Assembly (NCBI RefSeq): GCF_008973485.1 | Contig: NZ_CP031223.1 | Location: 1,116,001-1,180,000 of the forward strand | Reading direction: 5' to 3' | DNA length: 64,000 nt | Source: Psychrobacillus glaciei | GTDB taxonomy: Bacteria; Bacillota; Bacilli; Bacillales_A; Planococcaceae | Part shown: positions 1 to 64,000 of the stretch, piece after piece | How the letters are laid out: each line of letters opens with the position of its first letter | Position numbering within the stretch: position 1 is the stretch's first letter | Position numbers and translations under genes: made by a program | Notes under the pieces: model-generated | What the model was told of the DNA's origin: nothing | The model's input: only the letters and a program-made list of their open reading frames with translations | Databases searched by the model: none

Positions 1-1
1 A

Positions 2-1042
2 GAGCATTTATTCCTTATTGCTTCTATAAAAGATTTAGCAAAGACGCTCGATAAATGGGAGGATGCACAATCCGTTTTAGCAGATGAAATGTTACCTGGA
101 TATATGCGTGCAAAAGCAAAAGGTTATTTGGATTGGATTGGTCCTGCAATTGCGAGACATGCGGATTATAAACAAATTGCAGAAGTAATAAAAGCAAACG
201 TTGTGGAAAGTGAGTCTAAATGGAAAATTGTCACAAAATGTATAGACGAGTTGAAACAGCGTGCGGAAGTAGAAGTTACAGAAAAAAGACCATTGGATGC
301 ATTATTTGTGAAAGATACCTTACCTTCCTTACCAACTATAAAAGCTCGTTTTGATACACCATATCCTTTTGAACTTTCTACACATAAACGTTCGAAACAA
401 GCCGTTAGTGAAATAAAGAAACTGCAGTTGTTAGAAGCTAGAGAAGATCAAGATTATTTCCAAATGGGTAACACTGCTAAGAAAATGACTCAAATTGCAA
501 CGCGGCCTTTTTTCCTTCAACAAGCAAAACTAACAGGAGCAGAGGCCGGAACAGCTGTTCATGCATTTATGCAAAACGTTGATTTAAGTGAAATAAAAAC
601 GGTTGATCAAGTGGCTGCCTTTGCGGAAACGCTTGTCCAAAAAGAAATATTAACAAAAGCAGAACAAAAGGCAATTGATCTGAAGAAAATGGTTCCATTC
701 TTTCATTCTGAAATAGCAGAGCGACTAAAAAAAGCGAAAGAAATTATGCGTGAGTTTCCGTTCACCTACTCTTTAAAAGATGAAGACGGTGATAGCCAAA
801 TAATTCAAGGTGTGGTGGACTGCTTGTTTTTAGAAGAGGACGGACGATGGGTATTACTTGATTACAAGACTGACCGTGTGCAACATTTAATAGCAAATGA
901 AACTCATTTAATAGAAGAGATGAAAAAACGATATAATATCCAACTTTCGCTTTATGCACAAGCAATCGAAGCTATTATGAAAGTAGAGATAAAAGAGAAA
1001 GTGCTTTATTTATTTGATATAGACAAAACGGTTACATTCTAG
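2..1042 (+). CDS. addA: AddA helicase-nuclease subunit, C-terminal part (5' truncated by window)
   Basis: This is the carboxyl end of the AddA subunit of the AddAB helicase-exonuclease, which processes double-strand breaks for RecA-dependent repair. The reading frame is open from base 2, so the gene starts before the window; about 346 residues are visible. The C-terminal RecB-type nuclease domain is recognisable: GTAVHAFMQN, then GVVDCLFLEEDG and the catalytic LLDYKTDRV. The iron-sulphur cysteines of the AddAB nuclease belong to AddB, so their absence here is expected. The stop codon is followed within 12 bases by the start of the next gene, which probably makes the two co-transcribed. Confidence 0.95.
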   Translation, partial: EHLFLIASIKDLAKTLDKWEDAQSVLADEMLPGYMRAKAKGYLDWIGPAIARHADYKQIAEVIKANVVESESKWKIVTKCIDELKQRAEVEVTEKRPLDALFVKDTLPSLPTIKARFDTPYPFELSTHKRSKQAVSEIKKLQLLEAREDQDYFQMGNTAKKMTQIATRPFFLQQAKLTGAEAGTAVHAFMQNVDLSEIKTVDQVAAFAETLVQKEILTKAEQKAIDLKKMVPFFHSEIAERLKKAKEIMREFPFTYSLKDEDGDSQIIQGVVDCLFLEEDGRWVLLDYKTDRVQHLIANETHLIEEMKKRYNIQLSLYAQAIEAIMKVEIKEKVLYLFDIDKTVTF

Positions 1043-1053
1043 GAGGAAAAAAA

Positions 1054-2238
1054 TTGTTGATTCGTCCAACAGCGGTGAAAGAACGTGTTATTTCGATTGA
1101 TGTGATGAGAGGATTTGCACTTCTAGGTATTTTTATCGTCAATATGCTGTTTTTTCATTCTCCGTATATTTATTTTAATCCGTATACTTGGTTTCACTTT
1201 CCAGGTGATCATGAAACCTATATGTGGATTGATATCTTCATACAAAGCAGTGTATATCCCTTGTTTGCGATGTTATTTGGATACGGACTTTCCATGCAGT
1301 TTATGAAAACAAAGGAGAGAGGTACTTCCTTTGCGAAGTTAGCAGTACGAAGACTGTCAGTACTGCTATTAATTGGATGCGTTCACGCGTTTCTTATTTG
1401 GTCGGGAGATATTCTAATCACCTATGCGCTTGCAGGTTTTGTCCTTTTAGTCATGATTCGTTTAAAGCCGATTTGGTTGTTTTTTATAAGTGCGGTTTTA
1501 TTTTTACTTCCAAATGGTCTATTTCATGGATTAATCTATTTAATAGCAAAAGCCGATCCGAATAGTGTCATCATTTATACAGGTATTCAAGAGATTGAAT
1601 CTTCTGTTGCTGCATATGCACATGGTTCGTGGGTCGACATTTTCTGGCAACGCTTAAATGATTGGTTATATATGACTCAAAATGGAGCAATTATTATTGT
1701 CATGTTATTTACGATTGTGCCGTTTTTATTGATAGGAGCGGCGGCTGCAAAGCTTAAGTTAATCGAACGAGCGCGCGAATTAAAAGTATTTTGGATTGTA
1801 ACGATTCTCCTAACGCTAATTGGTGGAACTGCTATTAAGTGGATTCCTTACTTAACGGAAGCAAATATGTTCACCGTTTCGGTCCAGGATACTTTTGGTG
1901 GGCCTTTACAAGCAATCGCATACGCGGGAATCATTGCCCTTATTTGCACTGTCCCTATTATGCAAAAATTACTTTCTCCATTTGCAAAAGCAGGACGTAT
2001 GTCGATGACTATCTATCTAATGCAATCAATCATTGCTACGACCATTTTCTATTCGTACGGATTTGGTTTATATGGGAAGGTAAATATTCAAACAGGAACT
2101 TGGATGGCTGTCGGTATATATGTACTACAGCTTGTATTTGCAGAAATGTGGTTTATGAAATTTAAGCAAGGTCCAGTAGAGGCATTGTGGAGGAAACTGA
2201 CTTATCCCGCTTCTAAAAAAGAGAAAATTTCTACTTAG
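1054..2238 (+). CDS. DUF418 family membrane protein
   Basis: This is a 394-residue polytopic membrane protein of the DUF418 family (YrkO/YxaH-like), whose biochemical role is not established. The N-terminus has the typical RVISIDVMRGFALLGIFIVN signature (DxxRGxAxLGI), followed by many hydrophobic segments and a C-terminal GRMSMTIYLMQS block ending in a basic tail. The start is TTG at 1054, placed by a strong AGGAGG at 1041-1046 that overlaps the addA stop. In B. subtilis sbcD and sbcC follow addA, so this gene marks a local departure from that order. Confidence 0.85.
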   Translation: MLIRPTAVKERVISIDVMRGFALLGIFIVNMLFFHSPYIYFNPYTWFHFPGDHETYMWIDIFIQSSVYPLFAMLFGYGLSMQFMKTKERGTSFAKLAVRRLSVLLLIGCVHAFLIWSGDILITYALAGFVLLVMIRLKPIWLFFISAVLFLLPNGLFHGLIYLIAKADPNSVIIYTGIQEIESSVAAYAHGSWVDIFWQRLNDWLYMTQNGAIIIVMLFTIVPFLLIGAAAAKLKLIERARELKVFWIVTILLTLIGGTAIKWIPYLTEANMFTVSVQDTFGGPLQAIAYAGIIALICTVPIMQKLLSPFAKAGRMSMTIYLMQSIIATTIFYSYGFGLYGKVNIQTGTWMAVGIYVLQLVFAEMWFMKFKQGPVEALWRKLTYPASKKEKIST

Positions 2239-2284
2239 GTTATTGTTGATGCCTTTAATTTTACAGGAGCTTGATCTTGATGTT

Positions 2285-2660
2285 TTTTACTTTTACAGAT
2301 CACAGTCTACATGAACCAGTGGGTAGATGATTAGAGTAGGGGGAACATGAGAAAAATAGATAGCTTCTATTGATAAAGAAGGCTTAAGTGGACGAAATTG
2401 ACTCTTCGTCCGCTTTTAAAAGAATAGGATGGAAATCTAATCTCTCATTATCCAAACCTTATGCAGCATGCCTCTACACATTCCAAGAGGGCGAGGGACA
2501 AATATCTGCCACAAGATTACCAAAAAAGTTGATGGAGAAGTGACGCATTCACTTCTCCATCAAAAAAATCTCTCGGTTATAAGGTAGCAAATGTTTCGTC
2601 CAAAGCACAAAGTATATCGTAAAAGCAATGTGTTTTTAATGGGTACTTGCACTTTTCTTG
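2285..2660 (+). repeat. Dispersed intergenic repeat, copy R1
   Basis: This fills most of the 508-bp gap between the DUF418 gene and yisK. It carries the shared core: a hairpin GGACGAA/TTCGTCC followed by CTTTTAAAAG; the block ACACATTCCAAGAGGGCGA; a long hairpin at 2530-2562 with arms TGATGGAGAAGTGA and TCACTTCTCCATCA; and the tail ATGTTTCGTCCAAAGCAC. The other copies are R2-R9 (see their entries). No open frame is conserved between copies, so I treat it as non-coding. Confidence 0.9.
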
Positions 2661-2746
2661 AAAGTTGTCGAAAAAAGGTGAAAAGAAAGTCAATTTGTAA
2701 TACACTAAGAATAGAAGTCAAAACAATTTGAAGGAGTGTCGACACG

Positions 2747-3643
2747 ATGAAATTATTATCATACCGATTAAATGATGGAATTTACTTTGGACCAAAAGTA
2801 AAAAAAGAAGAAGCAGTATGGGATGTACTAAGAATTCAAGAGACCCTTCAAGTATTGCCAAGCTTTCCAGGTACAATTGTAGAAGGAGTAAGTCTTGGTA
2901 TTGATTTCATTGAACAAATTAGAAAATTAGTCGAAGCAGCTCTGAAAAGTGAAAATCCCAATAGCTTCAAACATTCATTTACGGAAATCGAATGGTTATC
3001 ACCCATTCCCAGAACTCCTAAAAATATTATGGCAGTTGGTAAAAACTACGCCGATCATGCAAAAGAAATGGGCGGAGCAGCGAATTCCTTTGTAGTATTC
3101 ACTAAGTCACCAACTGCTATTGCAGCAGATGAGCAAACGCTTTCTGTACATGCAGATAAAACCTCTTCCTATGATTACGAAGGAGAGCTTGCGATTGTAA
3201 TTGGTAAAAAAGGAAAAGATATTCCTTCTAAACTAGCATATGACTATATATTCGGCTATACAATTGCCAATGATTTAACTGCTCGTGATATTCAAAAGAG
3301 ACACCAACAATATTTCTTAGGAAAAAGCTTAGAAGGTTCATGTCCACTTGGTCCCTATGTTGTAACAAAAGATGAAATACCTAACCCACAAGAATTAACC
3401 GTTGTGACGAAAGTGAACGATGAAATCCGTCAAAATGGAAAGACATCTGATATGGTGTTTTCAGTAGAGCAGATTATTGCGGACATTTCAAAAACAGTCA
3501 CATTAGAGCCAGGTGATATAATATTAACTGGAACTCCTGCAGGGGTGGGGAATGGATTTAATCCTCCTAAGTTTTTGAAATCAGGCGATATTGTGAAAAT
3601 TTCTATTGAAGGAATTGGTACTCTAGTGAACAAATTCGAGTAA
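2747..3643 (+). CDS. yisK: Fumarylacetoacetate hydrolase-fold protein YisK
   Basis: This 298-residue protein of the FAH superfamily closely resembles B. subtilis YisK, a metal-dependent enzyme reported to have oxaloacetate decarboxylase activity. Seen directly: GKNYADHAKEMG, DYEGELAIVIGKKG, the NDLTARDIQKR lid segment, and GDIILTGTPAGVG near the C-terminus. The acidic metal ligands are expected in the DYEGELAIV and NDLTARD region. The ATG at 2747 follows AAGGAG at 2731-2736. As in B. subtilis, yisL follows directly. Upstream lies repeat copy R1. Confidence 0.92.
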   Translation: MKLLSYRLNDGIYFGPKVKKEEAVWDVLRIQETLQVLPSFPGTIVEGVSLGIDFIEQIRKLVEAALKSENPNSFKHSFTEIEWLSPIPRTPKNIMAVGKNYADHAKEMGGAANSFVVFTKSPTAIAADEQTLSVHADKTSSYDYEGELAIVIGKKGKDIPSKLAYDYIFGYTIANDLTARDIQKRHQQYFLGKSLEGSCPLGPYVVTKDEIPNPQELTVVTKVNDEIRQNGKTSDMVFSVEQIIADISKTVTLEPGDIILTGTPAGVGNGFNPPKFLKSGDIVKISIEGIGTLVNKFE

Positions 3644-3699
3644 ATTACTAGCTGAAATGGTAAGATAGATATGTAAAGTAAACGATTGAGGTGAAATAA

Positions 3700-4062
3700 A
3701 TGGACTTTTTAGCAAGAACAGATTTACACATTACAACATGGGTAATCGCAATCATTTTGTTTTTTGTTGCACTAGCAATGGCTAATCCAAAAGTAATTCA
3801 CATGATTCTACGTGTATTTTATATTTTGGTAATTGTTTCAGGTGTTGCATTATTCATTAAAGGCATGGACTTTGACCAAGGAATGCTATATGGCTTCAAA
3901 CTTTTAGCTGGTATTCTTGTCATTGGGATGATGGAAATGTCATTAGTGAAAAAGAAAAAAGGAAAACCGTTCACATTGTTTGTCGTACTGTTTTTCGTTT
4001 TCTTCTTAATCGCTCTATTCCTAGGATTCAAATTACCAATGGGTATTAATTTCTTAGCATAA
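3700..4062 (+). CDS. yisL: YisL family (DUF1516) membrane protein
   Basis: This is a 120-residue integral membrane protein with about four hydrophobic segments and a single short basic loop (VKKKKGKPF), matching the DUF1516/UPF0344 family in length and layout. Its function is unknown. It sits 56 bp after yisK, the same pairing as in B. subtilis, which supports the name. The start ATG at 3700 is preceded by GAGGTGAAATAA. Confidence 0.85.
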   Translation: MDFLARTDLHITTWVIAIILFFVALAMANPKVIHMILRVFYILVIVSGVALFIKGMDFDQGMLYGFKLLAGILVIGMMEMSLVKKKKGKPFTLFVVLFFVFFLIALFLGFKLPMGINFLA

Positions 4063-4098
4063 AAATAAAAAGCGGCTTTTTCGCTTTTTATTTTTATG
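4063..4098 (+). terminator. Terminator after yisL
   Basis: A near-perfect inverted repeat is present: arms ATAAAAATAAAAAGCG and CGCTTTTTATTTTTAT around a short loop. It starts at the yisL stop and is U-rich in its 3' arm. Confidence 0.75.
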
Positions 4099-4178
4099 CG
4101 ACGAGCTTGCGCAGGAGCACCAAGATTTTGGCTCCGTCCGCTTTTTATTTTTATGCGACGAGCTAGCGCAGGAGCACC
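4082..4178 (+). repeat. 57-bp direct duplication carrying a dispersed 24-nt motif
   Basis: The 3' arm of the yisL terminator plus the following GCGACGAGCTTGCGCAGGAG-type sequence occurs twice with a 57-bp period. The 24-nt motif lies at 4098-4121 and 4155-4178. A reverse-complement relative lies at about 6832-6857, inside repeat R2, and a diverged one at about 31210-31233, next to repeat R3. This is non-coding. Confidence 0.8.
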
Positions 4179-4279
4179 ATAAGTGAGAGGGGCTTTCACC
4201 GATTAGGGAAAGCTCCTTTTCATTTCAGAGCCACAATGATAATTTTGAACATAAAGAACGAAAGGCAGGGAGCAGGCAA

Positions 4280-4453
4280 ATGTTAGGTATATCCTTACTC
4301 ATATTCGTCCTATTATTGATGATAGTATTTGTTATTGCTTCATTATTCCTGTCGAAACAACAAACTGCAAATTCTAGTTTTGAAAATGAACTTGATGAAC
4401 TACATAAAAGTATTATTCAGCAGTATGATCATAAGGAAAAGCCACCAAAATAA
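4280..4453 (+). CDS. Small single-pass membrane protein (57 aa)
   Basis: ATG at 4280 opens a 57-residue frame: about 23 very hydrophobic residues beginning MLGISLLIFVLLLMIV, then a charged tail with FENELDELHKSIIQQYDHKE ending in KPPK. A purine-rich GGCAGGGAGCAGG lies just upstream. A terminator hairpin overlaps the stop codon, which supports a real, monocistronic gene. No function is recognised. Confidence 0.65.
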   Translation: MLGISLLIFVLLLMIVFVIASLFLSKQQTANSSFENELDELHKSIIQQYDHKEKPPK

Positions 4454-4470
4454 TTGGTGGCTTTTCCAAT
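4436..4470 (+). terminator. Terminator of the 57-aa membrane protein gene
   Basis: The inverted repeat GAAAAGCCACCA / TGGTGGCTTTTC surrounds the stop codon, with the T-run inside the 3' arm. Confidence 0.75.
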
Positions 4471-4488
4471 GTTGAAAGAGACTACTTA

Positions 4489-4895
4489 TGGGCTTATGGT
4501 ATTGGTAGGGGCAGATGTCATCCGATTAGGGGTGGATAGACTTGCTTTATGGGCTTATAGCTACGTTTTATGAGCTAATGGATTTTGTATGGGCAGATGC
4601 CACCCGATTAGGGGTAGATAGACTTGCTTTATGGGCTTATAGCCACTTTTTATGAGCTGATGGATTTTGTAGGGGCAGATGCCATCCAATTAGGGGTAGA
4701 TAGACTTGCTTTATGGGCTTATAGCCACGTTTTATGAGCTAATGGATTTTGTATGGGCAGATACCACCCGATTAGGGGTGTATAGACTTGCTTTATGGGC
4801 TTATAGCCACGTTTTATGAGCTAATGAATTATTGTAGGGGCAGATGCCATCCGATTAGGGGTGGATAGACTTGCTTTATGGATTTATAGAAATTG
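4489..4895. repeat. 82-bp imperfect tandem repeat array (about 4.7 units)
   Basis: The landmark GCAGATG/GCAGATA recurs at 4511, 4593, 4675, 4757 and 4840 (periods 82, 82, 82, 83). Each unit has the form GGGCAGATGCCACCCGATTA, then GGGGTAGATAGACTTGCTTT, then ATGGGCTTATAGCCACGTTT, then TATGAGCTAATGGATTTTGT. The period is not a multiple of three and no frame is kept, so it is non-coding. The rest of the gap to 5120 shows no gene. Confidence 0.92.
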
Positions 4896-5120
4896 AAAGT
4901 GTTTATAGTGAAGAATTATACTTCCAAGATGACACAGTTTGGACGAATTAGAAGTAATATTTTGGACTTTCGTACTTAAACAATAGCGATTAAAATGTAG
5001 CTTTGATAAAATAACGTTGATATGTTTTAATTGTGTGTCTAGCTTCAGATACAAGCTGTCCCGGTGAATTTCGGAACAATAAATGTGTGTGTCGCTTTTC
5101 TAAATAGAGGAGGATTTTAC

Positions 5121-6560
5121 GTGAACGTTAAAAAGTGGTTTGTGGCCGCGTTATTAATAAGCGGACTTTGGTTAACATCAACAAAAGAGACAAATGCTGA
5201 GACAAATGCATCTATACATAACGAGAGTATTTACGATTTATATGTGGACCGTTATTTTAATAAGGTAGTTTCAAATGATATTAACGTCAATGCCCAAGAT
5301 CCAAATGCATTTGCTGGAGGAGATTTTCTTGGAATTGTAGAGAAGATGGATCATATTAAAGATATGGGGTTTACAATTATTTCAATTGGACCAGTTTTCG
5401 CAACTGACACATATGATGGAAAGCGTGTTCTAGATTTTAATGAGATTGAAAAAAGATTTGGAACGCCAGAAGAATTTCAGGAGCTTATAAAAGTAGCGCA
5501 TAAAAAAGGGATGAAAATTGTCGTCGGATTCCCGTTGAATAATTTTAGTGAAAATCATATTTGGAATATGGATCCTAAGAAAAAAGATTGGATTGTCAAT
5601 ACTGACAATGGTGTAATGCAAGTGGATCTAGCTAATCCAGAAGTACAGAAGGAATTAGAGAAAGCAATTGTGGATTTTGCTAAAAAGTATGAAATTGATG
5701 GTGTAAAATTTTCTCAATTAGAAGGTGCACCTACTTCATTTCTTAATGACTTGATTGCAGAAATCAAAGAAGTGCGTAATCCAATGTATGCTATTGCTTT
5801 AGAAGAATCAGATGCAAATTTGGATGCGCATTACTCCAATCAATTACTCGTTGATTTTAGAGAAGCATTTAAAAATACGGATTTACCTTCAGAAGGAATT
5901 GCTTCTACAACTGATAATGATTTATTAATGATTGATCAACTGAATACAGAGAGATTTACTTACTTTAGTGCGCTTGAGAATATGTTTCCTCCAACTCGCA
6001 TTAAAATAGCTATGGGTACAATTCTAGCCATGCCCGGAGTGCCATATATGAGTTATGGGACGGAAATCGCTATGAATGGGCAAATTCCTCAAGAAAGCCA
6101 TCAAGTGATGAACTTTCGAGTGGATGAAGATATCACAAATTATTTAAAAGATATCAATTCTATTCGCAATAAATCGGAAACACTTCGTACAGGTAAAACT
6201 GAACTGTTGAAAAATGAGAATGGTTATGTTGTATTTAAACGTTATTCAGATAAAGAAACGTTCATTGTAGTTGTGAACAATACAAGTGCTACACAACGAA
6301 TTGATTTATCGAGTAATGTAGTGGGGGAAAATAAAGAACTTCGAGGAATATTCGAATCAGATATAGTTCGTCCAGACAATGATGGGCAATATAGATTAGT
6401 TCTAGATCGTGAGGTCGTCGAAATTTATCAAGTAACCGACCGCAAAGGTTTAAATACAGCATATATAGTTGCAATGTGTGTAGCATATCTTTTGTTTGTC
6501 CTATTTTTAGTTATCGTATGGAAAAAAGGAAAACAAAAAAGACGCGAAGGAAAAGAATAA
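5121..6560 (+). CDS. Membrane-anchored GH13 (alpha-amylase)-like protein, probably catalytically inactive
   Basis: This 479-residue exported protein has a GH13 (beta/alpha)8 fold. GTG at 5121 is chosen because GAGGAGGA lies just before it and a signal peptide follows directly (KKWFVAALLISGLWL, likely cleaved after TNA). A longer frame from GTG 5064 has no ribosome site. GH13 landmarks are clear: FAGGDFLGIVEKMDHIKDMG, FGTPEEFQELIKVAHKKGMK and MPGVPYMSYGTEIAMNG. The catalytic motifs are altered: the usual DVVxNH is GFPLNN, the nucleophile motif GFRxD is GVKFS, and xxDNHD is MIDQLN. One transmembrane helix (TAYIVAMCVAYLLFVLFLVI) and a basic tail end the protein, anchoring it outside the cell. 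A binding or scaffolding role is inferred. Confidence 0.85.
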   Translation: MNVKKWFVAALLISGLWLTSTKETNAETNASIHNESIYDLYVDRYFNKVVSNDINVNAQDPNAFAGGDFLGIVEKMDHIKDMGFTIISIGPVFATDTYDGKRVLDFNEIEKRFGTPEEFQELIKVAHKKGMKIVVGFPLNNFSENHIWNMDPKKKDWIVNTDNGVMQVDLANPEVQKELEKAIVDFAKKYEIDGVKFSQLEGAPTSFLNDLIAEIKEVRNPMYAIALEESDANLDAHYSNQLLVDFREAFKNTDLPSEGIASTTDNDLLMIDQLNTERFTYFSALENMFPPTRIKIAMGTILAMPGVPYMSYGTEIAMNGQIPQESHQVMNFRVDEDITNYLKDINSIRNKSETLRTGKTELLKNENGYVVFKRYSDKETFIVVVNNTSATQRIDLSSNVVGENKELRGIFESDIVRPDNDGQYRLVLDREVVEIYQVTDRKGLNTAYIVAMCVAYLLFVLFLVIVWKKGKQKRREGKE

Positions 6561-6563
6561 AAT

Positions 6564-6604
6564 TGGAAAATGAGCTGACTAACACTTGAGTCAGCTCATT
6601 TTCT
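6564..6604 (+). terminator. Terminator after GH13-like gene
   Basis: The stem AAAATGAGCTGACT / AGTCAGCTCATTTT is followed by CTTAAAAG. Confidence 0.8.
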
Positions 6605-6777
6605 TAAAAGATAAGAAACTACCATGGCACAGGTTTGACAAAAGCCATCTCTATCATGAAAAAGCTAATTTCAACTTTAAACCAGTATTATTTTGATTGT
6701 TGGATACCCTATTAATTTTTGAGTATAAATCAAGCCGCTGTTTTCATGCAAAAGTATATGAATTTTCATACCAGGAA

Positions 6778-7335
6778 CAGGTTGACTTCCGCTGCAGGCG
6801 GACGTTTTCCAGGGAGCAAGCATCAAGCAGCTTCCTGTGCTCCTGCGTAAGCTCGTCGCAAAAATTAATTTCGCTGCGCTTCGTCCGAGGTCTTAATTTG
6901 CTTGCTAATCCCCTAAGATCCGCTGCCTTCCGCTCCAATCAACAGTACAAATAAGAAAGGAAATATGCTTCGGGAAAATAATGAACTGGTACTTTCCATG
7001 CTTTATAAATAGGCTATGTGGAACCTGAAAAAATAGATAGTATCTCTTGATGTAGAAGTACTGAGCGGACGAAATTGACTCTTCGTCCGCTTTTAAAAGA
7101 ATAGGAAAGGATTTATTCTCTCATTAACCAAACCTAATGCAACATGTCATTACCTAGTACAAGAGGGCGACGGACAAACGATTGCTACAAGATTACCGAA
7201 AAAAATGGATCGTGAAGTGACGCAGTCACTTCACGATCCACAAAAATTCCAACGGTAATAGTGTAGCTGATGTTTTGTCCAAAGCACTCTGAAAATAGTA
7301 AAGACAGGATGCACTTAAAGGTCGCTAGCGTTTCT
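6778..7335 (+). repeat. Dispersed intergenic repeat, copy R2 (GC-rich module plus hairpin module)
   Basis: This occupies the gap between the convergent GH13-like and DUF3231 genes. The left part (6778-6945) is the GC-rich module: CGCTGCAGGCGGACG at its start and GCCTTCCGCTCCAATCAAC at its end, interrupted by a reverse copy of the 24-nt motif. The right part (7017-7335) is the hairpin module: GCGGACGAAATTGACTCTTC, the long hairpin at 7206-7240 with arms TGGATCGTGAAGTGAC and GTCACTTCACGATCCA, then TGTTTTGTCCAAAGCACTCT. The repeat ends within about 10 bp of the DUF3231 stop codon. Confidence 0.9.
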
Positions 7336-7339
7336 CTTA

Positions 7340-7852
7340 TTAATGTTTTTCTGGGAAGTTTACATGAAGAGGAGGGGGTACTAACCATCCCTTACTTTTA
7401 CTTAACTTTAGCAACTTTGCACCTAGTTGTGCTTTACTCGTATGAAATTGCCCATACATCATTCCTATATCCTCTCGTATTGACATACCCATCGCTTGGC
7501 TGCATGCAACCAAACCAGCAGCCACATCCATAGAAAGTGCTGCACAAATTTCTGGATCATTGAATCGAGCTCCAACAGGAATATCTTCCAGTCGTGCTAC
7601 GGGACGAGCAGGTGGGGCAGGAGGAAGTCCAACTGCATTCACTTTTAATATTTTTTCTAGTTGCTTGCTTTCATCTTCCATGCATTGTACTGCTTCTTCA
7701 ATTATTTTTTTTAGATCATCATCACCTGTATGATTGAAAAACGTTTGATAAGCCGCTATTAGCCCATTGTTAGTAGCTAGATTTGCCCAAATTCCAAATA
7801 CTTCACCGTAATGCAATGGTTCATCACTCGGATTACCGCTTAATATTCCCAT
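7340..7852 (-). CDS. DUF3231 family protein
   Basis: This is a 170-residue protein of the DUF3231 family, a mostly helical, ferritin-like-looking family common in spore-forming Bacillales with no established function. The conserved start MGILSGNPSDEPLHYGEVFG is present and is preceded on the coding strand by GGAG at a good distance, so I start at 7852 rather than at an upstream ATG at 7981. The C-terminus borders repeat R2. Spore association is known for some relatives only by inference. Confidence 0.8.
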   Translation of the reverse strand: MGILSGNPSDEPLHYGEVFGIWANLATNNGLIAAYQTFFNHTGDDDLKKIIEEAVQCMEDESKQLEKILKVNAVGLPPAPPARPVARLEDIPVGARFNDPEICAALSMDVAAGLVACSQAMGMSIREDIGMMYGQFHTSKAQLGAKLLKLSKSKGWLVPPPLHVNFPEKH

Positions 7853-8002
7853 AAATACACTCCAACCCATAAAAAGATTCATGAATTTCTTCACGTATTC
7901 GTTATTATGTGGAGAAGTGACAGAATTATTCAGCTGAATAAAAATAACCGAAATTCTATAAATTAATAGAATTTCAGCCATAAAATTTTAAAAAGATAAG
8001 TT

Positions 8003-8854
8003 TTAAGATAATTTATTTAAAAAGAATAAGGCCAATGTGTCTGGTCCAGCATGTGCTCCAACTGTGGAGCCGATTAGATGAATTTCAATGCTTTTTGGGT
8101 GATATCGTTCTTCTATTAATTGCTTTAGTTCAAGTGCAGTTGCTTCGTCATCCCCATGACTAATAGCGATGTCTTGTTCCTCTAAACGATCCGCTCGTTC
8201 TCCCATTACATCGATTATTCGCTTGACCACTTTTTTGCGTCCGCGTATTTTTTCGATCGGGACAAGTTTTCCTTCTTCTACATGAAGAAGAGGTTTAATG
8301 TTAAGGAGTCCTCCAATAAATGCACTTGCTTTAGAAACTCTTCCACCACGAGCCATATAGTCTAAATCTTCCACTGTGAAAAGATGCTCCATATGCATAG
8401 CAGAAAATCTAATCTTCTCTTCCATCATGGGCAAGCTCAATCCTTCATCTCTTAATCGAACTGCCTCTTTTATTAGAAGCCCAATTCCAAGTGATGCACA
8501 TTTTGAATCAATAATGGTTAACTTTAAGTGTGGGTACGTTTCCATTAATTGTTCTTTCATCATTACTGCGGTGTTATAGGTTCCGGAGAGTGCAGATGAG
8601 AGTGCGATGTAAAAACCCTCTTCTCCAGACTTTGCAAGCTCTTCAAATAATGTTAAAAAAAGTTCTGGGGAAGCTTGAGATGTTTTTGGTTGTTTCCCTG
8701 CACGAATTGCTGTGTACACTTCTTTGGAATCAATTCCAATAATATCTTCATATTCGTCATTGTCTATATGCACCCTAAGCGGGATCAATTCTACATTATG
8801 TAATTCAAAAAAAGATTTAGGTAAATCACAAGCACTATCAGCGAATAATTTCAT
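8003..8854 (-). CDS. yitS: DegV family fatty-acid-binding protein (YitS-like)
   Basis: This 283-residue DegV/EDD-fold protein belongs to a family that binds fatty acids and, in FakB relatives, presents them to the fatty acid kinase FakA. Seen: DSACDLP at the N-terminus, a central TSQASPELFLTLFEEL, SSALSGTYNTAVM (lipid carboxylate-binding serines), and RVSKASAFIGGLLNIKPLL. Two ATGs occur; the second (8854) has AGGAGG at seven bases, the first overlaps the ribosome site, so 8854 is chosen. It lies 18 bp downstream of the Cof-type phosphatase gene, as yitS lies near yitU in B. subtilis. Confidence 0.88.
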   Translation of the reverse strand: MKLFADSACDLPKSFFELHNVELIPLRVHIDNDEYEDIIGIDSKEVYTAIRAGKQPKTSQASPELFLTLFEELAKSGEEGFYIALSSALSGTYNTAVMMKEQLMETYPHLKLTIIDSKCASLGIGLLIKEAVRLRDEGLSLPMMEEKIRFSAMHMEHLFTVEDLDYMARGGRVSKASAFIGGLLNIKPLLHVEEGKLVPIEKIRGRKKVVKRIIDVMGERADRLEEQDIAISHGDDEATALELKQLIEERYHPKSIEIHLIGSTVGAHAGPDTLALFFLNKLS

Positions 8855-8872
8855 TTCCATCCTCCTAAATTA

Positions 8873-9688
8873 TCATAATTTTTTTAACTTCAATCGGTCC
8901 ATTAAAAATTCTGCAATACCGTCTTCATTATTTGTTAAAGTAACTTCATTTGCAATGTTTTGAAGAGGTGCAATTGCATTTCCCATTGCAACACCAATTC
9001 CGGCATAGTCAATCATTTCTAAATCATTGTCTTCATCGCCAAAAGCGATAATTCGTTCTTTTGGAATGTCTAAATACTCCGAGACATGCGCTAAACCAAC
9101 CGCCTTGTTTAAGCCATGTCGTACTACTTCAATTATATCCCAAGGTGCTCCCCAACGACGATGGTCAATTACTTCGGCATGTACATCCCGTAAATGATTA
9201 CGAACCAAGTCTACCGAACCTTCCTCTGCATGAATGAGTAAGCTTGTCGGATCCGTTTTCAAGAAAGTACGTAAATCGCCAGTAGTAATATGTGGATTTC
9301 CCAGTGCAAATGCAGAAATCATTTGTTCATCATGATGATGTAAGTACACGTCATCTAACACTTCTGCTAGCATATTTTTAATAGAATAGCTTTGAACTGC
9401 TTCTACAACTTCTTTGACAACATGAAGTTCAATCGGTTTATGAATTGTATTCCAAGAAGAATTTCTTGGATGATGGACAAAAGCCCCATTAAAGTTGACG
9501 ATTGGCGTATGTAATCCAAGCTCCTTATAATACATCTCACTGGATCTATAAGGTCTACCAGTCGCGATCATTACTTCATGACCTTCGCTTTTGGCTTGTA
9601 GTAATATATTCTTCGTTTTATGTGAAATTACCTTCTTATCTGTTAATAAAGTTCCATCTAAGTCTAAAACAATTAAGTGTCGTTGCAT
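8873..9688 (-). CDS. yitU: Cof-type HAD phosphatase (YitU-like)
   Basis: This 271-residue HAD-superfamily hydrolase of the Cof subfamily is a cytosolic phosphatase for small phosphorylated metabolites; YitU of B. subtilis acts on the flavin precursor ARPP. Motif I DLDGTLL, motif II ATGRPYRS, the cap insertion, and motif III/IV with FGDEDNDLEM are all intact. The start ATG is preceded by AAAGGAGAA. It is followed by the degV gene, which probably forms a two-gene operon. Confidence 0.88.
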   Translation of the reverse strand: MQRHLIVLDLDGTLLTDKKVISHKTKNILLQAKSEGHEVMIATGRPYRSSEMYYKELGLHTPIVNFNGAFVHHPRNSSWNTIHKPIELHVVKEVVEAVQSYSIKNMLAEVLDDVYLHHHDEQMISAFALGNPHITTGDLRTFLKTDPTSLLIHAEEGSVDLVRNHLRDVHAEVIDHRRWGAPWDIIEVVRHGLNKAVGLAHVSEYLDIPKERIIAFGDEDNDLEMIDYAGIGVAMGNAIAPLQNIANEVTLTNNEDGIAEFLMDRLKLKKL

Positions 9689-9819
9689 ATTAAATTCTCC
9701 TTTCCTTCTATTAAAGTGTATCGTTTTCCAGTTTAAACGTCAAAATGATAGGAAACAGTCTTTTGGACATATCCAATTACTTTGTTAAAATAATAATAAA
9801 GAGGAAAGGTGGGCTATGA

Positions 9820-10578
9820 ATGATCGTACAATTAGAATCATGGAATAATATACCTTTACTACATATTTATACGAATCAAACAAATAATCATTCTCCTATT
9901 GTCATCTTTTTACATGGTTTTGAAAGTGCGAAAGAGCACAATTTGCATTATGCCTATCAATTAGCAAATAAAGGATGTCGGGTAATTTTACCGGATGCGC
10001 ATTTACACGGTGACAGAGACGAAAAATTAGATCAAGTCGAAATAAGTCTTCGTTTTTGGGAAACGGTACTAACTTCCATTGAGGAAGTTGGAAAATTAAA
10101 AGAAGAACTAAGAGCAAGAGGATATTGGACCGATCAAAAAATTGGTGTTGGTGGAACATCGATGGGTGGCATTACTGCACTTGGTTGCTTAACTGTCTAT
10201 CCGTGGATTCATGCTTCCGCAATTATGATGGGAACTCCAAGTTATGTGCAATTAGCGAAAGCCCAAATCGAACAAATCGAGCAAAAGGGAATTCCAATAC
10301 CTTTGAACTCGGAGGAAAAGGACAATATGTTCCACACCTTATCTACTTTTGATGCTTCGATTCATATGGAGAAACTTGCAAATAAGTCCTTGTTTTTTTG
10401 GCATGGAGAAAAAGATGTTATTGTTCCTTTTGCATCAACCGCTCATTTTATTGAGGAATATGAAAAACAGTATGGGAATGAACAATTAGTTTTTATGAAA
10501 GAAAAATCTGCAGGTCATGCAGTTAACCGTAAAGGCTTATTAGCAGCAACTAAATGGCTTGGAGACAATTTGGCATAA
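9820..10578 (+). CDS. yitV: Alpha/beta hydrolase, YitV-type esterase
   Basis: This 252-residue alpha/beta hydrolase of the dienelactone-hydrolase-like group shows FLHGFESAKE (oxyanion strand), nucleophile elbow GGTSMGG, acid HGEKDVIVPF and catalytic histidine SAGHAVNRKG. It is probably a cytosolic carboxylesterase; the natural substrate is unknown. ATG at 9820 follows GAGGAAAGGTGGG. It is divergent from the yitU-yitS pair and 47 bp ahead of yitW, the B. subtilis arrangement. Confidence 0.88.
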   Translation: MIVQLESWNNIPLLHIYTNQTNNHSPIVIFLHGFESAKEHNLHYAYQLANKGCRVILPDAHLHGDRDEKLDQVEISLRFWETVLTSIEEVGKLKEELRARGYWTDQKIGVGGTSMGGITALGCLTVYPWIHASAIMMGTPSYVQLAKAQIEQIEQKGIPIPLNSEEKDNMFHTLSTFDASIHMEKLANKSLFFWHGEKDVIVPFASTAHFIEEYEKQYGNEQLVFMKEKSAGHAVNRKGLLAATKWLGDNLA

Positions 10579-10625
10579 TGAGCAGACTTTGTTATGATGA
10601 ACAAAAGTAGTAAGGGGGATTTATA

Positions 10626-10934
10626 ATGGATCAAGATATGAAAGATAGTATGATGAGTGCACTCGAAAATGTAATTGACCCAGAACTAGGGGTCGATATT
10701 GTTAATTTAGGTTTAGTTTATGATGTAGAGTTGACGGAAGAAGGTACTGCAATTGTTACGATGACGCTTACTTCAATCGGATGTCCAATGGGGCCAATGA
10801 TTGTAGATCAAGTTAAAACGGCGCTTGCTGAATTACCAGAAGTGAAGGAAACAGATGTAAATGTCGTTTTCAATCCACCATGGTCAAGAGATAATATGTC
10901 TCGCTATGCGAAAATTGCATTGGGCATTCGATAA
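10626..10934 (+). CDS. yitW: MIP18/DUF59 iron-sulphur assembly protein (YitW-like)
   Basis: This 102-residue MIP18 (DUF59) family protein is a SufT-like factor helping maturation of iron-sulphur proteins. It has the hallmark VIDPELGVDIVNLGLVYDV, the conserved cysteine in IGCPMGPMI, and the closing FNPPWSRDNMS. GGGGGAT upstream sets the ATG at 10626. It is probably co-transcribed with yitV and ends at a strong terminator. Confidence 0.9.
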   Translation: MDQDMKDSMMSALENVIDPELGVDIVNLGLVYDVELTEEGTAIVTMTLTSIGCPMGPMIVDQVKTALAELPEVKETDVNVVFNPPWSRDNMSRYAKIALGIR

Positions 10935-10957
10935 AAACATCCTGTTTAACTTGATAC

Positions 10958-11002
10958 AAATTAGGGAAACTCTTATACTAGGAGTTTCCCTAATTTTTAT
11001 GT
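10958..11002 (+). terminator. Terminator after yitW
   Basis: The arms AAATTAGGGAAACTC and GAGTTTCCCTAATTT end in a T-run. Confidence 0.9.
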
Positions 11003-11065
11003 CTTTAAATAGAAGTAATTACATTTTAATCTATTCTACATATATGAAGAGGACAATAATCACAC

Positions 11066-11725
11066 TCAATTTCTGTCCGTAAAAAGTTTAGATCGTGAAT
11101 TGTTATAACCTTTATTAAGTGTAATGATATCAGACTTTTTTATATCGTTTAACATTCGATTGACAACTCCTCTGCTTGTTGCACAGAGATTAGCTATTTC
11201 TTGATTGGTCAAATGATGATCTATGATAATACTGCCATCCTCTTGAAGAATTCCCTAAGTATTCGAAAGACGAAATAATGTTGAAAATAGAGCTCCCTTT
11301 TTCCCATGTAGTAGTAAATCCCGAAATCGTGTCTCGTTTTTTAAATGATTCAGTTGAATAACTCTCATCCATTCCATCATAAGTTCGGGAGAAGAAGTTA
11401 AGAATTTTTCCAATTGGGATCGAGATAGTGCAATTATTTTTGTAGGCTCTATCGTATGAGCTGATACAGAATGTTAAACCGTTTCACAAAAAACACTAGT
11501 TTCTCCAATAATACATTGTGAACCTGTAATTTTAAGTGTAAATAATCTGCCGCTTTCCGTATCTTTCGTAATTCTTACTTAACCTTCTAAAACAAAATAC
11601 ACTTCATCGGAACGTTCCCTTTCATGAAATATAGGCCAATCTTTTTCTATTTTATTAATGGAACCAAATTGTTCAAATAATGAATAAATCCGCGTGAATG
11701 AAGGGGTAATCCTGTTCATATACAT
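11066..11725 (-). pseudogene. Crp/Fnr family regulator with three in-frame stop codons
   Basis: One unbroken frame of 220 codons runs from ATG 11725 to TGA 11066 and gives a full-length Crp/Fnr regulator: a cyclic-nucleotide-type beta barrel (PIFHERERSDEVYFVLEG, then VRITKDTESGRLFTLKI), a dimer helix, and a helix-turn-helix (TNQEIANLCATSRGVVNRML). Three nonsense codons interrupt it: TAA at 11579-11581 (codon 49), TAA at 11474-11476 (codon 84) and TAG at 11255-11257 (codon 157). No frameshift or deletion is visible. Each is explained by one base change from a sense codon. The gene is presumably dead, unless stops are read through or the sequence has errors. Confidence 0.8.
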
Positions 11726-11804
11726 TCACAACCTTTCCATTATTATAACAATAATAGCATAATAATCTTGTCCCGATCGGGCGAATAAGAAAAAATCACT
11801 TTTC

Positions 11805-11857
11805 TTTACAAATTACAGGAAATAATATTATAATCACATTAGTCAAAGAAGGTCAAA
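11805..11857 (+). promoter_or_regulatory. Sigma-A promoter and CtsR operator of clpB
   Basis: TTTACA (11805-11810), an 18-bp spacer and TATAAT (11829-11834) form a good housekeeping promoter. Immediately downstream, 11841-11857 reads AGTCAAAGAAGGTCAAA, a full match to the CtsR heptad repeat RGTCAAANANRGTCAAA. CtsR bound there would block transcription until heat or protein stress. Confidence 0.88.
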
Positions 11858-11883
11858 CTTTATCTAAAAGGAGATGTTTCGTA

Positions 11884-14010
11884 ATGCAAATGAAACAAAC
11901 AGATGAAAAAAGTCCATTAGAAACATATGGGCGTAATTTAGTTACCGCTGTAAAAGAAGGAAAAATGGATCCTGTCATTGGGCGTGACCAAGAAATACGG
12001 GATGTTATTCGTATATTATCTAGAAAAACAAAAAATAATCCCGTGTTAATAGGAGAACCTGGTGTTGGTAAAACAGCGATTGTAGAAGGATTAGCGCAAA
12101 GAATTGTGCGAAAAGATGTTCCAGAGGGTTTAAAAGAAAAAGAAATTTTTGAACTAGACATGAGCTCTTTAATAGCAGGTGCGAAATACCGCGGTGAATT
12201 CGAAGAACGATTACAAGCGGTATTAAAGCAAGTGAAAGAAAGCGAAGGGCAAATTATTTTATTTATAGATGAGATTCATACAATTGTTGGAGCAGGGAAA
12301 TCAGAAGGTGCAATGGACGCTGGGAATATGTTGAAACCAATGTTGGCCAGAGGGGAATTGCATTGTATAGGAGCAACTACATTGGATGAATACCGGATGT
12401 ATATTGAAAAAGATCCCGCACTGGAAAGAAGATTCCAACAAGTTCTTGTAAGAGAGCCTTCCGTTGAAGACACAGTGTCCATTTTACGTGGGCTAAAAGA
12501 ACGCTTTGAATTGCATCACGGTGTACGTATTCATGACCGGGCAATCGTAGCAGCTGCGGAATTATCAAATCGTTATATTACGGAACGTTTCTTACCAGAC
12601 AAAGCAATTGATCTAGTAGACGAAGCTTGTGCCATGATTCGAACAGAAATTGACTCAATGCCACAAGAGCTTGATGAAGTGACTCGAAAAATGATGCAGC
12701 TTCAAATTGAAGAACAAGCATTAATGAAGGAAAAAGATGCTGCCAGTAAAAAAAGAGTAGAACAAATACGTCAAGACTTAAAAGAATTAGAGCAATCTAC
12801 AAGTGAGATGCGCAACAAATGGGAAAAAGAAAAAGAAGCAATTCAAGTTATTCAACAAAAAAGAGAAGAACTTGACCGATATCGTCGAGAATTGGAAGAT
12901 GCAGAAAATAGGTATGATTTGAATAAAGCTGCCGAGCTTCGTCATGGGAAAATTCCTACCTTAGAAAAAGAGCTTCAAGTATATGAACAACAAGTAAATG
13001 AAGAAACGGAATCTCGCTTGTTACGAGAAGAAGTAACCGCAGAAGAAATTGCATCCATCGTTTCTAGATGGACTGGTATTCCAGTTACAAAATTGGTAGA
13101 AGGAGAACGGGAAAAGCTTCTTCGTTTAAAAGAAACACTTGCAGAAAGAGTAGTCGGACAAGATCAAGCAGTGCAATTAGTAACAGAAGCGGTATGGCGA
13201 GCACGAGCTGGCATTAAAGATCCGCGGAAACCTATTGGATCCTTCCTATTTTTAGGGCCAACTGGTGTAGGTAAAACAGAACTTGCTAAGTCGCTAGCTG
13301 CAAATTTATTTGATTCGGAAGAGCATTTTATCCGCATTGATATGTCTGAATATATGGAAAAACATAGTGTATCTCGACTAGTAGGCGCTCCTCCAGGCTA
13401 TATTGGATATGAAGAAGGTGGCCAACTAACTGAAGCAGTTCGGAGAAACCCTTATGCTGTTGTGCTATTAGATGAAATAGAAAAAGCACACCCAGATGTT
13501 GCAAATATATTATTGCAATTAATGGACGATGGCCGTATTACCGATAGCCAAGGTAGAATCGTCAATTTTACAAACACGGTTGTCATATTAACTTCAAATA
13601 TTGGATCGCAATTTCTTGGAAATAGTACAGGGATTATTAGCGAAGAGGAAGAAAGCCTTGTAATGGCTTCTTTAAGAGAACATTTTAAACCAGAGTTATT
13701 AAATCGATTAGATGATATTATTATGTTCCACTCGTTAACTACCCTACATTTTGAAAAAATAGCCGAAAAATATGTCAAACAATTGCAAGATCGTGTTCAC
13801 GAACAAGAAATAAATTTGCAAGTGGATGCAGCAGTTCTTAAATGGATTGTATCGGAAGGCACGGACGCTGCATTTGGTGCAAGACCATTAAAACGTTTTA
13901 TTCAACGACATTTAGAAACTGCAGTAGCAAAACTACTAATCGGAGGAACGATTCTTCCAGGAAGTACAATAGAAGCAACCATTGAAGATGGCCAATTAGT
14001 TATAAAATAG
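11884..14010 (+). CDS. clpB: ClpB-type disaggregase lacking the N-terminal domain
   Basis: This 708-residue HSP100 AAA+ chaperone works with DnaK to pull apart aggregates. It begins at the linker before the first ATPase ([20 protein letters not shown]), so about 150 residues of the usual N-domain are absent. Walker A GEPGVGKT and Walker B LFIDEIH of D1, the full ClpB coiled-coil middle domain ([20 protein letters not shown] through [10 protein letters not shown]), and D2 with [22 protein letters not shown] and the pore loop GYIGYEEGG are all present. The long middle domain and lack of a zinc finger argue against ClpC and ClpE. AAAGGAG lies 10 bases before ATG 11884, so this start is genuine. 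It is controlled by the CtsR site upstream and comes before fabH as in B. cereus-group genomes. Confidence 0.9.
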
Positions 14011-14033
14011 GATTATTGCTACATTTAAGTAAG

Positions 14034-14215
14034 AATCGCAAGATAGAGTTCCTAAATCGCAAGATAGACACAATGAATCGCAAAATAGAGGATATTCCCA
14101 ATATTACCCGCACAGTACTGGAAAATAACCATGAATTTGCGATACGCAGAGTTAATCTTGCATTATCCCGTTTTAATTTGCGTTATGGGGAGTTTAATTT
14201 GCGATACACGTTAGG
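14034..14215. repeat. Inverted array of 21-bp units (3 forward, 4 reverse)
   Basis: Three units starting AATCGCAAGATAG or AATCGCAAAATAG follow each other at exactly 21 bp (14034, 14055, 14076). After a 35-bp spacer, four 21-bp units of the opposite sense (mostly TAATTTGCGATAC-like) start at 14132, 14153, 14174 and 14195. It lies between clpB and the shared terminator. Confidence 0.85.
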
Positions 14216-14231
14216 TAATCGAACAGCAAAA

Positions 14232-14272
14232 ATAAAACAGCTCCCGCATTTTGTTTGCGGGAGCTGTTTTTT
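14232..14272. terminator. Bidirectional terminator between clpB and yjzD-like gene
   Basis: The arms AAAACAGCTCCCGCA and TGCGGGAGCTGTTTT have A- and T-runs on the two sides. It overlaps the stop codon of the minus-strand gene. Confidence 0.88.
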
Positions 14273-14459
14273 AGTGTTGTTCTGATGGTGCTAGTTCGTT
14301 TGGAATAATTGCTGTAATGATAAAAATCAAAATCGCAACAGGAATAGACATAATTAAACCATGCACAAATACAAAGGGTTGATCTTGTACAGAGCTTACT
14401 ACGTAATTCAACATAGAAACTAGTATTACAGACCAAATTAGTGTCATAATATATTTCAT
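14271..14459 (-). CDS. yjzD: DUF2929 family small membrane protein (YjzD-like)
   Basis: This 62-residue protein has two transmembrane segments (MKYIMTLIWSVILVSMLNYV, then VHGLIMSIPVAILIFIITAI) and a short polar tail, matching the DUF2929 family; its function is unknown. I start at ATG 14459 because GAGGTG lies six bases before it; a GTG three codons upstream sits inside the ribosome site. Its position just upstream of fabH and divergent from it fits the family's usual setting. Confidence 0.75.
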   Translation of the reverse strand: MKYIMTLIWSVILVSMLNYVVSSVQDQPFVFVHGLIMSIPVAILIFIITAIIPNELAPSEQH

Positions 14460-14547
14460 TTGTTTCACCTCAAGCTATTTTTACTATGTATATCATATCA
14501 TACCACTAGCTAATTCAAAAGAAAATTTACAGATTCAAACTATGTTG

Positions 14548-14593
14548 TTGAAAAATGTTCACTTATTCGTTATTATTGTTACCAGGTACTAAT
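14548..14593 (+). promoter_or_regulatory. fabH promoter with FapR-like operator
   Basis: TTGAAA (14548-14553), 17 bp, then TATTAT (14571-14576). Overlapping the -10, 14575-14593 reads ATTGTTACCAGGTACTAAT, whose right half is a perfect FapR half-site (GGTACTAAT) and whose left half matches at 7 of 9 positions. FapR, displaced by malonyl-CoA, controls fab genes in Bacillales. Confidence 0.7.
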
Positions 14594-14621
14594 AATAGAT
14601 TATAAGAAAAGAGGAACTTTT

Positions 14622-15557
14622 GTGAATGCAGGAATAATTGGATTAGGAACTTATTCGCCAGAGCAGATTTTAACAAATGCAGACCTTGAGAAAAAAGTAG
14701 ATACATCCGACGAATGGATTCGAACTAGAACTGGTATAGAAGAAAGAAGAATTGCTGGACCTGAACAAGATACATCTCATTTAGCTTTTGAAGCAGCTAA
14801 AGAAGCAATAAAAGATGCAGGAATTTCACCAGAACAAATTGGGCTGATATTAGTTGCAACGGTTACACCAGATCGCCCGTTTCCAAGTGTTTCTACAATG
14901 TTACAAGATCAACTTGGTGCTAAAAACGCTGCAGCAATGGACATCTCTGCTGCATGTGCAGGGTTTATGTACGGTTTAGTAACTGCAAAACAATTTGTAG
15001 AATCCGATACGTATTCTCATGTACTTGTTGTAGGTGTTGAAAAACTGTCTAAAATTACAAATTGGGAAGACCGCAACACAGCAGTATTATTTGGAGACGG
15101 AGCAGGTGCCGCTGTTGTAAGTAAAGTATCGGAAGGACGCGGAATTTTATCATTTGAACTTGGTGCTGATGGAAGCGGTGGCAAGCATCTATACCAAGAT
15201 GGTCCACATCTTGCAATGAATGGGAGAGAAGTTTTTAAGTTTGCAGTTCGACAAATGGGTGAATCAGCAGTTAATGTTATAGAGAAAGCCGGACTTTCAA
15301 AAGAAGATATAGATATGCTAATCCCACACCAAGCCAATATTCGTATAATGGATGCATCGCGCGAAAGATTGGGATTACCTGTCGAAAAAATGTCGAAAAC
15401 GATTCATAAGTATGGTAATACTTCGTCTGCATCCATTCCACTTTCATTAAAAGAAGAAGTGGTGAATGGGAAAGTGAAAGATGATGACATTATTGTTATG
15501 GTCGGATTTGGTGGTGGCTTAACTTGGGGTGCCATTACATTAAAATGGGGAAAATAA
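14622..15557 (+). CDS. fabH: Beta-ketoacyl-ACP synthase III
   Basis: This 311-residue thiolase-fold enzyme starts fatty acid synthesis by condensing a (branched) acyl-CoA with malonyl-ACP. The Cys-His-Asn triad is visible: [23 protein letters not shown] and [12 protein letters not shown]. The C-terminal [15 protein letters not shown] is canonical. GTG at 14622 follows GAGGAAC. It is 28 bp upstream of fabF and presumably co-transcribed under FapR. Confidence 0.97.
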
Positions 15558-15585
15558 CTAAGGGACATCGGGAGGAAGAATATAC

Positions 15586-16818
15586 ATGACGAAACGTAGG
15601 GTTGTCGTAACAGGAGTCGGTGCTGTTACACCATTAGGAAATGATATAGAAACAACTTGGTCGGCAATTAAAGAAGGAAAATCAGGCGTGGGTATGCTTA
15701 CACGATTGGATGCAAGCCAGTTTTCCGCGAAGGTTGCAGCTGAAGTAAAAGACTTTGATATTGAGAAATATATTGAGAAAAAAGACGCTCGTAAGATGGA
15801 TCGTTTTACTCATTATGCACTTGCGGCTTCTATCATGGCGGTAGAAGATGCAAATTTAACAATTACAGAAGAGATTGGTCTACGAACTGGAGTATGGATT
15901 GGTTCAGGAATTGGTGGGATGGAGACATACGAAGCACAATTCCGTGTATTTTTAGAAAAAGGTGCTCGTCGTGTAAGTCCATTTTTTGTTCCGATGATGA
16001 TTCCGGATATGGCGGCAGGTCAAGTGTCGATCCATTTTGGAGCAAAAGCGATCAATTCTTGTAGCGTAACGGCTTGTGCATCAGGAACAAACTCAATTGG
16101 GGATGCATTTAAAGTAATTGAGCGCGGAGATGCGGACGTAATGATTACAGGTGGTGCTGAGTCACCGATTACACATATGTCTGTAGCTGGATTCTGCTCA
16201 AATACTGCACTTTCATTAAATACGGATCCACAAACTGCCTCAAAACCATTTGACGCAAACCGTGATGGCTTTGTTATCGGAGAAGGCGCAGGAATTATCA
16301 TCTTAGAAGAATATGAGCATGCAGTAGCACGTGGTGCGAAAATCTATGCAGAGATTATTGGATATGGTTCAACAGGTGATGCTCATCATATCACTGCTCC
16401 TGCACCTGGAGGAGAAGGCGCTGCTCGTGCCATGAAACAAGCAATTGCAGATGCAGGTATTAAACCAGAACAGATCGATTATATTAACGCTCATGGAACT
16501 AGTACTCCATATAATGATTTGTTTGAAACGATGGCTGTAAAATCTGTTTTTGGGGAACATGCTTATAGATTAGCAATGAGTTCTACAAAGTCAATGACTG
16601 GGCACTTACTAGGTGCGGCAGGTGGAGTGGAAGCAATTTTCACTGTATTAGCTTTAAAAGAAGGAATATTGCCTCCAACGATGAATTTAGAAACACCAGA
16701 TCCAGAATGTGATTTGGATTATGTACCAAATGCCGCTAGAAATGCGGACATTGAGTATGCAATGAGCAATTCACTCGGATTTGGTGGACATAATGCTAGT
16801 ATTTTATTCAAAAAATAA
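15586..16818 (+). CDS. fabF: Beta-ketoacyl-ACP synthase II
   Basis: This 410-residue elongating condensing enzyme has its Cys-His-His triad in [23 protein letters not shown] and [14 protein letters not shown], and ends with [12 protein letters not shown]. It extends malonyl-ACP-derived chains in the cytosol. The ATG at 15586 follows GGGAGGAAG. It is the second gene of the fabH-fabF operon and is closed by a terminator. Confidence 0.98.
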
Positions 16819-16875
16819 GAAACAAAACAATCAAACAGTAAGTGAATTTTATTTTCGGTGAATAAAGTAAAAATA

Positions 16876-16916
16876 AAAAGTATTTTCCAAATAAATTGGA
16901 AAATACTTTTTTTTAT
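16876..16916 (+). terminator. Terminator of fabH-fabF
   Basis: The arms AAAAGTATTTTCCAA and TTGGAAAATACTTTT are followed by a run of T. Confidence 0.9.
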
Positions 16917-17343
16917 TTTAAAAATAAAACGTTGACACTTCAATGGTTTAAAGGGTTGATTTATTAAAGCGTAGGCTTGAAAAATTCCATTTCATTGTTT
17001 AATACTGTCGAAATTGAAAGAATCAATTATCTAGTTAAAATAATTTATTAAATTAGATAATTTAAATGGAAGCATTGATATGACAGGGTTTAAAGAGAAT
17101 TTTTAAATTTCAAAAAAGAGTAAATAAAGGGAATAATAAAAAATGTATTGCGATTGTAATGAAATTGTAATAGAATTTACACTTGAGAGGTAAGTTGACA
17201 GAAAAATTGAAATTTAGGGTTGTGTATAGAGATAAAAAAATACCTTACAGAAAATACTATTCATTCGAGTGATCTAGCGTCATGAGAAGAAACGGATGAG
17301 AATCGTTGGAAATCTGATGCATGAAGGGAGTTTTATTTTAAAC
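16917..17343. other. Non-coding leader region before appD
   Basis: This is about 430 bp of very AT-rich DNA with no supported gene. Palindromic AT stretches (for example ATTATCTAGTTAAAATAATT near 17022-17044) occur, but I could not place a convincing promoter. Confidence 0.5.
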
Positions 17344-18351
17344 ATGACAAATGAACTTTTAAAAATTAAAGATTTACACACTGGTTTTCGCATTAAAGAT
17401 ACATATTATGATGCAGTCGATGGCGTATCGATTACATTAAAGCAAAATGAAATTCTGGCAATTGTTGGAGAGTCTGGTTGTGGAAAAAGTACGTTAGCAA
17501 CCTCTATTATCGGACTTCATGATCATAATAAAACAAGAGTACAAGGTGAGATTAATTACAACGGAGAAAACCTAGCAATCCTTGATGAAGAAAAGTTTAA
17601 TAAAGTAAGAGGTGAAGAGATTGGAATGATATTCCAAGATCCTTTATCTGCTTTAAATCCCCTTATGTATATTGGTGATCAAATAGAAGAAGGATTAATC
17701 TACCACACAAAGATGTCTAAAAATGATAGGGAAAAACGTGTATTAGAATTGTTAGCACAAGTTGGTATTCCGAATCCTAAGAGAACCGCAAAACAATTTC
17801 CGCATCAGCTATCCGGTGGTATGAGACAGCGTGTTATTATAGCAATTGCAATTTCCTGTAAGCCTAAGGTCATTATCGCTGACGAGCCAACAACTGCATT
17901 AGACGTTACAATACAAGCTCAAATATTGGATTTGTTAAAAGATTTACAAGCAGAAACAGGAGCAGGAATAATTTTAATCACACATGATTTAGGAGTTGTA
18001 GCTGAAGTAGCAGATCGGGTTGCAGTTATGTATGCTGGAGAAATTATTGAAGAAGCTTCCGTAGAAGACTTATTTTCGAATCCAAAGCATCCTTATACAC
18101 GATCGTTATTCAACTCTATACCGCAAATGAATAGTGAAAATGAAAAACTTCAAGTAATTCAAGGAATGGTACCTTCGCTGATGAAGCTACCAAGAACTGG
18201 ATGCCGATTCTCAGCAAGGATTCCGTGGATTCCGGGTATTGCTCATGAAGAAAAGCCAACACTCCATGAAGTATCTCCAGGTCATTTAGTTAGATGTACT
18301 TGCTGGAAGCACTTTCATTTTGAAAGTGAAGAAGGAGGAAATTCACGATGA
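17344..18351 (+). CDS. appD: Oligopeptide ABC transporter ATPase (AppD/OppD type)
   Basis: This 335-residue ATPase is of the first nucleotide-binding-subunit type. Walker [11 protein letters not shown]-loop MIFQDPLSALNP, signature LSGGMRQRV, Walker [13 protein letters not shown] and the H-loop [11 protein letters not shown] are intact. The peptide-transporter C-terminal extension is present but has lost part of the usual Cys pattern (CRFSARIPWIPG, then HLVRCTCWKH). ATG 17344 is chosen over an upstream ATG at 17296 because conserved sequence begins here and GGGAG precedes it at 13 bases, a somewhat long gap. It is the first gene of the D-F-B-C-A operon, and its stop overlaps the appF start. 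Confidence 0.9.
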   Translation: MTNELLKIKDLHTGFRIKDTYYDAVDGVSITLKQNEILAIVGESGCGKSTLATSIIGLHDHNKTRVQGEINYNGENLAILDEEKFNKVRGEEIGMIFQDPLSALNPLMYIGDQIEEGLIYHTKMSKNDREKRVLELLAQVGIPNPKRTAKQFPHQLSGGMRQRVIIAIAISCKPKVIIADEPTTALDVTIQAQILDLLKDLQAETGAGIILITHDLGVVAEVADRVAVMYAGEIIEEASVEDLFSNPKHPYTRSLFNSIPQMNSENEKLQVIQGMVPSLMKLPRTGCRFSARIPWIPGIAHEEKPTLHEVSPGHLVRCTCWKHFHFESEEGGNSR

Positions 18352-19295
18352 GTTTTATGCAAATTAATGATTTACGTGTCCACTATCCAATTCGTGGAGG
18401 TTTTTTCAATACAGTTATTGATAATGTTCATGCAGTGGATGGAATCAATTTAGAATTCGAAAAAGGGAAGGCATATGGTTTAGTTGGGGAATCAGGTTGT
18501 GGAAAATCAACTACTGGTAAATCAATTATTGGGCTTGAAAAAATAACTTCTGGAAACATTATTTATGAAGGGGAAGATGTTACAAATAAACGGCGTAACC
18601 CTAATTCAACGTTTAATCGTGATATACAAATGATTTTCCAAGATGCGAATTCCAGCCTTAACCCTCGTAAACGTGTACAAGATATTATTGCAGAGCCAAT
18701 ACGAAACTTTTTGAAGTTAACTCCTGATGAAGAAAAACGAAAAATCAATGAGTTATTAGCAATCGTCGGAATGAATGAAGATGCGAAAGTAAAATATCCA
18801 CATGAATTTTCGGGTGGCCAAAAGCAACGAATTGGAATTGCACGAGCGATTGCTTGTAATCCAAAACTGATTATTGCGGATGAACCAGTATCGGCTTTAG
18901 ACCTTTCCGTTCAAGCGCAAGTGCTGAACTTTATGAAAGATATTCAAGAGGAATTTGGTTTAAGTTACTTGTTTATCTCCCATGATTTAGGGGTCGTAAA
19001 ACATATGTGTGAGCATATTTCTATCATGTATAAAGGTAGATTCGTAGAGTCTGGAAATCGAGAAGACATTTATACGAATCCACAACACATTTATACGAAG
19101 CGATTATTATCTGCTATTCCTGATGTTAATCCAATAGGTCGGGATGTTCGAAAAAGAGACCGTATTAAAGTGGAAGCTGATTATGTAATCGAGCATAAAA
19201 ATTATTATGATCCAAACGGAAGAGTATTTGACTTGAAAAAATTGACAGATACGCATTTTGTAGCGATGAGTGCTCACGAAAAGGGGGGCATGTAA
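18348..19295 (+). CDS. appF: Oligopeptide ABC transporter ATPase (AppF/OppF type)
   Basis: This 315-residue second ATPase has Walker [15 protein letters not shown]-loop MIFQDANSSLNPRKR, signature FSGGQKQRIGIARAIA, Walker B LIIADEPVSALDLS and ISHDLGVVKHM. The start ATG overlaps the appD stop (ATGA) and has AAGGAGG at the end of appD. It pairs with AppD on the cytosolic face to power peptide import. Confidence 0.92.
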   Translation: MSFMQINDLRVHYPIRGGFFNTVIDNVHAVDGINLEFEKGKAYGLVGESGCGKSTTGKSIIGLEKITSGNIIYEGEDVTNKRRNPNSTFNRDIQMIFQDANSSLNPRKRVQDIIAEPIRNFLKLTPDEEKRKINELLAIVGMNEDAKVKYPHEFSGGQKQRIGIARAIACNPKLIIADEPVSALDLSVQAQVLNFMKDIQEEFGLSYLFISHDLGVVKHMCEHISIMYKGRFVESGNREDIYTNPQHIYTKRLLSAIPDVNPIGRDVRKRDRIKVEADYVIEHKNYYDPNGRVFDLKKLTDTHFVAMSAHEKGGM

Positions 19296-19296
19296 T

Positions 19297-20259
19297 ATGT
19301 GGAAAACAATCGTAAGACGAACATTAATCATGATTCCACAGTTACTCGTTCTAAGTTTATTAATTTTCACGATGGCTAAATTTATGCCAGGAGATCCTTT
19401 TACGGGAAAGATTACACCAGAGACGGATCCTAATCGTATAGAAGAACTACGTGAGTTGGCCGGTTTGAATGATCCGTGGTATGAACAGTATGCCCACTGG
19501 ATGTTAAGAGCAGTGCAAGGGGATTTTGGTAAAAGTTATACGTATAAAATAGGCGTTTCAACTTTGATAGGTGAAAGAGCTGTAAATACGTTTTGGCTAT
19601 CTTTAGTAAGTGCTATTTTGTTATATATAATAGCTATTCCACTTGGGATTATAGCAGGCCGTTATCAAGATACGTTAGCGGATAAGGTAATTGTATTGTA
19701 TAGTTTCATAGTTTATGCAATTCCAACGTTTGTTTTATCTTTAATATTCTTATTTTTATTCGGTTATAAACTTCACTGGTTCCCTACGGTTGGTAGTGTA
19801 GATATTCAATATGATCCAGGTACTTTTGGATACATATGGAGCAAAGTTTACCATATGTTGTTACCAGCTATAACTTATGCGATATTAGCTACTACTGGAG
19901 TTATTCAGTATTTACGTTCTGAAATTATTGATTCTAAAAGCCAAGATTATGTTCGAACTGCACGAAGTAAAGGTATTCCAATTAGTAAGGTATATTCTAG
20001 ACATATTCTAAGAAATTCCTTGCTACCAATTGCAGCTTTTTTTGGATTTACAATAACTGGTTTGTTAGGTGGTTCTATCTTTATTGAAACAATCTTCGGT
20101 TATCCAGGGATGGGACAGTTATTTATTTCATCTATTGCATCACGTGACTACAGTGTAATTACTGCACTTGTTATGTTATTTGGATTCTTAACGTTATTAG
20201 GTAGTCTACTGTCCGATATTATCATGAGTATTGTTGACCCAAGAATAAGGATAGAGTAG
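19297..20259 (+). CDS. appB: Oligopeptide ABC transporter permease (AppB/OppB type)
   Basis: This 320-residue permease of the binding-protein-dependent class has an N-terminal helix (WKTIVRRTLIMIPQLLVLSL), then five more membrane segments and the EAA-type cytosolic loop DYVRTARSKGIPISKVYSRH that contacts the ATPases. ATG 19297 follows AAGGGGGG, with the appF stop just ahead. It forms the membrane channel with AppC. Confidence 0.92.
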   Translation: MWKTIVRRTLIMIPQLLVLSLLIFTMAKFMPGDPFTGKITPETDPNRIEELRELAGLNDPWYEQYAHWMLRAVQGDFGKSYTYKIGVSTLIGERAVNTFWLSLVSAILLYIIAIPLGIIAGRYQDTLADKVIVLYSFIVYAIPTFVLSLIFLFLFGYKLHWFPTVGSVDIQYDPGTFGYIWSKVYHMLLPAITYAILATTGVIQYLRSEIIDSKSQDYVRTARSKGIPISKVYSRHILRNSLLPIAAFFGFTITGLLGGSIFIETIFGYPGMGQLFISSIASRDYSVITALVMLFGFLTLLGSLLSDIIMSIVDPRIRIE

Positions 20260-20291
20260 ACGAATTATATGTTAAGGAGAGGTGAATAAGA

Positions 20292-21194
20292 ATGGCTAAT
20301 AAAGAGAACAAAAATGAAATTGTAGAAGTAAGTGCCCCTGCAACTGGGATGCAAGTTATTTTTCGAGAGTTTAAAAAAGATAAATTGGCAATGTTTTCAC
20401 TTATAGCACTAGTGATTGTCATTATTGGTGTTTTTATATGGGCAAAGCTTATTGATGAACAAGCTTTGATGCGAGTTAGTTTACGCGATAAATATGCTCC
20501 ACCAGGAGATAAATTCTTTTTAGGAGCAGACCAAGGAGGGAAAGCTATTCTTGGGCAGCTTATAATTGGAGCTAAAAATTCAATTACAATCGCCATTTTT
20601 ATTACACTTATTACTGGGGTATTCGGTATAGTTGTTGGCTTAATTTGTGGTTATTTCGGAGGATGGATCGATAATATTTTTATGCGAATTATTGACTTTT
20701 TCATTACTATACCTTCATTAATGTTAATAATTGTATTCGTTACGATTATTCCTAAATATTCAATTACGATGTTCATCCTAATTTTGAGCATTTTCATTTG
20801 GCCTCCTACTGCACGTCTTGTACGAAGTAAGGCTTTGTCTGAAAGTAGACGTGATTATGTGAATGCATCTAAAACGTTGGGTACTAGTGGATTCCTTATT
20901 ATTTTTAAAGAGATTATGCCCAATTTAAGTTCTATCTTAATTGTAGAGATGACATTAAATTTTGCAGGAAACGTCGGAATTGAAACAGGATTATCTTTTC
21001 TTGGATTTGGATTACCACCATCGACTCCAAGTTTAGGAACATTAATTAGTTATGCAAATAACCCGCTTGTATTGCAAGAAAAGTGGTGGGTATGGTTACC
21101 AGCATCTATCTTTATATTACTTATGATGTTAGGGATCAATTATGTTGGGCAAGCATTACGCCGTTCGGCAGATGCAAAACAACGTCTTGGCTAA
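20292..21194 (+). CDS. appC: Oligopeptide ABC transporter permease (AppC/OppC type)
   Basis: This 300-residue partner permease has an N-terminal cytosolic stretch (VIFREFKKDKLAMFSLIAL) typical of OppC, six predicted membrane segments, and the EAA loop DYVNASKTLGTSGFLIIFKE. AGGAGAGGTG sets the start. The following gene is the binding protein, separated by 75 bp. Confidence 0.92.
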   Translation: MANKENKNEIVEVSAPATGMQVIFREFKKDKLAMFSLIALVIVIIGVFIWAKLIDEQALMRVSLRDKYAPPGDKFFLGADQGGKAILGQLIIGAKNSITIAIFITLITGVFGIVVGLICGYFGGWIDNIFMRIIDFFITIPSLMLIIVFVTIIPKYSITMFILILSIFIWPPTARLVRSKALSESRRDYVNASKTLGTSGFLIIFKEIMPNLSSILIVEMTLNFAGNVGIETGLSFLGFGLPPSTPSLGTLISYANNPLVLQEKWWVWLPASIFILLMMLGINYVGQALRRSADAKQRLG

Positions 21195-21269
21195 AACCAA
21201 TTCGAATTTGGTATTAAACGTTTACCGTTTGATATAGAAACAATAGAGAATAAAAAGGAGGAAATAGAA

Positions 21270-23132
21270 ATGAATAAAAAGCTTTGGACATTATTTGCGG
21301 TACTTATAGCTTTCATGCTAGTACTTGGTGCATGTAACAAGGATACCGATGAGCCAGCAAAAGGTACTGATGAAGGAAAAACAGAAGAAGGTAAAACAGA
21401 AGAAGGTAAAACAGAAGAAACAGCAGAAGAACCTGTAGCTGAAGATTCTGATGCATTATTCCCATTAGAAGTAACAAATGATGGTGATGCAATTTCAGGC
21501 GGTATTTTAAAAGTGGCAATGGCAAAGGATGAGCCATTCCAAGGTATTTTCTTAGCAGAATTAAGCGAAGACGCTTATGATTCTGATATTATGGCTTATT
21601 CAAGTAACTCTCTTTTTGGAACAGATGGAGACTTTTTATTAGATGATTCAGGTATTGCAAGTATGACTGTAGATCAAGCTAATAACAAAGTTACAATCAA
21701 AATCCGCGATGGTGTTAAATGGTCCGACGGTGAACCATTGAAGATTGAAGACGTAATTTATCCTTATTTAATCATTGGAAGCAAAGGATATACAGGTGTT
21801 CGTTATGACTCCAATTTCCAAAACATTGTTGGTGCTGAAGAGTACCATGATGGAAAAGCAGATTCAATCTCTGGTTTAGTAAAAGTTGATGAAACAACTT
21901 TAGAAATGTCATTAAAACAGATTTCACCAGCAATCTTTAGTGGTGGAGATGGAATTTGGAGTAGTGCTGCACCAAGTCATATTCTAAAAGATATTAAAAT
22001 GGCAGATTTAGTAGAATCGGATGCAGTTCGTAAAAACCCTGTAACTTTAGGCGCATTTAAATTTGACAAAATCGTACCAGGTGAATCAGTACAATTCGTA
22101 GCAAACGAAAACTACTGGAAAGGTAAACCAAAACTTGATGGTGTTTTAGTGAAAGTTGTACCAACAAGCTCAATTTCAGTTGCAATTGGACAAGGCGAAT
22201 ATGATATTGCATCAAGCTTTAGTGCTTCTAAAATGGAAGAAGTTAAAGACTTTGACAATATTGACATTCTAGGGCGTCAAGAACTTTACTATTCATACCT
22301 TGGCTTCAAATTAGGTAAATATGATACAGAAAAAGGCGAAGTTATTACAGATCTTGCTGGTTCAAAAATGGGTGACGTTAAATTACGTCATGCAATGGGC
22401 TATGCAATTGATGTAGAGCAAGTAGCAGAAGTATTCTATAATGGATTACGTGAACGTGCTAACTCTTTAATCCCACCAGTGTTCGCATCTTTCTATGATT
22501 CTTCTTTAGAAGGATTTACGTTTGATCCAGACAAAGCAATGGCATTATTAGATGAAGCTGGCTATAAAGATACTAATGGCGATGGAATTCGTGAAGATAA
22601 AGAAGGAAAACCTTTCGAAATTAAATTCGCTACAATGACGGGTGACGATATCGCTGAAGATATTACTCAATTCTATTTACAAAACTGGAAAGACGTTGGT
22701 TTAAACGTGACGTTAACTACAGGTCGTACAATTGAGTTCAACAGCTTCTATGACAAAGTTCAAGCAGATGACCCAGAAATTGATATTTTCATGGCTGCAT
22801 GGGCAACAGGTACAGATCCATCACCAATGGGCTTATACTCTAAATCGGCGCAATATAATTTTAGCCGTTTCTCATCAGATTTCTTAGAGCAAACATTAGC
22901 AAATATTGACTCTCCGGAAGCATTTGATGCTGATTACCGTGCTGGACAATTCCGTGCTTGGCAAGAATACATGGCGGAAGAAGCTCCTGTAATTCCAACT
23001 ATGTATCGTTATGAATTGGTTCCGGTAAACAAACGCGTTAAAAATTGGAATATTGATTATTCAAATGAATCTTTCTCTAACCTACAAGACGTAGAATTAG
23101 TATCTGATTCTGTAGTTAAATCTTCAAAATAA
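21270..23132 (+). CDS. appA: Peptide-binding lipoprotein of the app transporter
   Basis: This 620-residue extracellular solute-binding protein (SBP family 5) carries a lipoprotein signal with lipobox LGAC. A flexible acidic linker with three near-identical EGKTEEGKTEE repeats (about residues 35-50) precedes the binding domain. Family motifs include IKIRDGVKWSDGEPLKIEDV and LRHAMGYAIDVEQVAE. It captures peptides and delivers them to AppBC. Unlike B. subtilis, where appA precedes appB, the gene is last in the operon. A strong terminator follows. Confidence 0.9.
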   Translation: MNKKLWTLFAVLIAFMLVLGACNKDTDEPAKGTDEGKTEEGKTEEGKTEETAEEPVAEDSDALFPLEVTNDGDAISGGILKVAMAKDEPFQGIFLAELSEDAYDSDIMAYSSNSLFGTDGDFLLDDSGIASMTVDQANNKVTIKIRDGVKWSDGEPLKIEDVIYPYLIIGSKGYTGVRYDSNFQNIVGAEEYHDGKADSISGLVKVDETTLEMSLKQISPAIFSGGDGIWSSAAPSHILKDIKMADLVESDAVRKNPVTLGAFKFDKIVPGESVQFVANENYWKGKPKLDGVLVKVVPTSSISVAIGQGEYDIASSFSASKMEEVKDFDNIDILGRQELYYSYLGFKLGKYDTEKGEVITDLAGSKMGDVKLRHAMGYAIDVEQVAEVFYNGLRERANSLIPPVFASFYDSSLEGFTFDPDKAMALLDEAGYKDTNGDGIREDKEGKPFEIKFATMTGDDIAEDITQFYLQNWKDVGLNVTLTTGRTIEFNSFYDKVQADDPEIDIFMAAWATGTDPSPMGLYSKSAQYNFSRFSSDFLEQTLANIDSPEAFDADYRAGQFRAWQEYMAEEAPVIPTMYRYELVPVNKRVKNWNIDYSNESFSNLQDVELVSDSVVKSSK

Positions 23133-23140
23133 TTTAAAAA

Positions 23141-23182
23141 TAAAAAACCGTTCCTAGACGAAAGTTTAGGAACGGTTTTTCA
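23141..23182 (+). terminator. Terminator of the app operon
   Basis: The arms AAAAACCGTTCCTA and TAGGAACGGTTTTT form a perfect inverted repeat. Confidence 0.92.
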
Positions 23183-23199
23183 TATGGTTTAAGAAGGAT

Positions 23200-24379
<1,180 letters not shown>

Positions 24380-24384
24380 TTAAA

Positions 24385-24671
24385 AATAAAAAAACATCAT
24401 ACATCCCTATAAAAAGGGACGAATGATGTATAATCCGTGGTACCACCCAGTTTGCTAAAAGTAATTTAGCCACTCTTCTTCGTAACGTGAAGGGGACGGT
24501 ATATGCTACTTCAAGTTCACATATACTGCTCAAAAGCCCATTCTATTTGACGTATGTTCTGTTTGCACCAACCACAGACTCTCTTCACATACAAGTTCAA
24601 ATATACTTTTCTCCGTCAAAGCATTTTGTATTGTTTTGAACATTATAGTATAGAAGAAAGTTAAAAATCAA
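24385..24671 (-). ncRNA. T-box leader of trpS (tryptophan specifier)
   Basis: On the minus strand: promoter TTGATT (24666-24671), 18 bp, TATAAT (24642-24647); a Stem I region with AGAGAG and the specifier context GAATGGGC, placing UGG (Trp) in the specifier loop; the T-box bulge sequence GGGTGGTACCACGG near 24435-24448; and a terminator (stem of ACATCATTCGTCCCT type with a T-run at 24385-24425) before the trpS ribosome site. The layout is a class I transcriptional T-box riboswitch. Uncharged tRNA-Trp would favour the antiterminator. Confidence 0.93.
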
Positions 24672-24680
24672 GTTGAAAAC

Positions 24681-25025
24681 TTAACTATAATAAACAAACA
24701 AAGCAATACACATGCAAAGTAAGCTAGATAGCCCTAAAGCAATAATCGGCTTATTAGGAAAAGAAAAAACTTCTGAAGGCAATCGCATCTTACCCACTTC
24801 TTTTCTCAAACGCTTCGGAGTAAAAACTTTTCTTGAACTTTCCGTGAAAAAATCAAAAAAACCTCCGGCAACAACATACGACATTAATCCAAAGAACGTA
24901 ATAAGTCCTCCGACATAAAAAGACATATTTGCATAATAAACTAGATTACATTTTCCGTATATTAAAAACGTAAGTACGAAAATAAGAAGTTGTAACCCTA
25001 TAAAATAGAAAATTTTTGCTTTCAT
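24681..25025 (-). CDS. DUF3899 family membrane protein
   Basis: This 114-residue protein has three hydrophobic segments: an N-terminal FIGLQLLIFVLTFLIYG, a middle YVGGLITFFGLMSYVVAGGF and a C-terminal ALGLSSLLCMCIALFVYY, with a basic cytosolic loop (SSRKVFTPKRLRKEVGK). This fits DUF3899, often found beside opp and trpS in Bacillales. Its function is unknown. GAGGTG precedes the ATG. It is divergent from oppA. Confidence 0.75.
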   Translation of the reverse strand: MKAKIFYFIGLQLLIFVLTFLIYGKCNLVYYANMSFYVGGLITFFGLMSYVVAGGFFDFFTESSRKVFTPKRLRKEVGKMRLPSEVFSFPNKPIIALGLSSLLCMCIALFVYYS

Positions 25026-25208
25026 AATTCACCTCTACAAGAATAGATTATAGAAGATAAAATTAAAATAATCAAAACTTTGTTGAATATTTGTAAAAAA
25101 CAAGAAATTATCTTTCCAAAGATTCACAATTGTTAGGACAATGTGATGGTTTTATAACTAAATTAAACTTTTTTTTTTGAAAATACTGTACAAGTTAGAA
25201 TGAAAATG

Positions 25209-25243
25209 TATAATAAGTATTGTAATGAATTTTTCTGAATATT
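25209..25243 (+). promoter_or_regulatory. oppA -10 element and CodY-like box
   Basis: TATAAT lies at 25209-25214 without a clear -35. Downstream, 25229-25243 (ATTTTTCTGAATATT) matches the CodY consensus AATTTTCWGAAAATT at 13 of 15 positions, just before the ribosome site. CodY repression of peptide uptake in rich medium would be expected for this operon, but the site is unproven. Confidence 0.45.
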
Positions 25244-25260
25244 TAAAGGGGGTTATTCTA

Positions 25261-26970
25261 TTGAAGAATAGCAAATTTTTATGGCTTTTTGGCCTAATGT
25301 TAGTTCTTAGTGTTTTCCTTGCTGCTTGTGGCGACAAAGAAGATGCAACAACTACAAAAGAAGATAAAAATTCAACAACAGAAACATCGAAAGAAACAGC
25401 AGCAGTAATTGACGAAGATCAAGTACTAAATCTTATTGAGGGTGCTGAAATTCCAACGATGGATTCATCTTTAATGACTGACCAAGTTGGTTTCATTGTT
25501 CTTAACAATGTAAACGAAGGTTTATACCGTTTAAACCCAGAAAATGTTGCAGTTCCTGCTATTTCTGATGGTGAGCCAACAGTTTCTGAAGACGGATTAG
25601 TATACACATTTAAAATTCGTGATGCTAACTGGTCTGACGGTTCTCCTGTAACAGCTAATGACTTTGAATATGCTTGGAAACGTGCGATGAACCCGGATAT
25701 GGCTTCTGAATATGGTCCATACATGATGTCAGGTGTTATCAAAAATGCTACTGAAATCTCAGAAGGCACAGTTGATTACAATGAATTAGGTATTAAAGCT
25801 CTTGATGAAAAAACATTAGAAGTGACGCTTGAAAAACCAGTTCCTTACTTCTTATCATTAATGTCTTTCGGAACGTTCTATCCATTAAAAGAAGCATTTG
25901 TTACAGCGCAAGGTGATAACTATGCGAAAAATTCCGATTCTGTATTATACAACGGTCCATTCACATTAGCTGATTGGGATGGAACAGGTTTAACATGGAA
26001 GTATCTTAAAAATGATCAATACTGGGATAAAGATACAGTAAAACTTACAGAAATTAACGTTGATGTTGTAAAAGAAGTTCCAACTGCAGTTAACCTATAT
26101 ACAAATGGTGAAAAAGATCGCGTTGGTCTTTCTGGTGACTATGCAAGTCAATATGCTGATGATCCAGAGGTTGTAAATCAACCGGATACAGCTGTATACT
26201 ATTTCAAATATAACCAAGAGCGTCTTGGTAAAAAATCTCCACTTGCTAACGTAAATATTCGTGAAGCAATTTCAAAAGGATTTAATAAAGAAGATTTAAC
26301 TTCTGTAGTTTTAGCAAATGGTTCTATGCCAGCTAGTTACTTAATTCCAAAAGATTTCTATTTTGATGAAGATGGAAACGATTTCCGTGGTGTTAATGGA
26401 GACATGACTGCATTTGATCTAGAAGCGGCTCAAGCAGCATGGGAAAAAGGTTTAGCTGAATTAGGAGTTAAAGAAATTTCTATAGAACTTCTGGGTTCAG
26501 ACTCTGATGTTTCTAAAAAAATGGATGAATATTTAAAATCTCAATTAGAAAAAAACTTACCAGGGTTAAAAATGTCACTTAAAGAAGTACCGTTTGCGGT
26601 ACGTCTAGACCTTGATACAAATCAAGATTATGACATCGAATTTGCTGGATGGGGTCCTGACTATCAAGATCCATACAGTTTCTTAAACTTATGGGAAACT
26701 GGTGGTGGAAATAACCACATGTCATATTCAAGCTCTGAATATGATCAATTACTAAAAGATATTAATGGTAAACTTGCACTAGACCCAGAAGCACGTTGGA
26801 ATGCAATGGCAAAAGCTGAAAAATTAGTTGTAGGTGAAGATTACGCTATTGGACCAGTTTACCAAAAAGGTGCAATGATTTTAGAAAAATCATATGTAAA
26901 AGGTATTGCTAAACACCCATTCGGTGGAGACTATAGTTACAAATGGGCTTATATCGAAGGTAAAAACTAA
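25261..26970 (+). CDS. oppA: Oligopeptide-binding lipoprotein OppA
   Basis: This 569-residue extracellular peptide-binding lipoprotein of the opp system starts at TTG 25261, preceded by AAAGGGGG, and leads straight into a lipoprotein signal ending LAAC. An in-frame ATG at 25225 has no ribosome site. SBP family 5 motifs include YTFKIRDANWSDGSPVTAND, EYAWKRAMNP and PYFLSLMSFG. A Ser/Thr/Lys/Glu linker follows the lipidated cysteine. A hairpin after the gene may keep OppA in excess over the permease genes. Confidence 0.95.
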   Translation: MKNSKFLWLFGLMLVLSVFLAACGDKEDATTTKEDKNSTTETSKETAAVIDEDQVLNLIEGAEIPTMDSSLMTDQVGFIVLNNVNEGLYRLNPENVAVPAISDGEPTVSEDGLVYTFKIRDANWSDGSPVTANDFEYAWKRAMNPDMASEYGPYMMSGVIKNATEISEGTVDYNELGIKALDEKTLEVTLEKPVPYFLSLMSFGTFYPLKEAFVTAQGDNYAKNSDSVLYNGPFTLADWDGTGLTWKYLKNDQYWDKDTVKLTEINVDVVKEVPTAVNLYTNGEKDRVGLSGDYASQYADDPEVVNQPDTAVYYFKYNQERLGKKSPLANVNIREAISKGFNKEDLTSVVLANGSMPASYLIPKDFYFDEDGNDFRGVNGDMTAFDLEAAQAAWEKGLAELGVKEISIELLGSDSDVSKKMDEYLKSQLEKNLPGLKMSLKEVPFAVRLDLDTNQDYDIEFAGWGPDYQDPYSFLNLWETGGGNNHMSYSSSEYDQLLKDINGKLALDPEARWNAMAKAEKLVVGEDYAIGPVYQKGAMILEKSYVKGIAKHPFGGDYSYKWAYIEGKN

Positions 26971-26996
26971 GTATTTGTAGTAAAAAATCTCATAGT

Positions 26997-27042
26997 TAGG
27001 GAGTATATGGTTTCCAATTTGGGCCATATGCTCTCTTTTTAA
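26997..27042 (+). terminator. Intercistronic terminator after oppA (probably leaky)
   Basis: The stem GGGAGTATATGG / CCATATGCTCTC has a 13-nt loop and is followed by TTTTT. Because oppB-F follow with no obvious strong promoter, partial read-through is the likely use. Confidence 0.65.
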
Positions 27043-27170
27043 ATGAAACTGAATTCACTAAATATTTTTTTTATACATTCGATTTTGACAATTTCAAAGC
27101 CATTCTGTTTAGAAGTAAATATAGATTAATATAGTAGAATAGAACATATTTTATTTAGGAGGTGCAAAAG

Positions 27171-28103
27171 ATGGCAAAATATATTTTACGGCGTGTAATT
27201 TATATGTTTATAACGTTTTTCCTGATTGCAACAGCTACATTCTTCTTAATGAAGGCGCTTCCAGGATCCCCGATTAGCTCTGCTGCAAAACTATCCCCTT
27301 CACAACTTGCGATAGTGGAAGCGAAATATGATTTAGATAAACCAGTAGCAGTTCAATATGGAAAGTATATGTTAAACTTAGCGAAAGGTGATTTAGGTGT
27401 CTCCTTCCAGTTTAAAAATGCAAGTGTTACTGAATTAATCATGAAACGTCTTGGTCCATCTTTTCTTCTAGGATCACAAGGATTAATTCTTGGAGTTGCT
27501 ATTGGAATTATTTTAGGTATGATTGCTGCATTAAGGCAAAATACTATTTGGGATTATGGTAGTACGCTAATTGCTATCATTGGAATATCAATTCCATCTT
27601 TCGTTTTCGCAACATTATTGCAGTATTGGTTAGCTGTTAAATGGCAAATTTTCCCGGTTGCTTTATGGAAAGACGGTTGGATGTCAAGTGTTCTTCCATC
27701 TATTGCATTAGCTATGGGTCCTCTTGCTACAGCTTCCCGTTTTATACGCACGGAAATGATAGAAGTTTTAGGTTCTGATTATATTACGCTTGCGAAATCA
27801 AAGGGTGCTAGTGGGTTTGAAGTTGCATTTAAGCATGCTTTCCGAAATGCATTAATACCTCTTGTAACTGTTTTAGGTCCGTTAGCAGCTGGTTTGCTAA
27901 CAGGTTCCCTTGTAATTGAGAAAATATTTGCTATTCCTGGAATTGGGGAACAATTTGTAAAATCAATTATGACAGACGATTTCCCTATTATTATGGGGAC
28001 AACTTTGTTTTTCTCGGCATTCTTAATACTTGTAATATTCGTAGTAGATATTCTTTACGGTATTATTGATCCGCGTATTCGTTTATCAGGAGGTAGTAAT
28101 TAA
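27171..28103 (+). CDS. oppB: Oligopeptide permease OppB
   Basis: This 310-residue permease has an N-terminal helix (YILRRVIYMFITFFLIATAT), GSPISSAAKLSPSQLAIVEA, and the cytosolic EAA loop DYITLAKSKGASGFEVAFKH. ATG 27171 has AGGAGGT at seven to eight bases; an upstream in-frame GTG lies inside the ribosome site. The stop overlaps the oppC start (TAATG). Confidence 0.94.
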   Translation: MAKYILRRVIYMFITFFLIATATFFLMKALPGSPISSAAKLSPSQLAIVEAKYDLDKPVAVQYGKYMLNLAKGDLGVSFQFKNASVTELIMKRLGPSFLLGSQGLILGVAIGIILGMIAALRQNTIWDYGSTLIAIIGISIPSFVFATLLQYWLAVKWQIFPVALWKDGWMSSVLPSIALAMGPLATASRFIRTEMIEVLGSDYITLAKSKGASGFEVAFKHAFRNALIPLVTVLGPLAAGLLTGSLVIEKIFAIPGIGEQFVKSIMTDDFPIIMGTTLFFSAFLILVIFVVDILYGIIDPRIRLSGGSN

Positions 28104-29122
28104 TGAATGAAGATGTAAAAAAATTACCTGCTGATTCTTTTGATAGAGTCCATATAGATAGCATCCATTCCGAAAGAATTTCGAAACCAAGTTTAAGTTT
28201 CTGGCAAGATGCTTGGTTGCGTATTCGTAAAAATAAGGCTGCGATCGTTAGTGCCTTCATTTTGCTATTTATAATCGTCATGGCATTTGTTGGACCTATG
28301 ATTAGTCCGCATGACGGAGAAACACAGACGCTTCAACATGCTAACTTGCCTCCAAAAGTACCGGGACTAGAAAAGCTTGGAATATTTGATGGTTATGGTG
28401 TACTGGCGGGTAAAGAAGTAGATTTATATACATTGAAAAAGGTAGATACGTATTATTGGTTTGGTACAGATGGACTTGGACGTGATATGTTCTCACGTGT
28501 TTGGGAAGGTACCCAAATTTCTTTATTTATCGCATTTGTAGCTGCTGTAATTGATATGGTTATCGGTGTAACTTATGGAGGAATCTCAGGTTACTACGGT
28601 GGGCGTTTGGATGATGTTATGCAACGTATTGTAGAGATTTTGATTGGTATTCCTACATTAGTTATTGTTATTCTAATGATGCTTGTAATGAAGCCAGGGC
28701 TTACTGCAATAATCATTGCAATAACGATAACGGGATGGATAGGTATGTCTAGGGTAGTACGAGGTCAGGTTTTGAAATTTAAAAACCAAGAGTTTGTTCT
28801 AGCTTCTCGTACATTAGGTGCAAGTAACGGTCGAATTATTACGAAGCATATTTTACCAAACATTTTAGGGCTTATTATTATTAATATGATGTTTACAATT
28901 CCGGGAGCAATTTTCTTTGAAGCATTCCTAAGCTTCATTGGATTAGGGCTTCAGCCACCAACTGCATCCTTAGGGACACTTATTAATGACGGTTATCAGT
29001 TGATTAAATTTCAACCACATGTATTATTGTTTCCATCTTTAATATTAAGTTTATTAATGATTGCATTCAACTTAATTGGTGACGGTTTACGTGATGCATT
29101 CGATCCGAAGATGAAGGACTAA
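28103..29122 (+). CDS. oppC: Oligopeptide permease OppC
   Basis: This 339-residue permease has the N-terminal LSFWQDAWLRIRKNKAAIVS followed by a membrane segment, a long external loop (PGLEKLGIFDGYGVLAGKEV), the WFGTDGLGRDMFSRVWEGT motif and the EAA loop EFVLASRTLGASNGRIITKH. Translation is coupled to oppB by a one-base stop-start overlap. Confidence 0.94.
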   Translation: MNEDVKKLPADSFDRVHIDSIHSERISKPSLSFWQDAWLRIRKNKAAIVSAFILLFIIVMAFVGPMISPHDGETQTLQHANLPPKVPGLEKLGIFDGYGVLAGKEVDLYTLKKVDTYYWFGTDGLGRDMFSRVWEGTQISLFIAFVAAVIDMVIGVTYGGISGYYGGRLDDVMQRIVEILIGIPTLVIVILMMLVMKPGLTAIIIAITITGWIGMSRVVRGQVLKFKNQEFVLASRTLGASNGRIITKHILPNILGLIIINMMFTIPGAIFFEAFLSFIGLGLQPPTASLGTLINDGYQLIKFQPHVLLFPSLILSLLMIAFNLIGDGLRDAFDPKMKD

Positions 29123-29137
29123 AAGGAGGAAAGCAAA

Positions 29138-30199
29138 ATGGAGAAAATATTAGAAGTTAAAGACCTAGAGCTTTCCTTCCACACTTTTGCAGGAGAAGTT
29201 AAAGCGATCCGTGGCGTTAATTTCGATTTATTAAAAGGTGAAACACTTGCAATTGTAGGAGAGTCTGGTTCTGGTAAGTCAGTTACTACTAAGGCGATTA
29301 TGCGTTTATTGCCTGAACATAGTTCTGAATTTAAAGAAGGTCATATTTTATTTAATGGGAAAGATCTAACAAAACTATCGGATAAAGAAATGCAAAAGAT
29401 ACGTGGGAAAGATATTTCAATGATTTTCCAAGATCCAATGACCTCTTTAAATCCGACAATGCCAATAGGCAAGCAAATTATGGAGCCTATTTTAAAACAT
29501 CAAAAAGTTAGTAAATCCGAGGCTCGTAAAATTTCAATTGATTTATTACGTTTAGTTGGTATGCCAAAACCGGAAGCTCGGATTAAACAATATCCACATC
29601 AGTTTTCTGGTGGTCAACGTCAACGTATTGTTATAGCGATAGCACTTGCATGTAATCCACAAATTTTAATTGCGGATGAACCTACAACTGCTCTTGATGT
29701 AACGATTCAAGCACAAATTCTAGAGCTTATGAAAGATTTGCAGAAAAAAATTGATACGTCCATTATCTTTATTACGCATGATTTAGGTGTTGTAGCAAAC
29801 GTAGCTGATCGCGTAGCAGTTATGTACGGTGGAAGAATTGTAGAAGTTGGTACGGTGGATGAAATTTTTTATAATCCACAACATCCATATACATGGGGAT
29901 TACTCAGCTCCATGCCTTCATTAGATGTAGAAGAGAAACTATATGCAATTCCTGGTACTCCTCCGGATTTATTATCACCACCAAAAGGGGATGCATTTGC
30001 CCTACGTAGTGAGTATGCAATGAAAATTGATATGGAAGAAGCACCGCCATTTTTTAAAGTAAGTGATACACACTATGCGGCAACTTGGTTATTACATCCC
30101 GATGCACCTCAAGTAGAGCCTCCAATTTCTATTATTGAACGTATGAAGAAGTTTCCAGGTAGCCGTTATTATGAAGGAACTGAAGGAGGAGCTTACTAA
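29138..30199 (+). CDS. oppD: Oligopeptide transporter ATPase OppD
   Basis: This 353-residue ATPase has Walker [14 protein letters not shown]-loop [12 protein letters not shown], signature [16 protein letters not shown], Walker [13 protein letters not shown] and [11 protein letters not shown]. The C-terminal peptide-transporter extension ends in [20 protein letters not shown], which is the B. subtilis OppD form, lacking the cysteine cluster of many homologues. AAAGGAGG precedes the ATG. The stop overlaps the oppF start. Confidence 0.95.
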
Positions 30200-31140
30200 T
30201 GGCTGAAAAATTACTAGAAATTAAAAATTTAAAGCAATATTTTAATCCAGGTAAGCCAAATGAAGTTCGCGCAGTGGATGATGTAAGCTTCGATATTTTT
30301 AAAGGTGAAACTTTAGGACTTGTTGGAGAATCTGGTTGTGGAAAATCAACAACTGGACGCACAATTATACGTCTATATGACGCTACTGATGGCGAAGTAA
30401 TTTACGATGGCGTTAATGTACATGATAAAAAAACTAAAAAAGATTTAAAAATATTTAATCGCAAAATGCAAATGATTTTCCAAGATCCATACGCTTCACT
30501 TAATCCACGTATGAAAGTTTTGGATATCATTGCAGAAGGTTTAGATATTCATGGGCTTGTAAAAAATCCAACAGAGCGTACAAAGCGTGTAGAAGAGCTT
30601 CTAGAGACGGTTGGTTTAAACAAGGAACATGCTAACCGATATGCGCATGAATTTTCTGGTGGTCAACGCCAACGTTTAGGTATTGCAAGAGCACTTGCGG
30701 TAAATCCTGAATTTATCATTGCGGATGAGCCGATTTCTGCATTAGACGTGTCGATTCAAGCACAGGTTGTAAACTTATTAAAAGAATTACAAAAGGAAAA
30801 AGGATTAACTTATTTATTCATTGCGCATGATTTATCCATGGTAAAATATATCTCTGACCGTATAGGTGTTATGTATTTTGGAAAATTGGTAGAACTTGCA
30901 CCGGCAGAGGATTTATACAATAATCCACTACATCCTTACACGCAGTCACTTTTGTCAGCGATTCCGCTTCCTGATCCAAATTATGAACGTACTCGTGTTC
31001 GTAAATCTTACGATCCAGCATCTCATAATTATCAAACAGGTGAAGAAATAGCAATGCGTGAAGTAACTCCAGGGCATTTTGTATATTGCTCAGAAAAAGA
31101 ATTTGAAACGATGAAGGCTATTTCACAGTCACGTCTTTAA
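30199..31140 (+). CDS. oppF: Oligopeptide transporter ATPase OppF
   Basis: This 313-residue ATPase has Walker [15 protein letters not shown]-loop [15 protein letters not shown], signature [16 protein letters not shown], Walker [15 protein letters not shown] and [11 protein letters not shown]. It is the last gene of the opp operon. In relatives the Opp system imports nutrient and signalling peptides (Phr, competence and sporulation cues). A strong terminator follows. Confidence 0.95.
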
Positions 31141-31150
31141 CAAATAGTAA

Positions 31151-31192
31151 GAAAAAAACGGTCATTCTTAATTGAATGATCGTTTTTTTTTA
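31151..31192 (+). terminator. Terminator of the opp operon
   Basis: The stem AAAAAACGGTCATTC / GAATGATCGTTTTTT ends in a long T-run. Confidence 0.92.
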
Positions 31193-31207
31193 GAAAGCAA
31201 TATAAAT

Positions 31208-31505
31208 TTTGCGACGAGTAACCGTAGGAGCAGATGTTTAGTCCAAAGCAATGGGGGTATAGTGAAGACAAGAAGCACTTAAAGTGCACTTCACTTTTCA
31301 ATTAAAGTGCGTACTAATCTGATACCACTGAGATTTCCGCTGCAGGACGGACGCTTTCCGCGGGATGAGCGATGAGCTACTACCGTCGCATTTGCGTCGT
31401 TTTATGAAGGCTCACTTGTCTCAGTCATCCCGTGCTAGAGTAGCCGCCATTTCGATGCAATCCTCGGGGCTTGCTATCTATTCAGTTACGTCTCACTACG
31501 GCAAC
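31208..31505 (+). repeat. Dispersed intergenic repeat, fragment R3
   Basis: This is a truncated copy downstream of oppF. It begins with a diverged 24-nt motif (GCGACGAGTAACCGTAGGAG) and the end of the hairpin module (ATGTTTAGTCCAAAGCA, then GAAGACAAGAAGCACTTAAA). The GC-rich module follows from about 31330 (CCGCTGCAGGACGGACGCTT ... CGCATTTGCGTCGTTTTATG ... TGTCTCAGTCATCCCGTGCT). The GC-rich module has no insertion here, so it shows the uninterrupted insertion site. The ORF across it is not a gene. Confidence 0.8.
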
Positions 31506-31635
31506 GGTATGTGCCATATATCAAAAAAGCGAAAGTACATTTCCTAAAACTAGAGCTATTAGTAGAAGTGCCCTTTCTTTTAAATGGAATAATTGATAAA
31601 ATGAAGAAGTATAGGGGAAAGGAAGGATTATTTAT

Positions 31636-32844
31636 ATGAGGAATACGATTAAATGGTTAGCTTCATTGAGTATATTTGCAACTTTATTAATTCCAACTTC
31701 TGTTTTTGCTGAAATGAATTTGTTTTCCAATAATTTCTCGACTAAAGAATTCAGTTTTGTGGCAATTGACAAGTCGCTCGTTTCTTCATCTAAATTATTT
31801 GTTTACGACTCTGGACTTTCTTTTGAGTATCCAGACGCGGTAAGAGGTGTATATGTAACTGGACATTCGGCGGGAGGTTCCAGGTTTAAAGATTTATTAA
31901 AATTGATGGACACATCAGAATTAAATGCAATGGTAATTGATATAAAAGATGATTTTGGAAACTTAACATATATACCAAACGAGGATTCTTCCTTAGCAAA
32001 GTATAATATTGGAAAACCATACATAAAAGACCCTCGTGCGATGCTTAAAGTCATGGAGGAAAAGAAAATCTATCCCATTGCGCGGATCGTTGTTTTTAAA
32101 GATACAGAACTGGCAGAAAGTAAACCGGAATTGTCATTTGTCGATGGGGATACGGTTTGGAAAAATAGACGAGGAGAGGCCTTTGTTAACCCATTTTTAC
32201 AAGAGGTATGGGATCATAACGTAGAAATAGCCATTGAGGCAGCAAAAATGGGCTTTAAAGAAATACAATTTGACTATGTTCGTTTCCCTGAAGGATTTGA
32301 AAAAAGAGAAGATACCCTTAAGTACTCGTTGGGGAAGTATGAGTCAACTGAGCTTGATCCGGTACAACGACGTGTGCAAGCAGTTACCGACTTTGTCGCC
32401 TATGCAAGAGAAAAATTAAAACCATATGGAGCACAAGTCTCAGTTGATATATTTGGATATTCTGCAACACTTCCAGAAGCACCAGGTATTGGGCAAAACT
32501 TTTCTAAAATCTCGGAAAATGTGGACGTCATTTCATCGATGATTTATCCAAGTCACTGGACATCGTATTTTGGTATTAAAAAACCAGATTTAGAACCATA
32601 CCGTTTAGTTCAAGAATATGCTAAAGTAGAAAATGCTAAATTAGCAGAGTTAGAAAATCCACCTGTTTCACGTCCGTGGATTCAAGATTTTACAGCTTCT
32701 TACTTGGGTGCTGGGAATTATCAAATATATGGAAAAGCGCAAGTAGAAGCACAAATTAAAGCTCTGAAAGAAGCAGGAATAAACGAATACTTACTGTGGA
32801 ATGCTGGAAATAGGTATACACCTGGTGTTGAATATACACCTTGA
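31636..32844 (+). CDS. Secreted putative glycoside hydrolase, DUF4015 family
   Basis: This 402-residue exported protein has a signal peptide (KWLASLSIFATLLIPTSVFA) and a GH-like barrel of the DUF4015 family. Motifs: VRGVYVTGHSAGG, MVIDIKDDFGNLTY, IARIVVFKD, QFDYVRFPEGF and SSMIYPSHW. The acidic residues of DIKDD and FDYVRFPE are candidate catalytic groups. A role in cell-wall or extracellular glycan turnover is an inference; the substrate is not known. GGAAAGGAAGG precedes the ATG. It is monocistronic and ends at a terminator. Confidence 0.87.
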   Translation: MRNTIKWLASLSIFATLLIPTSVFAEMNLFSNNFSTKEFSFVAIDKSLVSSSKLFVYDSGLSFEYPDAVRGVYVTGHSAGGSRFKDLLKLMDTSELNAMVIDIKDDFGNLTYIPNEDSSLAKYNIGKPYIKDPRAMLKVMEEKKIYPIARIVVFKDTELAESKPELSFVDGDTVWKNRRGEAFVNPFLQEVWDHNVEIAIEAAKMGFKEIQFDYVRFPEGFEKREDTLKYSLGKYESTELDPVQRRVQAVTDFVAYAREKLKPYGAQVSVDIFGYSATLPEAPGIGQNFSKISENVDVISSMIYPSHWTSYFGIKKPDLEPYRLVQEYAKVENAKLAELENPPVSRPWIQDFTASYLGAGNYQIYGKAQVEAQIKALKEAGINEYLLWNAGNRYTPGVEYTP

Positions 32845-32851
32845 ACTAAAG

Positions 32852-32894
32852 GAAAAAAGACATAAAAATAAAAATTTTATGTCTTTTTTTTTAT
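32852..32894 (+). terminator. Terminator after DUF4015 gene
   Basis: AAAAAAGACATAAAAA pairs with TTTTATGTCTTTTTTT. Confidence 0.85.
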
Positions 32895-33239
32895 TTTTAT
32901 GAAACTTTATTTCATGGAAAACGTATTATTTAATAGAACAGTCATTTTCAATTTGTATTCTTAATTGAGAATGTTATTAAATTTTTTGTAATAAGATGTT
33001 TAAAGTAGAAACGAGATGGGTATAAGATGAATAGATGAATTATTTAGCTTTTAAGTGCAAGTGTAGCTTATATTTTCTTCGAAATTGTGACAGAGTTCTT
33101 AAATAGTAAATTTTTTCTTCTAAACATATTTTAAATAACTAAAAATTGGTGTATACTTTAAAAGTAAAACATTACATTAAAATAATTATAATCTACTTTA
33201 TATAACACAATGACTATTTGAAAGGAAGTGTTTTTATTG
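32895..33239. other. Non-coding region upstream of spx
   Basis: This is AT-rich with no supported gene. A TATAAT at 33187-33192 is the best -10 candidate but lacks a convincing -35. B. subtilis spx is driven by several promoters, so regulatory content is likely but not resolved here. Confidence 0.4.
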
Positions 33240-33635
33240 ATGGTAACATTATTTACTTCACCTAGTTGTACTTCATGTAGAAAAGCAAAAGCGTGGTTGG
33301 AAGAGCATGATATTCCATATACAGAGCGTAACATTTTTTCTGAACCACTTAGTATAAGTGAAATAAAGGAAATTTTAAGAATGACCGAAGACGGGACAGA
33401 TGAAATTATATCTACTCGTTCTAAAATATTTCAAAAATTAAACGTCGATGTGGAAAGCCTTCCACTTCAACGACTATATGAGTTAATCCAAGAATATCCT
33501 GGATTATTACGTCGACCAATTATTTTAGATGAAAAACGCTTGCAAGTTGGGTATAACGAAGATGAAATACGTAGATTTTTGCCAAGAAAAGTTCGTGCCT
33601 ACCAGCTAATGGAAGCACAACGTCTTGTTAACTAG
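33240..33635 (+). CDS. spx: Transcriptional regulator Spx
   Basis: This 131-residue ArsC-fold regulator binds the RNA polymerase alpha C-terminal domain and switches transcription under disulphide stress. It has the redox CxxC in [27 protein letters not shown] with the conserved functional Arg, and [19 protein letters not shown]. The C-terminus is the part recognised by ClpXP. The start is ATG 33240 (MVTLFTS, as in homologues). It lies upstream of mecA, and its adaptor gene spxH is 5 kb away, the B. subtilis grouping. Confidence 0.97.
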
Positions 33636-33645
33636 ATGCAAACTA

Positions 33646-33690
33646 AGCTGATTGTTTTTCAATGAAATTTGAAAAACAATCAGCTCTTTT
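33646..33690 (+). terminator. Terminator after spx
   Basis: AGCTGATTGTTTTTCAA pairs with TTGAAAAACAATCAGCT and is followed by CTTTT. Confidence 0.9.
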
Positions 33691-33937
33691 AAAGGTGTTA
33701 AAATGTGTACCTTTTTTACGTGAAACGCATGATGGTCAAAGGCAATTGCCTAGATTTTATCTTGCGTTTTTTCATTTTTTACTTGCTTTATCATTCGAAC
33801 TTTCTTACAATTCATATAATCGCGTTATTAATATAAAAAGGTGAGCAGGATTCCTTTTCTTTTTTTGTTAAACAACATACAATAGTAGTAGACATTGCAA
33901 AAGGTGAGACGGTAAGAAGCGAAAGGAGATGTGTTAA

Positions 33938-34606
33938 ATGGATATCGAGCGTATCAATGATAACACTTTCAAAGTATACATTTCATACATCGACATTGAA
34001 GAAAGAGGCTTCAGCCGAGATGAAATTTGGTTTAACAAAGATAAGAGCGAGCAGCTTTTTTGGGAGATGATGGATGAGGTTCATGATGATGATCATTTTG
34101 AAGAGTTAGATGGTCCATTATGGATACAAGTTCATGCGATGGAAAAAGGTTTGGAAGTGATTGTTACCCGAACGGAAATGTCCAAAGGGAACGATCGATC
34201 AGAATCAAGTTTTGAAGTGGAAGACATTACAGGTAAAATTTTCAAAAATGGCGGTTCAAATTCTATAGATCCGCATGAGTTTGAGGATTTCCCTAGCTAT
34301 ATGGATGATTTAGACGAGTTGCCATCGGATTATACATTTGTTTTTGACAACTTTGATGATATCCTCCCATTGGCAAAAAAATTCGATAAAAAGAGTATAC
34401 AGTCATCGCTCTATCATTATGAGAATAAATATTATTTAAATATTTATTTCAATTTTGATATGAATGAAATTGTTACGATCTTAGATACTTTAAGCATAAT
34501 ATCAGAATTTGCTAACCGTACTAACAAGACAATTCATGTTATTCAAGAATACGGGAAAGAAATAATAGCAAACGATGTATTTAACGAACTTAACAAACAT
34601 TTTTAA
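33938..34606 (+). CDS. mecA: ClpC adaptor protein MecA
   Basis: This 222-residue adaptor both assembles ClpC hexamers and delivers substrates such as ComK. The N-terminal substrate domain begins MDIERINDNTFKVYISYIDI with ERGFSRDEIWFNK; an acidic linker follows (DPHEFEDFPSYMDDLDELPS); the C-terminal ClpC-binding domain includes TFVFDNFDDILPLAK and LYHYENKYYLNI. CGAAAGGAGATG lies upstream. Its neighbours are spx and coiA. A short terminator begins at the stop codon. Confidence 0.97.
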   Translation: MDIERINDNTFKVYISYIDIEERGFSRDEIWFNKDKSEQLFWEMMDEVHDDDHFEELDGPLWIQVHAMEKGLEVIVTRTEMSKGNDRSESSFEVEDITGKIFKNGGSNSIDPHEFEDFPSYMDDLDELPSDYTFVFDNFDDILPLAKKFDKKSIQSSLYHYENKYYLNIYFNFDMNEIVTILDTLSIISEFANRTNKTIHVIQEYGKEIIANDVFNELNKHF

Positions 34607-34637
34607 ACCTTCCTTAAAAAGAAGGTTTTTTTATTTT
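34605..34637 (+). terminator. Terminator after mecA
   Basis: AAACCTTC / GAAGGTTT with a following T-run. Confidence 0.8.
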
Positions 34638-34719
34638 GGAAAAAAATAATTTCTTTTTGTCTTTTCAACTAAATTCACTTGCATTTTAGACAGAAAATTC
34701 GTACATTTATAGAGAGGAG

Positions 34720-35874
34720 GTGTTTATAATCTTAACGGCAGTTACGAAGCATGGTCATCTTTTTATCCCTGCGAGGTATTCCACCGAACGACTTATGGAA
34801 ATAAAAAATAGTACGACTTTTCTATGTATACAATGCCAGGAAGAGGTTATTTTAAAAAATGGGATGATTAATATTCCACATTTTGCGCATAAAAGAAAAT
34901 CTGAATGTTCCTATTCATTTTCAGAAGGCGAAACGGAAGAACATCTTATTGGAAAACTTCAGCTGTACGATCTTTTTAAACGTCTTCACGTAAAAGCTCA
35001 ATTAGAGCCGTTCCTACCATCCATTAAACAGCGACCAGACATATTAATAAGTTGGAAAGAAACCATGTTTGCTATTGAATTTCAATGTAGTCAAATTTCA
35101 TCTTATGTTATAAATGAGCGCTCAAAAGGATATCGAGGTCAAACCATACTCCCAATATGGATTTTAAGAACACCACTTAGTCATGAGTTTCCCCCTCATG
35201 AGATAGGAATTATGAAATTATCTGCATTTAAGCAACAATTTTTCACCTCAAATCCCACATTTGGTCAAACAATTATCACTTATTGTCCACAAACAAAGTA
35301 TTTTCACTATATTTCTAATACCCAGCATATTCGTGCAAACACCTTCATTGTAAAGAGGAAAAAACTATCAGTAGACAATCAAACATGGCCATTTGCCCTT
35401 GTTAAACGTATTTCAAAAATAGAGTATGAAACATACTTAAAAATCTATCGTTCTCAACGTTTTAGGCATTTAGAAAATTTGTATTTCCATAATAAAAAAG
35501 GGATACAATCACCCTTCTTACAAGTATGTTATAGATGGCAAGTATATCCTAAAAAGCTTCCATCGTTTATTGGGATTCCAACTTCACATTCAAAGGCATT
35601 TCATGTTCATGCAGTTGAATGGCAAATACAGTTAATTGATTATTTGAATTCCATTAATGTTCCCATTCATCAAGTTACAGAGACTCATTGTGAATCATTT
35701 CTTTACGCTCGTTTAATTGGTCCGGTTGAAAGTGGTCCAAAGTTAAAAGCGGTACAAGCGTATATTCATCTTTTACAATCTTGTGTTATTAAGTCTGATT
35801 CGGTGGTATATTTGTCCAAAATGAACTTTTCTAAAATGAATGAGTTATTATATCGTGATTTTCTTGCAAATTGA
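34720..35874 (+). CDS. coiA: Competence protein CoiA
   Basis: This roughly 380-residue CoiA-family nuclease-like protein is needed for recombination of incoming DNA in competent cells. Seen: a zinc-binding-like CIQCQEEVILKNGMINIPHF AHK segment, the nuclease core KQRPDILISW with AIEFQCSQIS, and a later AYIHLLQSCVIKSD. The start is uncertain: the only canonical codon is GTG 34720, which overlaps a strong GAGGAGGTG, while the homologous-looking sequence (LTAVTKHGH) begins at ATC/TTA nine to twelve bases later. It lies between mecA and pepF as in B. subtilis. Confidence 0.88.
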   Translation: MFIILTAVTKHGHLFIPARYSTERLMEIKNSTTFLCIQCQEEVILKNGMINIPHFAHKRKSECSYSFSEGETEEHLIGKLQLYDLFKRLHVKAQLEPFLPSIKQRPDILISWKETMFAIEFQCSQISSYVINERSKGYRGQTILPIWILRTPLSHEFPPHEIGIMKLSAFKQQFFTSNPTFGQTIITYCPQTKYFHYISNTQHIRANTFIVKRKKLSVDNQTWPFALVKRISKIEYETYLKIYRSQRFRHLENLYFHNKKGIQSPFLQVCYRWQVYPKKLPSFIGIPTSHSKAFHVHAVEWQIQLIDYLNSINVPIHQVTETHCESFLYARLIGPVESGPKLKAVQAYIHLLQSCVIKSDSVVYLSKMNFSKMNELLYRDFLAN

Positions 35875-35936
35875 TTAGAAAATTGAGAAAATAGAAAGTG
35901 ATTCGAATTTCGAAGCAAATGGAAGGGGACCTTATT

Positions 35937-37757
35937 TTGACAACAGACACAAAGAACAAAATATTAACTAGAGAAGAAGTAGAGCAACATTTAACATGGA
36001 AATTAGAAGATATTTTCGCTTCTAATGATGTATGGGACAAAGAATTTAAGGAAGTATTAGAATTATCTCAAGAAGCTGCTTCTTTTAAAGGAACAGTCGA
36101 AAATGGTGCGGATGCTTTATTAGCTGTTTTAACATATCGAGATGAGCTAACTGGACGTTTACGTAAGCTATATTCATATGCCCATATGCGCCATGACCAA
36201 GATACTGCTAACAGCGTGTATCAGGCAATGGAGAGTCGTATTAAATCGCTATATGTGAAGGTTTCGACGGAATTATCTTTTCTTGTACCTGAAATACTCT
36301 CTGTGGATGAGGCTATCATTACTGGGTATTTAACGAAGAATGAAGGCTTAAAAGTATACAGTCAACTACTTGAAGAGATAAATAAAGAGCGTCCCCATGT
36401 TCTTTCACAAGAAAAGGAAGCATTGCTTGCACAGTTTTCGGAAATTGCAGGGGCATCTTCAGATACGTTCGGAAAGCTAAACAACGCAGACTTAGAATTT
36501 CCATTTATTAAAGACGAAGAAGGAAATGAAGTGCAAATGACGCACGGAAGATATTCTCGATTTTTAGAAAGTGAAGATCGTCGAGTACGCGAAGATGCAT
36601 TTAAAGCGGTGTATGATACCTATGGAAAGTTCCGTAATACGTTTGCATCCACTTTAACAGGAAACGTAAAAGGTGACAATTTAATCGCTAAAATTCGTAA
36701 CTATTCATCTGCTCGCGAAGCTGCGATGTCCAATAATCATATTCCAGAAAGTGTCTATGAAAATTTAGTAGAAACTATCAATAAAAACATTCATTTACTT
36801 CATAGATACGTAGGCTTACGTAAAAAAGTGTTAGGTCTTGAGGAGCTTCATATGTGGGATTTATTGACACCACTTGTTAAAGAAGTAGATATGGAATTTA
36901 CTTATGAACAAGCTTGTGAAATAATGCTTAACAGCTTTGAACCACTTGGTGAAGAATATATAGCAATTGTGAAAAAAGGGTTGGAAGATCGCTGGGTAGA
37001 TGTTGTGGAAACAAAAGGGAAGCGTTCAGGAGCATATTCATCGGGATCCTATGGAACAAACCCATATATTTTAATGAACTGGCAAAATAATATGGATAAT
37101 CTTTTCACACTTGCACATGAATTTGGCCATAGTCTTCATAGTTATTATACCCGTGAAAATCAACCTTATGTTTATGGGGATTATTCCATTTTCGTAGCAG
37201 AAGTAGCTTCAACTTGTAACGAAGCATTACTAAATGATTATTTATTAAAAACAATTGAAGATCCGAAAAAACGCATTTACTTATTAAATCATTGGTTGGA
37301 AGGTTTCAAGGGTACTATTTTCCGCCAAACTATGTTTGCAGAGTTCGAGCATATCATTCATCAACTTGATCAAGATGGGGAAGCCTTGACTTCAGATAAA
37401 TTAACAGAGGAATATTATAAGTTATGTAAAAAATACTTCGGTGATGAAGTTGTCATTGACGAGCAAATTGGATTAGAATGGGCAAGAATCCCGCATTTTT
37501 ATTACAATTACTATGTATATCAATATGCAACTGGCCTAAGTGCTGCAACCGCACTTAGCAATCAAATCCTAACAGAGGGTAAACCAGCAGTAGATCGTTA
37601 TATTAATGAGTTTTTAAAGGCTGGCTGCTCCGATTATCCTATTGAAGTACTGAAAAAAGCTGGTGTTGATATGAACACAGCTGCTCCAATTGAAGAAGCA
37701 TGTCGTGTCTTTGAAGAAAAACTAAATGAGCTGGAACAATTACTGTTAAGCGAATGA
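35937..37757 (+). CDS. pepF: Oligoendopeptidase F
   Basis: This 606-residue cytosolic zinc metallopeptidase (M3B) degrades short peptides. The catalytic motif LAHEFGHSLHSYY is intact, followed by the third zinc ligand region FVAEVASTCNEALL. TTG 35937 is chosen because AAGGGG lies eight bases before it and conserved sequence (TREEVEQHLTWKLEDIF) follows; upstream starts at 35898 and 35919 lack a ribosome site. It follows coiA and could process peptides imported by the app and opp systems. Confidence 0.94.
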   Translation: MTTDTKNKILTREEVEQHLTWKLEDIFASNDVWDKEFKEVLELSQEAASFKGTVENGADALLAVLTYRDELTGRLRKLYSYAHMRHDQDTANSVYQAMESRIKSLYVKVSTELSFLVPEILSVDEAIITGYLTKNEGLKVYSQLLEEINKERPHVLSQEKEALLAQFSEIAGASSDTFGKLNNADLEFPFIKDEEGNEVQMTHGRYSRFLESEDRRVREDAFKAVYDTYGKFRNTFASTLTGNVKGDNLIAKIRNYSSAREAAMSNNHIPESVYENLVETINKNIHLLHRYVGLRKKVLGLEELHMWDLLTPLVKEVDMEFTYEQACEIMLNSFEPLGEEYIAIVKKGLEDRWVDVVETKGKRSGAYSSGSYGTNPYILMNWQNNMDNLFTLAHEFGHSLHSYYTRENQPYVYGDYSIFVAEVASTCNEALLNDYLLKTIEDPKKRIYLLNHWLEGFKGTIFRQTMFAEFEHIIHQLDQDGEALTSDKLTEEYYKLCKKYFGDEVVIDEQIGLEWARIPHFYYNYYVYQYATGLSAATALSNQILTEGKPAVDRYINEFLKAGCSDYPIEVLKKAGVDMNTAAPIEEACRVFEEKLNELEQLLLSE

Positions 37758-37762
37758 TAACG

Positions 37763-37793
37763 AAGGTCTGGCATTTGCCAGACTTTTTCTAAT
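37763..37793 (+). terminator. Terminator after pepF
   Basis: AAGGTCTGGCA / TGCCAGACTTTTT. Confidence 0.85.
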
Positions 37794-37976
37794 GTTGGAG
37801 CAAAAGTAGTTATTAGAAGTTAGACGTCCTATGTATGACGATATTGTGAAATGAGTATCTAATATATTGTATTTGTTAAACAGGCATGTTAAAGTAAGAG
37901 TGTGAAATAAATCACAAGATAACATACACCCCTTTGTTTGAACGTGAACATTTCTCCCATCCCCTTTGTAAAAAAA

Positions 37977-38023
37977 GAAAATACCCTTTCCTCACTTGGA
38001 GGAAGGGGTATTTTCTTTTTTAA
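37977..38023. terminator. Orphan strong hairpin, terminator-like
   Basis: AGAAAATACCCTTTCCTC pairs with GAGGAAGGGGTATTTTCT, with an A-run upstream and a T-run downstream. No gene immediately upstream explains it. It directly abuts repeat R4 and replaces the left part of that repeat. Confidence 0.7.
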
Positions 38024-38260
38024 AGATAGGAAAGTATCTAATCTCTCCTTAAACAAGCCTTACGCAAGTTGTCTCTACATATTCCAAGAGGGCGACGGAC
38101 AAACATCCGCCATAAGATTACTGAAAAAAGTGGATCGTGAAGTGACGCAGTCACTTCACGATCCACAAAAAAAACACCGGTAATAGTGTAGCGATGATTC
38201 GTCCAAAGCACCCTGGGAATAGAGAAGACGAGAGCACTCCACAAGAATTCTCCTAGTAAA
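38024..38260 (+). repeat. Dispersed intergenic repeat, copy R4 (hairpin module only)
   Basis: This lies between the convergent pepF and spxH genes. It contains CTACATATTCCAAGAGGGCG, the long hairpin at 38130-38166 (arms GTGGATCGTGAAGTGAC and GTCACTTCACGATCCAC) and GATTCGTCCAAAGCACCCTG. The first hairpin and GC-rich module are missing; the orphan terminator stands in their place. Confidence 0.88.
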
Positions 38261-38325
38261 TATGTATTTGGTGTCGAACAGACATTTAATGTAAATAGAT
38301 TGTTGTTTTTTAATCTAGTAATAGA

Positions 38326-38367
38326 AAAGTAGCCTAATTTCTTGGAAATTAGGCTACTTTTCTTTAT
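38326..38367 (-). terminator. Terminator after spxH
   Basis: AGAAAAGTAGCCTAATTTC / GAAATTAGGCTACTTTTCT is a perfect inverted repeat at the spxH stop. Confidence 0.88.
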
Positions 38368-39179
38368 TTTAATCGCCATAGAATAGTGTCTTGTAGGACA
38401 ATTCTTTCTACTTCTTGAAGTAAAAGACGTTTTTTCAATTCACGTTCTGCCTGTTGTTCTGAAATATTATAATAGCAAGCTATTTCACTAGTAGTTAATG
38501 AATGAAAACGGTTAAATAATTTTTCTAGAGTTGGAGGTTGTTGTTTTTGTGGTTCTTCATAAAGCATTTCTTGTAAAATTTGAACATATATTTCATATGG
38601 ATAAATGCCGGATACTTTAATACCTTCGTCTTCAATATTTTCGTTAAAGAAAACGATACTTGGAAAAGAGGTTACTTGCATTTCGCTAGTTATGGATAAA
38701 TCATTTTGGAAAGAACGCGCACATTCCTTCGATTGGAAGTCAATCGTGAATTCATCAACATCAATATTGACTTCTTTCGCAAGATCTATAAGTACAGAAA
38801 AAGAGGTTACATTTTTTGTTTTCAAAAAAAGATGTTCTTGTATTTTATTGAAAAAACGAAGAGCAGCTCTTTTTCCCTGAAACTCTGCAGCTTTTACTGC
38901 AATAGAAGGCAGTACAGGATGTTCTAAATCGGAAAAGTCACACTTACTTTTTAAAATCTGTTCATTTTGCTTATTGCAAAATGAATTCAACTTATTTAGT
39001 TGCGTACTAAGTACAGTGCGAATGGTAAAATACTGTCCATACTCCACTTGCAATTTCCGAATGATTGGTTGCAAATCCCAGCAGGCTGAACAAAGAGGAT
39101 CAAGAAAAATATACATTTCAATTGGCTTGTTCAAGAAGGAAGGAGCAATTGTTTCAGACGGAATTTGAATTCTTGTCAC
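38364..39179 (-). CDS. spxH: ClpXP adaptor SpxH (YjbH), DsbA-like
   Basis: This 271-residue thioredoxin-fold protein of the DsbA family binds Spx and speeds its degradation by ClpXP. It has IFLDPLCSACWDLQPIIRKL with a CxxC, a helical insertion, and TSFPSIVFFNEN (cis-Pro loop), then a C-terminal winged-helix-like tail. GTG 39179 follows AGGAGG; the start overlaps the globin stop codon, so the pair is translationally coupled as in the B. subtilis yjbIH operon. Confidence 0.93.
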   Translation of the reverse strand: MTRIQIPSETIAPSFLNKPIEMYIFLDPLCSACWDLQPIIRKLQVEYGQYFTIRTVLSTQLNKLNSFCNKQNEQILKSKCDFSDLEHPVLPSIAVKAAEFQGKRAALRFFNKIQEHLFLKTKNVTSFSVLIDLAKEVNIDVDEFTIDFQSKECARSFQNDLSITSEMQVTSFPSIVFFNENIEDEGIKVSGIYPYEIYVQILQEMLYEEPQKQQPPTLEKLFNRFHSLTTSEIACYYNISEQQAERELKKRLLLQEVERIVLQDTILWRLK

Positions 39180-39574
39180 ATTTTTTCCTCCTCATGATTC
39201 ATTTCATTGACCATGTGGTTTGCAGTAAGTTCAAGTCTTCTATAAAAATCACGGCGGAATTTGCCTTCAAGACCTACTTTATCCATCGCATCACTCATGC
39301 AAGCAAGCCATGCTTCGGCGCGCTGTGGAGTAATCGGAAATGGGTTATGGCGCATCTTCATCATTGGATGTCCGTGTTCTTCTGTATATAAATTAGGTCC
39401 CCCTAAATATTGAGTTAAAAATTGTTTTTGCTTTCGTGCTGTTTCCGTTAAATCATCTGGAAAGATTGGCTTAAGCTTAGGGTGGTTTGCTACATTTCCA
39501 TAAAATGTATCGACTAACTGTGATAATTTATCTGCACCGATTTCATCGTAAGGAAGTTTTGGGTTTTCTGTCAT
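39176..39574 (-). CDS. yjbI: Group II truncated haemoglobin (YjbI)
   Basis: This 132-residue truncated globin of the trHbO type has FYGNVANHPKLKPIFPDDL, YLGGPNLYTEEHGHPMMKMR and the proximal histidine in MRHNPFPI; the distal-site Tyr and Trp positions appear present (QFLTQYLGG, AEAWLACM). It binds haem and O2 or NO. As the first gene of the yjbI-spxH operon, its job is linked to oxidative-stress signalling. Confidence 0.93.
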   Translation of the reverse strand: MTENPKLPYDEIGADKLSQLVDTFYGNVANHPKLKPIFPDDLTETARKQKQFLTQYLGGPNLYTEEHGHPMMKMRHNPFPITPQRAEAWLACMSDAMDKVGLEGKFRRDFYRRLELTANHMVNEMNHEEEKM

Positions 39575-39662
39575 TTTCGTTACTCCTTTGCTTTGCTCTA
39601 TTTACATTCTATCAATCAGCTACAAATATCTCAAACAATTAGACTGTATTCAATTTTAGAGT

Positions 39663-39694
39663 CAAAAAAACGACCAATAGTAATGGTCGTTTTC
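39663..39694 (-). terminator. Terminator after yjbJ-like gene
   Basis: AAAAACGACCA / TGGTCGTTTT, T-rich on the minus strand. Confidence 0.8.
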
Positions 39695-39697
39695 TCC

Positions 39698-40345
39698 CTA
39701 TGCGTTAAAATAATTCATGACTTTATTCACATAGTTTTGGGTTTCTTTATAAGGGGGAATGCCGTCATGCTTTTTTACGGCTCCAGGTCCAGCGTTGTAA
39801 GCAGCAAGCGCTGTTTCAACATTTCCATTGAATTGGTTGAGCATTTGGCGTAAATATTTTGCGCCGCCCATAATATTTTCTTCTGGATCAAACAGATTAT
39901 TAACCCCTAAATATTTTGCTGTTCCAGGCATTAATTGCATCAATCCGGAGGCACCTGCTGTACTAACAGCAGAAGCATCAAAGTCAGATTCTTGCTTAAT
40001 AACCGATGATATAAGTTTTTCTGGGATATTAAATTTTGCTGCTGCACGTTGTATTATATCATCATAATTAGTTGGTGAAGAACTAGTTGATGTATAAGAT
40101 GAAAGAGAGCTTATTAACCGTTCATTTTGAAATGAACTATTAGGTGGAATAAATACGGAAGCGTTTCCGTTGTAATAGAGAGAGGATTCCTTATTGGAAG
40201 AGGTATCACTGTCACTATTTTGAAGAACCTCTCCAAGTAACTCTGAAAACAAGGAAGAACCGTTTGAACTTTGGGAACTTTGAACTGCTCCTAAAGATTG
40301 CATTGCATTTATCTCCATTAATGTTTTTAATGATTGAATATCCAC
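39698..40345 (-). CDS. yjbJ: Lytic transglycosylase (SLT domain, YjbJ-like)
   Basis: This 215-residue protein has a Ser/Asn-rich N-terminal half and a C-terminal SLT domain: the catalytic glutamate in SSVIKQESDFDASAVS, then GASGLMQLMPGTAKYLGV and AALAAYNAGPGAVKKH. It would cleave peptidoglycan glycan strands. No signal peptide is visible at the annotated GTG start, so export is unclear. It keeps the B. subtilis neighbourhood between yjbI and yjbK. Confidence 0.88.
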   Translation of the reverse strand: MDIQSLKTLMEINAMQSLGAVQSSQSSNGSSLFSELLGEVLQNSDSDTSSNKESSLYYNGNASVFIPPNSSFQNERLISSLSSYTSTSSSPTNYDDIIQRAAAKFNIPEKLISSVIKQESDFDASAVSTAGASGLMQLMPGTAKYLGVNNLFDPEENIMGGAKYLRQMLNQFNGNVETALAAYNAGPGAVKKHDGIPPYKETQNYVNKVMNYFNA

Positions 40346-40351
40346 AAGGTA

Positions 40352-40927
40352 TCAACCTTTCAATGAATTTTTATAGTTTACTAGTCGTGCAATCTTTTTA
40401 TTGGCATGTCGAACAGGAATATGAAGCGTTTTTAATAAATGAATAAACACTTTTTGCCCATTCTCGACATCTTTACTCTCATATTCTAGCTCAAAATCCT
40501 CCGTTTGGCTATAAATGGAATGGTCAAAGAATAAGATGCCATTTTCATAATTTAATTGTGCGCGATGTGTTTGAATGCTCCCAAAACATTCAAGTGGTTC
40601 TTCCTTTTTTATTTGCTCGAGAAACGGTACAGTTGGAAATTGTAAGTTAGTCAGAATGGCATCCTTTTCTACATTGGATAATAATTGTGTTGTTTCAATC
40701 ATAATATGCTCTTGTTCCGGAACTTTCAGCGTCAATTCGTTTCTAGATGGCAATACACGTAATCGGAAGCCCATATTCTTTTCTTTAAAGTAGTGACCGG
40801 GTGTATCAAAATAATAGTTTGTTTGTGTTTGAAAATCGGAAGGTTTTATTTCAAAATAGGTTACGAGCTGTTGAAATTCATCCTTTGTCAGCAAATTCTT
40901 AAATTCAATCTCTTTTTCGGTATGCAT
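40352..40927 (-). CDS. yjbK: CYTH-domain triphosphatase (YjbK-like)
   Basis: This 191-residue CYTH protein starts with the hallmark ExExK (EKEIEFKN). It has FDTPGHYFKEKNMGFRLRV, LTLKVPEQEH and a FELEYESKD acidic strand lining the tunnel. Family members hydrolyse triphosphates such as inorganic triphosphate. ATG 40927 has AAAGG ten bases before it; upstream in-frame codons lack a ribosome site. Confidence 0.9.
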   Translation of the reverse strand: MHTEKEIEFKNLLTKDEFQQLVTYFEIKPSDFQTQTNYYFDTPGHYFKEKNMGFRLRVLPSRNELTLKVPEQEHIMIETTQLLSNVEKDAILTNLQFPTVPFLEQIKKEEPLECFGSIQTHRAQLNYENGILFFDHSIYSQTEDFELEYESKDVENGQKVFIHLLKTLHIPVRHANKKIARLVNYKNSLKG

Positions 40928-41025
40928 TAATTCACGACCTTTCATATTATTTCTATTATAGACCGTTTGCAATGGGATTCAATATGTTAAAATAGTGGGA
41001 GAATGGACAGAAAGGAAAGATATAT

Positions 41026-41409
41026 TTGCCTATTACATATAATGTGCACAGTGGCGTGCAATTAGAGAATGATATTCGATTTACACTTGATGAAAACCAA
41101 ATGATAGAAAATATACTAGCTGGAGGACAAATGATAACAGATTCAGATACTTTATCTTTTATCTACCTATTAGAAGATGAAACAGGTTATCATTATTTAA
41201 AGTTCGGACAAGATGTGTGGCCAATGCTAGTAAGTACACTAAAAGCAACAGATGATCCAACGCTTCAATTTGGAGAGGCAGTGTTGACTTTGCATAAGTT
41301 TAGAGAAGAACTTGAAATGCTTATTTTCAATATTGAAGGAAATGATAACTACGGTGCTGAATTTTCACAAGCAGTAGAAAATGCATTTGAAGAGTTTCTA
41401 AAAGCATAG
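41026..41409 (+). CDS. yjbL: YjbL-like conserved hypothetical protein
   Basis: This 127-residue acidic, soluble protein of unknown function is named from position (between yjbK and yjbM) and size. TTG 41026 follows AAAGGAAAG. It has no catalytic motif, membrane segment or cysteine cluster that I can see. It is 29 bp ahead of the (p)ppGpp synthetase and probably in the same operon. Confidence 0.65.
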   Translation: MPITYNVHSGVQLENDIRFTLDENQMIENILAGGQMITDSDTLSFIYLLEDETGYHYLKFGQDVWPMLVSTLKATDDPTLQFGEAVLTLHKFREELEMLIFNIEGNDNYGAEFSQAVENAFEEFLKA

Positions 41410-41438
41410 AAAAGTCGTGTGAAAGGGAGGTGTCGCTT

Positions 41439-42116
41439 ATGGGGCAATGGGAACGTTTTTTAGAGCCGTACAAGCAAGCAGTTTCTGAGTTGAAAATAAA
41501 GCTTAAAGGAATGCGCACACAATTCGAAATTGAAAATACTAATTCTCCAATTGAATTTGTTACAGGTAGAGTAAAACCATTAGCGAGTATTTATGACAAA
41601 TCACTTGGAAAAGGAATTGTATTCGAACCTTCTGATACATTGGCGAAAGAAATTCCAGATATTGCGGGCCTACGAATGATGTGTCAATTCGTCGATGATA
41701 TCGAAACAGTCGTGGAAATGCTTCGTGCGAGAAAAGATTTAACAGTCGTTGAAGAGCGAGATTATATTTCCAATAAAAAGCAAAGTGGATATAGATCTTA
41801 TCACATGATAATTGAATATCCGGTTCAAACAATACATGGTGAGATAAATATATTAGCTGAAATACAAATTCGGACGCTTGCTATGAATTTTTGGGCCTCA
41901 ATCGAGCATTCATTGAATTATAAATATAAAGGTCTTTTCCCAGAAGAAATTAAAAAAAGATTGCAATTTGCGGCAGAAGCAGCATTTCGTTTAGATGAAG
42001 AAATGTCGTTAATACGAGGAGAAATACAAGAAGCTCAAAAATACTTTAGTGCAAACAAAGAATTATCCACTCCAAGGATACATGAAAGCAAAACGGAAGA
42101 GAGGCGCGAACTTTGA
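41439..42116 (+). CDS. sasB: Small alarmone synthetase (YjbM/SasB type)
   Basis: This 225-residue synthetase-only RelA/SpoT-family enzyme makes (p)ppGpp without a hydrolase domain. Seen: [25 protein letters not shown] (catalytic RelA/SpoT core), [14 protein letters not shown] and [23 protein letters not shown] 41439 follows GGGAGGTG. Its stop overlaps the NAD kinase start by four bases, giving tight coupling of the alarmone and NADP genes as in B. subtilis. Confidence 0.93.
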
Positions 42117-42919
42117 AATTTTTCATACAGTCTCGAAATGATGATCTATCGAACAAGTTAATGCAAAATGCCAAAGCATATTTAGTGGATTTTGGTCTCG
42201 TTTTAGATGAAGAAAATCCGGATATCGTCTTATCCATTGGTGGAGACGGAACATTGTTACATGCTTTTCATAAGTATAAGCATTTAACAGCATCTGTTGC
42301 ATTTGTTGGTATTCATACTGGTCATTTAGGTTTTTATGCGGACTGGAAACCAGAGGAGATAGAGAAACTAGTCATTAGTCTTGCAAAAAAAGAATTTGAA
42401 GTGATTGAATATCCACTACTTGAGGTGACGATTAATTACCGTCATGGGGAAGACAGTTCCGTTTATCTTGCAGTAAATGAGTCTACAGTTAAGTCTCCGG
42501 ATGTCACTTTAGTGATGGATGTAGAGCTGAACGGTAGTCATTTCGAACGTTTTAGAGGAGATGGACTATGCATGTCCACACCATCTGGAAGTACTGCATA
42601 TAATAAAGCATTGGGCGGGGCTATTGTTCATCCATCACTAGAAGCAATGCAACTAGCCGAAATTGCTTCCATAAATAATCGGGTGTTCCGTACAGTTGGG
42701 TCTCCTCTGGTTTTACCTAAGCATCATTCTTGTTTATTGAAACCAGTAAAAGGTCCCGATTTCATGGTAACGGTGGACCATTTACAATTACTGCATAAAG
42801 ACGTTCAGTCCATTATGTACAGAGTTTCAAATGAAAAAATACGTTTCGCTCGTTTTAGAGCATTTCCATTTTGGACAAGAGTACATGATTCATTTATAGA
42901 TAGTGATCTTGAAAAATGA
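42113..42919 (+). CDS. ppnK: NAD kinase
   Basis: This 268-residue NAD kinase makes NADP from NAD. It has the GGDGT motif ([16 protein letters not shown]), the conserved NEST-type VNESTVKS, and [23 protein letters not shown] 42113 lies inside the sasB stop overlap (TTGA). The stop overlaps the next start (ATGA). Confidence 0.95.
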
Positions 42920-43815
42920 AAAATAACCCAATAACTTTATCTTTCGAAGTGAAAGAAAAAAACTGTTTGTTGAGAGATGCCATCACACAATATGGTATTT
43001 CTAAAAGGGCATTAACAAGTATCAAGTTTGAAGGCGGTAAAATTCTTGTCAACGGAGAAGAAAAAACAGTTCGACATATATTAGAAATTGGTGACGTCGT
43101 AACAATTGTTTTTCCAAATGAGAAGAAAAGTGAAGGATTGATCGCGGAAAAAGAAGAATTCCCGATTCTATTTGAAGATGACCATCTATTAATACTTGTG
43201 AAAAAAGCTGGAATAAGTACAATCCCATCTAGGGAGCATCCACAGGGTACAATTGCAAATTATGTAGCTGGTTATTTGAAGGAAAGTGGATTAACTTCTA
43301 CCGTTCATATAGTGACGAGATTAGATAAAGATACTTCTGGTATTATTTGTATTGCTAAACATCGTCATGCACATCATTTACTAAGTGAGATGCAAAAAAA
43401 ACGTGCTATTTTTCGAACATATGAAGCTATTGTTCATGGTCATGTGAAAGAAGATCAGCTGACAATAGATGCACCTATTGGTCGTAAAGACGGTAGTATC
43501 ATTGAACGAGTGATTTCATCTGATGGAAAAAATGCAAAAACAACAGTCGAAGTTGTTAAACGGTTTACTGTTCAAGGAGAAAATATATCACATGTCAGGT
43601 TAAAGCTACATACAGGGCGGACGCATCAAATACGTGTGCATATGATGTCAATTGGACACCCATTAATAGGAGACGATTTGTACGGAGGTTCCCGTTTTTT
43701 GATTAATCGACAAGCTCTTCATGCGAAGGAATTAGGTTTTATTCATCCTTTTACAAATAAAGTTATTCAGATTCAAGCAGTTTTTCCACAAGATATGGTT
43801 GATATACTAGTATAA
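42916..43815 (+). CDS. yjbO: RluA/RluD-family pseudouridine synthase (YjbO-like)
   Basis: This 299-residue pseudouridine synthase has an N-terminal S4-like RNA-binding segment ([20 protein letters not shown]) and a catalytic domain containing [11 protein letters not shown] with the active-site Asp. Later [20 protein letters not shown] and [11 protein letters not shown] are canonical. It probably modifies rRNA or tRNA; the exact uridine is unknown. It is coupled to ppnK by an ATGA overlap. Confidence 0.92.
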
Positions 43816-43865
43816 TACCCTACTAATTAGAACCTGAATTCAGGGAATATTAGTAGGGTTTTTAT
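43815..43865 (+). terminator. Terminator of the yjbL-yjbO operon
   Basis: ACCCTACTAAT / ATTAGTAGGGTTTTT with a longer imperfect loop. Confidence 0.85.
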
Positions 43866-43904
43866 TTGAATTTCTTGTGGAATAATAATAGGAGAATTTT
43901 TACA

Positions 43905-44402
43905 AGTAGCGCTTAAAGGGTGCTAAAGTTTATCTTAAGCTACAGGCTGACGCTTTCGTTGGGGTGGGCGATGAGCCATTACCACCGCCTACCTCTTCAA
44001 TCAACGATGTAAATAAGAAAGGCAATATGTTAGGTCGAAATAATGAACTGTTGCTTAGAAAGAGCGTTTAGACGGAGTTGGTGGAACCTAGAAAGAAATA
44101 GGTAGCATCTATTGATAAAGAAGTGCTGAGCGGACGAGATTGACTCTTCGTACGCTTTTAAATGAGTAGGACAGTATCAACTCTTTCATTAAGCAAACCG
44201 AATGCACCTTGTCTCTACATATTCCAAGAGGAAGACGGACAAACATCTGCCACAAGATTACCGAAAAAAAGGCTCGTGAAGTGACGCAGTCTCTTCACGA
44301 GCCAGATTCCAACGGGAATAGTGTAGCCAATGTTTCGTCCAAAGCACTCTAGAAATAGTACAGACAAGATGCACTTAAAGAAAGCTAGTATTTTTCTTAA
44401 GG
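43905..44402 (+). repeat. Dispersed intergenic repeat, copy R5
   Basis: This is a complete two-module copy between yjbO and mgtE. The GC-rich module (from about 43935) is shortened: GGCTGACGCTTTCGTTGGGG, then ATGAGCCATTACCACCGCCT. The linker TAGACGGAGTTGGTGGAACC leads into the hairpin module with the variant hairpin at 44271-44303 (arms GGCTCGTGAAG and CTTCACGAGCC) and ATGTTTCGTCCAAAGCACTC. It ends only about 60 bp before the mgtE start. Confidence 0.9.
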
Positions 44403-44464
44403 TTGCTTAATCGCTTTAAACCCCATACAATATATAAGGATAACCGCGGAAAGGAGTGAGAAAT

Positions 44465-45832
44465 GTGAAAGAAGAGATGAACCAGCTGCAATTAGAAGAG
44501 TCGAACTTAATTACGTTTTTAACCAATGATTTAATGGAAGAATTTAGAGATGAATTTATGCAGCTTCACCCATATGACCAATCGTTATTTTTTGAAAAGG
44601 TGGAGCCAGATATACGAAAGAAAATCTTTCACTACCTCTCTCCTAAGGAAATGGCGGAAATATTTGAAGCGACAAAGTTTGATGAAGAGCATTATGAGTA
44701 TTATTTAAAAGAAATGGATACAACATACGCTGCTGATATGCTCTCTTATATGTATGCGGATAATGCAGTGGACGTATTAAACGAATTAGGAAAAGACCAA
44801 GTAGCTAGTTATTTAAGTATAATGGACGAGGAATCTGCTCAAGAAATAAAAGACCTTCTCCATTATAAAGAATACACTGCTGGTTCTATCATGACGACAG
44901 AATATGTAGCAATTCCAGAAACTTCAACTTGTCGTTCTGCAATGACCATTTTACGAAAAGAAGCACCTAATGCAGAGACAATTTATTATTTATTTGTTGT
45001 AAATGAAACCCATCAGCTAACAGGCGTTATTTCATTGCGTGACTTAATCATTGCTGATGAAGACACACTTATTAAAGAGATTATGAATGAACGTGTTGTA
45101 AGTGTATTAGTTAGTGAAGATCAAGAAGAAGTAGCTCGCACGATAAAAGATTACAATTTCCTTGCAGTACCAGTTGTTGATTTTGAACAGCATCTTCTCG
45201 GCATTGTAACGGTAGATGATATTATCGATGTTTTAGATGAAGAAGCATCCGATGATTACTCTAAACTTGCTGGGGTTTCTGACATGGATACATTTGATAA
45301 AAGTCCTTTTCAAGCAGCTAAGAAGAGACTACCTTGGCTTGTAATTCTATTATTTTTAGGAATGATGACTGCAAATCTAATGAGTATTTTTACAGAAACA
45401 TTATCGAAAGTAGCATTGCTTGCCGTTTTTATTCCTTTAATATCAGGGACAGCTGGTAATAGTGGAACACAGTCATTAGCAGTAGCTATTAGAGGAATTG
45501 CAACTGGTGATATTGAAGAGGAAAGTAAGATGAAATTATTATTACGTGAAGCAGGAACAGGACTAATAACTGGCCTATTATGTGCAATACTAGTAGTAGG
45601 AATCGTTTTCTTTTGGCAACATAACTTGGTAATTGGTTTGTTAGTTGGAGCAGCATTACTTGGTTCAATTTTTGTTGCAACAATTGGAGGATCATTTATT
45701 CCATTATTAATACACCGTATGAAAATCGATCCAGCTGTCGCATCAGGTCCTTTTATTACGACTATCAATGATGTTATTAGTATTTTAATCTATCTTGGAC
45801 TTGCGACGTTATTTATCTCTTCTATATCATGA
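44465..45832 (+). CDS. mgtE: Magnesium transporter MgtE
   Basis: This 455-residue Mg2+ channel/transporter has an N-terminal superhelical domain (about residues 1-130), two CBS domains (AGSIMTTEYVAIPETSTCRS and VVSVLVSEDQEEVARTIKDY), a connecting helix (AAKKRLPWLVILL) and five transmembrane helices with PLISGTAGNSGTQSLAVAIR, the family pore signature. GTG 44465 follows AAAGGAG. I see no M-box magnesium riboswitch upstream, where repeat R5 lies instead. Confidence 0.94.
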   Translation: MKEEMNQLQLEESNLITFLTNDLMEEFRDEFMQLHPYDQSLFFEKVEPDIRKKIFHYLSPKEMAEIFEATKFDEEHYEYYLKEMDTTYAADMLSYMYADNAVDVLNELGKDQVASYLSIMDEESAQEIKDLLHYKEYTAGSIMTTEYVAIPETSTCRSAMTILRKEAPNAETIYYLFVVNETHQLTGVISLRDLIIADEDTLIKEIMNERVVSVLVSEDQEEVARTIKDYNFLAVPVVDFEQHLLGIVTVDDIIDVLDEEASDDYSKLAGVSDMDTFDKSPFQAAKKRLPWLVILLFLGMMTANLMSIFTETLSKVALLAVFIPLISGTAGNSGTQSLAVAIRGIATGDIEEESKMKLLLREAGTGLITGLLCAILVVGIVFFWQHNLVIGLLVGAALLGSIFVATIGGSFIPLLIHRMKIDPAVASGPFITTINDVISILIYLGLATLFISSIS

Positions 45833-45892
45833 ATAGCCGTTTTTCACACTTTCAACTTTAGGTGCATAAAGTAAAGGAAAAAGGATGTGTCT

Positions 45893-46297
45893 GTGAATTC
45901 TTTCAATGATCCTTTACTTTATATAAAAGGCCCACCTGTTTTTCATTTATATCCGATAGGCTCTATCATACAGATGAAAACAGAGATGGAAATGGAAGTA
46001 CCGATGGATGTACCAAAGAAAGTGCAAGACGAAAGTACCTCGATATATGAAATACGTACCAGTATGTCTAAGAAAACTCTTGCAATTTTAGAAAAGTTGA
46101 CGTTTCTAGCAAAACCATTTCAACGAAGAGCATATCGTCCACTTGTTTTTTATGTGACAGGTGGCGTGTATCTTCAAGGAGAAGTAGAGAAAGTGGATGA
46201 TGAGTTTGTCACTTTTTTGGTTGGATCTGAAGAAACCATTACGTATCGGGTAGACCAAGTGGAAAAAATAGTTTGGCGTGGAACCGAAATGAAATGA
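45893..46297 (+). CDS. CotO-like spore coat protein
   Basis: This 134-residue protein begins NSFNDPLLYIKGPPVFHLYP, resembling the PLLYI-Q-P opening of CotO, has a charged middle, and ends in a beta-rich domain (RPLVFYVTGGVYLQGEVEKV, then FVTFLVGSEETITYRV). The adjacent Cys-rich coat gene supports a morphogenetic spore-coat role as for CotO. GTG 45893 is picked by spacing from AAAGG; a GTG two codons earlier is possible. The family call is moderate. Confidence 0.6.
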   Translation: MNSFNDPLLYIKGPPVFHLYPIGSIIQMKTEMEMEVPMDVPKKVQDESTSIYEIRTSMSKKTLAILEKLTFLAKPFQRRAYRPLVFYVTGGVYLQGEVEKVDDEFVTFLVGSEETITYRVDQVEKIVWRGTEMK

Positions 46298-46298
46298 G

Positions 46299-46333
46299 TT
46301 AAAAAAACTATCCTGAGAAGGATAGTTTTTTTT
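46299..46333 (+). terminator. Terminator after cotO-like gene
   Basis: AAAAACTATCCT / AGGATAGTTTTTTTT. Confidence 0.9.
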
Positions 46334-46339
46334 GAGAAG

Positions 46340-46995
46340 ATAAGAAAGTATATGGATTATCGTCTTGCGAAACCAAGGTTTCTAGTACTTTAAAGTATTA
46401 AATAATACCACGGGTATCCGTTTCACCGCATTCGCATTTGTGATAGCTCATCTGTCTCACTCATGAGGCCACTGAAAAAGTCCAATTTTCCCGAAAATGA
46501 AAATTTCATAAAACTTCATTCCCAAAAAAGTACTATTTTTAGCAACTAAAGTGCGGGTAAGAATTTTCAGTATTTTCAAATTTAAATATTTAGTCACTTT
46601 TTCAGTGGACTCTCACTCATCCTGCTGGAGTCGTCACCTTTCACTACGATCAACAGTGCAATTAAGAGAGATAATATACGTGGAAGAAATAACGATCCAA
46701 TATTCTCAGATTTTTATTAATAAGGCAAGTGGAAGCTGAAAAAATAGATAAAATCCATGAATAAAGAAGTGCTGATTGGACGAAATTGACTCTTCGTCTG
46801 CTTTTAAAAGAATAGGAAAGGATTTAATCTCTCCTTATTCAAACCTTATGTACCTTGTCTTTACACATTTTAAGAGGGCGACGGACAAACATCCGCCACA
46901 AGATTACCGAAAAAAGTGTAAACGATGTTTCGTCCGAAGTACTCTGGAAATAGTAAAGACTAGATGCACTTAAAGGACGCTAGCATTTTTCTTGA
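46340..46995 (+). repeat. Dispersed intergenic repeat, copy R6 (carries a MITE, lacks the long hairpin)
   Basis: This lies between the convergent cotO-like and cotY/Z genes. The GC-rich module is split by a 148-bp insertion (separate entry). The hairpin module follows (GGACGAAATTGACTCTTCGT, AAGAGGGCGACGGACAAACA), but after CCGAAAAAAGTG it jumps directly to ACGATGTTTCGTCCGAAG, so the long hairpin is absent. Confidence 0.88.
46465..46612 (+). mobile_element. MITE-like element M1 (148 bp)
   Basis: The ends are 17-bp inverted repeats GAGGCCACTGAAAAAGT and its complement (one mismatch). It is flanked by the 8-bp direct repeat TCACTCAT (46457-46464 and 46613-46620). There is no transposase frame, so it is presumably mobilised in trans. 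It is related to the element at 55213-55402 but in reverse orientation and lacking about 42 bp of the interior. Confidence 0.88.
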
Positions 46996-47107
46996 AATTG
47001 GACATATGTATATGATTCTTCACTCAAAACATCCGGATTGTCATCACTTTTTAACACAAATTTCAATGTAAGCATGGTGCTTGTGTTTATCTTATAAGAA
47101 TGCACAG

Positions 47108-47141
47108 TAAAACCGTCCGGGACATTCCCGAACGGAGTAGA
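47108..47141 (-). terminator. Terminator after cotY/Z gene
   Basis: The stem CCGTTCGGGA / TCCCGGACGG with TTTT on the minus strand lies 20 bases beyond the stop. Confidence 0.7.
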
Positions 47142-47158
47142 CACTGCAGGGGAAACGA

Positions 47159-47677
47159 TTAGTCACATACATCTAAAAATACGTCTGCTACACATTCAAT
47201 TGCACAGAAACAGTTAAGGTCGACAGTGATACAGCTACCTGTTAATGCAAAATTTCGTACATCACAAAGTTTTCTTAAATTTAATTTAGTTCCATCGACA
47301 TTCAATAAATCGACTTCACGTCTTTCACTATTCAGTGGTTCAAGAACACGTAGAGTTGCACAGCAGCTATCAAAAATATCCTCTACTCGGAAAAAGACTG
47401 AAATACAATCGTGATCACAAATATCTCTGTCACGGAAAAACGCTTTAAAAGGAGTACCATCTTCAGTTAGTAGCATAAAAACACGGGTGTCCGCTTGGTG
47501 ACGACGAGCAGGGCTAACAAGACCTCCAAGAGGCTCTAAAAAACAATTTGTTGGACAAAAATCACAATCATTTGTTACCGCTTGATCTTGAATATCTTTA
47601 ATTGCACGAACTACATCGCAAACACAGCGACGTTTTCCGCTTACTTCTGTCACGTCTTCAATTCTTCCACATCCCAT
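47159..47677 (-). CDS. Cys-rich spore coat/exosporium protein, CotY/CotZ/ExsY family
   Basis: This 172-residue protein with 16 cysteines has the CotY/CotZ/ExsY layout: MGCGR start, CVCDVVRAIKDIQDQAV, CDFCPTNCF, DICDHDC, DSCCATLRVL and a C-terminal SCITVDLNCFCAIECVAD. Such proteins self-assemble into crosslinked sheets in the spore crust or exosporium. GAGGAGGTG precedes ATG 47677. A good sigma-K promoter lies upstream, fitting mother-cell expression late in sporulation. Confidence 0.93.
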   Translation of the reverse strand: MGCGRIEDVTEVSGKRRCVCDVVRAIKDIQDQAVTNDCDFCPTNCFLEPLGGLVSPARRHQADTRVFMLLTEDGTPFKAFFRDRDICDHDCISVFFRVEDIFDSCCATLRVLEPLNSERREVDLLNVDGTKLNLRKLCDVRNFALTGSCITVDLNCFCAIECVADVFLDVCD

Positions 47678-47705
47678 TAATTTTCACCTCCTCTTTCTCT
47701 CTCTC

Positions 47706-47732
47706 TACTTTATGTAGGTTCTTCATTAAGGT
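47706..47732 (-). promoter_or_regulatory. Sigma-K-type promoter for cotY/Z
   Basis: On the minus strand: AC (47731-47732), 16 bp, then CATAAAGTA (47706-47714), matching the sigma-K pattern AC-N16/17-CATANNNTA. Confidence 0.75.
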
Positions 47733-47756
47733 AAGGGCAAATATCTCAATTGTTCT

Positions 47757-47786
47757 TGTATATTTCAATTTCCGTTGCTCATACTA
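47757..47786 (+). promoter_or_regulatory. Sigma-G-type promoter of the short spoVA operon
   Basis: TGTATA (47757-47762), 17 bp, CATACTA (47780-47786), 23 bp ahead of the lipoprotein ATG. The -10 is a full match to the sigma-F/G consensus and the -35 differs from TGAATA at one base. This predicts forespore expression. Confidence 0.78.
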
Positions 47787-47809
47787 ACTCGAAAAGGAGC
47801 AATTATCCG

Positions 47810-48202
47810 ATGAGAAAAATTATTTTGTTCTTCCTTTCAGTTCTTCTGTTAACTGCCTGTTCAAATAATGTTCAACAAGAAATATATCCTAAAAAGGATG
47901 TACCGGAAATTGAACAAGTTTTAAATGAGAATAAGTCTATCATTGGATACAAAAGTGTTACAGACAAAAATGACGTCATAGTAGCAATTGATATACGAAG
48001 AATGAGTAGATTTAACAAAGAAAAAATCGAAAAAAAAATAAAGAAGCAATTAGAAGAAAAATTACCGGGTAAAGATGTCCTTGTTACAGGTGATTTAAAA
48101 ATTAAATGGGAAATCGAAAAAATAATAAAAGAGGGCATGCAAACAGAGAAATTAATGAAATCAATCGATCAAATAAAATCATTATCAAAGGAAGCGACAT
48201 AA
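47810..48202 (+). CDS. Forespore lipoprotein leading a spoVA operon
   Basis: This 130-residue lipoprotein has signal MRKIILFFLSVLLLTAC with lipobox LTAC, then a short soluble domain rich in Lys and Glu (NKEKIEKKIKKQLEEKLPGK). It is similar in plan to YhcN/YlaJ-type sporulation lipoproteins that often precede spoVAC in secondary spoVA operons; the family link is inferred from position and size. AAAAGGAG fixes ATG 47810. Its stop overlaps the spoVAC start by one base. Confidence 0.72.
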   Translation: MRKIILFFLSVLLLTACSNNVQQEIYPKKDVPEIEQVLNENKSIIGYKSVTDKNDVIVAIDIRRMSRFNKEKIEKKIKKQLEEKLPGKDVLVTGDLKIKWEIEKIIKEGMQTEKLMKSIDQIKSLSKEAT

Positions 48203-48657
48203 TGGATCAAAAACAATTCGAGAAAATTGTAGATAAGCAGACACCAAAAGCCCCATTGCTTGCGAATATACTGAAAGCTTTTCTAGTGGGAGGAATAATT
48301 TGTACAATTGGACAACTTATCACTTTATTTTATATACGTTTTTTCCCATTTACCGAACGTACAGCCGCAAATCCTACTGTTGCGACAATGGTTTTCATTG
48401 CAATGATATTAACGGGGACAGGAATGTATAAGAAAATCTCTCAATTTGGTGGTGCTGGATCCGCCGTTCCTGTAACTGGATTTGGAAACGCGGTCATCTC
48501 CGCTTCCATCGAGCATAAATCGGAAGGCTACATATTAGGTATAGGAGGAAATATGTTCAAGCTAGCGGGTTCTGTAATTGTTTTTGGCGTCCTTTCCGCT
48601 TTTTTTGTTGCTTTAATAAAAACAATTTTAGTGAAAATGGGAGTGATCTCTTGGTAA
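48202..48657 (+). CDS. spoVAC: SpoVAC membrane protein
   Basis: This 151-residue protein has four hydrophobic segments and the SpoVAC signature FGGAGSAVPVTGFGNAVISA. SpoVAC is a mechanosensitive-type channel component moving dipicolinic acid across the spore inner membrane. ATG 48202 follows AAAGGAAGCG. Its end overlaps spoVAD by seven bases. Confidence 0.93.
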   Translation: MDQKQFEKIVDKQTPKAPLLANILKAFLVGGIICTIGQLITLFYIRFFPFTERTAANPTVATMVFIAMILTGTGMYKKISQFGGAGSAVPVTGFGNAVISASIEHKSEGYILGIGGNMFKLAGSVIVFGVLSAFFVALIKTILVKMGVISW

Positions 48658-49658
48658 ATACAGCAGGAACCATTCAATTTAAGGAGTATCCAAGTATCGC
48701 GAGCACTGGTGTTATTGTTGGACCAATGGAAAAAGAAAGTCCTTTTGCGGATTCATTTGATGAAGTTTGTCTTTTAGAGAATGAAAAAGATGAGTCATTT
48801 GAACAAGCAAATAGTCGATTTATCGAAAAAGCTTGTGCTATAGCAGTTAGTAAAGGGCATGAGCAGATGGAAAATATGGATGTATTTATTGGAGGAGATT
48901 TGATAAATCAACTTTCTCCAACTAACTTTGCAGCACGTCAATTGGCTATTCCTTTTTTAGGGGTATTTTCTGCTTGTGCTAGTTCGGTGGAATCCGTTAT
49001 TCTTGGTTGTCTGTTATTAGAAACTGGTAATGCAAAATCAATTTTAGCGGGAGCTTCAAGTCATCACCCATCAGTGGAAAGACAATTTAGATATCCTCTT
49101 GAATATGGATCTCAAAAACCAGGTACTGCTCAATGGACAGTTACTGCTGCAGGATTTGCATTATTGCAAAAACAAGCAAAAAATGCACCTATTATTACAC
49201 ATGCAACAATTGGTCGTGTAGTAGATGGAGGCCAAACAAATCCTCTACATATGGGAGCTGCTATGGCATCTGCTGCTAGGGACACTATTGAACGGCATTT
49301 GATGGGCACTAACAGTAGGATGGCGGATTACGATGTGATTATGACAGGTGATTTAGGAAAGATTGGCTTGTCCATATTAAAGGAAATGTTTCAAGATGAA
49401 AATAGTGGAATAATTTTGCAAGATGCTGGTGCACAATTATATGGAGAAAATACTTTTTTTAATGCGGGAGCAAGTGGTGCAGGATGTTCTGCCGCAGTAT
49501 TTTTTAGTCATATATACAATCAACTAAAAAATGGTGCTTATAAAAGGGTGTTACTTGTAGCAACGGGAGCACTATTATCCCCGTTAACTTTTCAACAAGG
49601 GGAAACAATTCCTTGTATTGCTCATGCCATTGAATGCCGTATGGAAGAGAGAGGATAA
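48651..49658 (+). CDS. spoVAD: SpoVAD dipicolinic-acid-binding protein
   Basis: This 335-residue thiolase-fold protein has SACASSVESVILGCLLLETG where thiolases carry the catalytic Cys, plus AGASSHHPSVERQFRYPLEY and the C-terminal ASGAGCSAAVFF. SpoVAD binds dipicolinic acid on the spore inner membrane during uptake. TTG 48651 overlaps the spoVAC end, with GGGAGTGATC ahead. It is co-transcribed with C and Eb. Confidence 0.94.
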   Translation: MVNTAGTIQFKEYPSIASTGVIVGPMEKESPFADSFDEVCLLENEKDESFEQANSRFIEKACAIAVSKGHEQMENMDVFIGGDLINQLSPTNFAARQLAIPFLGVFSACASSVESVILGCLLLETGNAKSILAGASSHHPSVERQFRYPLEYGSQKPGTAQWTVTAAGFALLQKQAKNAPIITHATIGRVVDGGQTNPLHMGAAMASAARDTIERHLMGTNSRMADYDVIMTGDLGKIGLSILKEMFQDENSGIILQDAGAQLYGENTFFNAGASGAGCSAAVFFSHIYNQLKNGAYKRVLLVATGALLSPLTFQQGETIPCIAHAIECRMEERG

Positions 49659-49659
49659 T

Positions 49660-50025
49660 ATGATTTCTACATTAGTTACCTCATTTATTGTTGGTGGTCT
49701 TATCTGTGTTGTTGGTCAGATTTTAATGGATGCATTTAAGCTCACTCCAGCACATACATTATGTATATTGGTTGTTAGTGGTTCAATTTTAGCTGGGGTA
49801 GGATTATATGAGCGTTTAATTGATTTTGCAGGAGCAGGTGCAACTATTCCTATTACTTCATTTGGTAATGCATTAACGCAGGGAGCATTAGTCGAAGCAG
49901 AAAAACATGGTCTTATTGGTGTATTAACAGGAATGTTCGAAGTAACAAGCTCGGGTATTAGTGCAGCTATATTGTTTGGAGTAATTGGTGCATTTATTTT
50001 TCAGAAACGAAATACTACTTACTAG
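49660..50025 (+). CDS. spoVAE: SpoVAE (SpoVAEb) membrane protein
   Basis: This 121-residue membrane protein is related to SpoVAC: FIVGGLICVVGQILMDAFKL and FAGAGATIPITSFGNALTQG. It completes the C-D-Eb unit found in secondary spoVA operons, which lack spoVAA, AB, AEa and AF. ATG 49660 lies two bases after the spoVAD stop, with GAGAGAGGA upstream. Confidence 0.92.
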   Translation: MISTLVTSFIVGGLICVVGQILMDAFKLTPAHTLCILVVSGSILAGVGLYERLIDFAGAGATIPITSFGNALTQGALVEAEKHGLIGVLTGMFEVTSSGISAAILFGVIGAFIFQKRNTTY

Positions 50026-50092
50026 TTGAAGCGCCCTTTTTTCTTTCTCCCCTTCGCATACTATAAGTCGAAGAGGAGAGGAGGGAAGAATT

Positions 50093-50230
50093 ATGTATGG
50101 CTACTGTGGTGGAGAATATCCAAGCTACGGTGAGGGTTGTGGTTACGGCCACGGCGGAAATCGAAGCTTTATATTGATTGTCGTACTATTCATTCTATTA
50201 ATCATTGTTGGTAGAAGCTTTCTCCCTTAA
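50093..50230 (+). CDS. YjcZ-like sporulation miniprotein (45 aa)
   Basis: A 45-residue frame: a Gly/Tyr-rich N-terminus ([20 protein letters not shown]), then one transmembrane helix ([15 protein letters not shown]) and a short end, the layout of the tiny YjcZ family of sporulation membrane proteins. GAGGAGAGGAGGG precedes the ATG. A CATACTATA element about 30 bp upstream could be a sporulation -10, but no matching -35 is seen. Confidence 0.85.
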
Positions 50231-50264
50231 TCCAAAGATAATCAAAATGTGAGGGGGAAAATAA

Positions 50265-50510
50265 GTGCAAAATTCATTTTTTAAAGCAATCGAAAATAAA
50301 ACAGGCGTTTCCATGGATGAACTTTTTACGCTCGCCAATGCCATCTCATATGCTGATTTTACAGATGAAGATCAAGTACGTAAAGTCGTACGCAAAGTTG
50401 GCAGTTTAGCAAAGAAACCTGTATCTCAAGAGTTAGAAGATCAACTTACAAAATCCATTTTACAAAGTGGAGGCTCGTTAAGTCTATCTGACATTGAAAA
50501 AATGTTGTAG
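50265..50510 (+). CDS. spoVIF: Stage VI sporulation protein F (YjcC-like)
   Basis: This 81-residue helical protein is of the SpoVIF family: SFFKAIENKTGVSMDELFTL, DEDQVRKVVRKVGSLAKKPV, and a C-terminal SGGSLSLSDIEKML. In B. subtilis it is a mother-cell factor required for coat assembly and acts with GerE. GTG 50265 follows GTGAGGGGG. Its position among coat genes matches B. subtilis. Confidence 0.88.
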   Translation: MQNSFFKAIENKTGVSMDELFTLANAISYADFTDEDQVRKVVRKVGSLAKKPVSQELEDQLTKSILQSGGSLSLSDIEKML

Positions 50511-50582
50511 TTTGAATAGTTAGCATAATTATAGGTTTAATGAGATAAAGGTTAGGGTAAAAAGTAATAGGAGGTGGGGAAG

Positions 50583-50888
50583 ATGGGATACATTTTACCA
50601 ATTCAACCAATACAGTCTCAGATTTACGCGAATCGTTTGTTAATGGATCATACTAATTTTGCTGTTATTAGCAATATTAATGGTATTCGAATGAAATCAA
50701 TATTTGATGAGCGACTTGAGGAGGAAGGTCGGAAAGTTGAAAAGAAAGATGAAAAGCAACGATTAGCTAATGAAAACCCATCGAGCCTACCACTGTTTAA
50801 AAGCTTTATCCAACCAAATCCAGTAAATCTATCGCCTAAAATCGCAGAAATTTGCGGTAAAGGAAATCGTATAAACTATTATATTTAG
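50583..50888 (+). CDS. Conserved hypothetical protein (101 aa) in spore gene cluster
   Basis: This 101-residue soluble protein starts MGYILPIQPIQSQIYANRLL, the ILP-x(4,5)-Q-x-YANR opening seen in small unnamed Bacillales proteins, followed by a charged middle (DERLEEEGRKVEKKDEKQRL). ATG 50583 follows GGAGGTGGGG. A terminator lies behind it. Its function is unknown; the setting suggests a sporulation-time role. Confidence 0.65.
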   Translation: MGYILPIQPIQSQIYANRLLMDHTNFAVISNINGIRMKSIFDERLEEEGRKVEKKDEKQRLANENPSSLPLFKSFIQPNPVNLSPKIAEICGKGNRINYYI

Positions 50889-50935
50889 ATAAAGGATTAT
50901 AACTTGATAAAACTTAGTCCTTCCAATATTAAATA

Positions 50936-50970
50936 AAAAAATACCGATGGTTTCATCGGTATTTTTTTTG
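50936..50970 (+). terminator. Terminator after the 101-aa gene
   Basis: AAAAATACCGATG / CATCGGTATTTTTTTT. Confidence 0.92.
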
Positions 50971-51083
50971 CATCATAAATTCTTAGGCATCAAAATAACA
51001 AAACTAGTTTTATAACTGAAAATTAATATTCAATCTAACCATAAATCTTGTTAGTAAAAATACTAGGACACTAAAGTAAATAA

Positions 51084-51124
51084 AGGTCCAACAGCACTTG
51101 TTATATGCTTGTTGGACCTTTGTT
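51084..51124 (-). terminator. Terminator after Lys-rich protein gene
   Basis: The stem AAAGGTCCAACA...TGTTGGACCTTT pairs GGTCCAACAAGCA with TGCTGTTGGACC just beyond the minus-strand stop. Confidence 0.75.
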
Positions 51125-51134
51125 AACCAATACT

Positions 51135-51557
51135 CTAATTACGACCTTTTTTCTTTTCAGAAGAATCTTTTTTAGGTCCAATCTTCTTTTTGTCTTCTTT
51201 GTTTTTTTTATGACTGTCCGCTTCCTTGTTAGTATCGTCATCTACTTTTTTATCCGTAGTTTCTTTTTTGTTTTGGTGGCTGTTTGCATCTTTTTGATGA
51301 TCACCCTTTTTTGCATCTTCCACTTTCTCATCTTCTATTTTGTGACCGGCTTCTTTTTTATCACTACCATCCGTATCCCTTTTATGCGGTGGTACTTTTT
51401 TGTCAACAATGTCTTGGTTGAGCTCAACTTCATTATCAGTCGAGGAAGTAAGATTTTTCGTTTTTTGTTCAGAATCTTTTGGCCCGTGTCGCTTTTTTTC
51501 TTTTGGTGTTCCTTCTGTCAAAAGGTGATCAATCTCATTCTTGTTATCTTCTGTCAA
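51135..51557 (-). CDS. Lys-rich disordered protein, possible CotG-like coat component
   Basis: This 140-residue protein is highly charged: about 33 Lys and seven His, many Asp/Glu, and no Cys, Phe, Tyr or Trp. Runs such as DKKEAGHK, SHQNKKE, SHKKNKED and SSEKKK give a quasi-repetitive pattern. It must be intrinsically disordered. It has its own terminator and runs divergently from the cotB-like array, the position held by the basic CotG next to cotB in B. subtilis. TTG 51557 with GAAAG upstream is a weak start. A functional link is inference. Confidence 0.6.
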   Translation of the reverse strand: MTEDNKNEIDHLLTEGTPKEKKRHGPKDSEQKTKNLTSSTDNEVELNQDIVDKKVPPHKRDTDGSDKKEAGHKIEDEKVEDAKKGDHQKDANSHQNKKETTDKKVDDDTNKEADSHKKNKEDKKKIGPKKDSSEKKKGRN

Positions 51558-51810
51558 AATCTTTCACTACTTTCTATAATGTAATGTCACTATTACAGAC
51601 TATGTGAAATAGCGTTATTCTGTTCGTAATTTTGTTATTTTCTTTCGGTATCATATTATTAATTTTAAAGTACACTGAAAAGTTTATTTAAGTATGGAAT
51701 TAAAGACCCATAGATCTTGAACAATTATACTAAAATAGGCGTTTAACCAATGCTTTGCCATTCCAGGATACATATAATTATTAAGATACTATAAAAGGGG
51801 GTTAGAAAAA

Positions 51811-52302
51811 GTGAATAAAAAGATGATACTTTCTCTAGTTGATAGAGTTATTAAGGTAGATAGAGGTGGTCCTGAATCCCGTGTGGGTATGCTGTTATCA
51901 GCAGAAGATGACCACTTTACATTGCTTACAGAAGACGATGGAATTGTTTTTTATAATACACAACACATTAAGAGCCTGACGTATAATACAAAAAATCAAG
52001 TGGATTTTGGGATTGAAATTCCAAAAGACTTTGATTTCATACAAGCTAATGACTTCAGAGGAATATTGGAGAAATTAACACTACGGTGGGTAAAAATTAA
52101 CCGAGGTGGACCAGAAACGTTAGAGGGAGTAATGGATGTTGTTACAGATGATTTTGTGACAATTGTAGCAAATGAAGAAATAATTCGAGTTTCTTTGTTT
52201 CACATTCGGAACATTAGCTATGGTGTAAAACTTGAAAAAACGAAAGAGACTGAAAATAAAAAATCTGATGACAAGGAAAGTAAGAAAAAAGAAGACAAAT
52301 AG
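51811..52302 (+). CDS. CotB-like spore coat protein, short form
   Basis: This 163-residue protein has two CotB-type beta modules: VIKVDRGGPESRVGMLLSAE with FYNTQHIKSLTY, and WVKINRGGPETLEGVMDVVT with RVSLFHIRNISYG. The RGGPE signature and the HIKSI strand are the hallmarks of the B. subtilis CotB N-terminal half. The Ser-rich tail of CotB is replaced by a short KKSDDKESKKKEDK tail. AAAAGGGGG precedes GTG 51811. It is first of three adjacent CotB-like genes. Confidence 0.85.
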   Translation: MNKKMILSLVDRVIKVDRGGPESRVGMLLSAEDDHFTLLTEDDGIVFYNTQHIKSLTYNTKNQVDFGIEIPKDFDFIQANDFRGILEKLTLRWVKINRGGPETLEGVMDVVTDDFVTIVANEEIIRVSLFHIRNISYGVKLEKTKETENKKSDDKESKKKEDK

Positions 52303-52347
52303 TAAAAGGTAAAAAACTATATAAAGAACTGAATAGCTGAAAGAGGC

Positions 52348-52379
52348 ATTCGTCGCTTTTATTTAACGAAGCGACGAAT
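52348..52379 (+). other. Intercistronic hairpin between cotB-like genes 1 and 2
   Basis: ATTCGTCGCTT and AAGCGACGAAT form a perfect 11-bp stem with a 10-nt loop, ending nine bases before the ribosome site of the next gene and lacking a T-run. It may be a processing or stability element rather than a terminator. Confidence 0.6.
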
Positions 52380-52403
52380 ATTCAAGGAAGGAGGCGCCAG
52401 ATA

Positions 52404-54074
52404 TTGCTAGTTGAAAACTTAAAGAAAGTATTATATGAACATAAAAAAATGAAAATAGGTATGTATTTAAGTGACAATCAATTTACAGAAGGAATTTTGT
52501 TGGATGTTAAACAAGACCACCTTGTTATGGAAGTGAATAAGAAAATAGTATATTTTGCAATGCATTCTATTCAAGCTCTTTCTATAAATGCCAAAGATTT
52601 TTGCAAAACTGACAAACTTTGTTCTTATCTCGACAAAAATGACTTAACAGATGTTTTAATAGCCTTAAGGTACAATTGGGTCACCATTAATAGTCTAAGC
52701 AAATTTGCACTAAATGGTGTTCTTACTAGCATATTACATGATCACATTGTCTTAATTAATAAAAAGGAACTACTCTACATTCCTAAACCATATATATCCA
52801 ATATTTACAGTGAGTTAACTAGAGCAGATATGACCTATTTAAATAATAAAGAGCAATTAATACTCCAAGAACTATATAAATCAAATATAAGTAAAGGATT
52901 AGTAGAAATAAAAGAACCCAATTTGGAAAGTAATCAAGAAAAAGTTAATCAAGAATACTGTATTTTTGAGCATGAGAAGCTAACCGAACAGTCCAACTTG
53001 GATAAAATGGGGGAAATAAAAGCTTATCCGTTAGAGAAGCTTGATGAAGATGATTTTATAGAAAAAAGAAATAACTTTGAATCAGCTAATAGTTCACAAA
53101 TTACAGTGATGCCCTTAGAATCAAATCAAAACCCTAATAGCATAAAAGACCTCATTTTACTCGAGAGAAATGAAGAAACAACTGAACAACAAAACTACTC
53201 TAAGGAAATGGAAACAGAATACCTTCAGCAAGATGAGCTAACTATTGTTAATAATCTTGAAATCACAATCAGCAATGAAGTGGAAAATAATGTTGGATCT
53301 CTTATTTTGGAAGGTCCGAATGAAATAATACAGGAAGTTGGAAATGGTAAAAATAAACGTTTAAAGCTTTATCCAAAGTCCAAAATTAAAATAAAATCAA
53401 ATTTACTTCAACAAAATTCTTTAGAGCAAGTAGAAAAAAGTATAATAAAAATTGATAATGTAGAAAACTCGAAGATTTTAAAGGGAGATCCATTAACAAG
53501 AACGAATACCCCCCTAAAGCAGAATCACAAAAAAACACTATTAACTGCATGGAGTGCTTTAAATAGTGACCAATCTACAATTACTATTCCCAAAAAATCC
53601 AAAACTAAATCTAAACATCTAAATAGTAATAGAATGTCAGATAGTCTGGAAATTCAAACTGAACTAGTTCATACATTATCTCCTAAAAGTAACATTACGG
53701 ATAAACGAATTAATAAAGCAGCTTTTGAGGCAATGGATGAAAAAAACATTCTGGCTGAAAAAAAAAACTTTCTTAAACTTGCAAAACCATTAAGTCCAAA
53801 AGAAGAAAAAGCATTGTTAGAGAAACAGTATTTTGCATTAATGAACTATGCTGCAAAAAAAGTTCAAAAATCAATTAGGTTGGAGCAGCAACCTGAACTA
53901 AGTAATTCTTTGAATAATAATAGAGAACTTAGTGAGCAATCTAAATTACTAGAAACATCCACAATGCGTCGTTCAATAAACCAAAAAGTAGAAGATGAAT
54001 TGATGGAAAAACAATACTATTCTTTAATGAAACATGCGGCAAAGATGTATCATCAAGTAAGAGACCATCAATAG
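52404..54074 (+). CDS. Large CotB-like spore coat protein with long low-complexity region
   Basis: This 556-residue protein has two N-terminal CotB-like modules (KIGMYLSDNQFTEGILLDVK ending in YFAMHSIQALSI; WVTINSLSKFALNGVLTSIL ending in LYIPKPYISNIYS), which have lost the RGGPE signature. A long Glu/Asn/Gln/Lys-rich region follows (about 150-460), probably disordered. The C-terminus carries two copies of an EKQYxxLMxxAAK motif (about residues 473 and 535). TTG 52404 follows AAGGAGG. It has the expected layout of a coat protein, but only the N-terminal modules support the CotB call. Confidence 0.68.
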   Translation: MLVENLKKVLYEHKKMKIGMYLSDNQFTEGILLDVKQDHLVMEVNKKIVYFAMHSIQALSINAKDFCKTDKLCSYLDKNDLTDVLIALRYNWVTINSLSKFALNGVLTSILHDHIVLINKKELLYIPKPYISNIYSELTRADMTYLNNKEQLILQELYKSNISKGLVEIKEPNLESNQEKVNQEYCIFEHEKLTEQSNLDKMGEIKAYPLEKLDEDDFIEKRNNFESANSSQITVMPLESNQNPNSIKDLILLERNEETTEQQNYSKEMETEYLQQDELTIVNNLEITISNEVENNVGSLILEGPNEIIQEVGNGKNKRLKLYPKSKIKIKSNLLQQNSLEQVEKSIIKIDNVENSKILKGDPLTRTNTPLKQNHKKTLLTAWSALNSDQSTITIPKKSKTKSKHLNSNRMSDSLEIQTELVHTLSPKSNITDKRINKAAFEAMDEKNILAEKKNFLKLAKPLSPKEEKALLEKQYFALMNYAAKKVQKSIRLEQQPELSNSLNNNRELSEQSKLLETSTMRRSINQKVEDELMEKQYYSLMKHAAKMYHQVRDHQ

Positions 54075-54094
54075 AAATGTAAGGAGATGTGATC

Positions 54095-54769
54095 TTGAAT
54101 AAAATTATTCAAAGTCTTATGAAGGAAATAGTTCAAATAGAGGTTTCGGGAAAGAATCAGATTAATGGAACAGTTATTGATTTAGGAAGTGACATAATGG
54201 TACTTTTTAATGGTGAAGATTTTATGTACATCCCTATAAAACATGTACATGGCTTTAGAGTCGGTCGTAACAATGAATACGATATTCAATACCCCACAGA
54301 GTTCCCAAGTATAATTGCAGATGAAAATAATCAAGAATTATCTATAATAGAAGTTCTTAATCAAGCTAAAGGAAATTATGTTGAACTATTCGTAACAAAC
54401 GATAAACCACTTCATGGATATATAAAGCAGATAATGAGTAACTATTTTGAATTTTTTTCTCCTATATATAAGACGATGTATATTTCTATGAGTCATTTGA
54501 AGTGGCTAATTCCCTATAGGCAAAATGAAAGTCCTTATGAATTAGGCGACAAAAAGTTGTTACAAACAAGTAATGACTCATTAGCTAGCTCATTTGAAAC
54601 ACATGTTGAAAATCTAAAAGATAAAATTGTTGTATTAAATATTGGAAGTAATAATAGTAAAATAGGTAAAATAAAAGATGTGCAACAACAAATTGTTGAG
54701 ATTCAACCAGCAAGAACACAATCGATTTATATAAATTTAGATCATATTCAAACATTACATCAAGTATAA
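54095..54769 (+). CDS. CotB-like protein 3 (three beta modules)
   Basis: This 224-residue protein is built of three diverged CotB-like modules: VQIEVSGKNQINGTVIDLGS with MYIPIKHVHGFRV; VELFVTNDKPLHGYIKQIMS with MYISMSHLKWLI; and IVVLNIGSNNSKIGKIKDVQ with IYINLDHIQTLHQV. It has no tail. TTG 54095 has AAGGAG at eight bases (a GTG two codons earlier is too close). It is 20 bp after gene 2, so genes 2 and 3 form an operon, closed by a terminator. Function is inferred from module similarity and location. Confidence 0.68.
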   Translation: MNKIIQSLMKEIVQIEVSGKNQINGTVIDLGSDIMVLFNGEDFMYIPIKHVHGFRVGRNNEYDIQYPTEFPSIIADENNQELSIIEVLNQAKGNYVELFVTNDKPLHGYIKQIMSNYFEFFSPIYKTMYISMSHLKWLIPYRQNESPYELGDKKLLQTSNDSLASSFETHVENLKDKIVVLNIGSNNSKIGKIKDVQQQIVEIQPARTQSIYINLDHIQTLHQV

Positions 54770-54785
54770 TTTGATATTTTAATAG

Positions 54786-54816
54786 TGGAAGCATGAAATA
54801 CTTCATGCTTCTTGAA
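54786..54816 (+). terminator. Terminator of the cotB-like array
   Basis: GAAGCATGAA / TTCATGCTTC followed by TTG; a weak T-run. Confidence 0.65.
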
Positions 54817-54864
54817 AAGATCTTAAAACAAAATACATAAAACCTCCTGTCATTTAGGGAATGT

Positions 54865-55079
54865 ATATATAGTCAGTATGGTATTATCTTTTCTCTACAC
54901 ATTTCGTGATGGCGTTAGATAATCCACAACAGGATTGAAAAAGGGTTGTGAAGTGACTTAGTCACATCATGATCCTTTTGAATTCTAGCGGTAATAGTGT
55001 AGCCAATGTTTTGTCCAAAGCGCTTTGGAAATAGTAAAGACAAGATGCACTTAAAGGGAGCTTGCAGTTTTCTTAAAGA
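54865..55079 (+). repeat. Dispersed intergenic repeat, degenerate copy R7
   Basis: The hairpin module without its first half: TTTTCTCTACACATTTCGTG, an eroded long hairpin at 54942-54975 (GGGTTGTGAAGTGAC / GTCACATCATGATCC, held partly by G-U pairs), then GCGGTAATAGTGTAGCCAAT and GTTTTGTCCAAAGC. It is the oldest-looking copy and the first of three in tandem. Confidence 0.82.
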
Positions 55080-55845
55080 ATAAGAAAGTATATAAATTTG
55101 TGAGCCATGAATAGGTTGATTTTTGCTGCAGTCGGACGCTTTCGGTGTGGTGAGCGATAAGCCATCACCGCCGCATTTGCGTCGTTTGTGATGGCTCATC
55201 TGTCTCACTCATGCGGCCACTGAAAAAGTGACTAAATATTTGAATTTGAAAATACAGAATATTGTTACCCCCACTTTCATTGGTAAAACCTTAATAATAA
55301 GCAGAATCACCCCCATTTTAGTAGCTAAAAATAGAACTTTTTTAGGAATGAGTTTTTATGAAATTTTCATTTTCGGGAAAATTGGACTTTTTCAGTGGCC
55401 TCTCACTCATCGCACTGGAGTCGCCGCCTTCCGCCTCAATCAACTGAGTAAATAAAAAGACAATTTGCTAGGTTGAAATAATGAACGGTTGCTTATAAAG
55501 AGCGTATAGACGGAGTTGGTGGAATCTTGAAAAAAAAGATAGCACATATTGAAAAAGAAGCGCTGAGCGGACGAAATTGTATCTTCGGACGCTTTTAAAA
55601 GAATAGGAAAGGATTTATTCTCTCATTAACCAAAACAAATGCATTATATCTTTACATTTTTCAAGAAGGCGACGGACAAACAACCGCCACAAGATTACAG
55701 AAAAAAGTGGATGGAGAAGTGACGCAGTCACTTCTCCATCCACAGAAATTCCTATGGTAATAGTGTAGCCGATGTTTCGTCCAAAGCACTCTGGGAATTG
55801 AGAAGACAAAATGCACTTAAAGGACGCTTGCGTTTTTCTTAAAAG
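55080..55845 (+). repeat. Dispersed intergenic repeat, full copy R8 (carries a MITE)
   Basis: The most complete copy. The GC-rich module has a foldback (AGCCATCAC ... GTGATGGCT) split by the MITE at 55213-55402. Then come TCGCCGCCTTCCGCCTCAAT, the linker TAGACGGAGTTGGTGGAATC, the first hairpin, and the long hairpin at 55707-55743 with perfect 17-bp arms GTGGATGGAGAAGTGAC. The tail runs to CTTGCGTTTTTCTTAA. Confidence 0.9.
55213..55402 (-). mobile_element. MITE-like element M2 (190 bp)
   Basis: It has 17-bp terminal inverted repeats (GCGGCCACTGAAAAAGT left; complement of GAGGCCACTGAAAAAGT right) and an 8-bp target duplication TCACTCAT at 55205-55212 and 55403-55410. Its reverse complement aligns with element M1 along most of its length. 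The extra interior segment includes GGGGGTAACAATATTC on the minus strand. No coding capacity. Confidence 0.88.
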
Positions 55846-56535
55846 ATAAGAAAGTATATGGATTATCGTCCTGCTAAACGAGTGTTCATAGTACTTTAAA
55901 GAATTAAATAGTACCGCGGATTTCCTTTTCAGGTGTACGCGTTCAGCGGGGGCGCCGCATTCGCGTCGTTGTGATGGCTCATCTGTCTCAGAGGAACGAA
56001 GGGTAAGAGCGCCACATCGTGTGGCAACGCCTTCGTTACCAACATCCTGTCGGCCACCATCAGGTGTCGCCACCTTTCACTACAATCCATTAAGTGAGTA
56101 GTTCCTAGTAAGAAAGTATATGAAATTGATATACTAGAAATCCAGTATTCACAACGACTTGAAGTGATTTTAATGGTGTCTTCCTTAAACGGGATGTCCT
56201 ATATATTTTTACTTTTATCGTACACAGTATACATAAATCAGCGGGTAGATGATTAGAATTGGTGGAACCTGAAAAAATAGTTAGCATTCATTGATAAAGA
56301 AGCGCTGAGCGGACGAAATTTCATCTTCGTCCGCTTTTAAAAGAGTAGGTAAGGATCTATTCCCTCATTAACAAAACATTATGCACCATGTCTTTAAATA
56401 TTCCAAGAGGGCGACGGACAAACACCGCGACAAGATTACTCTATCGGTAATAGTGTAGCCAATGTTTCGTCCAAAGCACTCTTGAAATAGAAAAGACAAG
56501 ATGTACTTAAAGGGCGCTTTCGTTCTTCTTAAGAA
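55846..56535 (+). repeat. Dispersed intergenic repeat, copy R9 (hairpin deleted)
   Basis: This copy is tandem to R8. Its GC-rich module has a different palindromic insertion at 55991-56042 (GAACGAAGG...CCTTCGTT enclosing GCCACATCGTGTGGC) close to the MITE insertion site. In the hairpin module, CAAGATTAC runs straight into TCTATCGGTAATAGTG, so the long hairpin is gone. The first hairpin (GCGGACGAAATTTCATCTTC) is intact. R7-R9 fill the gap up to the transporter gene. Confidence 0.88.
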
Positions 56536-56659
56536 ATAATATTAGAAAATAATGAAATTTTTTTATGTATATGGACATACACCTCGATTCATTTAAAGAG
56601 AAGTGAATATACATACAGAGAAACGGACAAACATAAAAAGGAGAGGAAATGGTATATGT

Positions 56660-58018
56660 ATGAGTTTTCAGATTGGGGTCGCCAGTTTGGTGTTTCTAAC
56701 GACTATGTTAGTCATATTTTGGAGACCTAGAGGAGTTAATGAGGCATGGCCTGCATCAATAGGTGCAGTGATTATCTTATTAGTAGGGATTGTATCACTA
56801 AATGACGTTATAGATATCATTAGTAAAATCGGTGGGGCTTCCATCACCATTATGGCAACTGTTGTAATGGCTGTTATATTAGAAAGTTTTGGTTTTTTCA
56901 ACTGGGCAGCTGCAAGAATAGTGATTTTGTCAAAAGGTTCTGGTCACCGACTTTATTGGTATATCCAGTTATTATGCTTTTCTATGACATTATTATTTAA
57001 TAACGATGGAAGTATTTTAATAACAACTCCAATTTTAATAATGCTTCTTAAAAATATGCGTATAAAACCCCATGAACAAATCCCCTATTTGTTAAGTGGC
57101 GCACTAATTGCGACCGCTTCTAGTGCACCAATTGGTGTCAGTAATTTAGTTAACTTGATAGCTTTAAAGATTGTAGATATGTCACTTTGGATGCATACAG
57201 CAATGATCTTCGTTCCCGCAACGCTAGGATTATTGTTTATGTCGTACTTGATGTATATCGTTGTACAGAAAAAACTACCAAAAACACTTCCAGATTCAGT
57301 CCTAGATATTGAGGAATCTTTTTTTATAAAAAATTTTCATCCATTAAAGACGAAAATATCCGTTGAAACAAAACGAAAACGAACAAAATTTATGTTAAAG
57401 ATATTACTGTTCGTCTTTGTCATACGAAGTCTGCTTTTTGTCGCTTCATATGTAAATATTCCAATTGAAATGGTTGCAGTATTTGGGTCGCTAGTTCTAC
57501 TATTTTGGAGATGGTATCATTTACGGACTAACCCGGTAGATATATTGAAGAAGACTCCTTGGCACATTCTAATTTTTGCTTTCTCTATGTATGTAATTAT
57601 TTATGGGTTGCATAATGTAGGTCTTACCGCATTGTTAGTTCAAATGTTTGAACCAATTGTAAACCAAGGATTATTTCAAGCAAGTTTTATCATGGGAGGT
57701 TTAGTTTCAGTACTTTCTAACTTATTTAATAACCATCCAGCATTAATGATTGGGACGATTACTTTAACAAAAATGGGATTAGATCCAATTACATTAAAGA
57801 CTATCTATCTCGCAAACATTATAGGGAGCGACATGGGATCATTGTTATTACCTATTGGTACACTTGCTTCCCTTATTTGGATGCATATCCTAAGAAAAAA
57901 TAAGATAAAAATTACTTGGAAAGACTATTTAAGCGTAACTATAATCGTCATACCAATAGCAACAATTGTAACACTGACATTGTTATACTTTTGGGTACAA
58001 TTAGTTTTTGCCAATTAA
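56660..58018 (+). CDS. ArsB/NhaD-like ion transporter
   Basis: This 452-residue membrane protein of the ion-transporter (arsenite/citrate/Na+-H+) superfamily has 11-12 hydrophobic segments, with the superfamily re-entrant motifs FNNDGSILITTPILIMLLKN and ALIATASSAPIGVSNLVNLI in the first half and SNLFNNHPALMIGTITLTKM in the second. It is closest in feel to ArsB/YwrK arsenite pumps, but no arsR or arsC lies nearby, so the substrate is open. ATG 56660 is the first in-frame codon after GGAGAGG; a start at 56603 would add a polar tail without a ribosome site. Confidence 0.82.
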   Translation: MSFQIGVASLVFLTTMLVIFWRPRGVNEAWPASIGAVIILLVGIVSLNDVIDIISKIGGASITIMATVVMAVILESFGFFNWAAARIVILSKGSGHRLYWYIQLLCFSMTLLFNNDGSILITTPILIMLLKNMRIKPHEQIPYLLSGALIATASSAPIGVSNLVNLIALKIVDMSLWMHTAMIFVPATLGLLFMSYLMYIVVQKKLPKTLPDSVLDIEESFFIKNFHPLKTKISVETKRKRTKFMLKILLFVFVIRSLLFVASYVNIPIEMVAVFGSLVLLFWRWYHLRTNPVDILKKTPWHILIFAFSMYVIIYGLHNVGLTALLVQMFEPIVNQGLFQASFIMGGLVSVLSNLFNNHPALMIGTITLTKMGLDPITLKTIYLANIIGSDMGSLLLPIGTLASLIWMHILRKNKIKITWKDYLSVTIIVIPIATIVTLTLLYFWVQLVFAN

Positions 58019-58439
58019 AATAATAAAAAGTTATAATTAATAAAGTTAATTATGAGATATAGAATGGCAGGGAATCTATCAAACAAGTTGATTTCCTGCA
58101 TCCCTATATATTACATGGTAAATGCCATTAAACTTCATCCTCTAATGGTCATGCGAATAATATAAAAAATAACAAAAAGATCCATTTTTCCTCATTAACA
58201 AAAAAATCGTCAACTTGTTACATAGAAATATCTAAAGTAGGTCTGTTTAAATCGTTCCCTGTATGTATATGTTGTTCTAATACGAAATGATACAATTTTA
58301 TTTTCATCTTTTATTTCTGCAGAAATTCATACGAAACAGAGATGATTTTACACTTAAATCACTTATTTTTTCTATGGTTTAACTGTCTCTTGTTTACCAA
58401 GCAAAAAACCATAAACCAAGTAACTTCTATTTTCACAGA
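58019..58439. other. Non-coding gap, nothing recognised
   Basis: This is AT-rich sequence between two convergent genes. I see no gene, repeat R copy or clear terminator for the upstream transporter. Confidence 0.5.
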
Positions 58440-58479
58440 ACAAAAGAGATGATTTTTATTAAATCATCTCTTTTGTTTC
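58440..58479 (-). terminator. Terminator after yjcF-like gene
   Basis: AACAAAAGAGATGATTT / AAATCATCTCTTTTGTT. Confidence 0.9.
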
Positions 58480-58481
58480 AT

Positions 58482-58913
58482 TTAACTGAATAACTTTTCC
58501 ATAGCCCGATGAGGAATACCTGCTTCTAAAAACTCAGGCGAAGTAATCGAATAACTTCTTTTTTCATAAAATGGAACAGCATGACTCTGCGAATTTAATT
58601 TAAGCTTATGGTAGCCGTTTGAATGGGCATAATCTTCCATACATTGCATCATTAAGTTGCCCAACTTTTTACCTCGATATTCGGGAAGAATACATACACG
58701 TTCTATTTTCCCAACATTAGGTTCTGCTGTTCGAATTCTTCCAGCTCCAAAAGGAATTTCATCATCATAAGCAACAAAATGAATCGCGTTTTGATCATGT
58801 TCATCCAATTCTAGATGAATCGGCACATCTTGTTCTTCTACAAAAACTTTTCTTCTAATAAATATAGCGTCTTGATACTCATTATCTGTTTCCACGATCT
58901 TTGCATTAACCAA
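58482..58913 (-). CDS. yjcF: GNAT N-acetyltransferase (YjcF-like)
   Basis: This 143-residue GNAT acetyltransferase has FIRRKVFVEEQDVPIHLELD, the beta-4/acetyl-CoA loop IERVCILPEYRGKKLGNLMM (Q/RxxGxG/A-type), and YHKLKLNSQSHAVPFYEKRS. The substrate is unknown. TTG 58913 lies three bases after the yjcG stop with GGAG in range, so the three yjc genes form an operon in the B. subtilis order yjcH-G-F when read on this strand. Confidence 0.9.
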   Translation of the reverse strand: MVNAKIVETDNEYQDAIFIRRKVFVEEQDVPIHLELDEHDQNAIHFVAYDDEIPFGAGRIRTAEPNVGKIERVCILPEYRGKKLGNLMMQCMEDYAHSNGYHKLKLNSQSHAVPFYEKRSYSITSPEFLEAGIPHRAMEKLFS

Positions 58914-58916
58914 TTA

Positions 58917-59432
58917 TTACTCAGCTCCAGACAATCTAAAAGTTTCGTAAACAGTCCAAGAACCATCTTCTAATTGATAAAGCATATGAAGGCGATCAAT
59001 TTCTTCTTCAAATTCCGCACCAATCATTTTTAACTGTGGATAAATATCATCGTGTTCACTAGAATTCATTTTTTGGGCAATTGTTATATGGGGTACAAAT
59101 GCATAGTCTTCTGTATCATTTATCTCTATTGCATTTAAGTCGCCACGTAAAGCTAACAATTCTTCTGTTGGTTCTACTTTAAAATATATTGCATTTGTGA
59201 CAGGAGCAAAAGAACTTACTTTAGCAGTCTTTAATGTAAATGGTTTATGCCCCTTCACAACTTCTGCAATTTTTTCCGCAATTGGTTTGATTTCATTTTC
59301 ATCTGCTTCAAATACACCTTTAACCGTCATATGTGGTGTTATTAATGAGTAGTGTGGGTCATAACGCTTTCTGTAGGAATTAGCAAAATCCTGTACTTTT
59401 TTAGAAGGGAAAGCAACAATACCGTATTTCAT
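58917..59432 (-). CDS. yjcG: 2H phosphoesterase family protein (YjcG)
   Basis: This 171-residue protein of the 2H (2'-5' RNA ligase-like) superfamily has two HxT motifs, ITPHMTVKGVF and VPHITIAQKM, marking the bilobal active site. The natural substrate is unknown. GAGGAGGTAATG precedes ATG 59432. Confidence 0.92.
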   Translation of the reverse strand: MKYGIVAFPSKKVQDFANSYRKRYDPHYSLITPHMTVKGVFEADENEIKPIAEKIAEVVKGHKPFTLKTAKVSSFAPVTNAIYFKVEPTEELLALRGDLNAIEINDTEDYAFVPHITIAQKMNSSEHDDIYPQLKMIGAEFEEEIDRLHMLYQLEDGSWTVYETFRLSGAE

Positions 59433-59484
59433 TTTTCATTACCTCCTCGTATTTTTATAACAGATCACATGAACATTATACCAT

Positions 59485-60207
59485 TTATATGCCGAAATTG
59501 TTTTTAAGTGATCTTTTCATATCTGGTTGCCAAAGCTTCCATGTGTGCTCTCCATTTAATTCGTCATAAAAGGTCGTAAACCCTTTTTTTAATATTAATT
59601 TATGCAAAACTCTATTCGGAGTGATAAAGTCTGTTACTAATCCATCTCCAGTTAAAACGGAGGTCTCCTCTTTACCTATAACATGATATATAGAGAATGC
59701 ATGTACATCTTTATGATTTTCCACTTGAGACAAAACGTATTCATTCACAAGTGGAGAATGTAAAATTATTTTTCCAAATGTATTAGGATATTGGAGCGCA
59801 GTTAATAAGGATACTGTCGCAGCAAGAGAGTCCCCAATTAATGCTCTTCCCATACCGATTTGGTATGTTGGATAATTGGCATCTATGTATGGAACAAGTT
59901 CTTGTGCCAAGAACCTTATATATGCTTGATGTTTTTGGCCATCTGGATGATACTTTTCTCTTCTATCTTTTACATTTTTATATGGAACTCCAACAATTAT
60001 TACGTTCTCTATTTCCTTTTGATCATATAACTCATCAGCAACACGAGAAATTCTCCCTAGTTGAAAATAATCTTTTCCATCATTTGCAATAAGTACGGTG
60101 TATTTATAAAGTGGGGAATAATTTGGTGGTAAGTAAATAAGTAGCTGCATTTCTTCTTGAAGTGCATCGCTAAAAAGCGTCATATCTTGTACAATTCCTC
60201 GGTTCAT
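59485..60207 (-). CDS. yjcH: Esterase of the Fes/D-type alpha/beta hydrolase family (YjcH)
   Basis: This 240-residue putative esterase has VLIANDGKDYFQLGRISRVA, VIIVGVPYKNVKDRREKYHP, the nucleophile elbow ALIGDSLAATVSLLTALQYP (GDSLA) and a C-terminal NGEHTWKLWQPDM with the catalytic His. It looks like a trilactone-esterase-type fold, but no siderophore genes are near. AGGAGGAACT precedes the ATG. It is the first gene of the yjcHGF operon. Confidence 0.88.
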   Translation of the reverse strand: MNRGIVQDMTLFSDALQEEMQLLIYLPPNYSPLYKYTVLIANDGKDYFQLGRISRVADELYDQKEIENVIIVGVPYKNVKDRREKYHPDGQKHQAYIRFLAQELVPYIDANYPTYQIGMGRALIGDSLAATVSLLTALQYPNTFGKIILHSPLVNEYVLSQVENHKDVHAFSIYHVIGKEETSVLTGDGLVTDFITPNRVLHKLILKKGFTTFYDELNGEHTWKLWQPDMKRSLKNNFGI

Positions 60208-60373
60208 ATAGTTCCTCCTAAAAAGTAATCATGTTGTATAGAAATTGTAACATATACATGATCAGAGGTATAATGAACAACAAACAAGCATTCAAAAGTG
60301 TCTGTTATTCTCGACATTCTTTCGTAAGAATAAGGTCCTTGTAAACAAATAGTGAGATAAAGGGGATTATTTA

Positions 60374-60958
60374 ATGGATAGACAAACATCAAGAGTCCAC
60401 TCTAGAACGGTAGAGAAAGCTGCGAATGATGCGTTACTTCGGAGAGGGGTTACGTTAGACGAAATTGCTAAAATCGTCTTTCAGATGCAAATACCGTACA
60501 ATAAAGGGCTAACCATGGAACATTGCGTCGAATCGATTAAAAGTGTATTGAAAAAAAGAGAGATGCAGCATGCGATTCTCGTTGGGGTAGAATTAGATGA
60601 GCTTGCAGAAAAAAAGTTATTATCAGAACCACTGCAACAAATCGTAGAAGCAGATGAAGGATTGTTTGGTGTAGATGAAACAATCGCTCTGGGCTCCGTG
60701 TATACGTATGGAAGTATTGCCGTAACTACATTTGGTCACCTGGATAAAAATAAAATAGGTATCATTTCAAAATTAGATACAAAATCCGGCGGTGGAGTTC
60801 ATACTTTTCTAGATGATTTAGTAGGAAGCATTGCCGCTTGTGCTGCTTCTCGACTAGCTCATCGTACAAGAGATCTAGAAGAAGCAAATGAAACATTTGA
60901 AGACATTGCTCCAGAAGAAACTGCTCCAGAAACAAATATTAAAGGTGTTCGTATGTAA
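60374..60958 (+). CDS. Phosphatidylglycerophosphatase A-family protein (YutG-like)
   Basis: This 194-residue cytosolic PgpA-fold protein has RRGVTLDEIAKIVFQMQIPY, LAEKKLLSEPLQQIVEADEG, and the metal-site segment GGGVHTFLDDLVGSIAACAASRLAH. It is the soluble (non-membrane) PgpA branch seen in Bacillales as YutG, so lipid phosphatase activity is not assured. An acidic tail (EETAPETN) follows. AAAGGGG precedes the ATG. Confidence 0.87.
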   Translation: MDRQTSRVHSRTVEKAANDALLRRGVTLDEIAKIVFQMQIPYNKGLTMEHCVESIKSVLKKREMQHAILVGVELDELAEKKLLSEPLQQIVEADEGLFGVDETIALGSVYTYGSIAVTTFGHLDKNKIGIISKLDTKSGGGVHTFLDDLVGSIAACAASRLAHRTRDLEEANETFEDIAPEETAPETNIKGVRM

Positions 60959-60973
60959 TTTGAAAAAATAAGT

Positions 60974-61009
60974 GAAACCCCAAGCTTTATCATCAACTTG
61001 GGGTTTTTT
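60974..61009 (+). terminator. Terminator after the PgpA-family gene
   Basis: AAACCCCAAG / CTTGGGGTTTTTT. Confidence 0.9.
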
Positions 61010-61075
61010 ATTTATGATTTACATACCGTGTAAAAAAGTGATTTTAGAAAAAGTCATAATACTTATGAATGAAAA

Positions 61076-61117
61076 AATCAGCCTTCCTAATATGTTAAGG
61101 AAAAGCTGATTTTACGT
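61076..61117 (-). terminator. Terminator after the 47-aa gene
   Basis: AAAATCAGCTTTTCCTTAA on the minus strand pairs with TTAGGAAGGCTGATTTTTT. Confidence 0.82.
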
Positions 61118-61128
61118 AGAAAAATTAT

Positions 61129-61272
61129 TCAATTATTACTCTCCATTTCGTCTTGGACTTCTTTAAAATATAAAAAGGATTCTTCTTCCAATTCTGATAA
61201 CCGTTCTTTGTTTATTCCCATTGCAAATGCACCCGTAAAAATTGTTTCCCACCATGTTGCTGTTTCTGTCAT
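61129..61272 (-). CDS. Small conserved-looking protein (47 aa)
   Basis: This 47-residue protein starts MTETATWWETIFTGAFAMGI and continues with an acidic helix (NKERLSELEEESFLYFKEVQ). ATG 61272 has AAAGGAGG eight bases before it; the longer in-frame extension has no ribosome site. Its own terminator lies behind it. The function is not recognised; the amphipathic N-terminus may be membrane-associated. The 323 bp up to the next gene hold nothing I can name. Confidence 0.65.
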   Translation of the reverse strand: MTETATWWETIFTGAFAMGINKERLSELEEESFLYFKEVQDEMESNN

Positions 61273-61595
61273 CTTCATTTCCTCCTTTAAAATCTCTTTG
61301 TCCATTTGACCAATATATACCCTGCCAAGTTTCGATCCTAAACTTATGTTCAGAAAAATGAATCGAATATCACATGTTGTATGCAAGACTTATAGACTAA
61401 TGTATTGGAAGTGTAAGAAATGATTTTCTCTCTACATAAAGAGTATTTCCACATTTCCTATCTTTCATGTATTATTAAAAAAAATCATTTTGATTAAGCA
61501 TGTAAGAATCTTTCTTTCGTTAGAAAAAAATAGTATGATTCTTTAAATAAGGTTAATTCTTTTTTTTACTTGATTAATGAAAAGGAGATGTTTTT

Positions 61596-62984
61596 TTGAA
61601 TGTTACATCACAACAAATAGAGCGTATGATTGAGGAACTTCAAACCTTTTTTTATTCTGGAATCACTAAAACACCTCAGTTTCGAATAGATCAGCTAAAC
61701 AAGTTAAAGATCACTATTAAGAAATATGAAAAAGAAGTTATTGAAGCACTTTCTAATGATTTACGAAAAAGCGAATTCGAAGCATATACAACGGAAATTG
61801 GTCTTCTATATGACAATATATCTTTTATGGCAAAAAATCTAGAAAAATGGATGGAGCCAAAACAGGTTAAGACGCCAATTGCTTTAATGCCTTCCAAAAG
61901 TTTTATCGTTAACGATTCATACGGGACTGTTTTAATCGTAGGACCGTTTAACTATCCTTTTCAACTCGTGATGGAACCACTTCTAGGAGCTATCATAGGG
62001 GGAAATTGTGCTGTAATAAAACCTTCTGAAGCAACGCCACATACTTCTCAAATTGTGAAGAGAATAATTGAAGAAACATTTGACCCGAGATATATTCGAG
62101 TAATAGATGGTGAAAAGGAAGTAACATCGCTTTTAATCCATGCACCATTTGATTTTATCTTTTTCACTGGAAGCGTAAATGTCGGCAAAATTGTGATGCG
62201 TGCTGCAGCTGAGCGATTGACGCCGATAGCACTTGAACTTGGTGGGAAAAGCCCGGCTATTGTAGATCATACAGCTAACTTAGAAGTAGCTGCAAAGCGG
62301 ATTGCATGGGGGAAACTGGTGAATGCAGGTCAAACTTGTGTTGCTCCAGACTATGTATTAGTAGAAGAAACGATAAAAGAGGAATTTGTCGAGCTATTGA
62401 AACAAACGATTCATACGTTTTTTGGAAAAACAATTCAAGCTAGTGGAGACCTAGGAAGGATTGTGAATGAAAATCAGTTCGATCGTCTGAAAAGAATTCT
62501 AGATTTAGAAAAAGATCATATTGTTTTTGGAGGACGTACAGATAGAAGTGATTTATATATTGAACCAACCTTATTGGAGGGGGTAAGTTTCTCAAGCCCG
62601 TCAATGGAAGATGAAATTTTTGGACCTATATTACCAATCATTTCGTATACTGACTTACCAACCATTATTCGGCAAATTCGTAGATTACCTAAACCTCTTG
62701 CTGCCTATATGTTTAGTGAGCACGAAAGAGCCCAAAATTATTTCTTGGAAGAGTTTTCATTTGGTGGAGGTTGTATAAACGATACAATTTCTCATGTGGG
62801 AAGCGCATTTTTACCCTTTGGAGGAGTAGGTAATTCAGGAACTCGTGCCTATCACGGGGAAGCAAGTTTCACTTTATTTACGCATCAAAAATCTATTATG
62901 AAAAAGAGTACGAAGTTATCGGTAAATATTATTTTTCCACCATATAGAAACAAAGTGAAGCTTGTTAGAAGTCTTCTTAAGTAA
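61596..62984 (+). CDS. Aldehyde dehydrogenase family protein (YwdH-like)
   Basis: This 462-residue class-3-type NAD(P)+-dependent aldehyde dehydrogenase has the NYPFQLVMEPLLGAIIGGNC cofactor loop, FFTGSVNVGK, the general base in ALELGGKSPAIV, the catalytic cysteine in NAGQTCVAPDYVLVEE, and EIFGPILPI. The C-terminal extension is short and basic. TTG 61596 follows AAAGGAG. It may oxidise long-chain or aromatic aldehydes. No operon partner is visible. Confidence 0.94.
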   Translation: MNVTSQQIERMIEELQTFFYSGITKTPQFRIDQLNKLKITIKKYEKEVIEALSNDLRKSEFEAYTTEIGLLYDNISFMAKNLEKWMEPKQVKTPIALMPSKSFIVNDSYGTVLIVGPFNYPFQLVMEPLLGAIIGGNCAVIKPSEATPHTSQIVKRIIEETFDPRYIRVIDGEKEVTSLLIHAPFDFIFFTGSVNVGKIVMRAAAERLTPIALELGGKSPAIVDHTANLEVAAKRIAWGKLVNAGQTCVAPDYVLVEETIKEEFVELLKQTIHTFFGKTIQASGDLGRIVNENQFDRLKRILDLEKDHIVFGGRTDRSDLYIEPTLLEGVSFSSPSMEDEIFGPILPIISYTDLPTIIRQIRRLPKPLAAYMFSEHERAQNYFLEEFSFGGGCINDTISHVGSAFLPFGGVGNSGTRAYHGEASFTLFTHQKSIMKKSTKLSVNIIFPPYRNKVKLVRSLLK

Positions 62985-63263
62985 AAATCGGGTACGGAAA
63001 AGACACTGACTTCCTCCGGCGAACCAACGAGCCTCCTTCGCTATATTTCTTGTATGTCTCGTTGGTCTTTTCCTCCGCAGGAGACTTATATCTTTTTCCT
63101 TTATCTATTAATCAAGAAGTATTTTGCGAAGCTATCCTTCAACCTAGAGTTAGTCTCAATTGTCACCAAAATTTTGGCGGACACATAGGGATGCAAATCT
63201 AAGTTCTATAAGAAAAAAATTATTTTTGGTAAGATATAGAGGTACATAAAAGGAGGAAGTAAA
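62985..63263. other. Intergenic region with two palindromes
   Basis: An inverted repeat (CCAACGAGCCTCC ... GTCTCGTTGG, about 63022-63067) lies in a GC-richer patch with CTCCTCCGCAGGAG-like ends, somewhat like the GC-rich repeat module. A 12-bp perfect palindrome CCAAAATTTTGG occurs near 63164-63176. No gene. Confidence 0.5.
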
Positions 63264-64000
63264 GTGTCATTTACTTTTAATAAAGAAGAGACTGTTTCAT
63301 TGTTAAAGCAATTAGTTGAAATACCTAGTCCATCTGGTTACACAAAAGAAATTATGGATTTTATGGAGAATATTTTACTCGATTTACAAGTATCATTTAA
63401 ACGCACGAACAAAGGGGCATTAATTGCTACTATTAAAGGGGAAAATGATGTAACCCATCGTTTACTTACAGCTCACACAGATACACTTGGTGCAATGGTA
63501 AAAGAAGTAAAAGCAAGCGGAAGGTTAAAACTTACTATGGTCGGCGGATTTAATTGGAATGCAGTTGAAGGGGAATACTGCACCATACATACTGCTAACG
63601 GTAAAAAGATCCGAGGAACTATTCTTATGCATCAAACAACTGTTCATGTCTACAAAAATGCAAGTGGTCTGGCAAGAGATGAGCAAAATATCGAAGTTCG
63701 CGTGGATGAAAAAGTAACGAATGCTGAGGGAACACGTTTTTTAGGTATTGAAGTGGGAGACTTTGTATCTTTTGATCCGCGCTTTGAAGAAACGGAAACT
63801 GGTTTTATTAAATCCCGTCATTTAGATGATAAAGCAAGTACAACATTATTGCTTCAATTAATTAAGACAATAAAAGAAAATAAAATTCTTCTTCCAAATA
63901 CAACTCATTTCTATATTTCGAATAATGAAGAAATCGGCTATGGTGGAAATTCGAATGTTCCAGAACAAGTAATGGAATATATTGCAGTAGATATGGGCGC
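63264..64000 (+). CDS. M42 family metallo-aminopeptidase, N-terminal part (3' truncated by window)
   Basis: The frame is open from GTG 63264 to the window end (245 codons). It is an M42 (glutamyl/tetrahedral aminopeptidase, YsdC/YhfE-type) dinuclear zinc peptidase: LLTAHTDTLGAMV (zinc His-x-Asp), SRHLDDKASTTLLLQ (bridging Asp), ISNNEEIGYGGNSN (catalytic Glu pair) and AVDMG (zinc Asp). AAAGGAGGAAG precedes the start. It would trim peptides in the cytosol. Confidence 0.93.
   Translation, partial: MSFTFNKEETVSLLKQLVEIPSPSGYTKEIMDFMENILLDLQVSFKRTNKGALIATIKGENDVTHRLLTAHTDTLGAMVKEVKASGRLKLTMVGGFNWNAVEGEYCTIHTANGKKIRGTILMHQTTVHVYKNASGLARDEQNIEVRVDEKVTNAEGTRFLGIEVGDFVSFDPRFEETETGFIKSRHLDDKASTTLLLQLIKTIKENKILLPNTTHFYISNNEEIGYGGNSNVPEQVMEYIAVDMG

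Follow-up and report, generated by a model that had tools for sequence, protein, structure and literature searches.

Precedents have been published both for mobile elements oriented by replication (PMC5371812) and for mobile elements that target terminators (PMC4424553). The orientation of IS200/IS605 elements, which have subterminal secondary structures (PMC6006769), is reported to mirror the direction of replication, with insertion in the lagging-strand template, and both these elements and Tn7 reportedly prefer termination regions (PMC5371812). Tn7 TnsE, and IS families with beta clamp-binding transposases, have also been reported to show orientation bias (PMC5371812). Group IIC introns such as B.h.I1 insert at intrinsic terminators, and for introns without an endonuclease the replication fork supplies the priming (PMC4424553). 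REP repeats lie mostly between codirectional and convergent genes (PMC3733652, a paper whose main text uses neither 'leading strand' nor 'terminator'). Replication-directed orientation has been reported for transposons that bring their own enzymes (PMC5371812). The repeat described here has no recognised gene; it is oriented 94-100% by replication in four genomes and is placed behind terminators and at opposing stop codons.

The 64-kb stretch of Psychrobacillus glaciei DNA analysed here (the window) had been predicted to hold nine copies or fragments of an intergenic repeat, all in one orientation and all 3' of plus-strand genes. The repeat was indeed found in all nine stretches, each time on the plus strand (M2 profile scores of 36 to 319 bits), and in the ORF list all nine copies lie 3' of a plus-strand ORF. 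The three convergent gaps were confirmed as well, with opposing ORFs ending at 7340, 38364 and 47159. The boundaries of the copies had to be revised at two places: 31208-31505 holds no full copy, only a 72-nt M2 remnant followed by M1, and the supposedly separate copies of 54865-56535 are in fact a tandem array of three M2 units, the first 5'-truncated and the other two complete, with M1 between them. The repeat consists of an upstream module M1 (about 430-470 nt, itself composite) followed by a 3' rod, M2 (about 310 nt). In a repeat search the window copies were mutually 60-84% identical over 300 nt. Those at 46340 and 55080 each hold a MITE, in opposite orientations, and in the M2 at 38015..38239 a host hairpin and T-run at 37971-38021 (inverted repeat I18) replaces the P1 hairpin of the element. 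The features are listed in Table 1.

Table 1. Repeat modules and associated features in the window
Feature	Position	Strand	Score and remarks
M2 rod, complete	2352..2659	+	Profile 254 bits; upstream M1 is a fragment only, 2204-2347
M1	6748..7058	+	125 bits; belongs with M2 at 7029..7338
M2 rod, complete	7029..7338	+	Profile 319 bits
Junction of M2 at 7029..7338			CTTA end at 7339, then stop codon 7340-7342 (TTA on +) of opposing gene 7340-7981
M2 apical hairpin	7206..7241	-	Followed by T run in minus-strand reading; terminator-like for head-on transcription; sequence
M2 3' remnant, then M1	31227..31298	+	36 bits
M1 without M2 after it	31322..31532	+	118 bits
M2 fused to host terminator	38015..38239	+	195 bits
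M2 rod	44096..44398	+	294 bits
Intrinsic terminator of gene 45887-46297	46307..46333	+	Sequence; score -12.0; M1 starts right after T-run
M1 5' half, split by MITE	46340..46469	+	Profile; remainder 46616-46748
MITE with GGCCACTGAAAAAGT ends, within M1	46462..46612	+	Repeat search; control element
M2 rod without apical hairpin	46740..46993	+	234 bits; sequence
M2, 5'-truncated, tandem unit one	54886..55074	+	135 bits
M1 of tandem unit two, MITE-split	55080..55505	+	Matches 55080-55219 and 55407-55505; abuts preceding M2 end
MITE (GGCCACTGAAAAAGT ends) in second M1	55213..55404	-	Repeat search; reversed relative to MITE at 46462..46612
M2 of tandem unit two, complete	55531..55840	+	317 bits
P1 hairpin of M2 and T4	55567..55596	+	Terminator-like in sense direction; sequence; equivalent hairpin in fold prediction
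M1 of tandem unit three, complete	55846..56271	+	390 bits; abuts preceding M2 end
Rfam RF01690 Bacillaceae-1, internal to M1	55987..56053	+	63.2 bits, E 3.1e-9
M2 of tandem unit three, apical hairpin absent	56273..56530	+	244 bits; sequence

The original prediction favoured an RNA or DNA structure over a gene, and the alignment of the M2 rod agrees with this: it contains compensatory base changes, showing that the fold is conserved, and RNA folding of two copies gave z-scores of -9.0 and -9.1. The apical hairpin has a U-tract in antisense reading in 27 of 36 copies and in sense reading in 1 of 36. By eye, an A-rich stretch precedes this hairpin in rows of a 21-sequence alignment covering this genome and many relatives; in the window the A-tract is also seen at 2537, 38139, 44278 and 55716 and, shorter, at 54950. 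Judged by its sequence, the apical hairpin is terminator-like for antisense transcription, which it could terminate. M2 ends in a small weak hairpin with a T-run (GGACGCTTGCGTTTTTCTTA). The tandem junctions show inverted TAAGAAA (start of M1) and TTTCTTA (end of M2), of only 7 bases.

The chromosome holds more than 100 copies of the repeat; a 19-nt core pattern with at most 3 mismatches matched the genome at 133 places, its reversed control at 2. Equal numbers in both orientations had been named as evidence against an orientation bias, and the pooled count (73 forward, 60 reverse) looks like this because two replication arms are pooled; with the arms separated, the bias is strong. A DnaA-like ORF lies at base 1, GC skew switches between 2,056,087 and 2,079,409, and the orientation of the repeat switches where the skew does. 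In a sample of 47% of the genome (2,044 kb), 107 of 122 matches were fork-directed, as were 65 of the 69 above 150 bits. Among the matches listed for three relatives, 34/34, 49/52 and 53/56 were fork-directed (shuffle means 23, 35 and 36), consistent with the GC skew of one 20-kb region in each. The replication-strand bias that had been offered as one option is therefore supported in four genomes. As controls, another repeat in the genome was unbiased (12:15) and so was the MITE (2:3, only 5 copies). M1 matches above 60 bits without M2 were 28:12.

An orientation that flips at origin and terminus in several genomes would also be expected of polar chromosome-organisation signals, whose orientation is maintained because they are read by a motor or segregation protein. 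However, motor-guiding signals are short octamers, and by eye the consensus lacks the motif GAGAAGGG. The repeat, in contrast, forms long intergenic hairpin rods tied to terminators and stop codons, with 4 to at least 143 matches per species, and we regard this explanation as highly improbable. An ordinary MITE whose inverted ends are very short, mobilised by a DDE transposase with a replication-linked target, would fit the inverted TAAGAAA shared by both ends at the tandem junctions, and the bias reported for Tn7 TnsE and beta clamp-binding IS transposases (PMC5371812) is in keeping with it. Yet seven bases are weak evidence and the other MITE of this genome, in its 5 copies, is unbiased; neither an insertion with identical flanks nor a target duplication was identified in the orthologous gaps compared, which were too diverged. 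This explanation is improbable too.

A third possibility is that the copies are 3'-UTR elements of neighbouring genes, as the original prediction had suggested for the upstream plus-strand gene, and that the bias merely arises from most genes being on the leading strand. The leading share of called genes is 81%, against which the overall 65:4 gives a p of only 0.003; divergent gaps hold few copies, and REP repeats likewise lie mainly between codirectional and convergent genes (PMC3733652). However, among matches above 100 bits the ratio of fork-directed to opposed copies is 28:2 in convergent gaps, whose flanking genes impose no direction on the repeat (binomial p 9e-7), and 3:0, though few, between two lagging genes. 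Two of the fork-opposed copies 2686340, 3432395 and 3639586 are unassigned to a gap; if both are convergent, the ratio becomes 28:4 (p 1.9e-5). Moreover, the position of the repeat is most sharply defined relative to the opposing gene's stop codon, and 16 of the 19 stop codons that it abuts are those of lagging genes, despite the greater number of leading gene ends. A 3'-UTR function is accordingly disfavoured, and we hold it to be quite improbable.

Both ends of the repeat have a characteristic position. Among 19 complete M1 starts, 8 lie after an earlier M2 end; of the other 11, 8 pass a terminator score that only 42 of 400 controls pass (p 3.5e-6). At the tandem junctions the M2 end passes this score in 1 of 8, so a strong terminator does not account for the stacking behind M2, and several 5'-truncated copies have no terminator at their start. 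The left flanks of M1 are T-runs with no fixed tetranucleotide, the exact left end being uncertain. At the 3' side, 37 copies face an opposing gene end, and in 19 of these M2 ends -5 to +10 nt from the opposing stop codon. Copies above 100 bits numbered 30 in 159 convergent, 40 in 620 codirectional leading and 2 in 173 divergent gaps; the tests on these counts treat each copy as a gap.

These positions bear on the main rival to an insertion-based explanation, namely that selection orients the repeat: copies would arise in both directions, and those whose antisense terminator stops head-on transcription, above all from lagging genes, would be kept. The antisense U-tracts and A-rich rows described above fit this, as do the greater density in convergent gaps and the stop-abutting copies, 16/19 of which are fork-directed. 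The three clear fork-opposed copies (2686340, 3432395 and 3639586) likewise abut the stop codon of an opposing gene, something that replication alone would not lead one to expect. On the other hand, of the 78 copies whose 3' end is complete, 41 lie before the 5' end of a gene that runs the same way, a setting with no lagging gene in need of a terminator, and codirectional leading gaps still show 37:3, the three opposed copies resembling halves of another, palindromic element. Under a stricter search only 8 of the 19 stop-abutting copies had an antisense terminator, one of them doubtful, and almost every opposed insertion would need to be purged. Selection is conceivable as the cause of the orientation, but we think it doubtful.

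Other observations point to mobility of the repeat. Orthologous gaps are filled in some relatives and empty in others (17 listed at each of two sites); at the site of the M2 at 44096..44398, for instance, several relatives, such as G003, G015 and G005, have a short spacer only. Matches per genome ranged from 4 to at least 143 among 19 genomes, and identity reached 93% among copies within this genome, while the best-scoring match in a relative was 79% identical. Copying by a directional process, another option of the original prediction, is supported indirectly by these filled and empty sites, by the tandem stacking and by the adjacency to terminators.

No enzyme could be linked to the repeat. 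Like IS200/IS605 it is structured and its orientation follows replication; on its 5' side a T-run but no fixed target tetranucleotide was seen, and unlike these elements it has no terminus preference. The latter follows from the 300 kb round the skew switch, where 2 of 81 strong copies were found in 137 of the 2,044 sampled kb, with about 5 expected. A profile search found no M1 or M2 match within 1.5 kb on either side of the genome's one Y1 transposase gene, and the relative G002 has 45 M2 matches and no Y1 match. The genome thus gives no sign of a cognate Y1 transposase that carries the ends of the repeat. The position directly behind intrinsic terminators recalls group IIC introns. However, no reverse transcriptase was seen with the repeat, and no Rfam group II intron match, hence no domain V core, was found in the window or at the 25 other loci scanned (20 of them M2 loci), although the same library detects the real group II introns elsewhere in the genome; this speaks against a group IIC intron. 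Like REP/BIME sequences (RAYT transposases), the repeat is palindromic and intergenic, with copies that follow genes or lie in convergent gaps (PMC3733652), but its rod is much longer and polar. The RAYT-like gene of this genome is not flanked by the repeat and has a different palindrome nearby, which speaks against membership of this family as well. By description only, the repeat can be likened to bcr1 and other MITE-like repeats of Bacillus, which are dispersed, non-coding and restricted to one species group.

Our preferred reading, to which we give slightly less than an even chance, is that of a non-autonomous mobile element, made up of M1 and M2, whose insertions in the lagging-strand template lie 3' of terminator hairpins. 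New copies would join the chromosome just behind an intrinsic-terminator hairpin, probably while the template is single-stranded behind the fork, and such insertion would be the cause of the near-uniform fork direction. Further units may join at the M2 3' end (GGACGCTTGCGTTTTTCTTA), giving rise to stacking. Since terminator-like hairpins point both ways (P1 sense, apical antisense), the element can sit between convergent genes, and where it abuts an opposing gene the apical hairpin could become the terminator of that gene. The orientation, the modules, the conserved fold, the adjacency to terminators and to stop codons and the differences between species are observations; insertion into single-stranded DNA, the enzyme behind it and termination by any of the hairpins are inferred. 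In a wider version, which we consider unlikely, replication-coupled, terminator-seeking repeats moved by an unrecognised enzyme now form the genus's stock of polar antisense terminators: they would enter behind terminators, stack and take over the ends of lagging genes, becoming barriers to head-on transcription. If insertion is the correct reading, the repeats would be a natural record of exposed single-stranded template behind the fork, would let replication direction and old inversions be read, and would provide a test case for mobile repeats supplying terminators that limit head-on collisions.

At the gathering score the M2 rod had no Rfam match in the window or at the 20 M2 loci examined, and nothing convincing for M2 emerged when five loci were scanned below the threshold. 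The only family found was RF01690 (Bacillaceae-1), in M1. Rfam files it as an sRNA gene, whereas here it forms an inner part of a composite repeat with dispersed copies, which suggests that the family merits re-examination as a piece of a mobile repeat. It was present in 9 of 20 examined loci, always on the M2 strand and inside the M1 profile match. In the ORF list of the window, two ORFs on the minus strand, 113 and 152 codons long, overlap copies of the repeat.

Profile searches recovered all nine repeat stretches of the original prediction, and all nine lay on the plus strand of the window, so that the single orientation claimed for them stands. The repeat consists of an upstream module, M1, which is composite and about 430-470 nt long, and a 3' rod module, M2, of about 310 nt, in which a first hairpin (P1) is followed by a long imperfect hairpin, the rod, with an apical hairpin at its tip. 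The 3' end of M2 is GGACGCTTGCGTTTTTCTTA or similar. The genome sample consisted of the window and 99 further stretches, each 20 kb long, together 2.04 Mb or 47% of the genome. In this sample, 49 of the 69 M2 copies scoring more than 150 bits had an M1 match at most 350 nt upstream. M2 was complete in 62 cases, 5'-truncated in 17, 3'-truncated in 8 and cut at both ends in 11; the excess of 5' over 3' truncation is a suggestive but weak hint at reverse transcription. Copies of M2 without the apical hairpin exist, for example two within the window. In two window copies M1 is interrupted by an inverted-end element (MITE), in opposite orientations. A short dispersed repeat, TTTGCGACGAG..GCAGGAGCA, also occurs in the window, and a piece related to it lies within some M2 copies, which it breaks at a single position.

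Orientation was compared with the direction of replication. The window occupies positions 1,116,001-1,180,000 of a 4.33-Mb contig. The ORF starting at the first base of the contig, recognised by eye, was taken to be DnaA. GC skew in the sample stayed positive as far as 2,056,087, apart from one stretch at -0.001, and every stretch from 2,079,409 onward was negative. Within the 47% sample, a dif consensus had one, non-decisive match, with 7 substitutions and approximately 0.4 Mb off the skew switch. Overlapping reverse-strand matches stem from the palindrome, and by keeping the best score 209 raw matches were reduced to 122 non-overlapping M2 matches, 107 oriented with the fork and 15 against it. 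Above 150 bits, 65 copies ran with the fork versus 4 against. One of these four (1231375) is part of a separate palindromic element, and in the sequences of nine places several weaker opposed matches resemble further halves of this element; with 1231375 set aside, three clear fork-opposed copies are left. The palindromic element itself is large, has ACACATGTGTTGATTAACC-like ends and carries diverged M2-like rods in inverted orientation; it is perhaps a MITE-like relative of M2.

ORF-based calls placed 1398 genes of the sample on the leading and 332 on the lagging strand. For M2 matches above 100 bits, the ratio of copies with and against the fork was 28:2 in convergent gaps (159 gaps), 37:3 in codirectional leading gaps (620), 3:0 in codirectional lagging gaps (61) and 2:0 in divergent gaps (173). 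These counts leave out 9 of the 122 matches, with a midpoint in no called gap. Among these 9 are two strong copies from the three clearly fork-opposed ones, and each abuts an opposing gene. Convergent gaps provide the cleanest evidence for replication, because gene strand sets no direction there; the bias in these gaps has a p of 9e-7, or 1.9e-5 (28:4) if both unassigned opposed copies were convergent. The replication-strand bias that the original prediction offered as one option is borne out by the convergent gaps and by the copies above 150 bits.

Controls from the same sample were the TTTGCGACGAG..GCAGGAGCA repeat, with 12 copies with the fork and 15 against, and the MITE, with 2 and 3, respectively. 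M1 matches of more than 60 bits without M2 were divided 28 with and 12 against, and those below 60 bits 12:16 when alone and 20:3 beside M2. The 31:0 ratio of M1 beside M2 is not independent of M2, because M1 was counted only where the strands agree. Group II maturase-domain matches in the same genome were all fork-directed (9/9), and represent few independent events because several are nested.

The rod's covariance model, built from 21 sequences and comprising 29 pairs, of which 15 changed on both sides, matched all 19 Psychrobacillus genomes searched, with 4 to at least 143 matches per genome. Among the matches listed, those of three relatives with long chromosomes fit two arcs in 34/34, 49/52 and 53/56 cases, with shuffle maxima of 31, 41 and 43; the counts for relatives comprise 149 rows among 422 matches, one row on G004:C4 being left out and G012 having no row among them. 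For the relative G003 the result among the matches listed was 7/7, which is uninformative since shuffles reach 7 too, and a per-contig 39/42 in G007 comes from an incomplete set of signs and was kept out of the evidence. The sign of the GC skew agreed with a leading-strand direction of the copies in one 20-kb region of each of the three relatives with long chromosomes. An M2 core pattern matched exactly in two records of Psychrobacillus soli. With an M2 copy of 177 bits in Cytobacillus citreus, the family extends beyond a single genus, which points to wider spread or transfer.

On the 5' side, 19 complete M1 starts were available, 8 behind an earlier M2 end and 11 behind other sequence. A terminator score (hairpin plus T-run, cut-off -7) was passed by 8 of these 11; a control set of 400 random positions 3' of leading genes gave 42 passes. 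Among the other three, one scores -6.6 and one lies behind a stretch resembling an M2 end. Only 1 of the 8 M2 ends preceding a tandem M1 passed, so a strong terminator is not required for stacking. In the window, one M1 lies directly 3' of a gene's terminator and one M2 is fused to a host terminator that replaces its own P1 (see table). Several truncated M2 copies had no terminator preceding their start.

The 3' end was complete in 78 matches, at least three of which (539276, 1475538 and 1824208) are parts of the palindromic element. In 41 the next gene was codirectional, its 5' end facing M2, and in the other 37 it ran towards M2 and presented its 3' end. In 19 of these 37 the M2 end lay -5 to +10 nt from the opposing stop codon. 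In the largest class of such stop-abutting copies (6 of the 19) the last three bases of the element, TTA, form the opposing gene's TAA stop when read on the other strand, and in 5 more the stop codon comes immediately after the last four bases, CTTA or CTTG. Sixteen of the 19 were fork-directed; since all three opposed copies are stop-abutting as well, gene-end placement has weight of its own. Bidirectional terminators would keep few bases between the T-run and the opposing stop codon, and an element entering behind such a hairpin would end at that codon. At the orthologue of window gene 7340-7981, two relatives (G012 and G018) have a different tandem repeat, which ends directly at the TAA stop; the terminus GCGCTTGCGCTTTTCTT is common to both repeats. 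Of 150 genomes from the order, 49 carried the terminus GGCGCTTGCGCTTTTCTTR, partly in tandem at a spacing of about 121-125 nt. Termini similar to GCGCTTGCGCTTTTCTT, some spaced 121-125 nt, were seen in other genera of the order.

Two single M2 copies folded at z-scores of -9.0 and -9.1 versus shuffles, and RNAalifold detected P1 alone in the unadjusted 57-copy alignment. Of 57 copies from this genome, 53 had the better minimum energy on the antisense strand, as did 30 of 46 in a mixed set (15 from this genome), and on the sense strand the pair table of the rod alignment held 17 G-U versus 8 A-C cells. A reading as a plus-strand RNA gene was not retained; the energy and G-U tests point in different directions, so that any RNA may be read from either strand. 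The apical hairpin varies freely, with compensatory changes. At least 5 A were found in the 9 nt 5' of it in 27 of 36 copies, versus at least 5 T on its 3' side in 1 of 36, and an A-tract ahead of the hairpin means a U-tract after it on the antisense strand. A stricter search found a hairpin with U-tract in 8 of the 19 stop-abutting copies, one of them doubtful.

The main rival explanation, that the orientation results from selection for antisense termination, would draw on these U-tracts; we consider it rather unlikely. The most likely account, put at close to an even chance, is that the repeat is a non-autonomous mobile element, which inserts 3' of terminator hairpins in the lagging-strand template and itself carries terminator-like hairpins. 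The estimate for insertion was slightly lowered, and that for selection slightly raised, because the M2 end has a weak terminator score and a terminus excess was absent: of 81 copies scoring more than 100 bits, 2 lay in the 137 of 2,044 sampled kb around the skew switch. A preference for the terminus is reported for Tn7 and IS200/IS605 (PMC5371812). Insertion and selection may both be at work.

Orthologous gaps near 44 kb and 46 kb of the window are short and element-free in several relatives, and in other relatives hold related or different repeats. Identity reaches 93% within the genome; the best-scoring match in a relative has 79% over 268 nt, a value exceeded by shorter pieces. The main gaps of the insertion reading are the mover enzyme and a clean insertion. 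A plasmid or phage carrier was rejected, as no record in the plasmid and phage collections matched the repeat. A group II intron derivative was ruled out because no catalytic core was found in the window or in 25 further loci. Mobilisation by RAYT/Y1 had no linkage support: neither M1 nor M2 was found at the RAYT-like gene, and no Y1 gene was linked. The RAYT-like Y1 transposase gene is a lone one, with the palindrome GTGTTACTGGTGCCTGGCACCAGTAACAC close by. The four intron loci examined each carry a group II intron inside another intron's reverse-transcriptase gene, apparently at the YADD region, and because of this location say nothing on terminator targeting.

The repeat behaves like a combination of features known from IS200/IS605, IIC introns and REP elements. 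Published accounts state that IS200/IS605 orientation mirrors replication direction, with a similar bias in Tn7 TnsE and several IS families (PMC5371812), that IIC introns target intrinsic terminators and that primers from the fork serve introns lacking an endonuclease (PMC4424553), and that REP elements are located between codirectional and convergent genes (PMC3733652). However, unlike IS200/IS605 the repeat has no linked Y1 gene, unlike group II introns it has no group II core, and unlike REP/RAYT its modules are absent at the RAYT-like gene. A literature search, which largely did not cover subscription papers, gave nothing with the repeat's sequence words, nor on oriented repeats at terminators. 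Bacillaceae-1 appears as a candidate RNA in a table of PMC2864571. Of 20 loci, 9 had this Rfam family within M1, and in each it lay on the strand of M2; in this genome, what Rfam files as an sRNA family therefore forms an inner part of a composite repeat with dispersed copies.

Two further features of the window are a tandem repeat with a period of 82 nt, whose copies have 65-91% identity to the first, and a T-box leader upstream of a minus-strand ORF.

Coordinates of the repeat modules and neighbouring features (C1, contig of the genome studied; L, extracted loci)
Feature	Location	Remark
M1 behind a terminator	window 46340	gene 45887-46297
M2 fused to host terminator	window 38015	
Bacillaceae-1 within M1	L003, L006, L010, L011, L012, L015, L019, L030, L048; window example 55987-56053	
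M2 copy of Cytobacillus citreus	L286:2159-2413	
Different tandem repeat at the 7340-7981 orthologue	L271 (G012), L272 (G018)	
Palindromic element	C1 near 578701, 1231375, 1475538, 1823883, 2221949, 2607744	
RAYT-like Y1 transposase gene	C1 998144-998482 (L256)	
Intron within intron	C1 2321307, 2346238, 3049464, 3562683 (L290-L297)	
Short dispersed repeat	window 4093-4120, 4138-4190, 6837-6864, 31203-31232	
82-nt-period tandem repeat	window 4481-4890	
T-box leader RF00230	window 24412-24628 (-)	ORF 23381-24367
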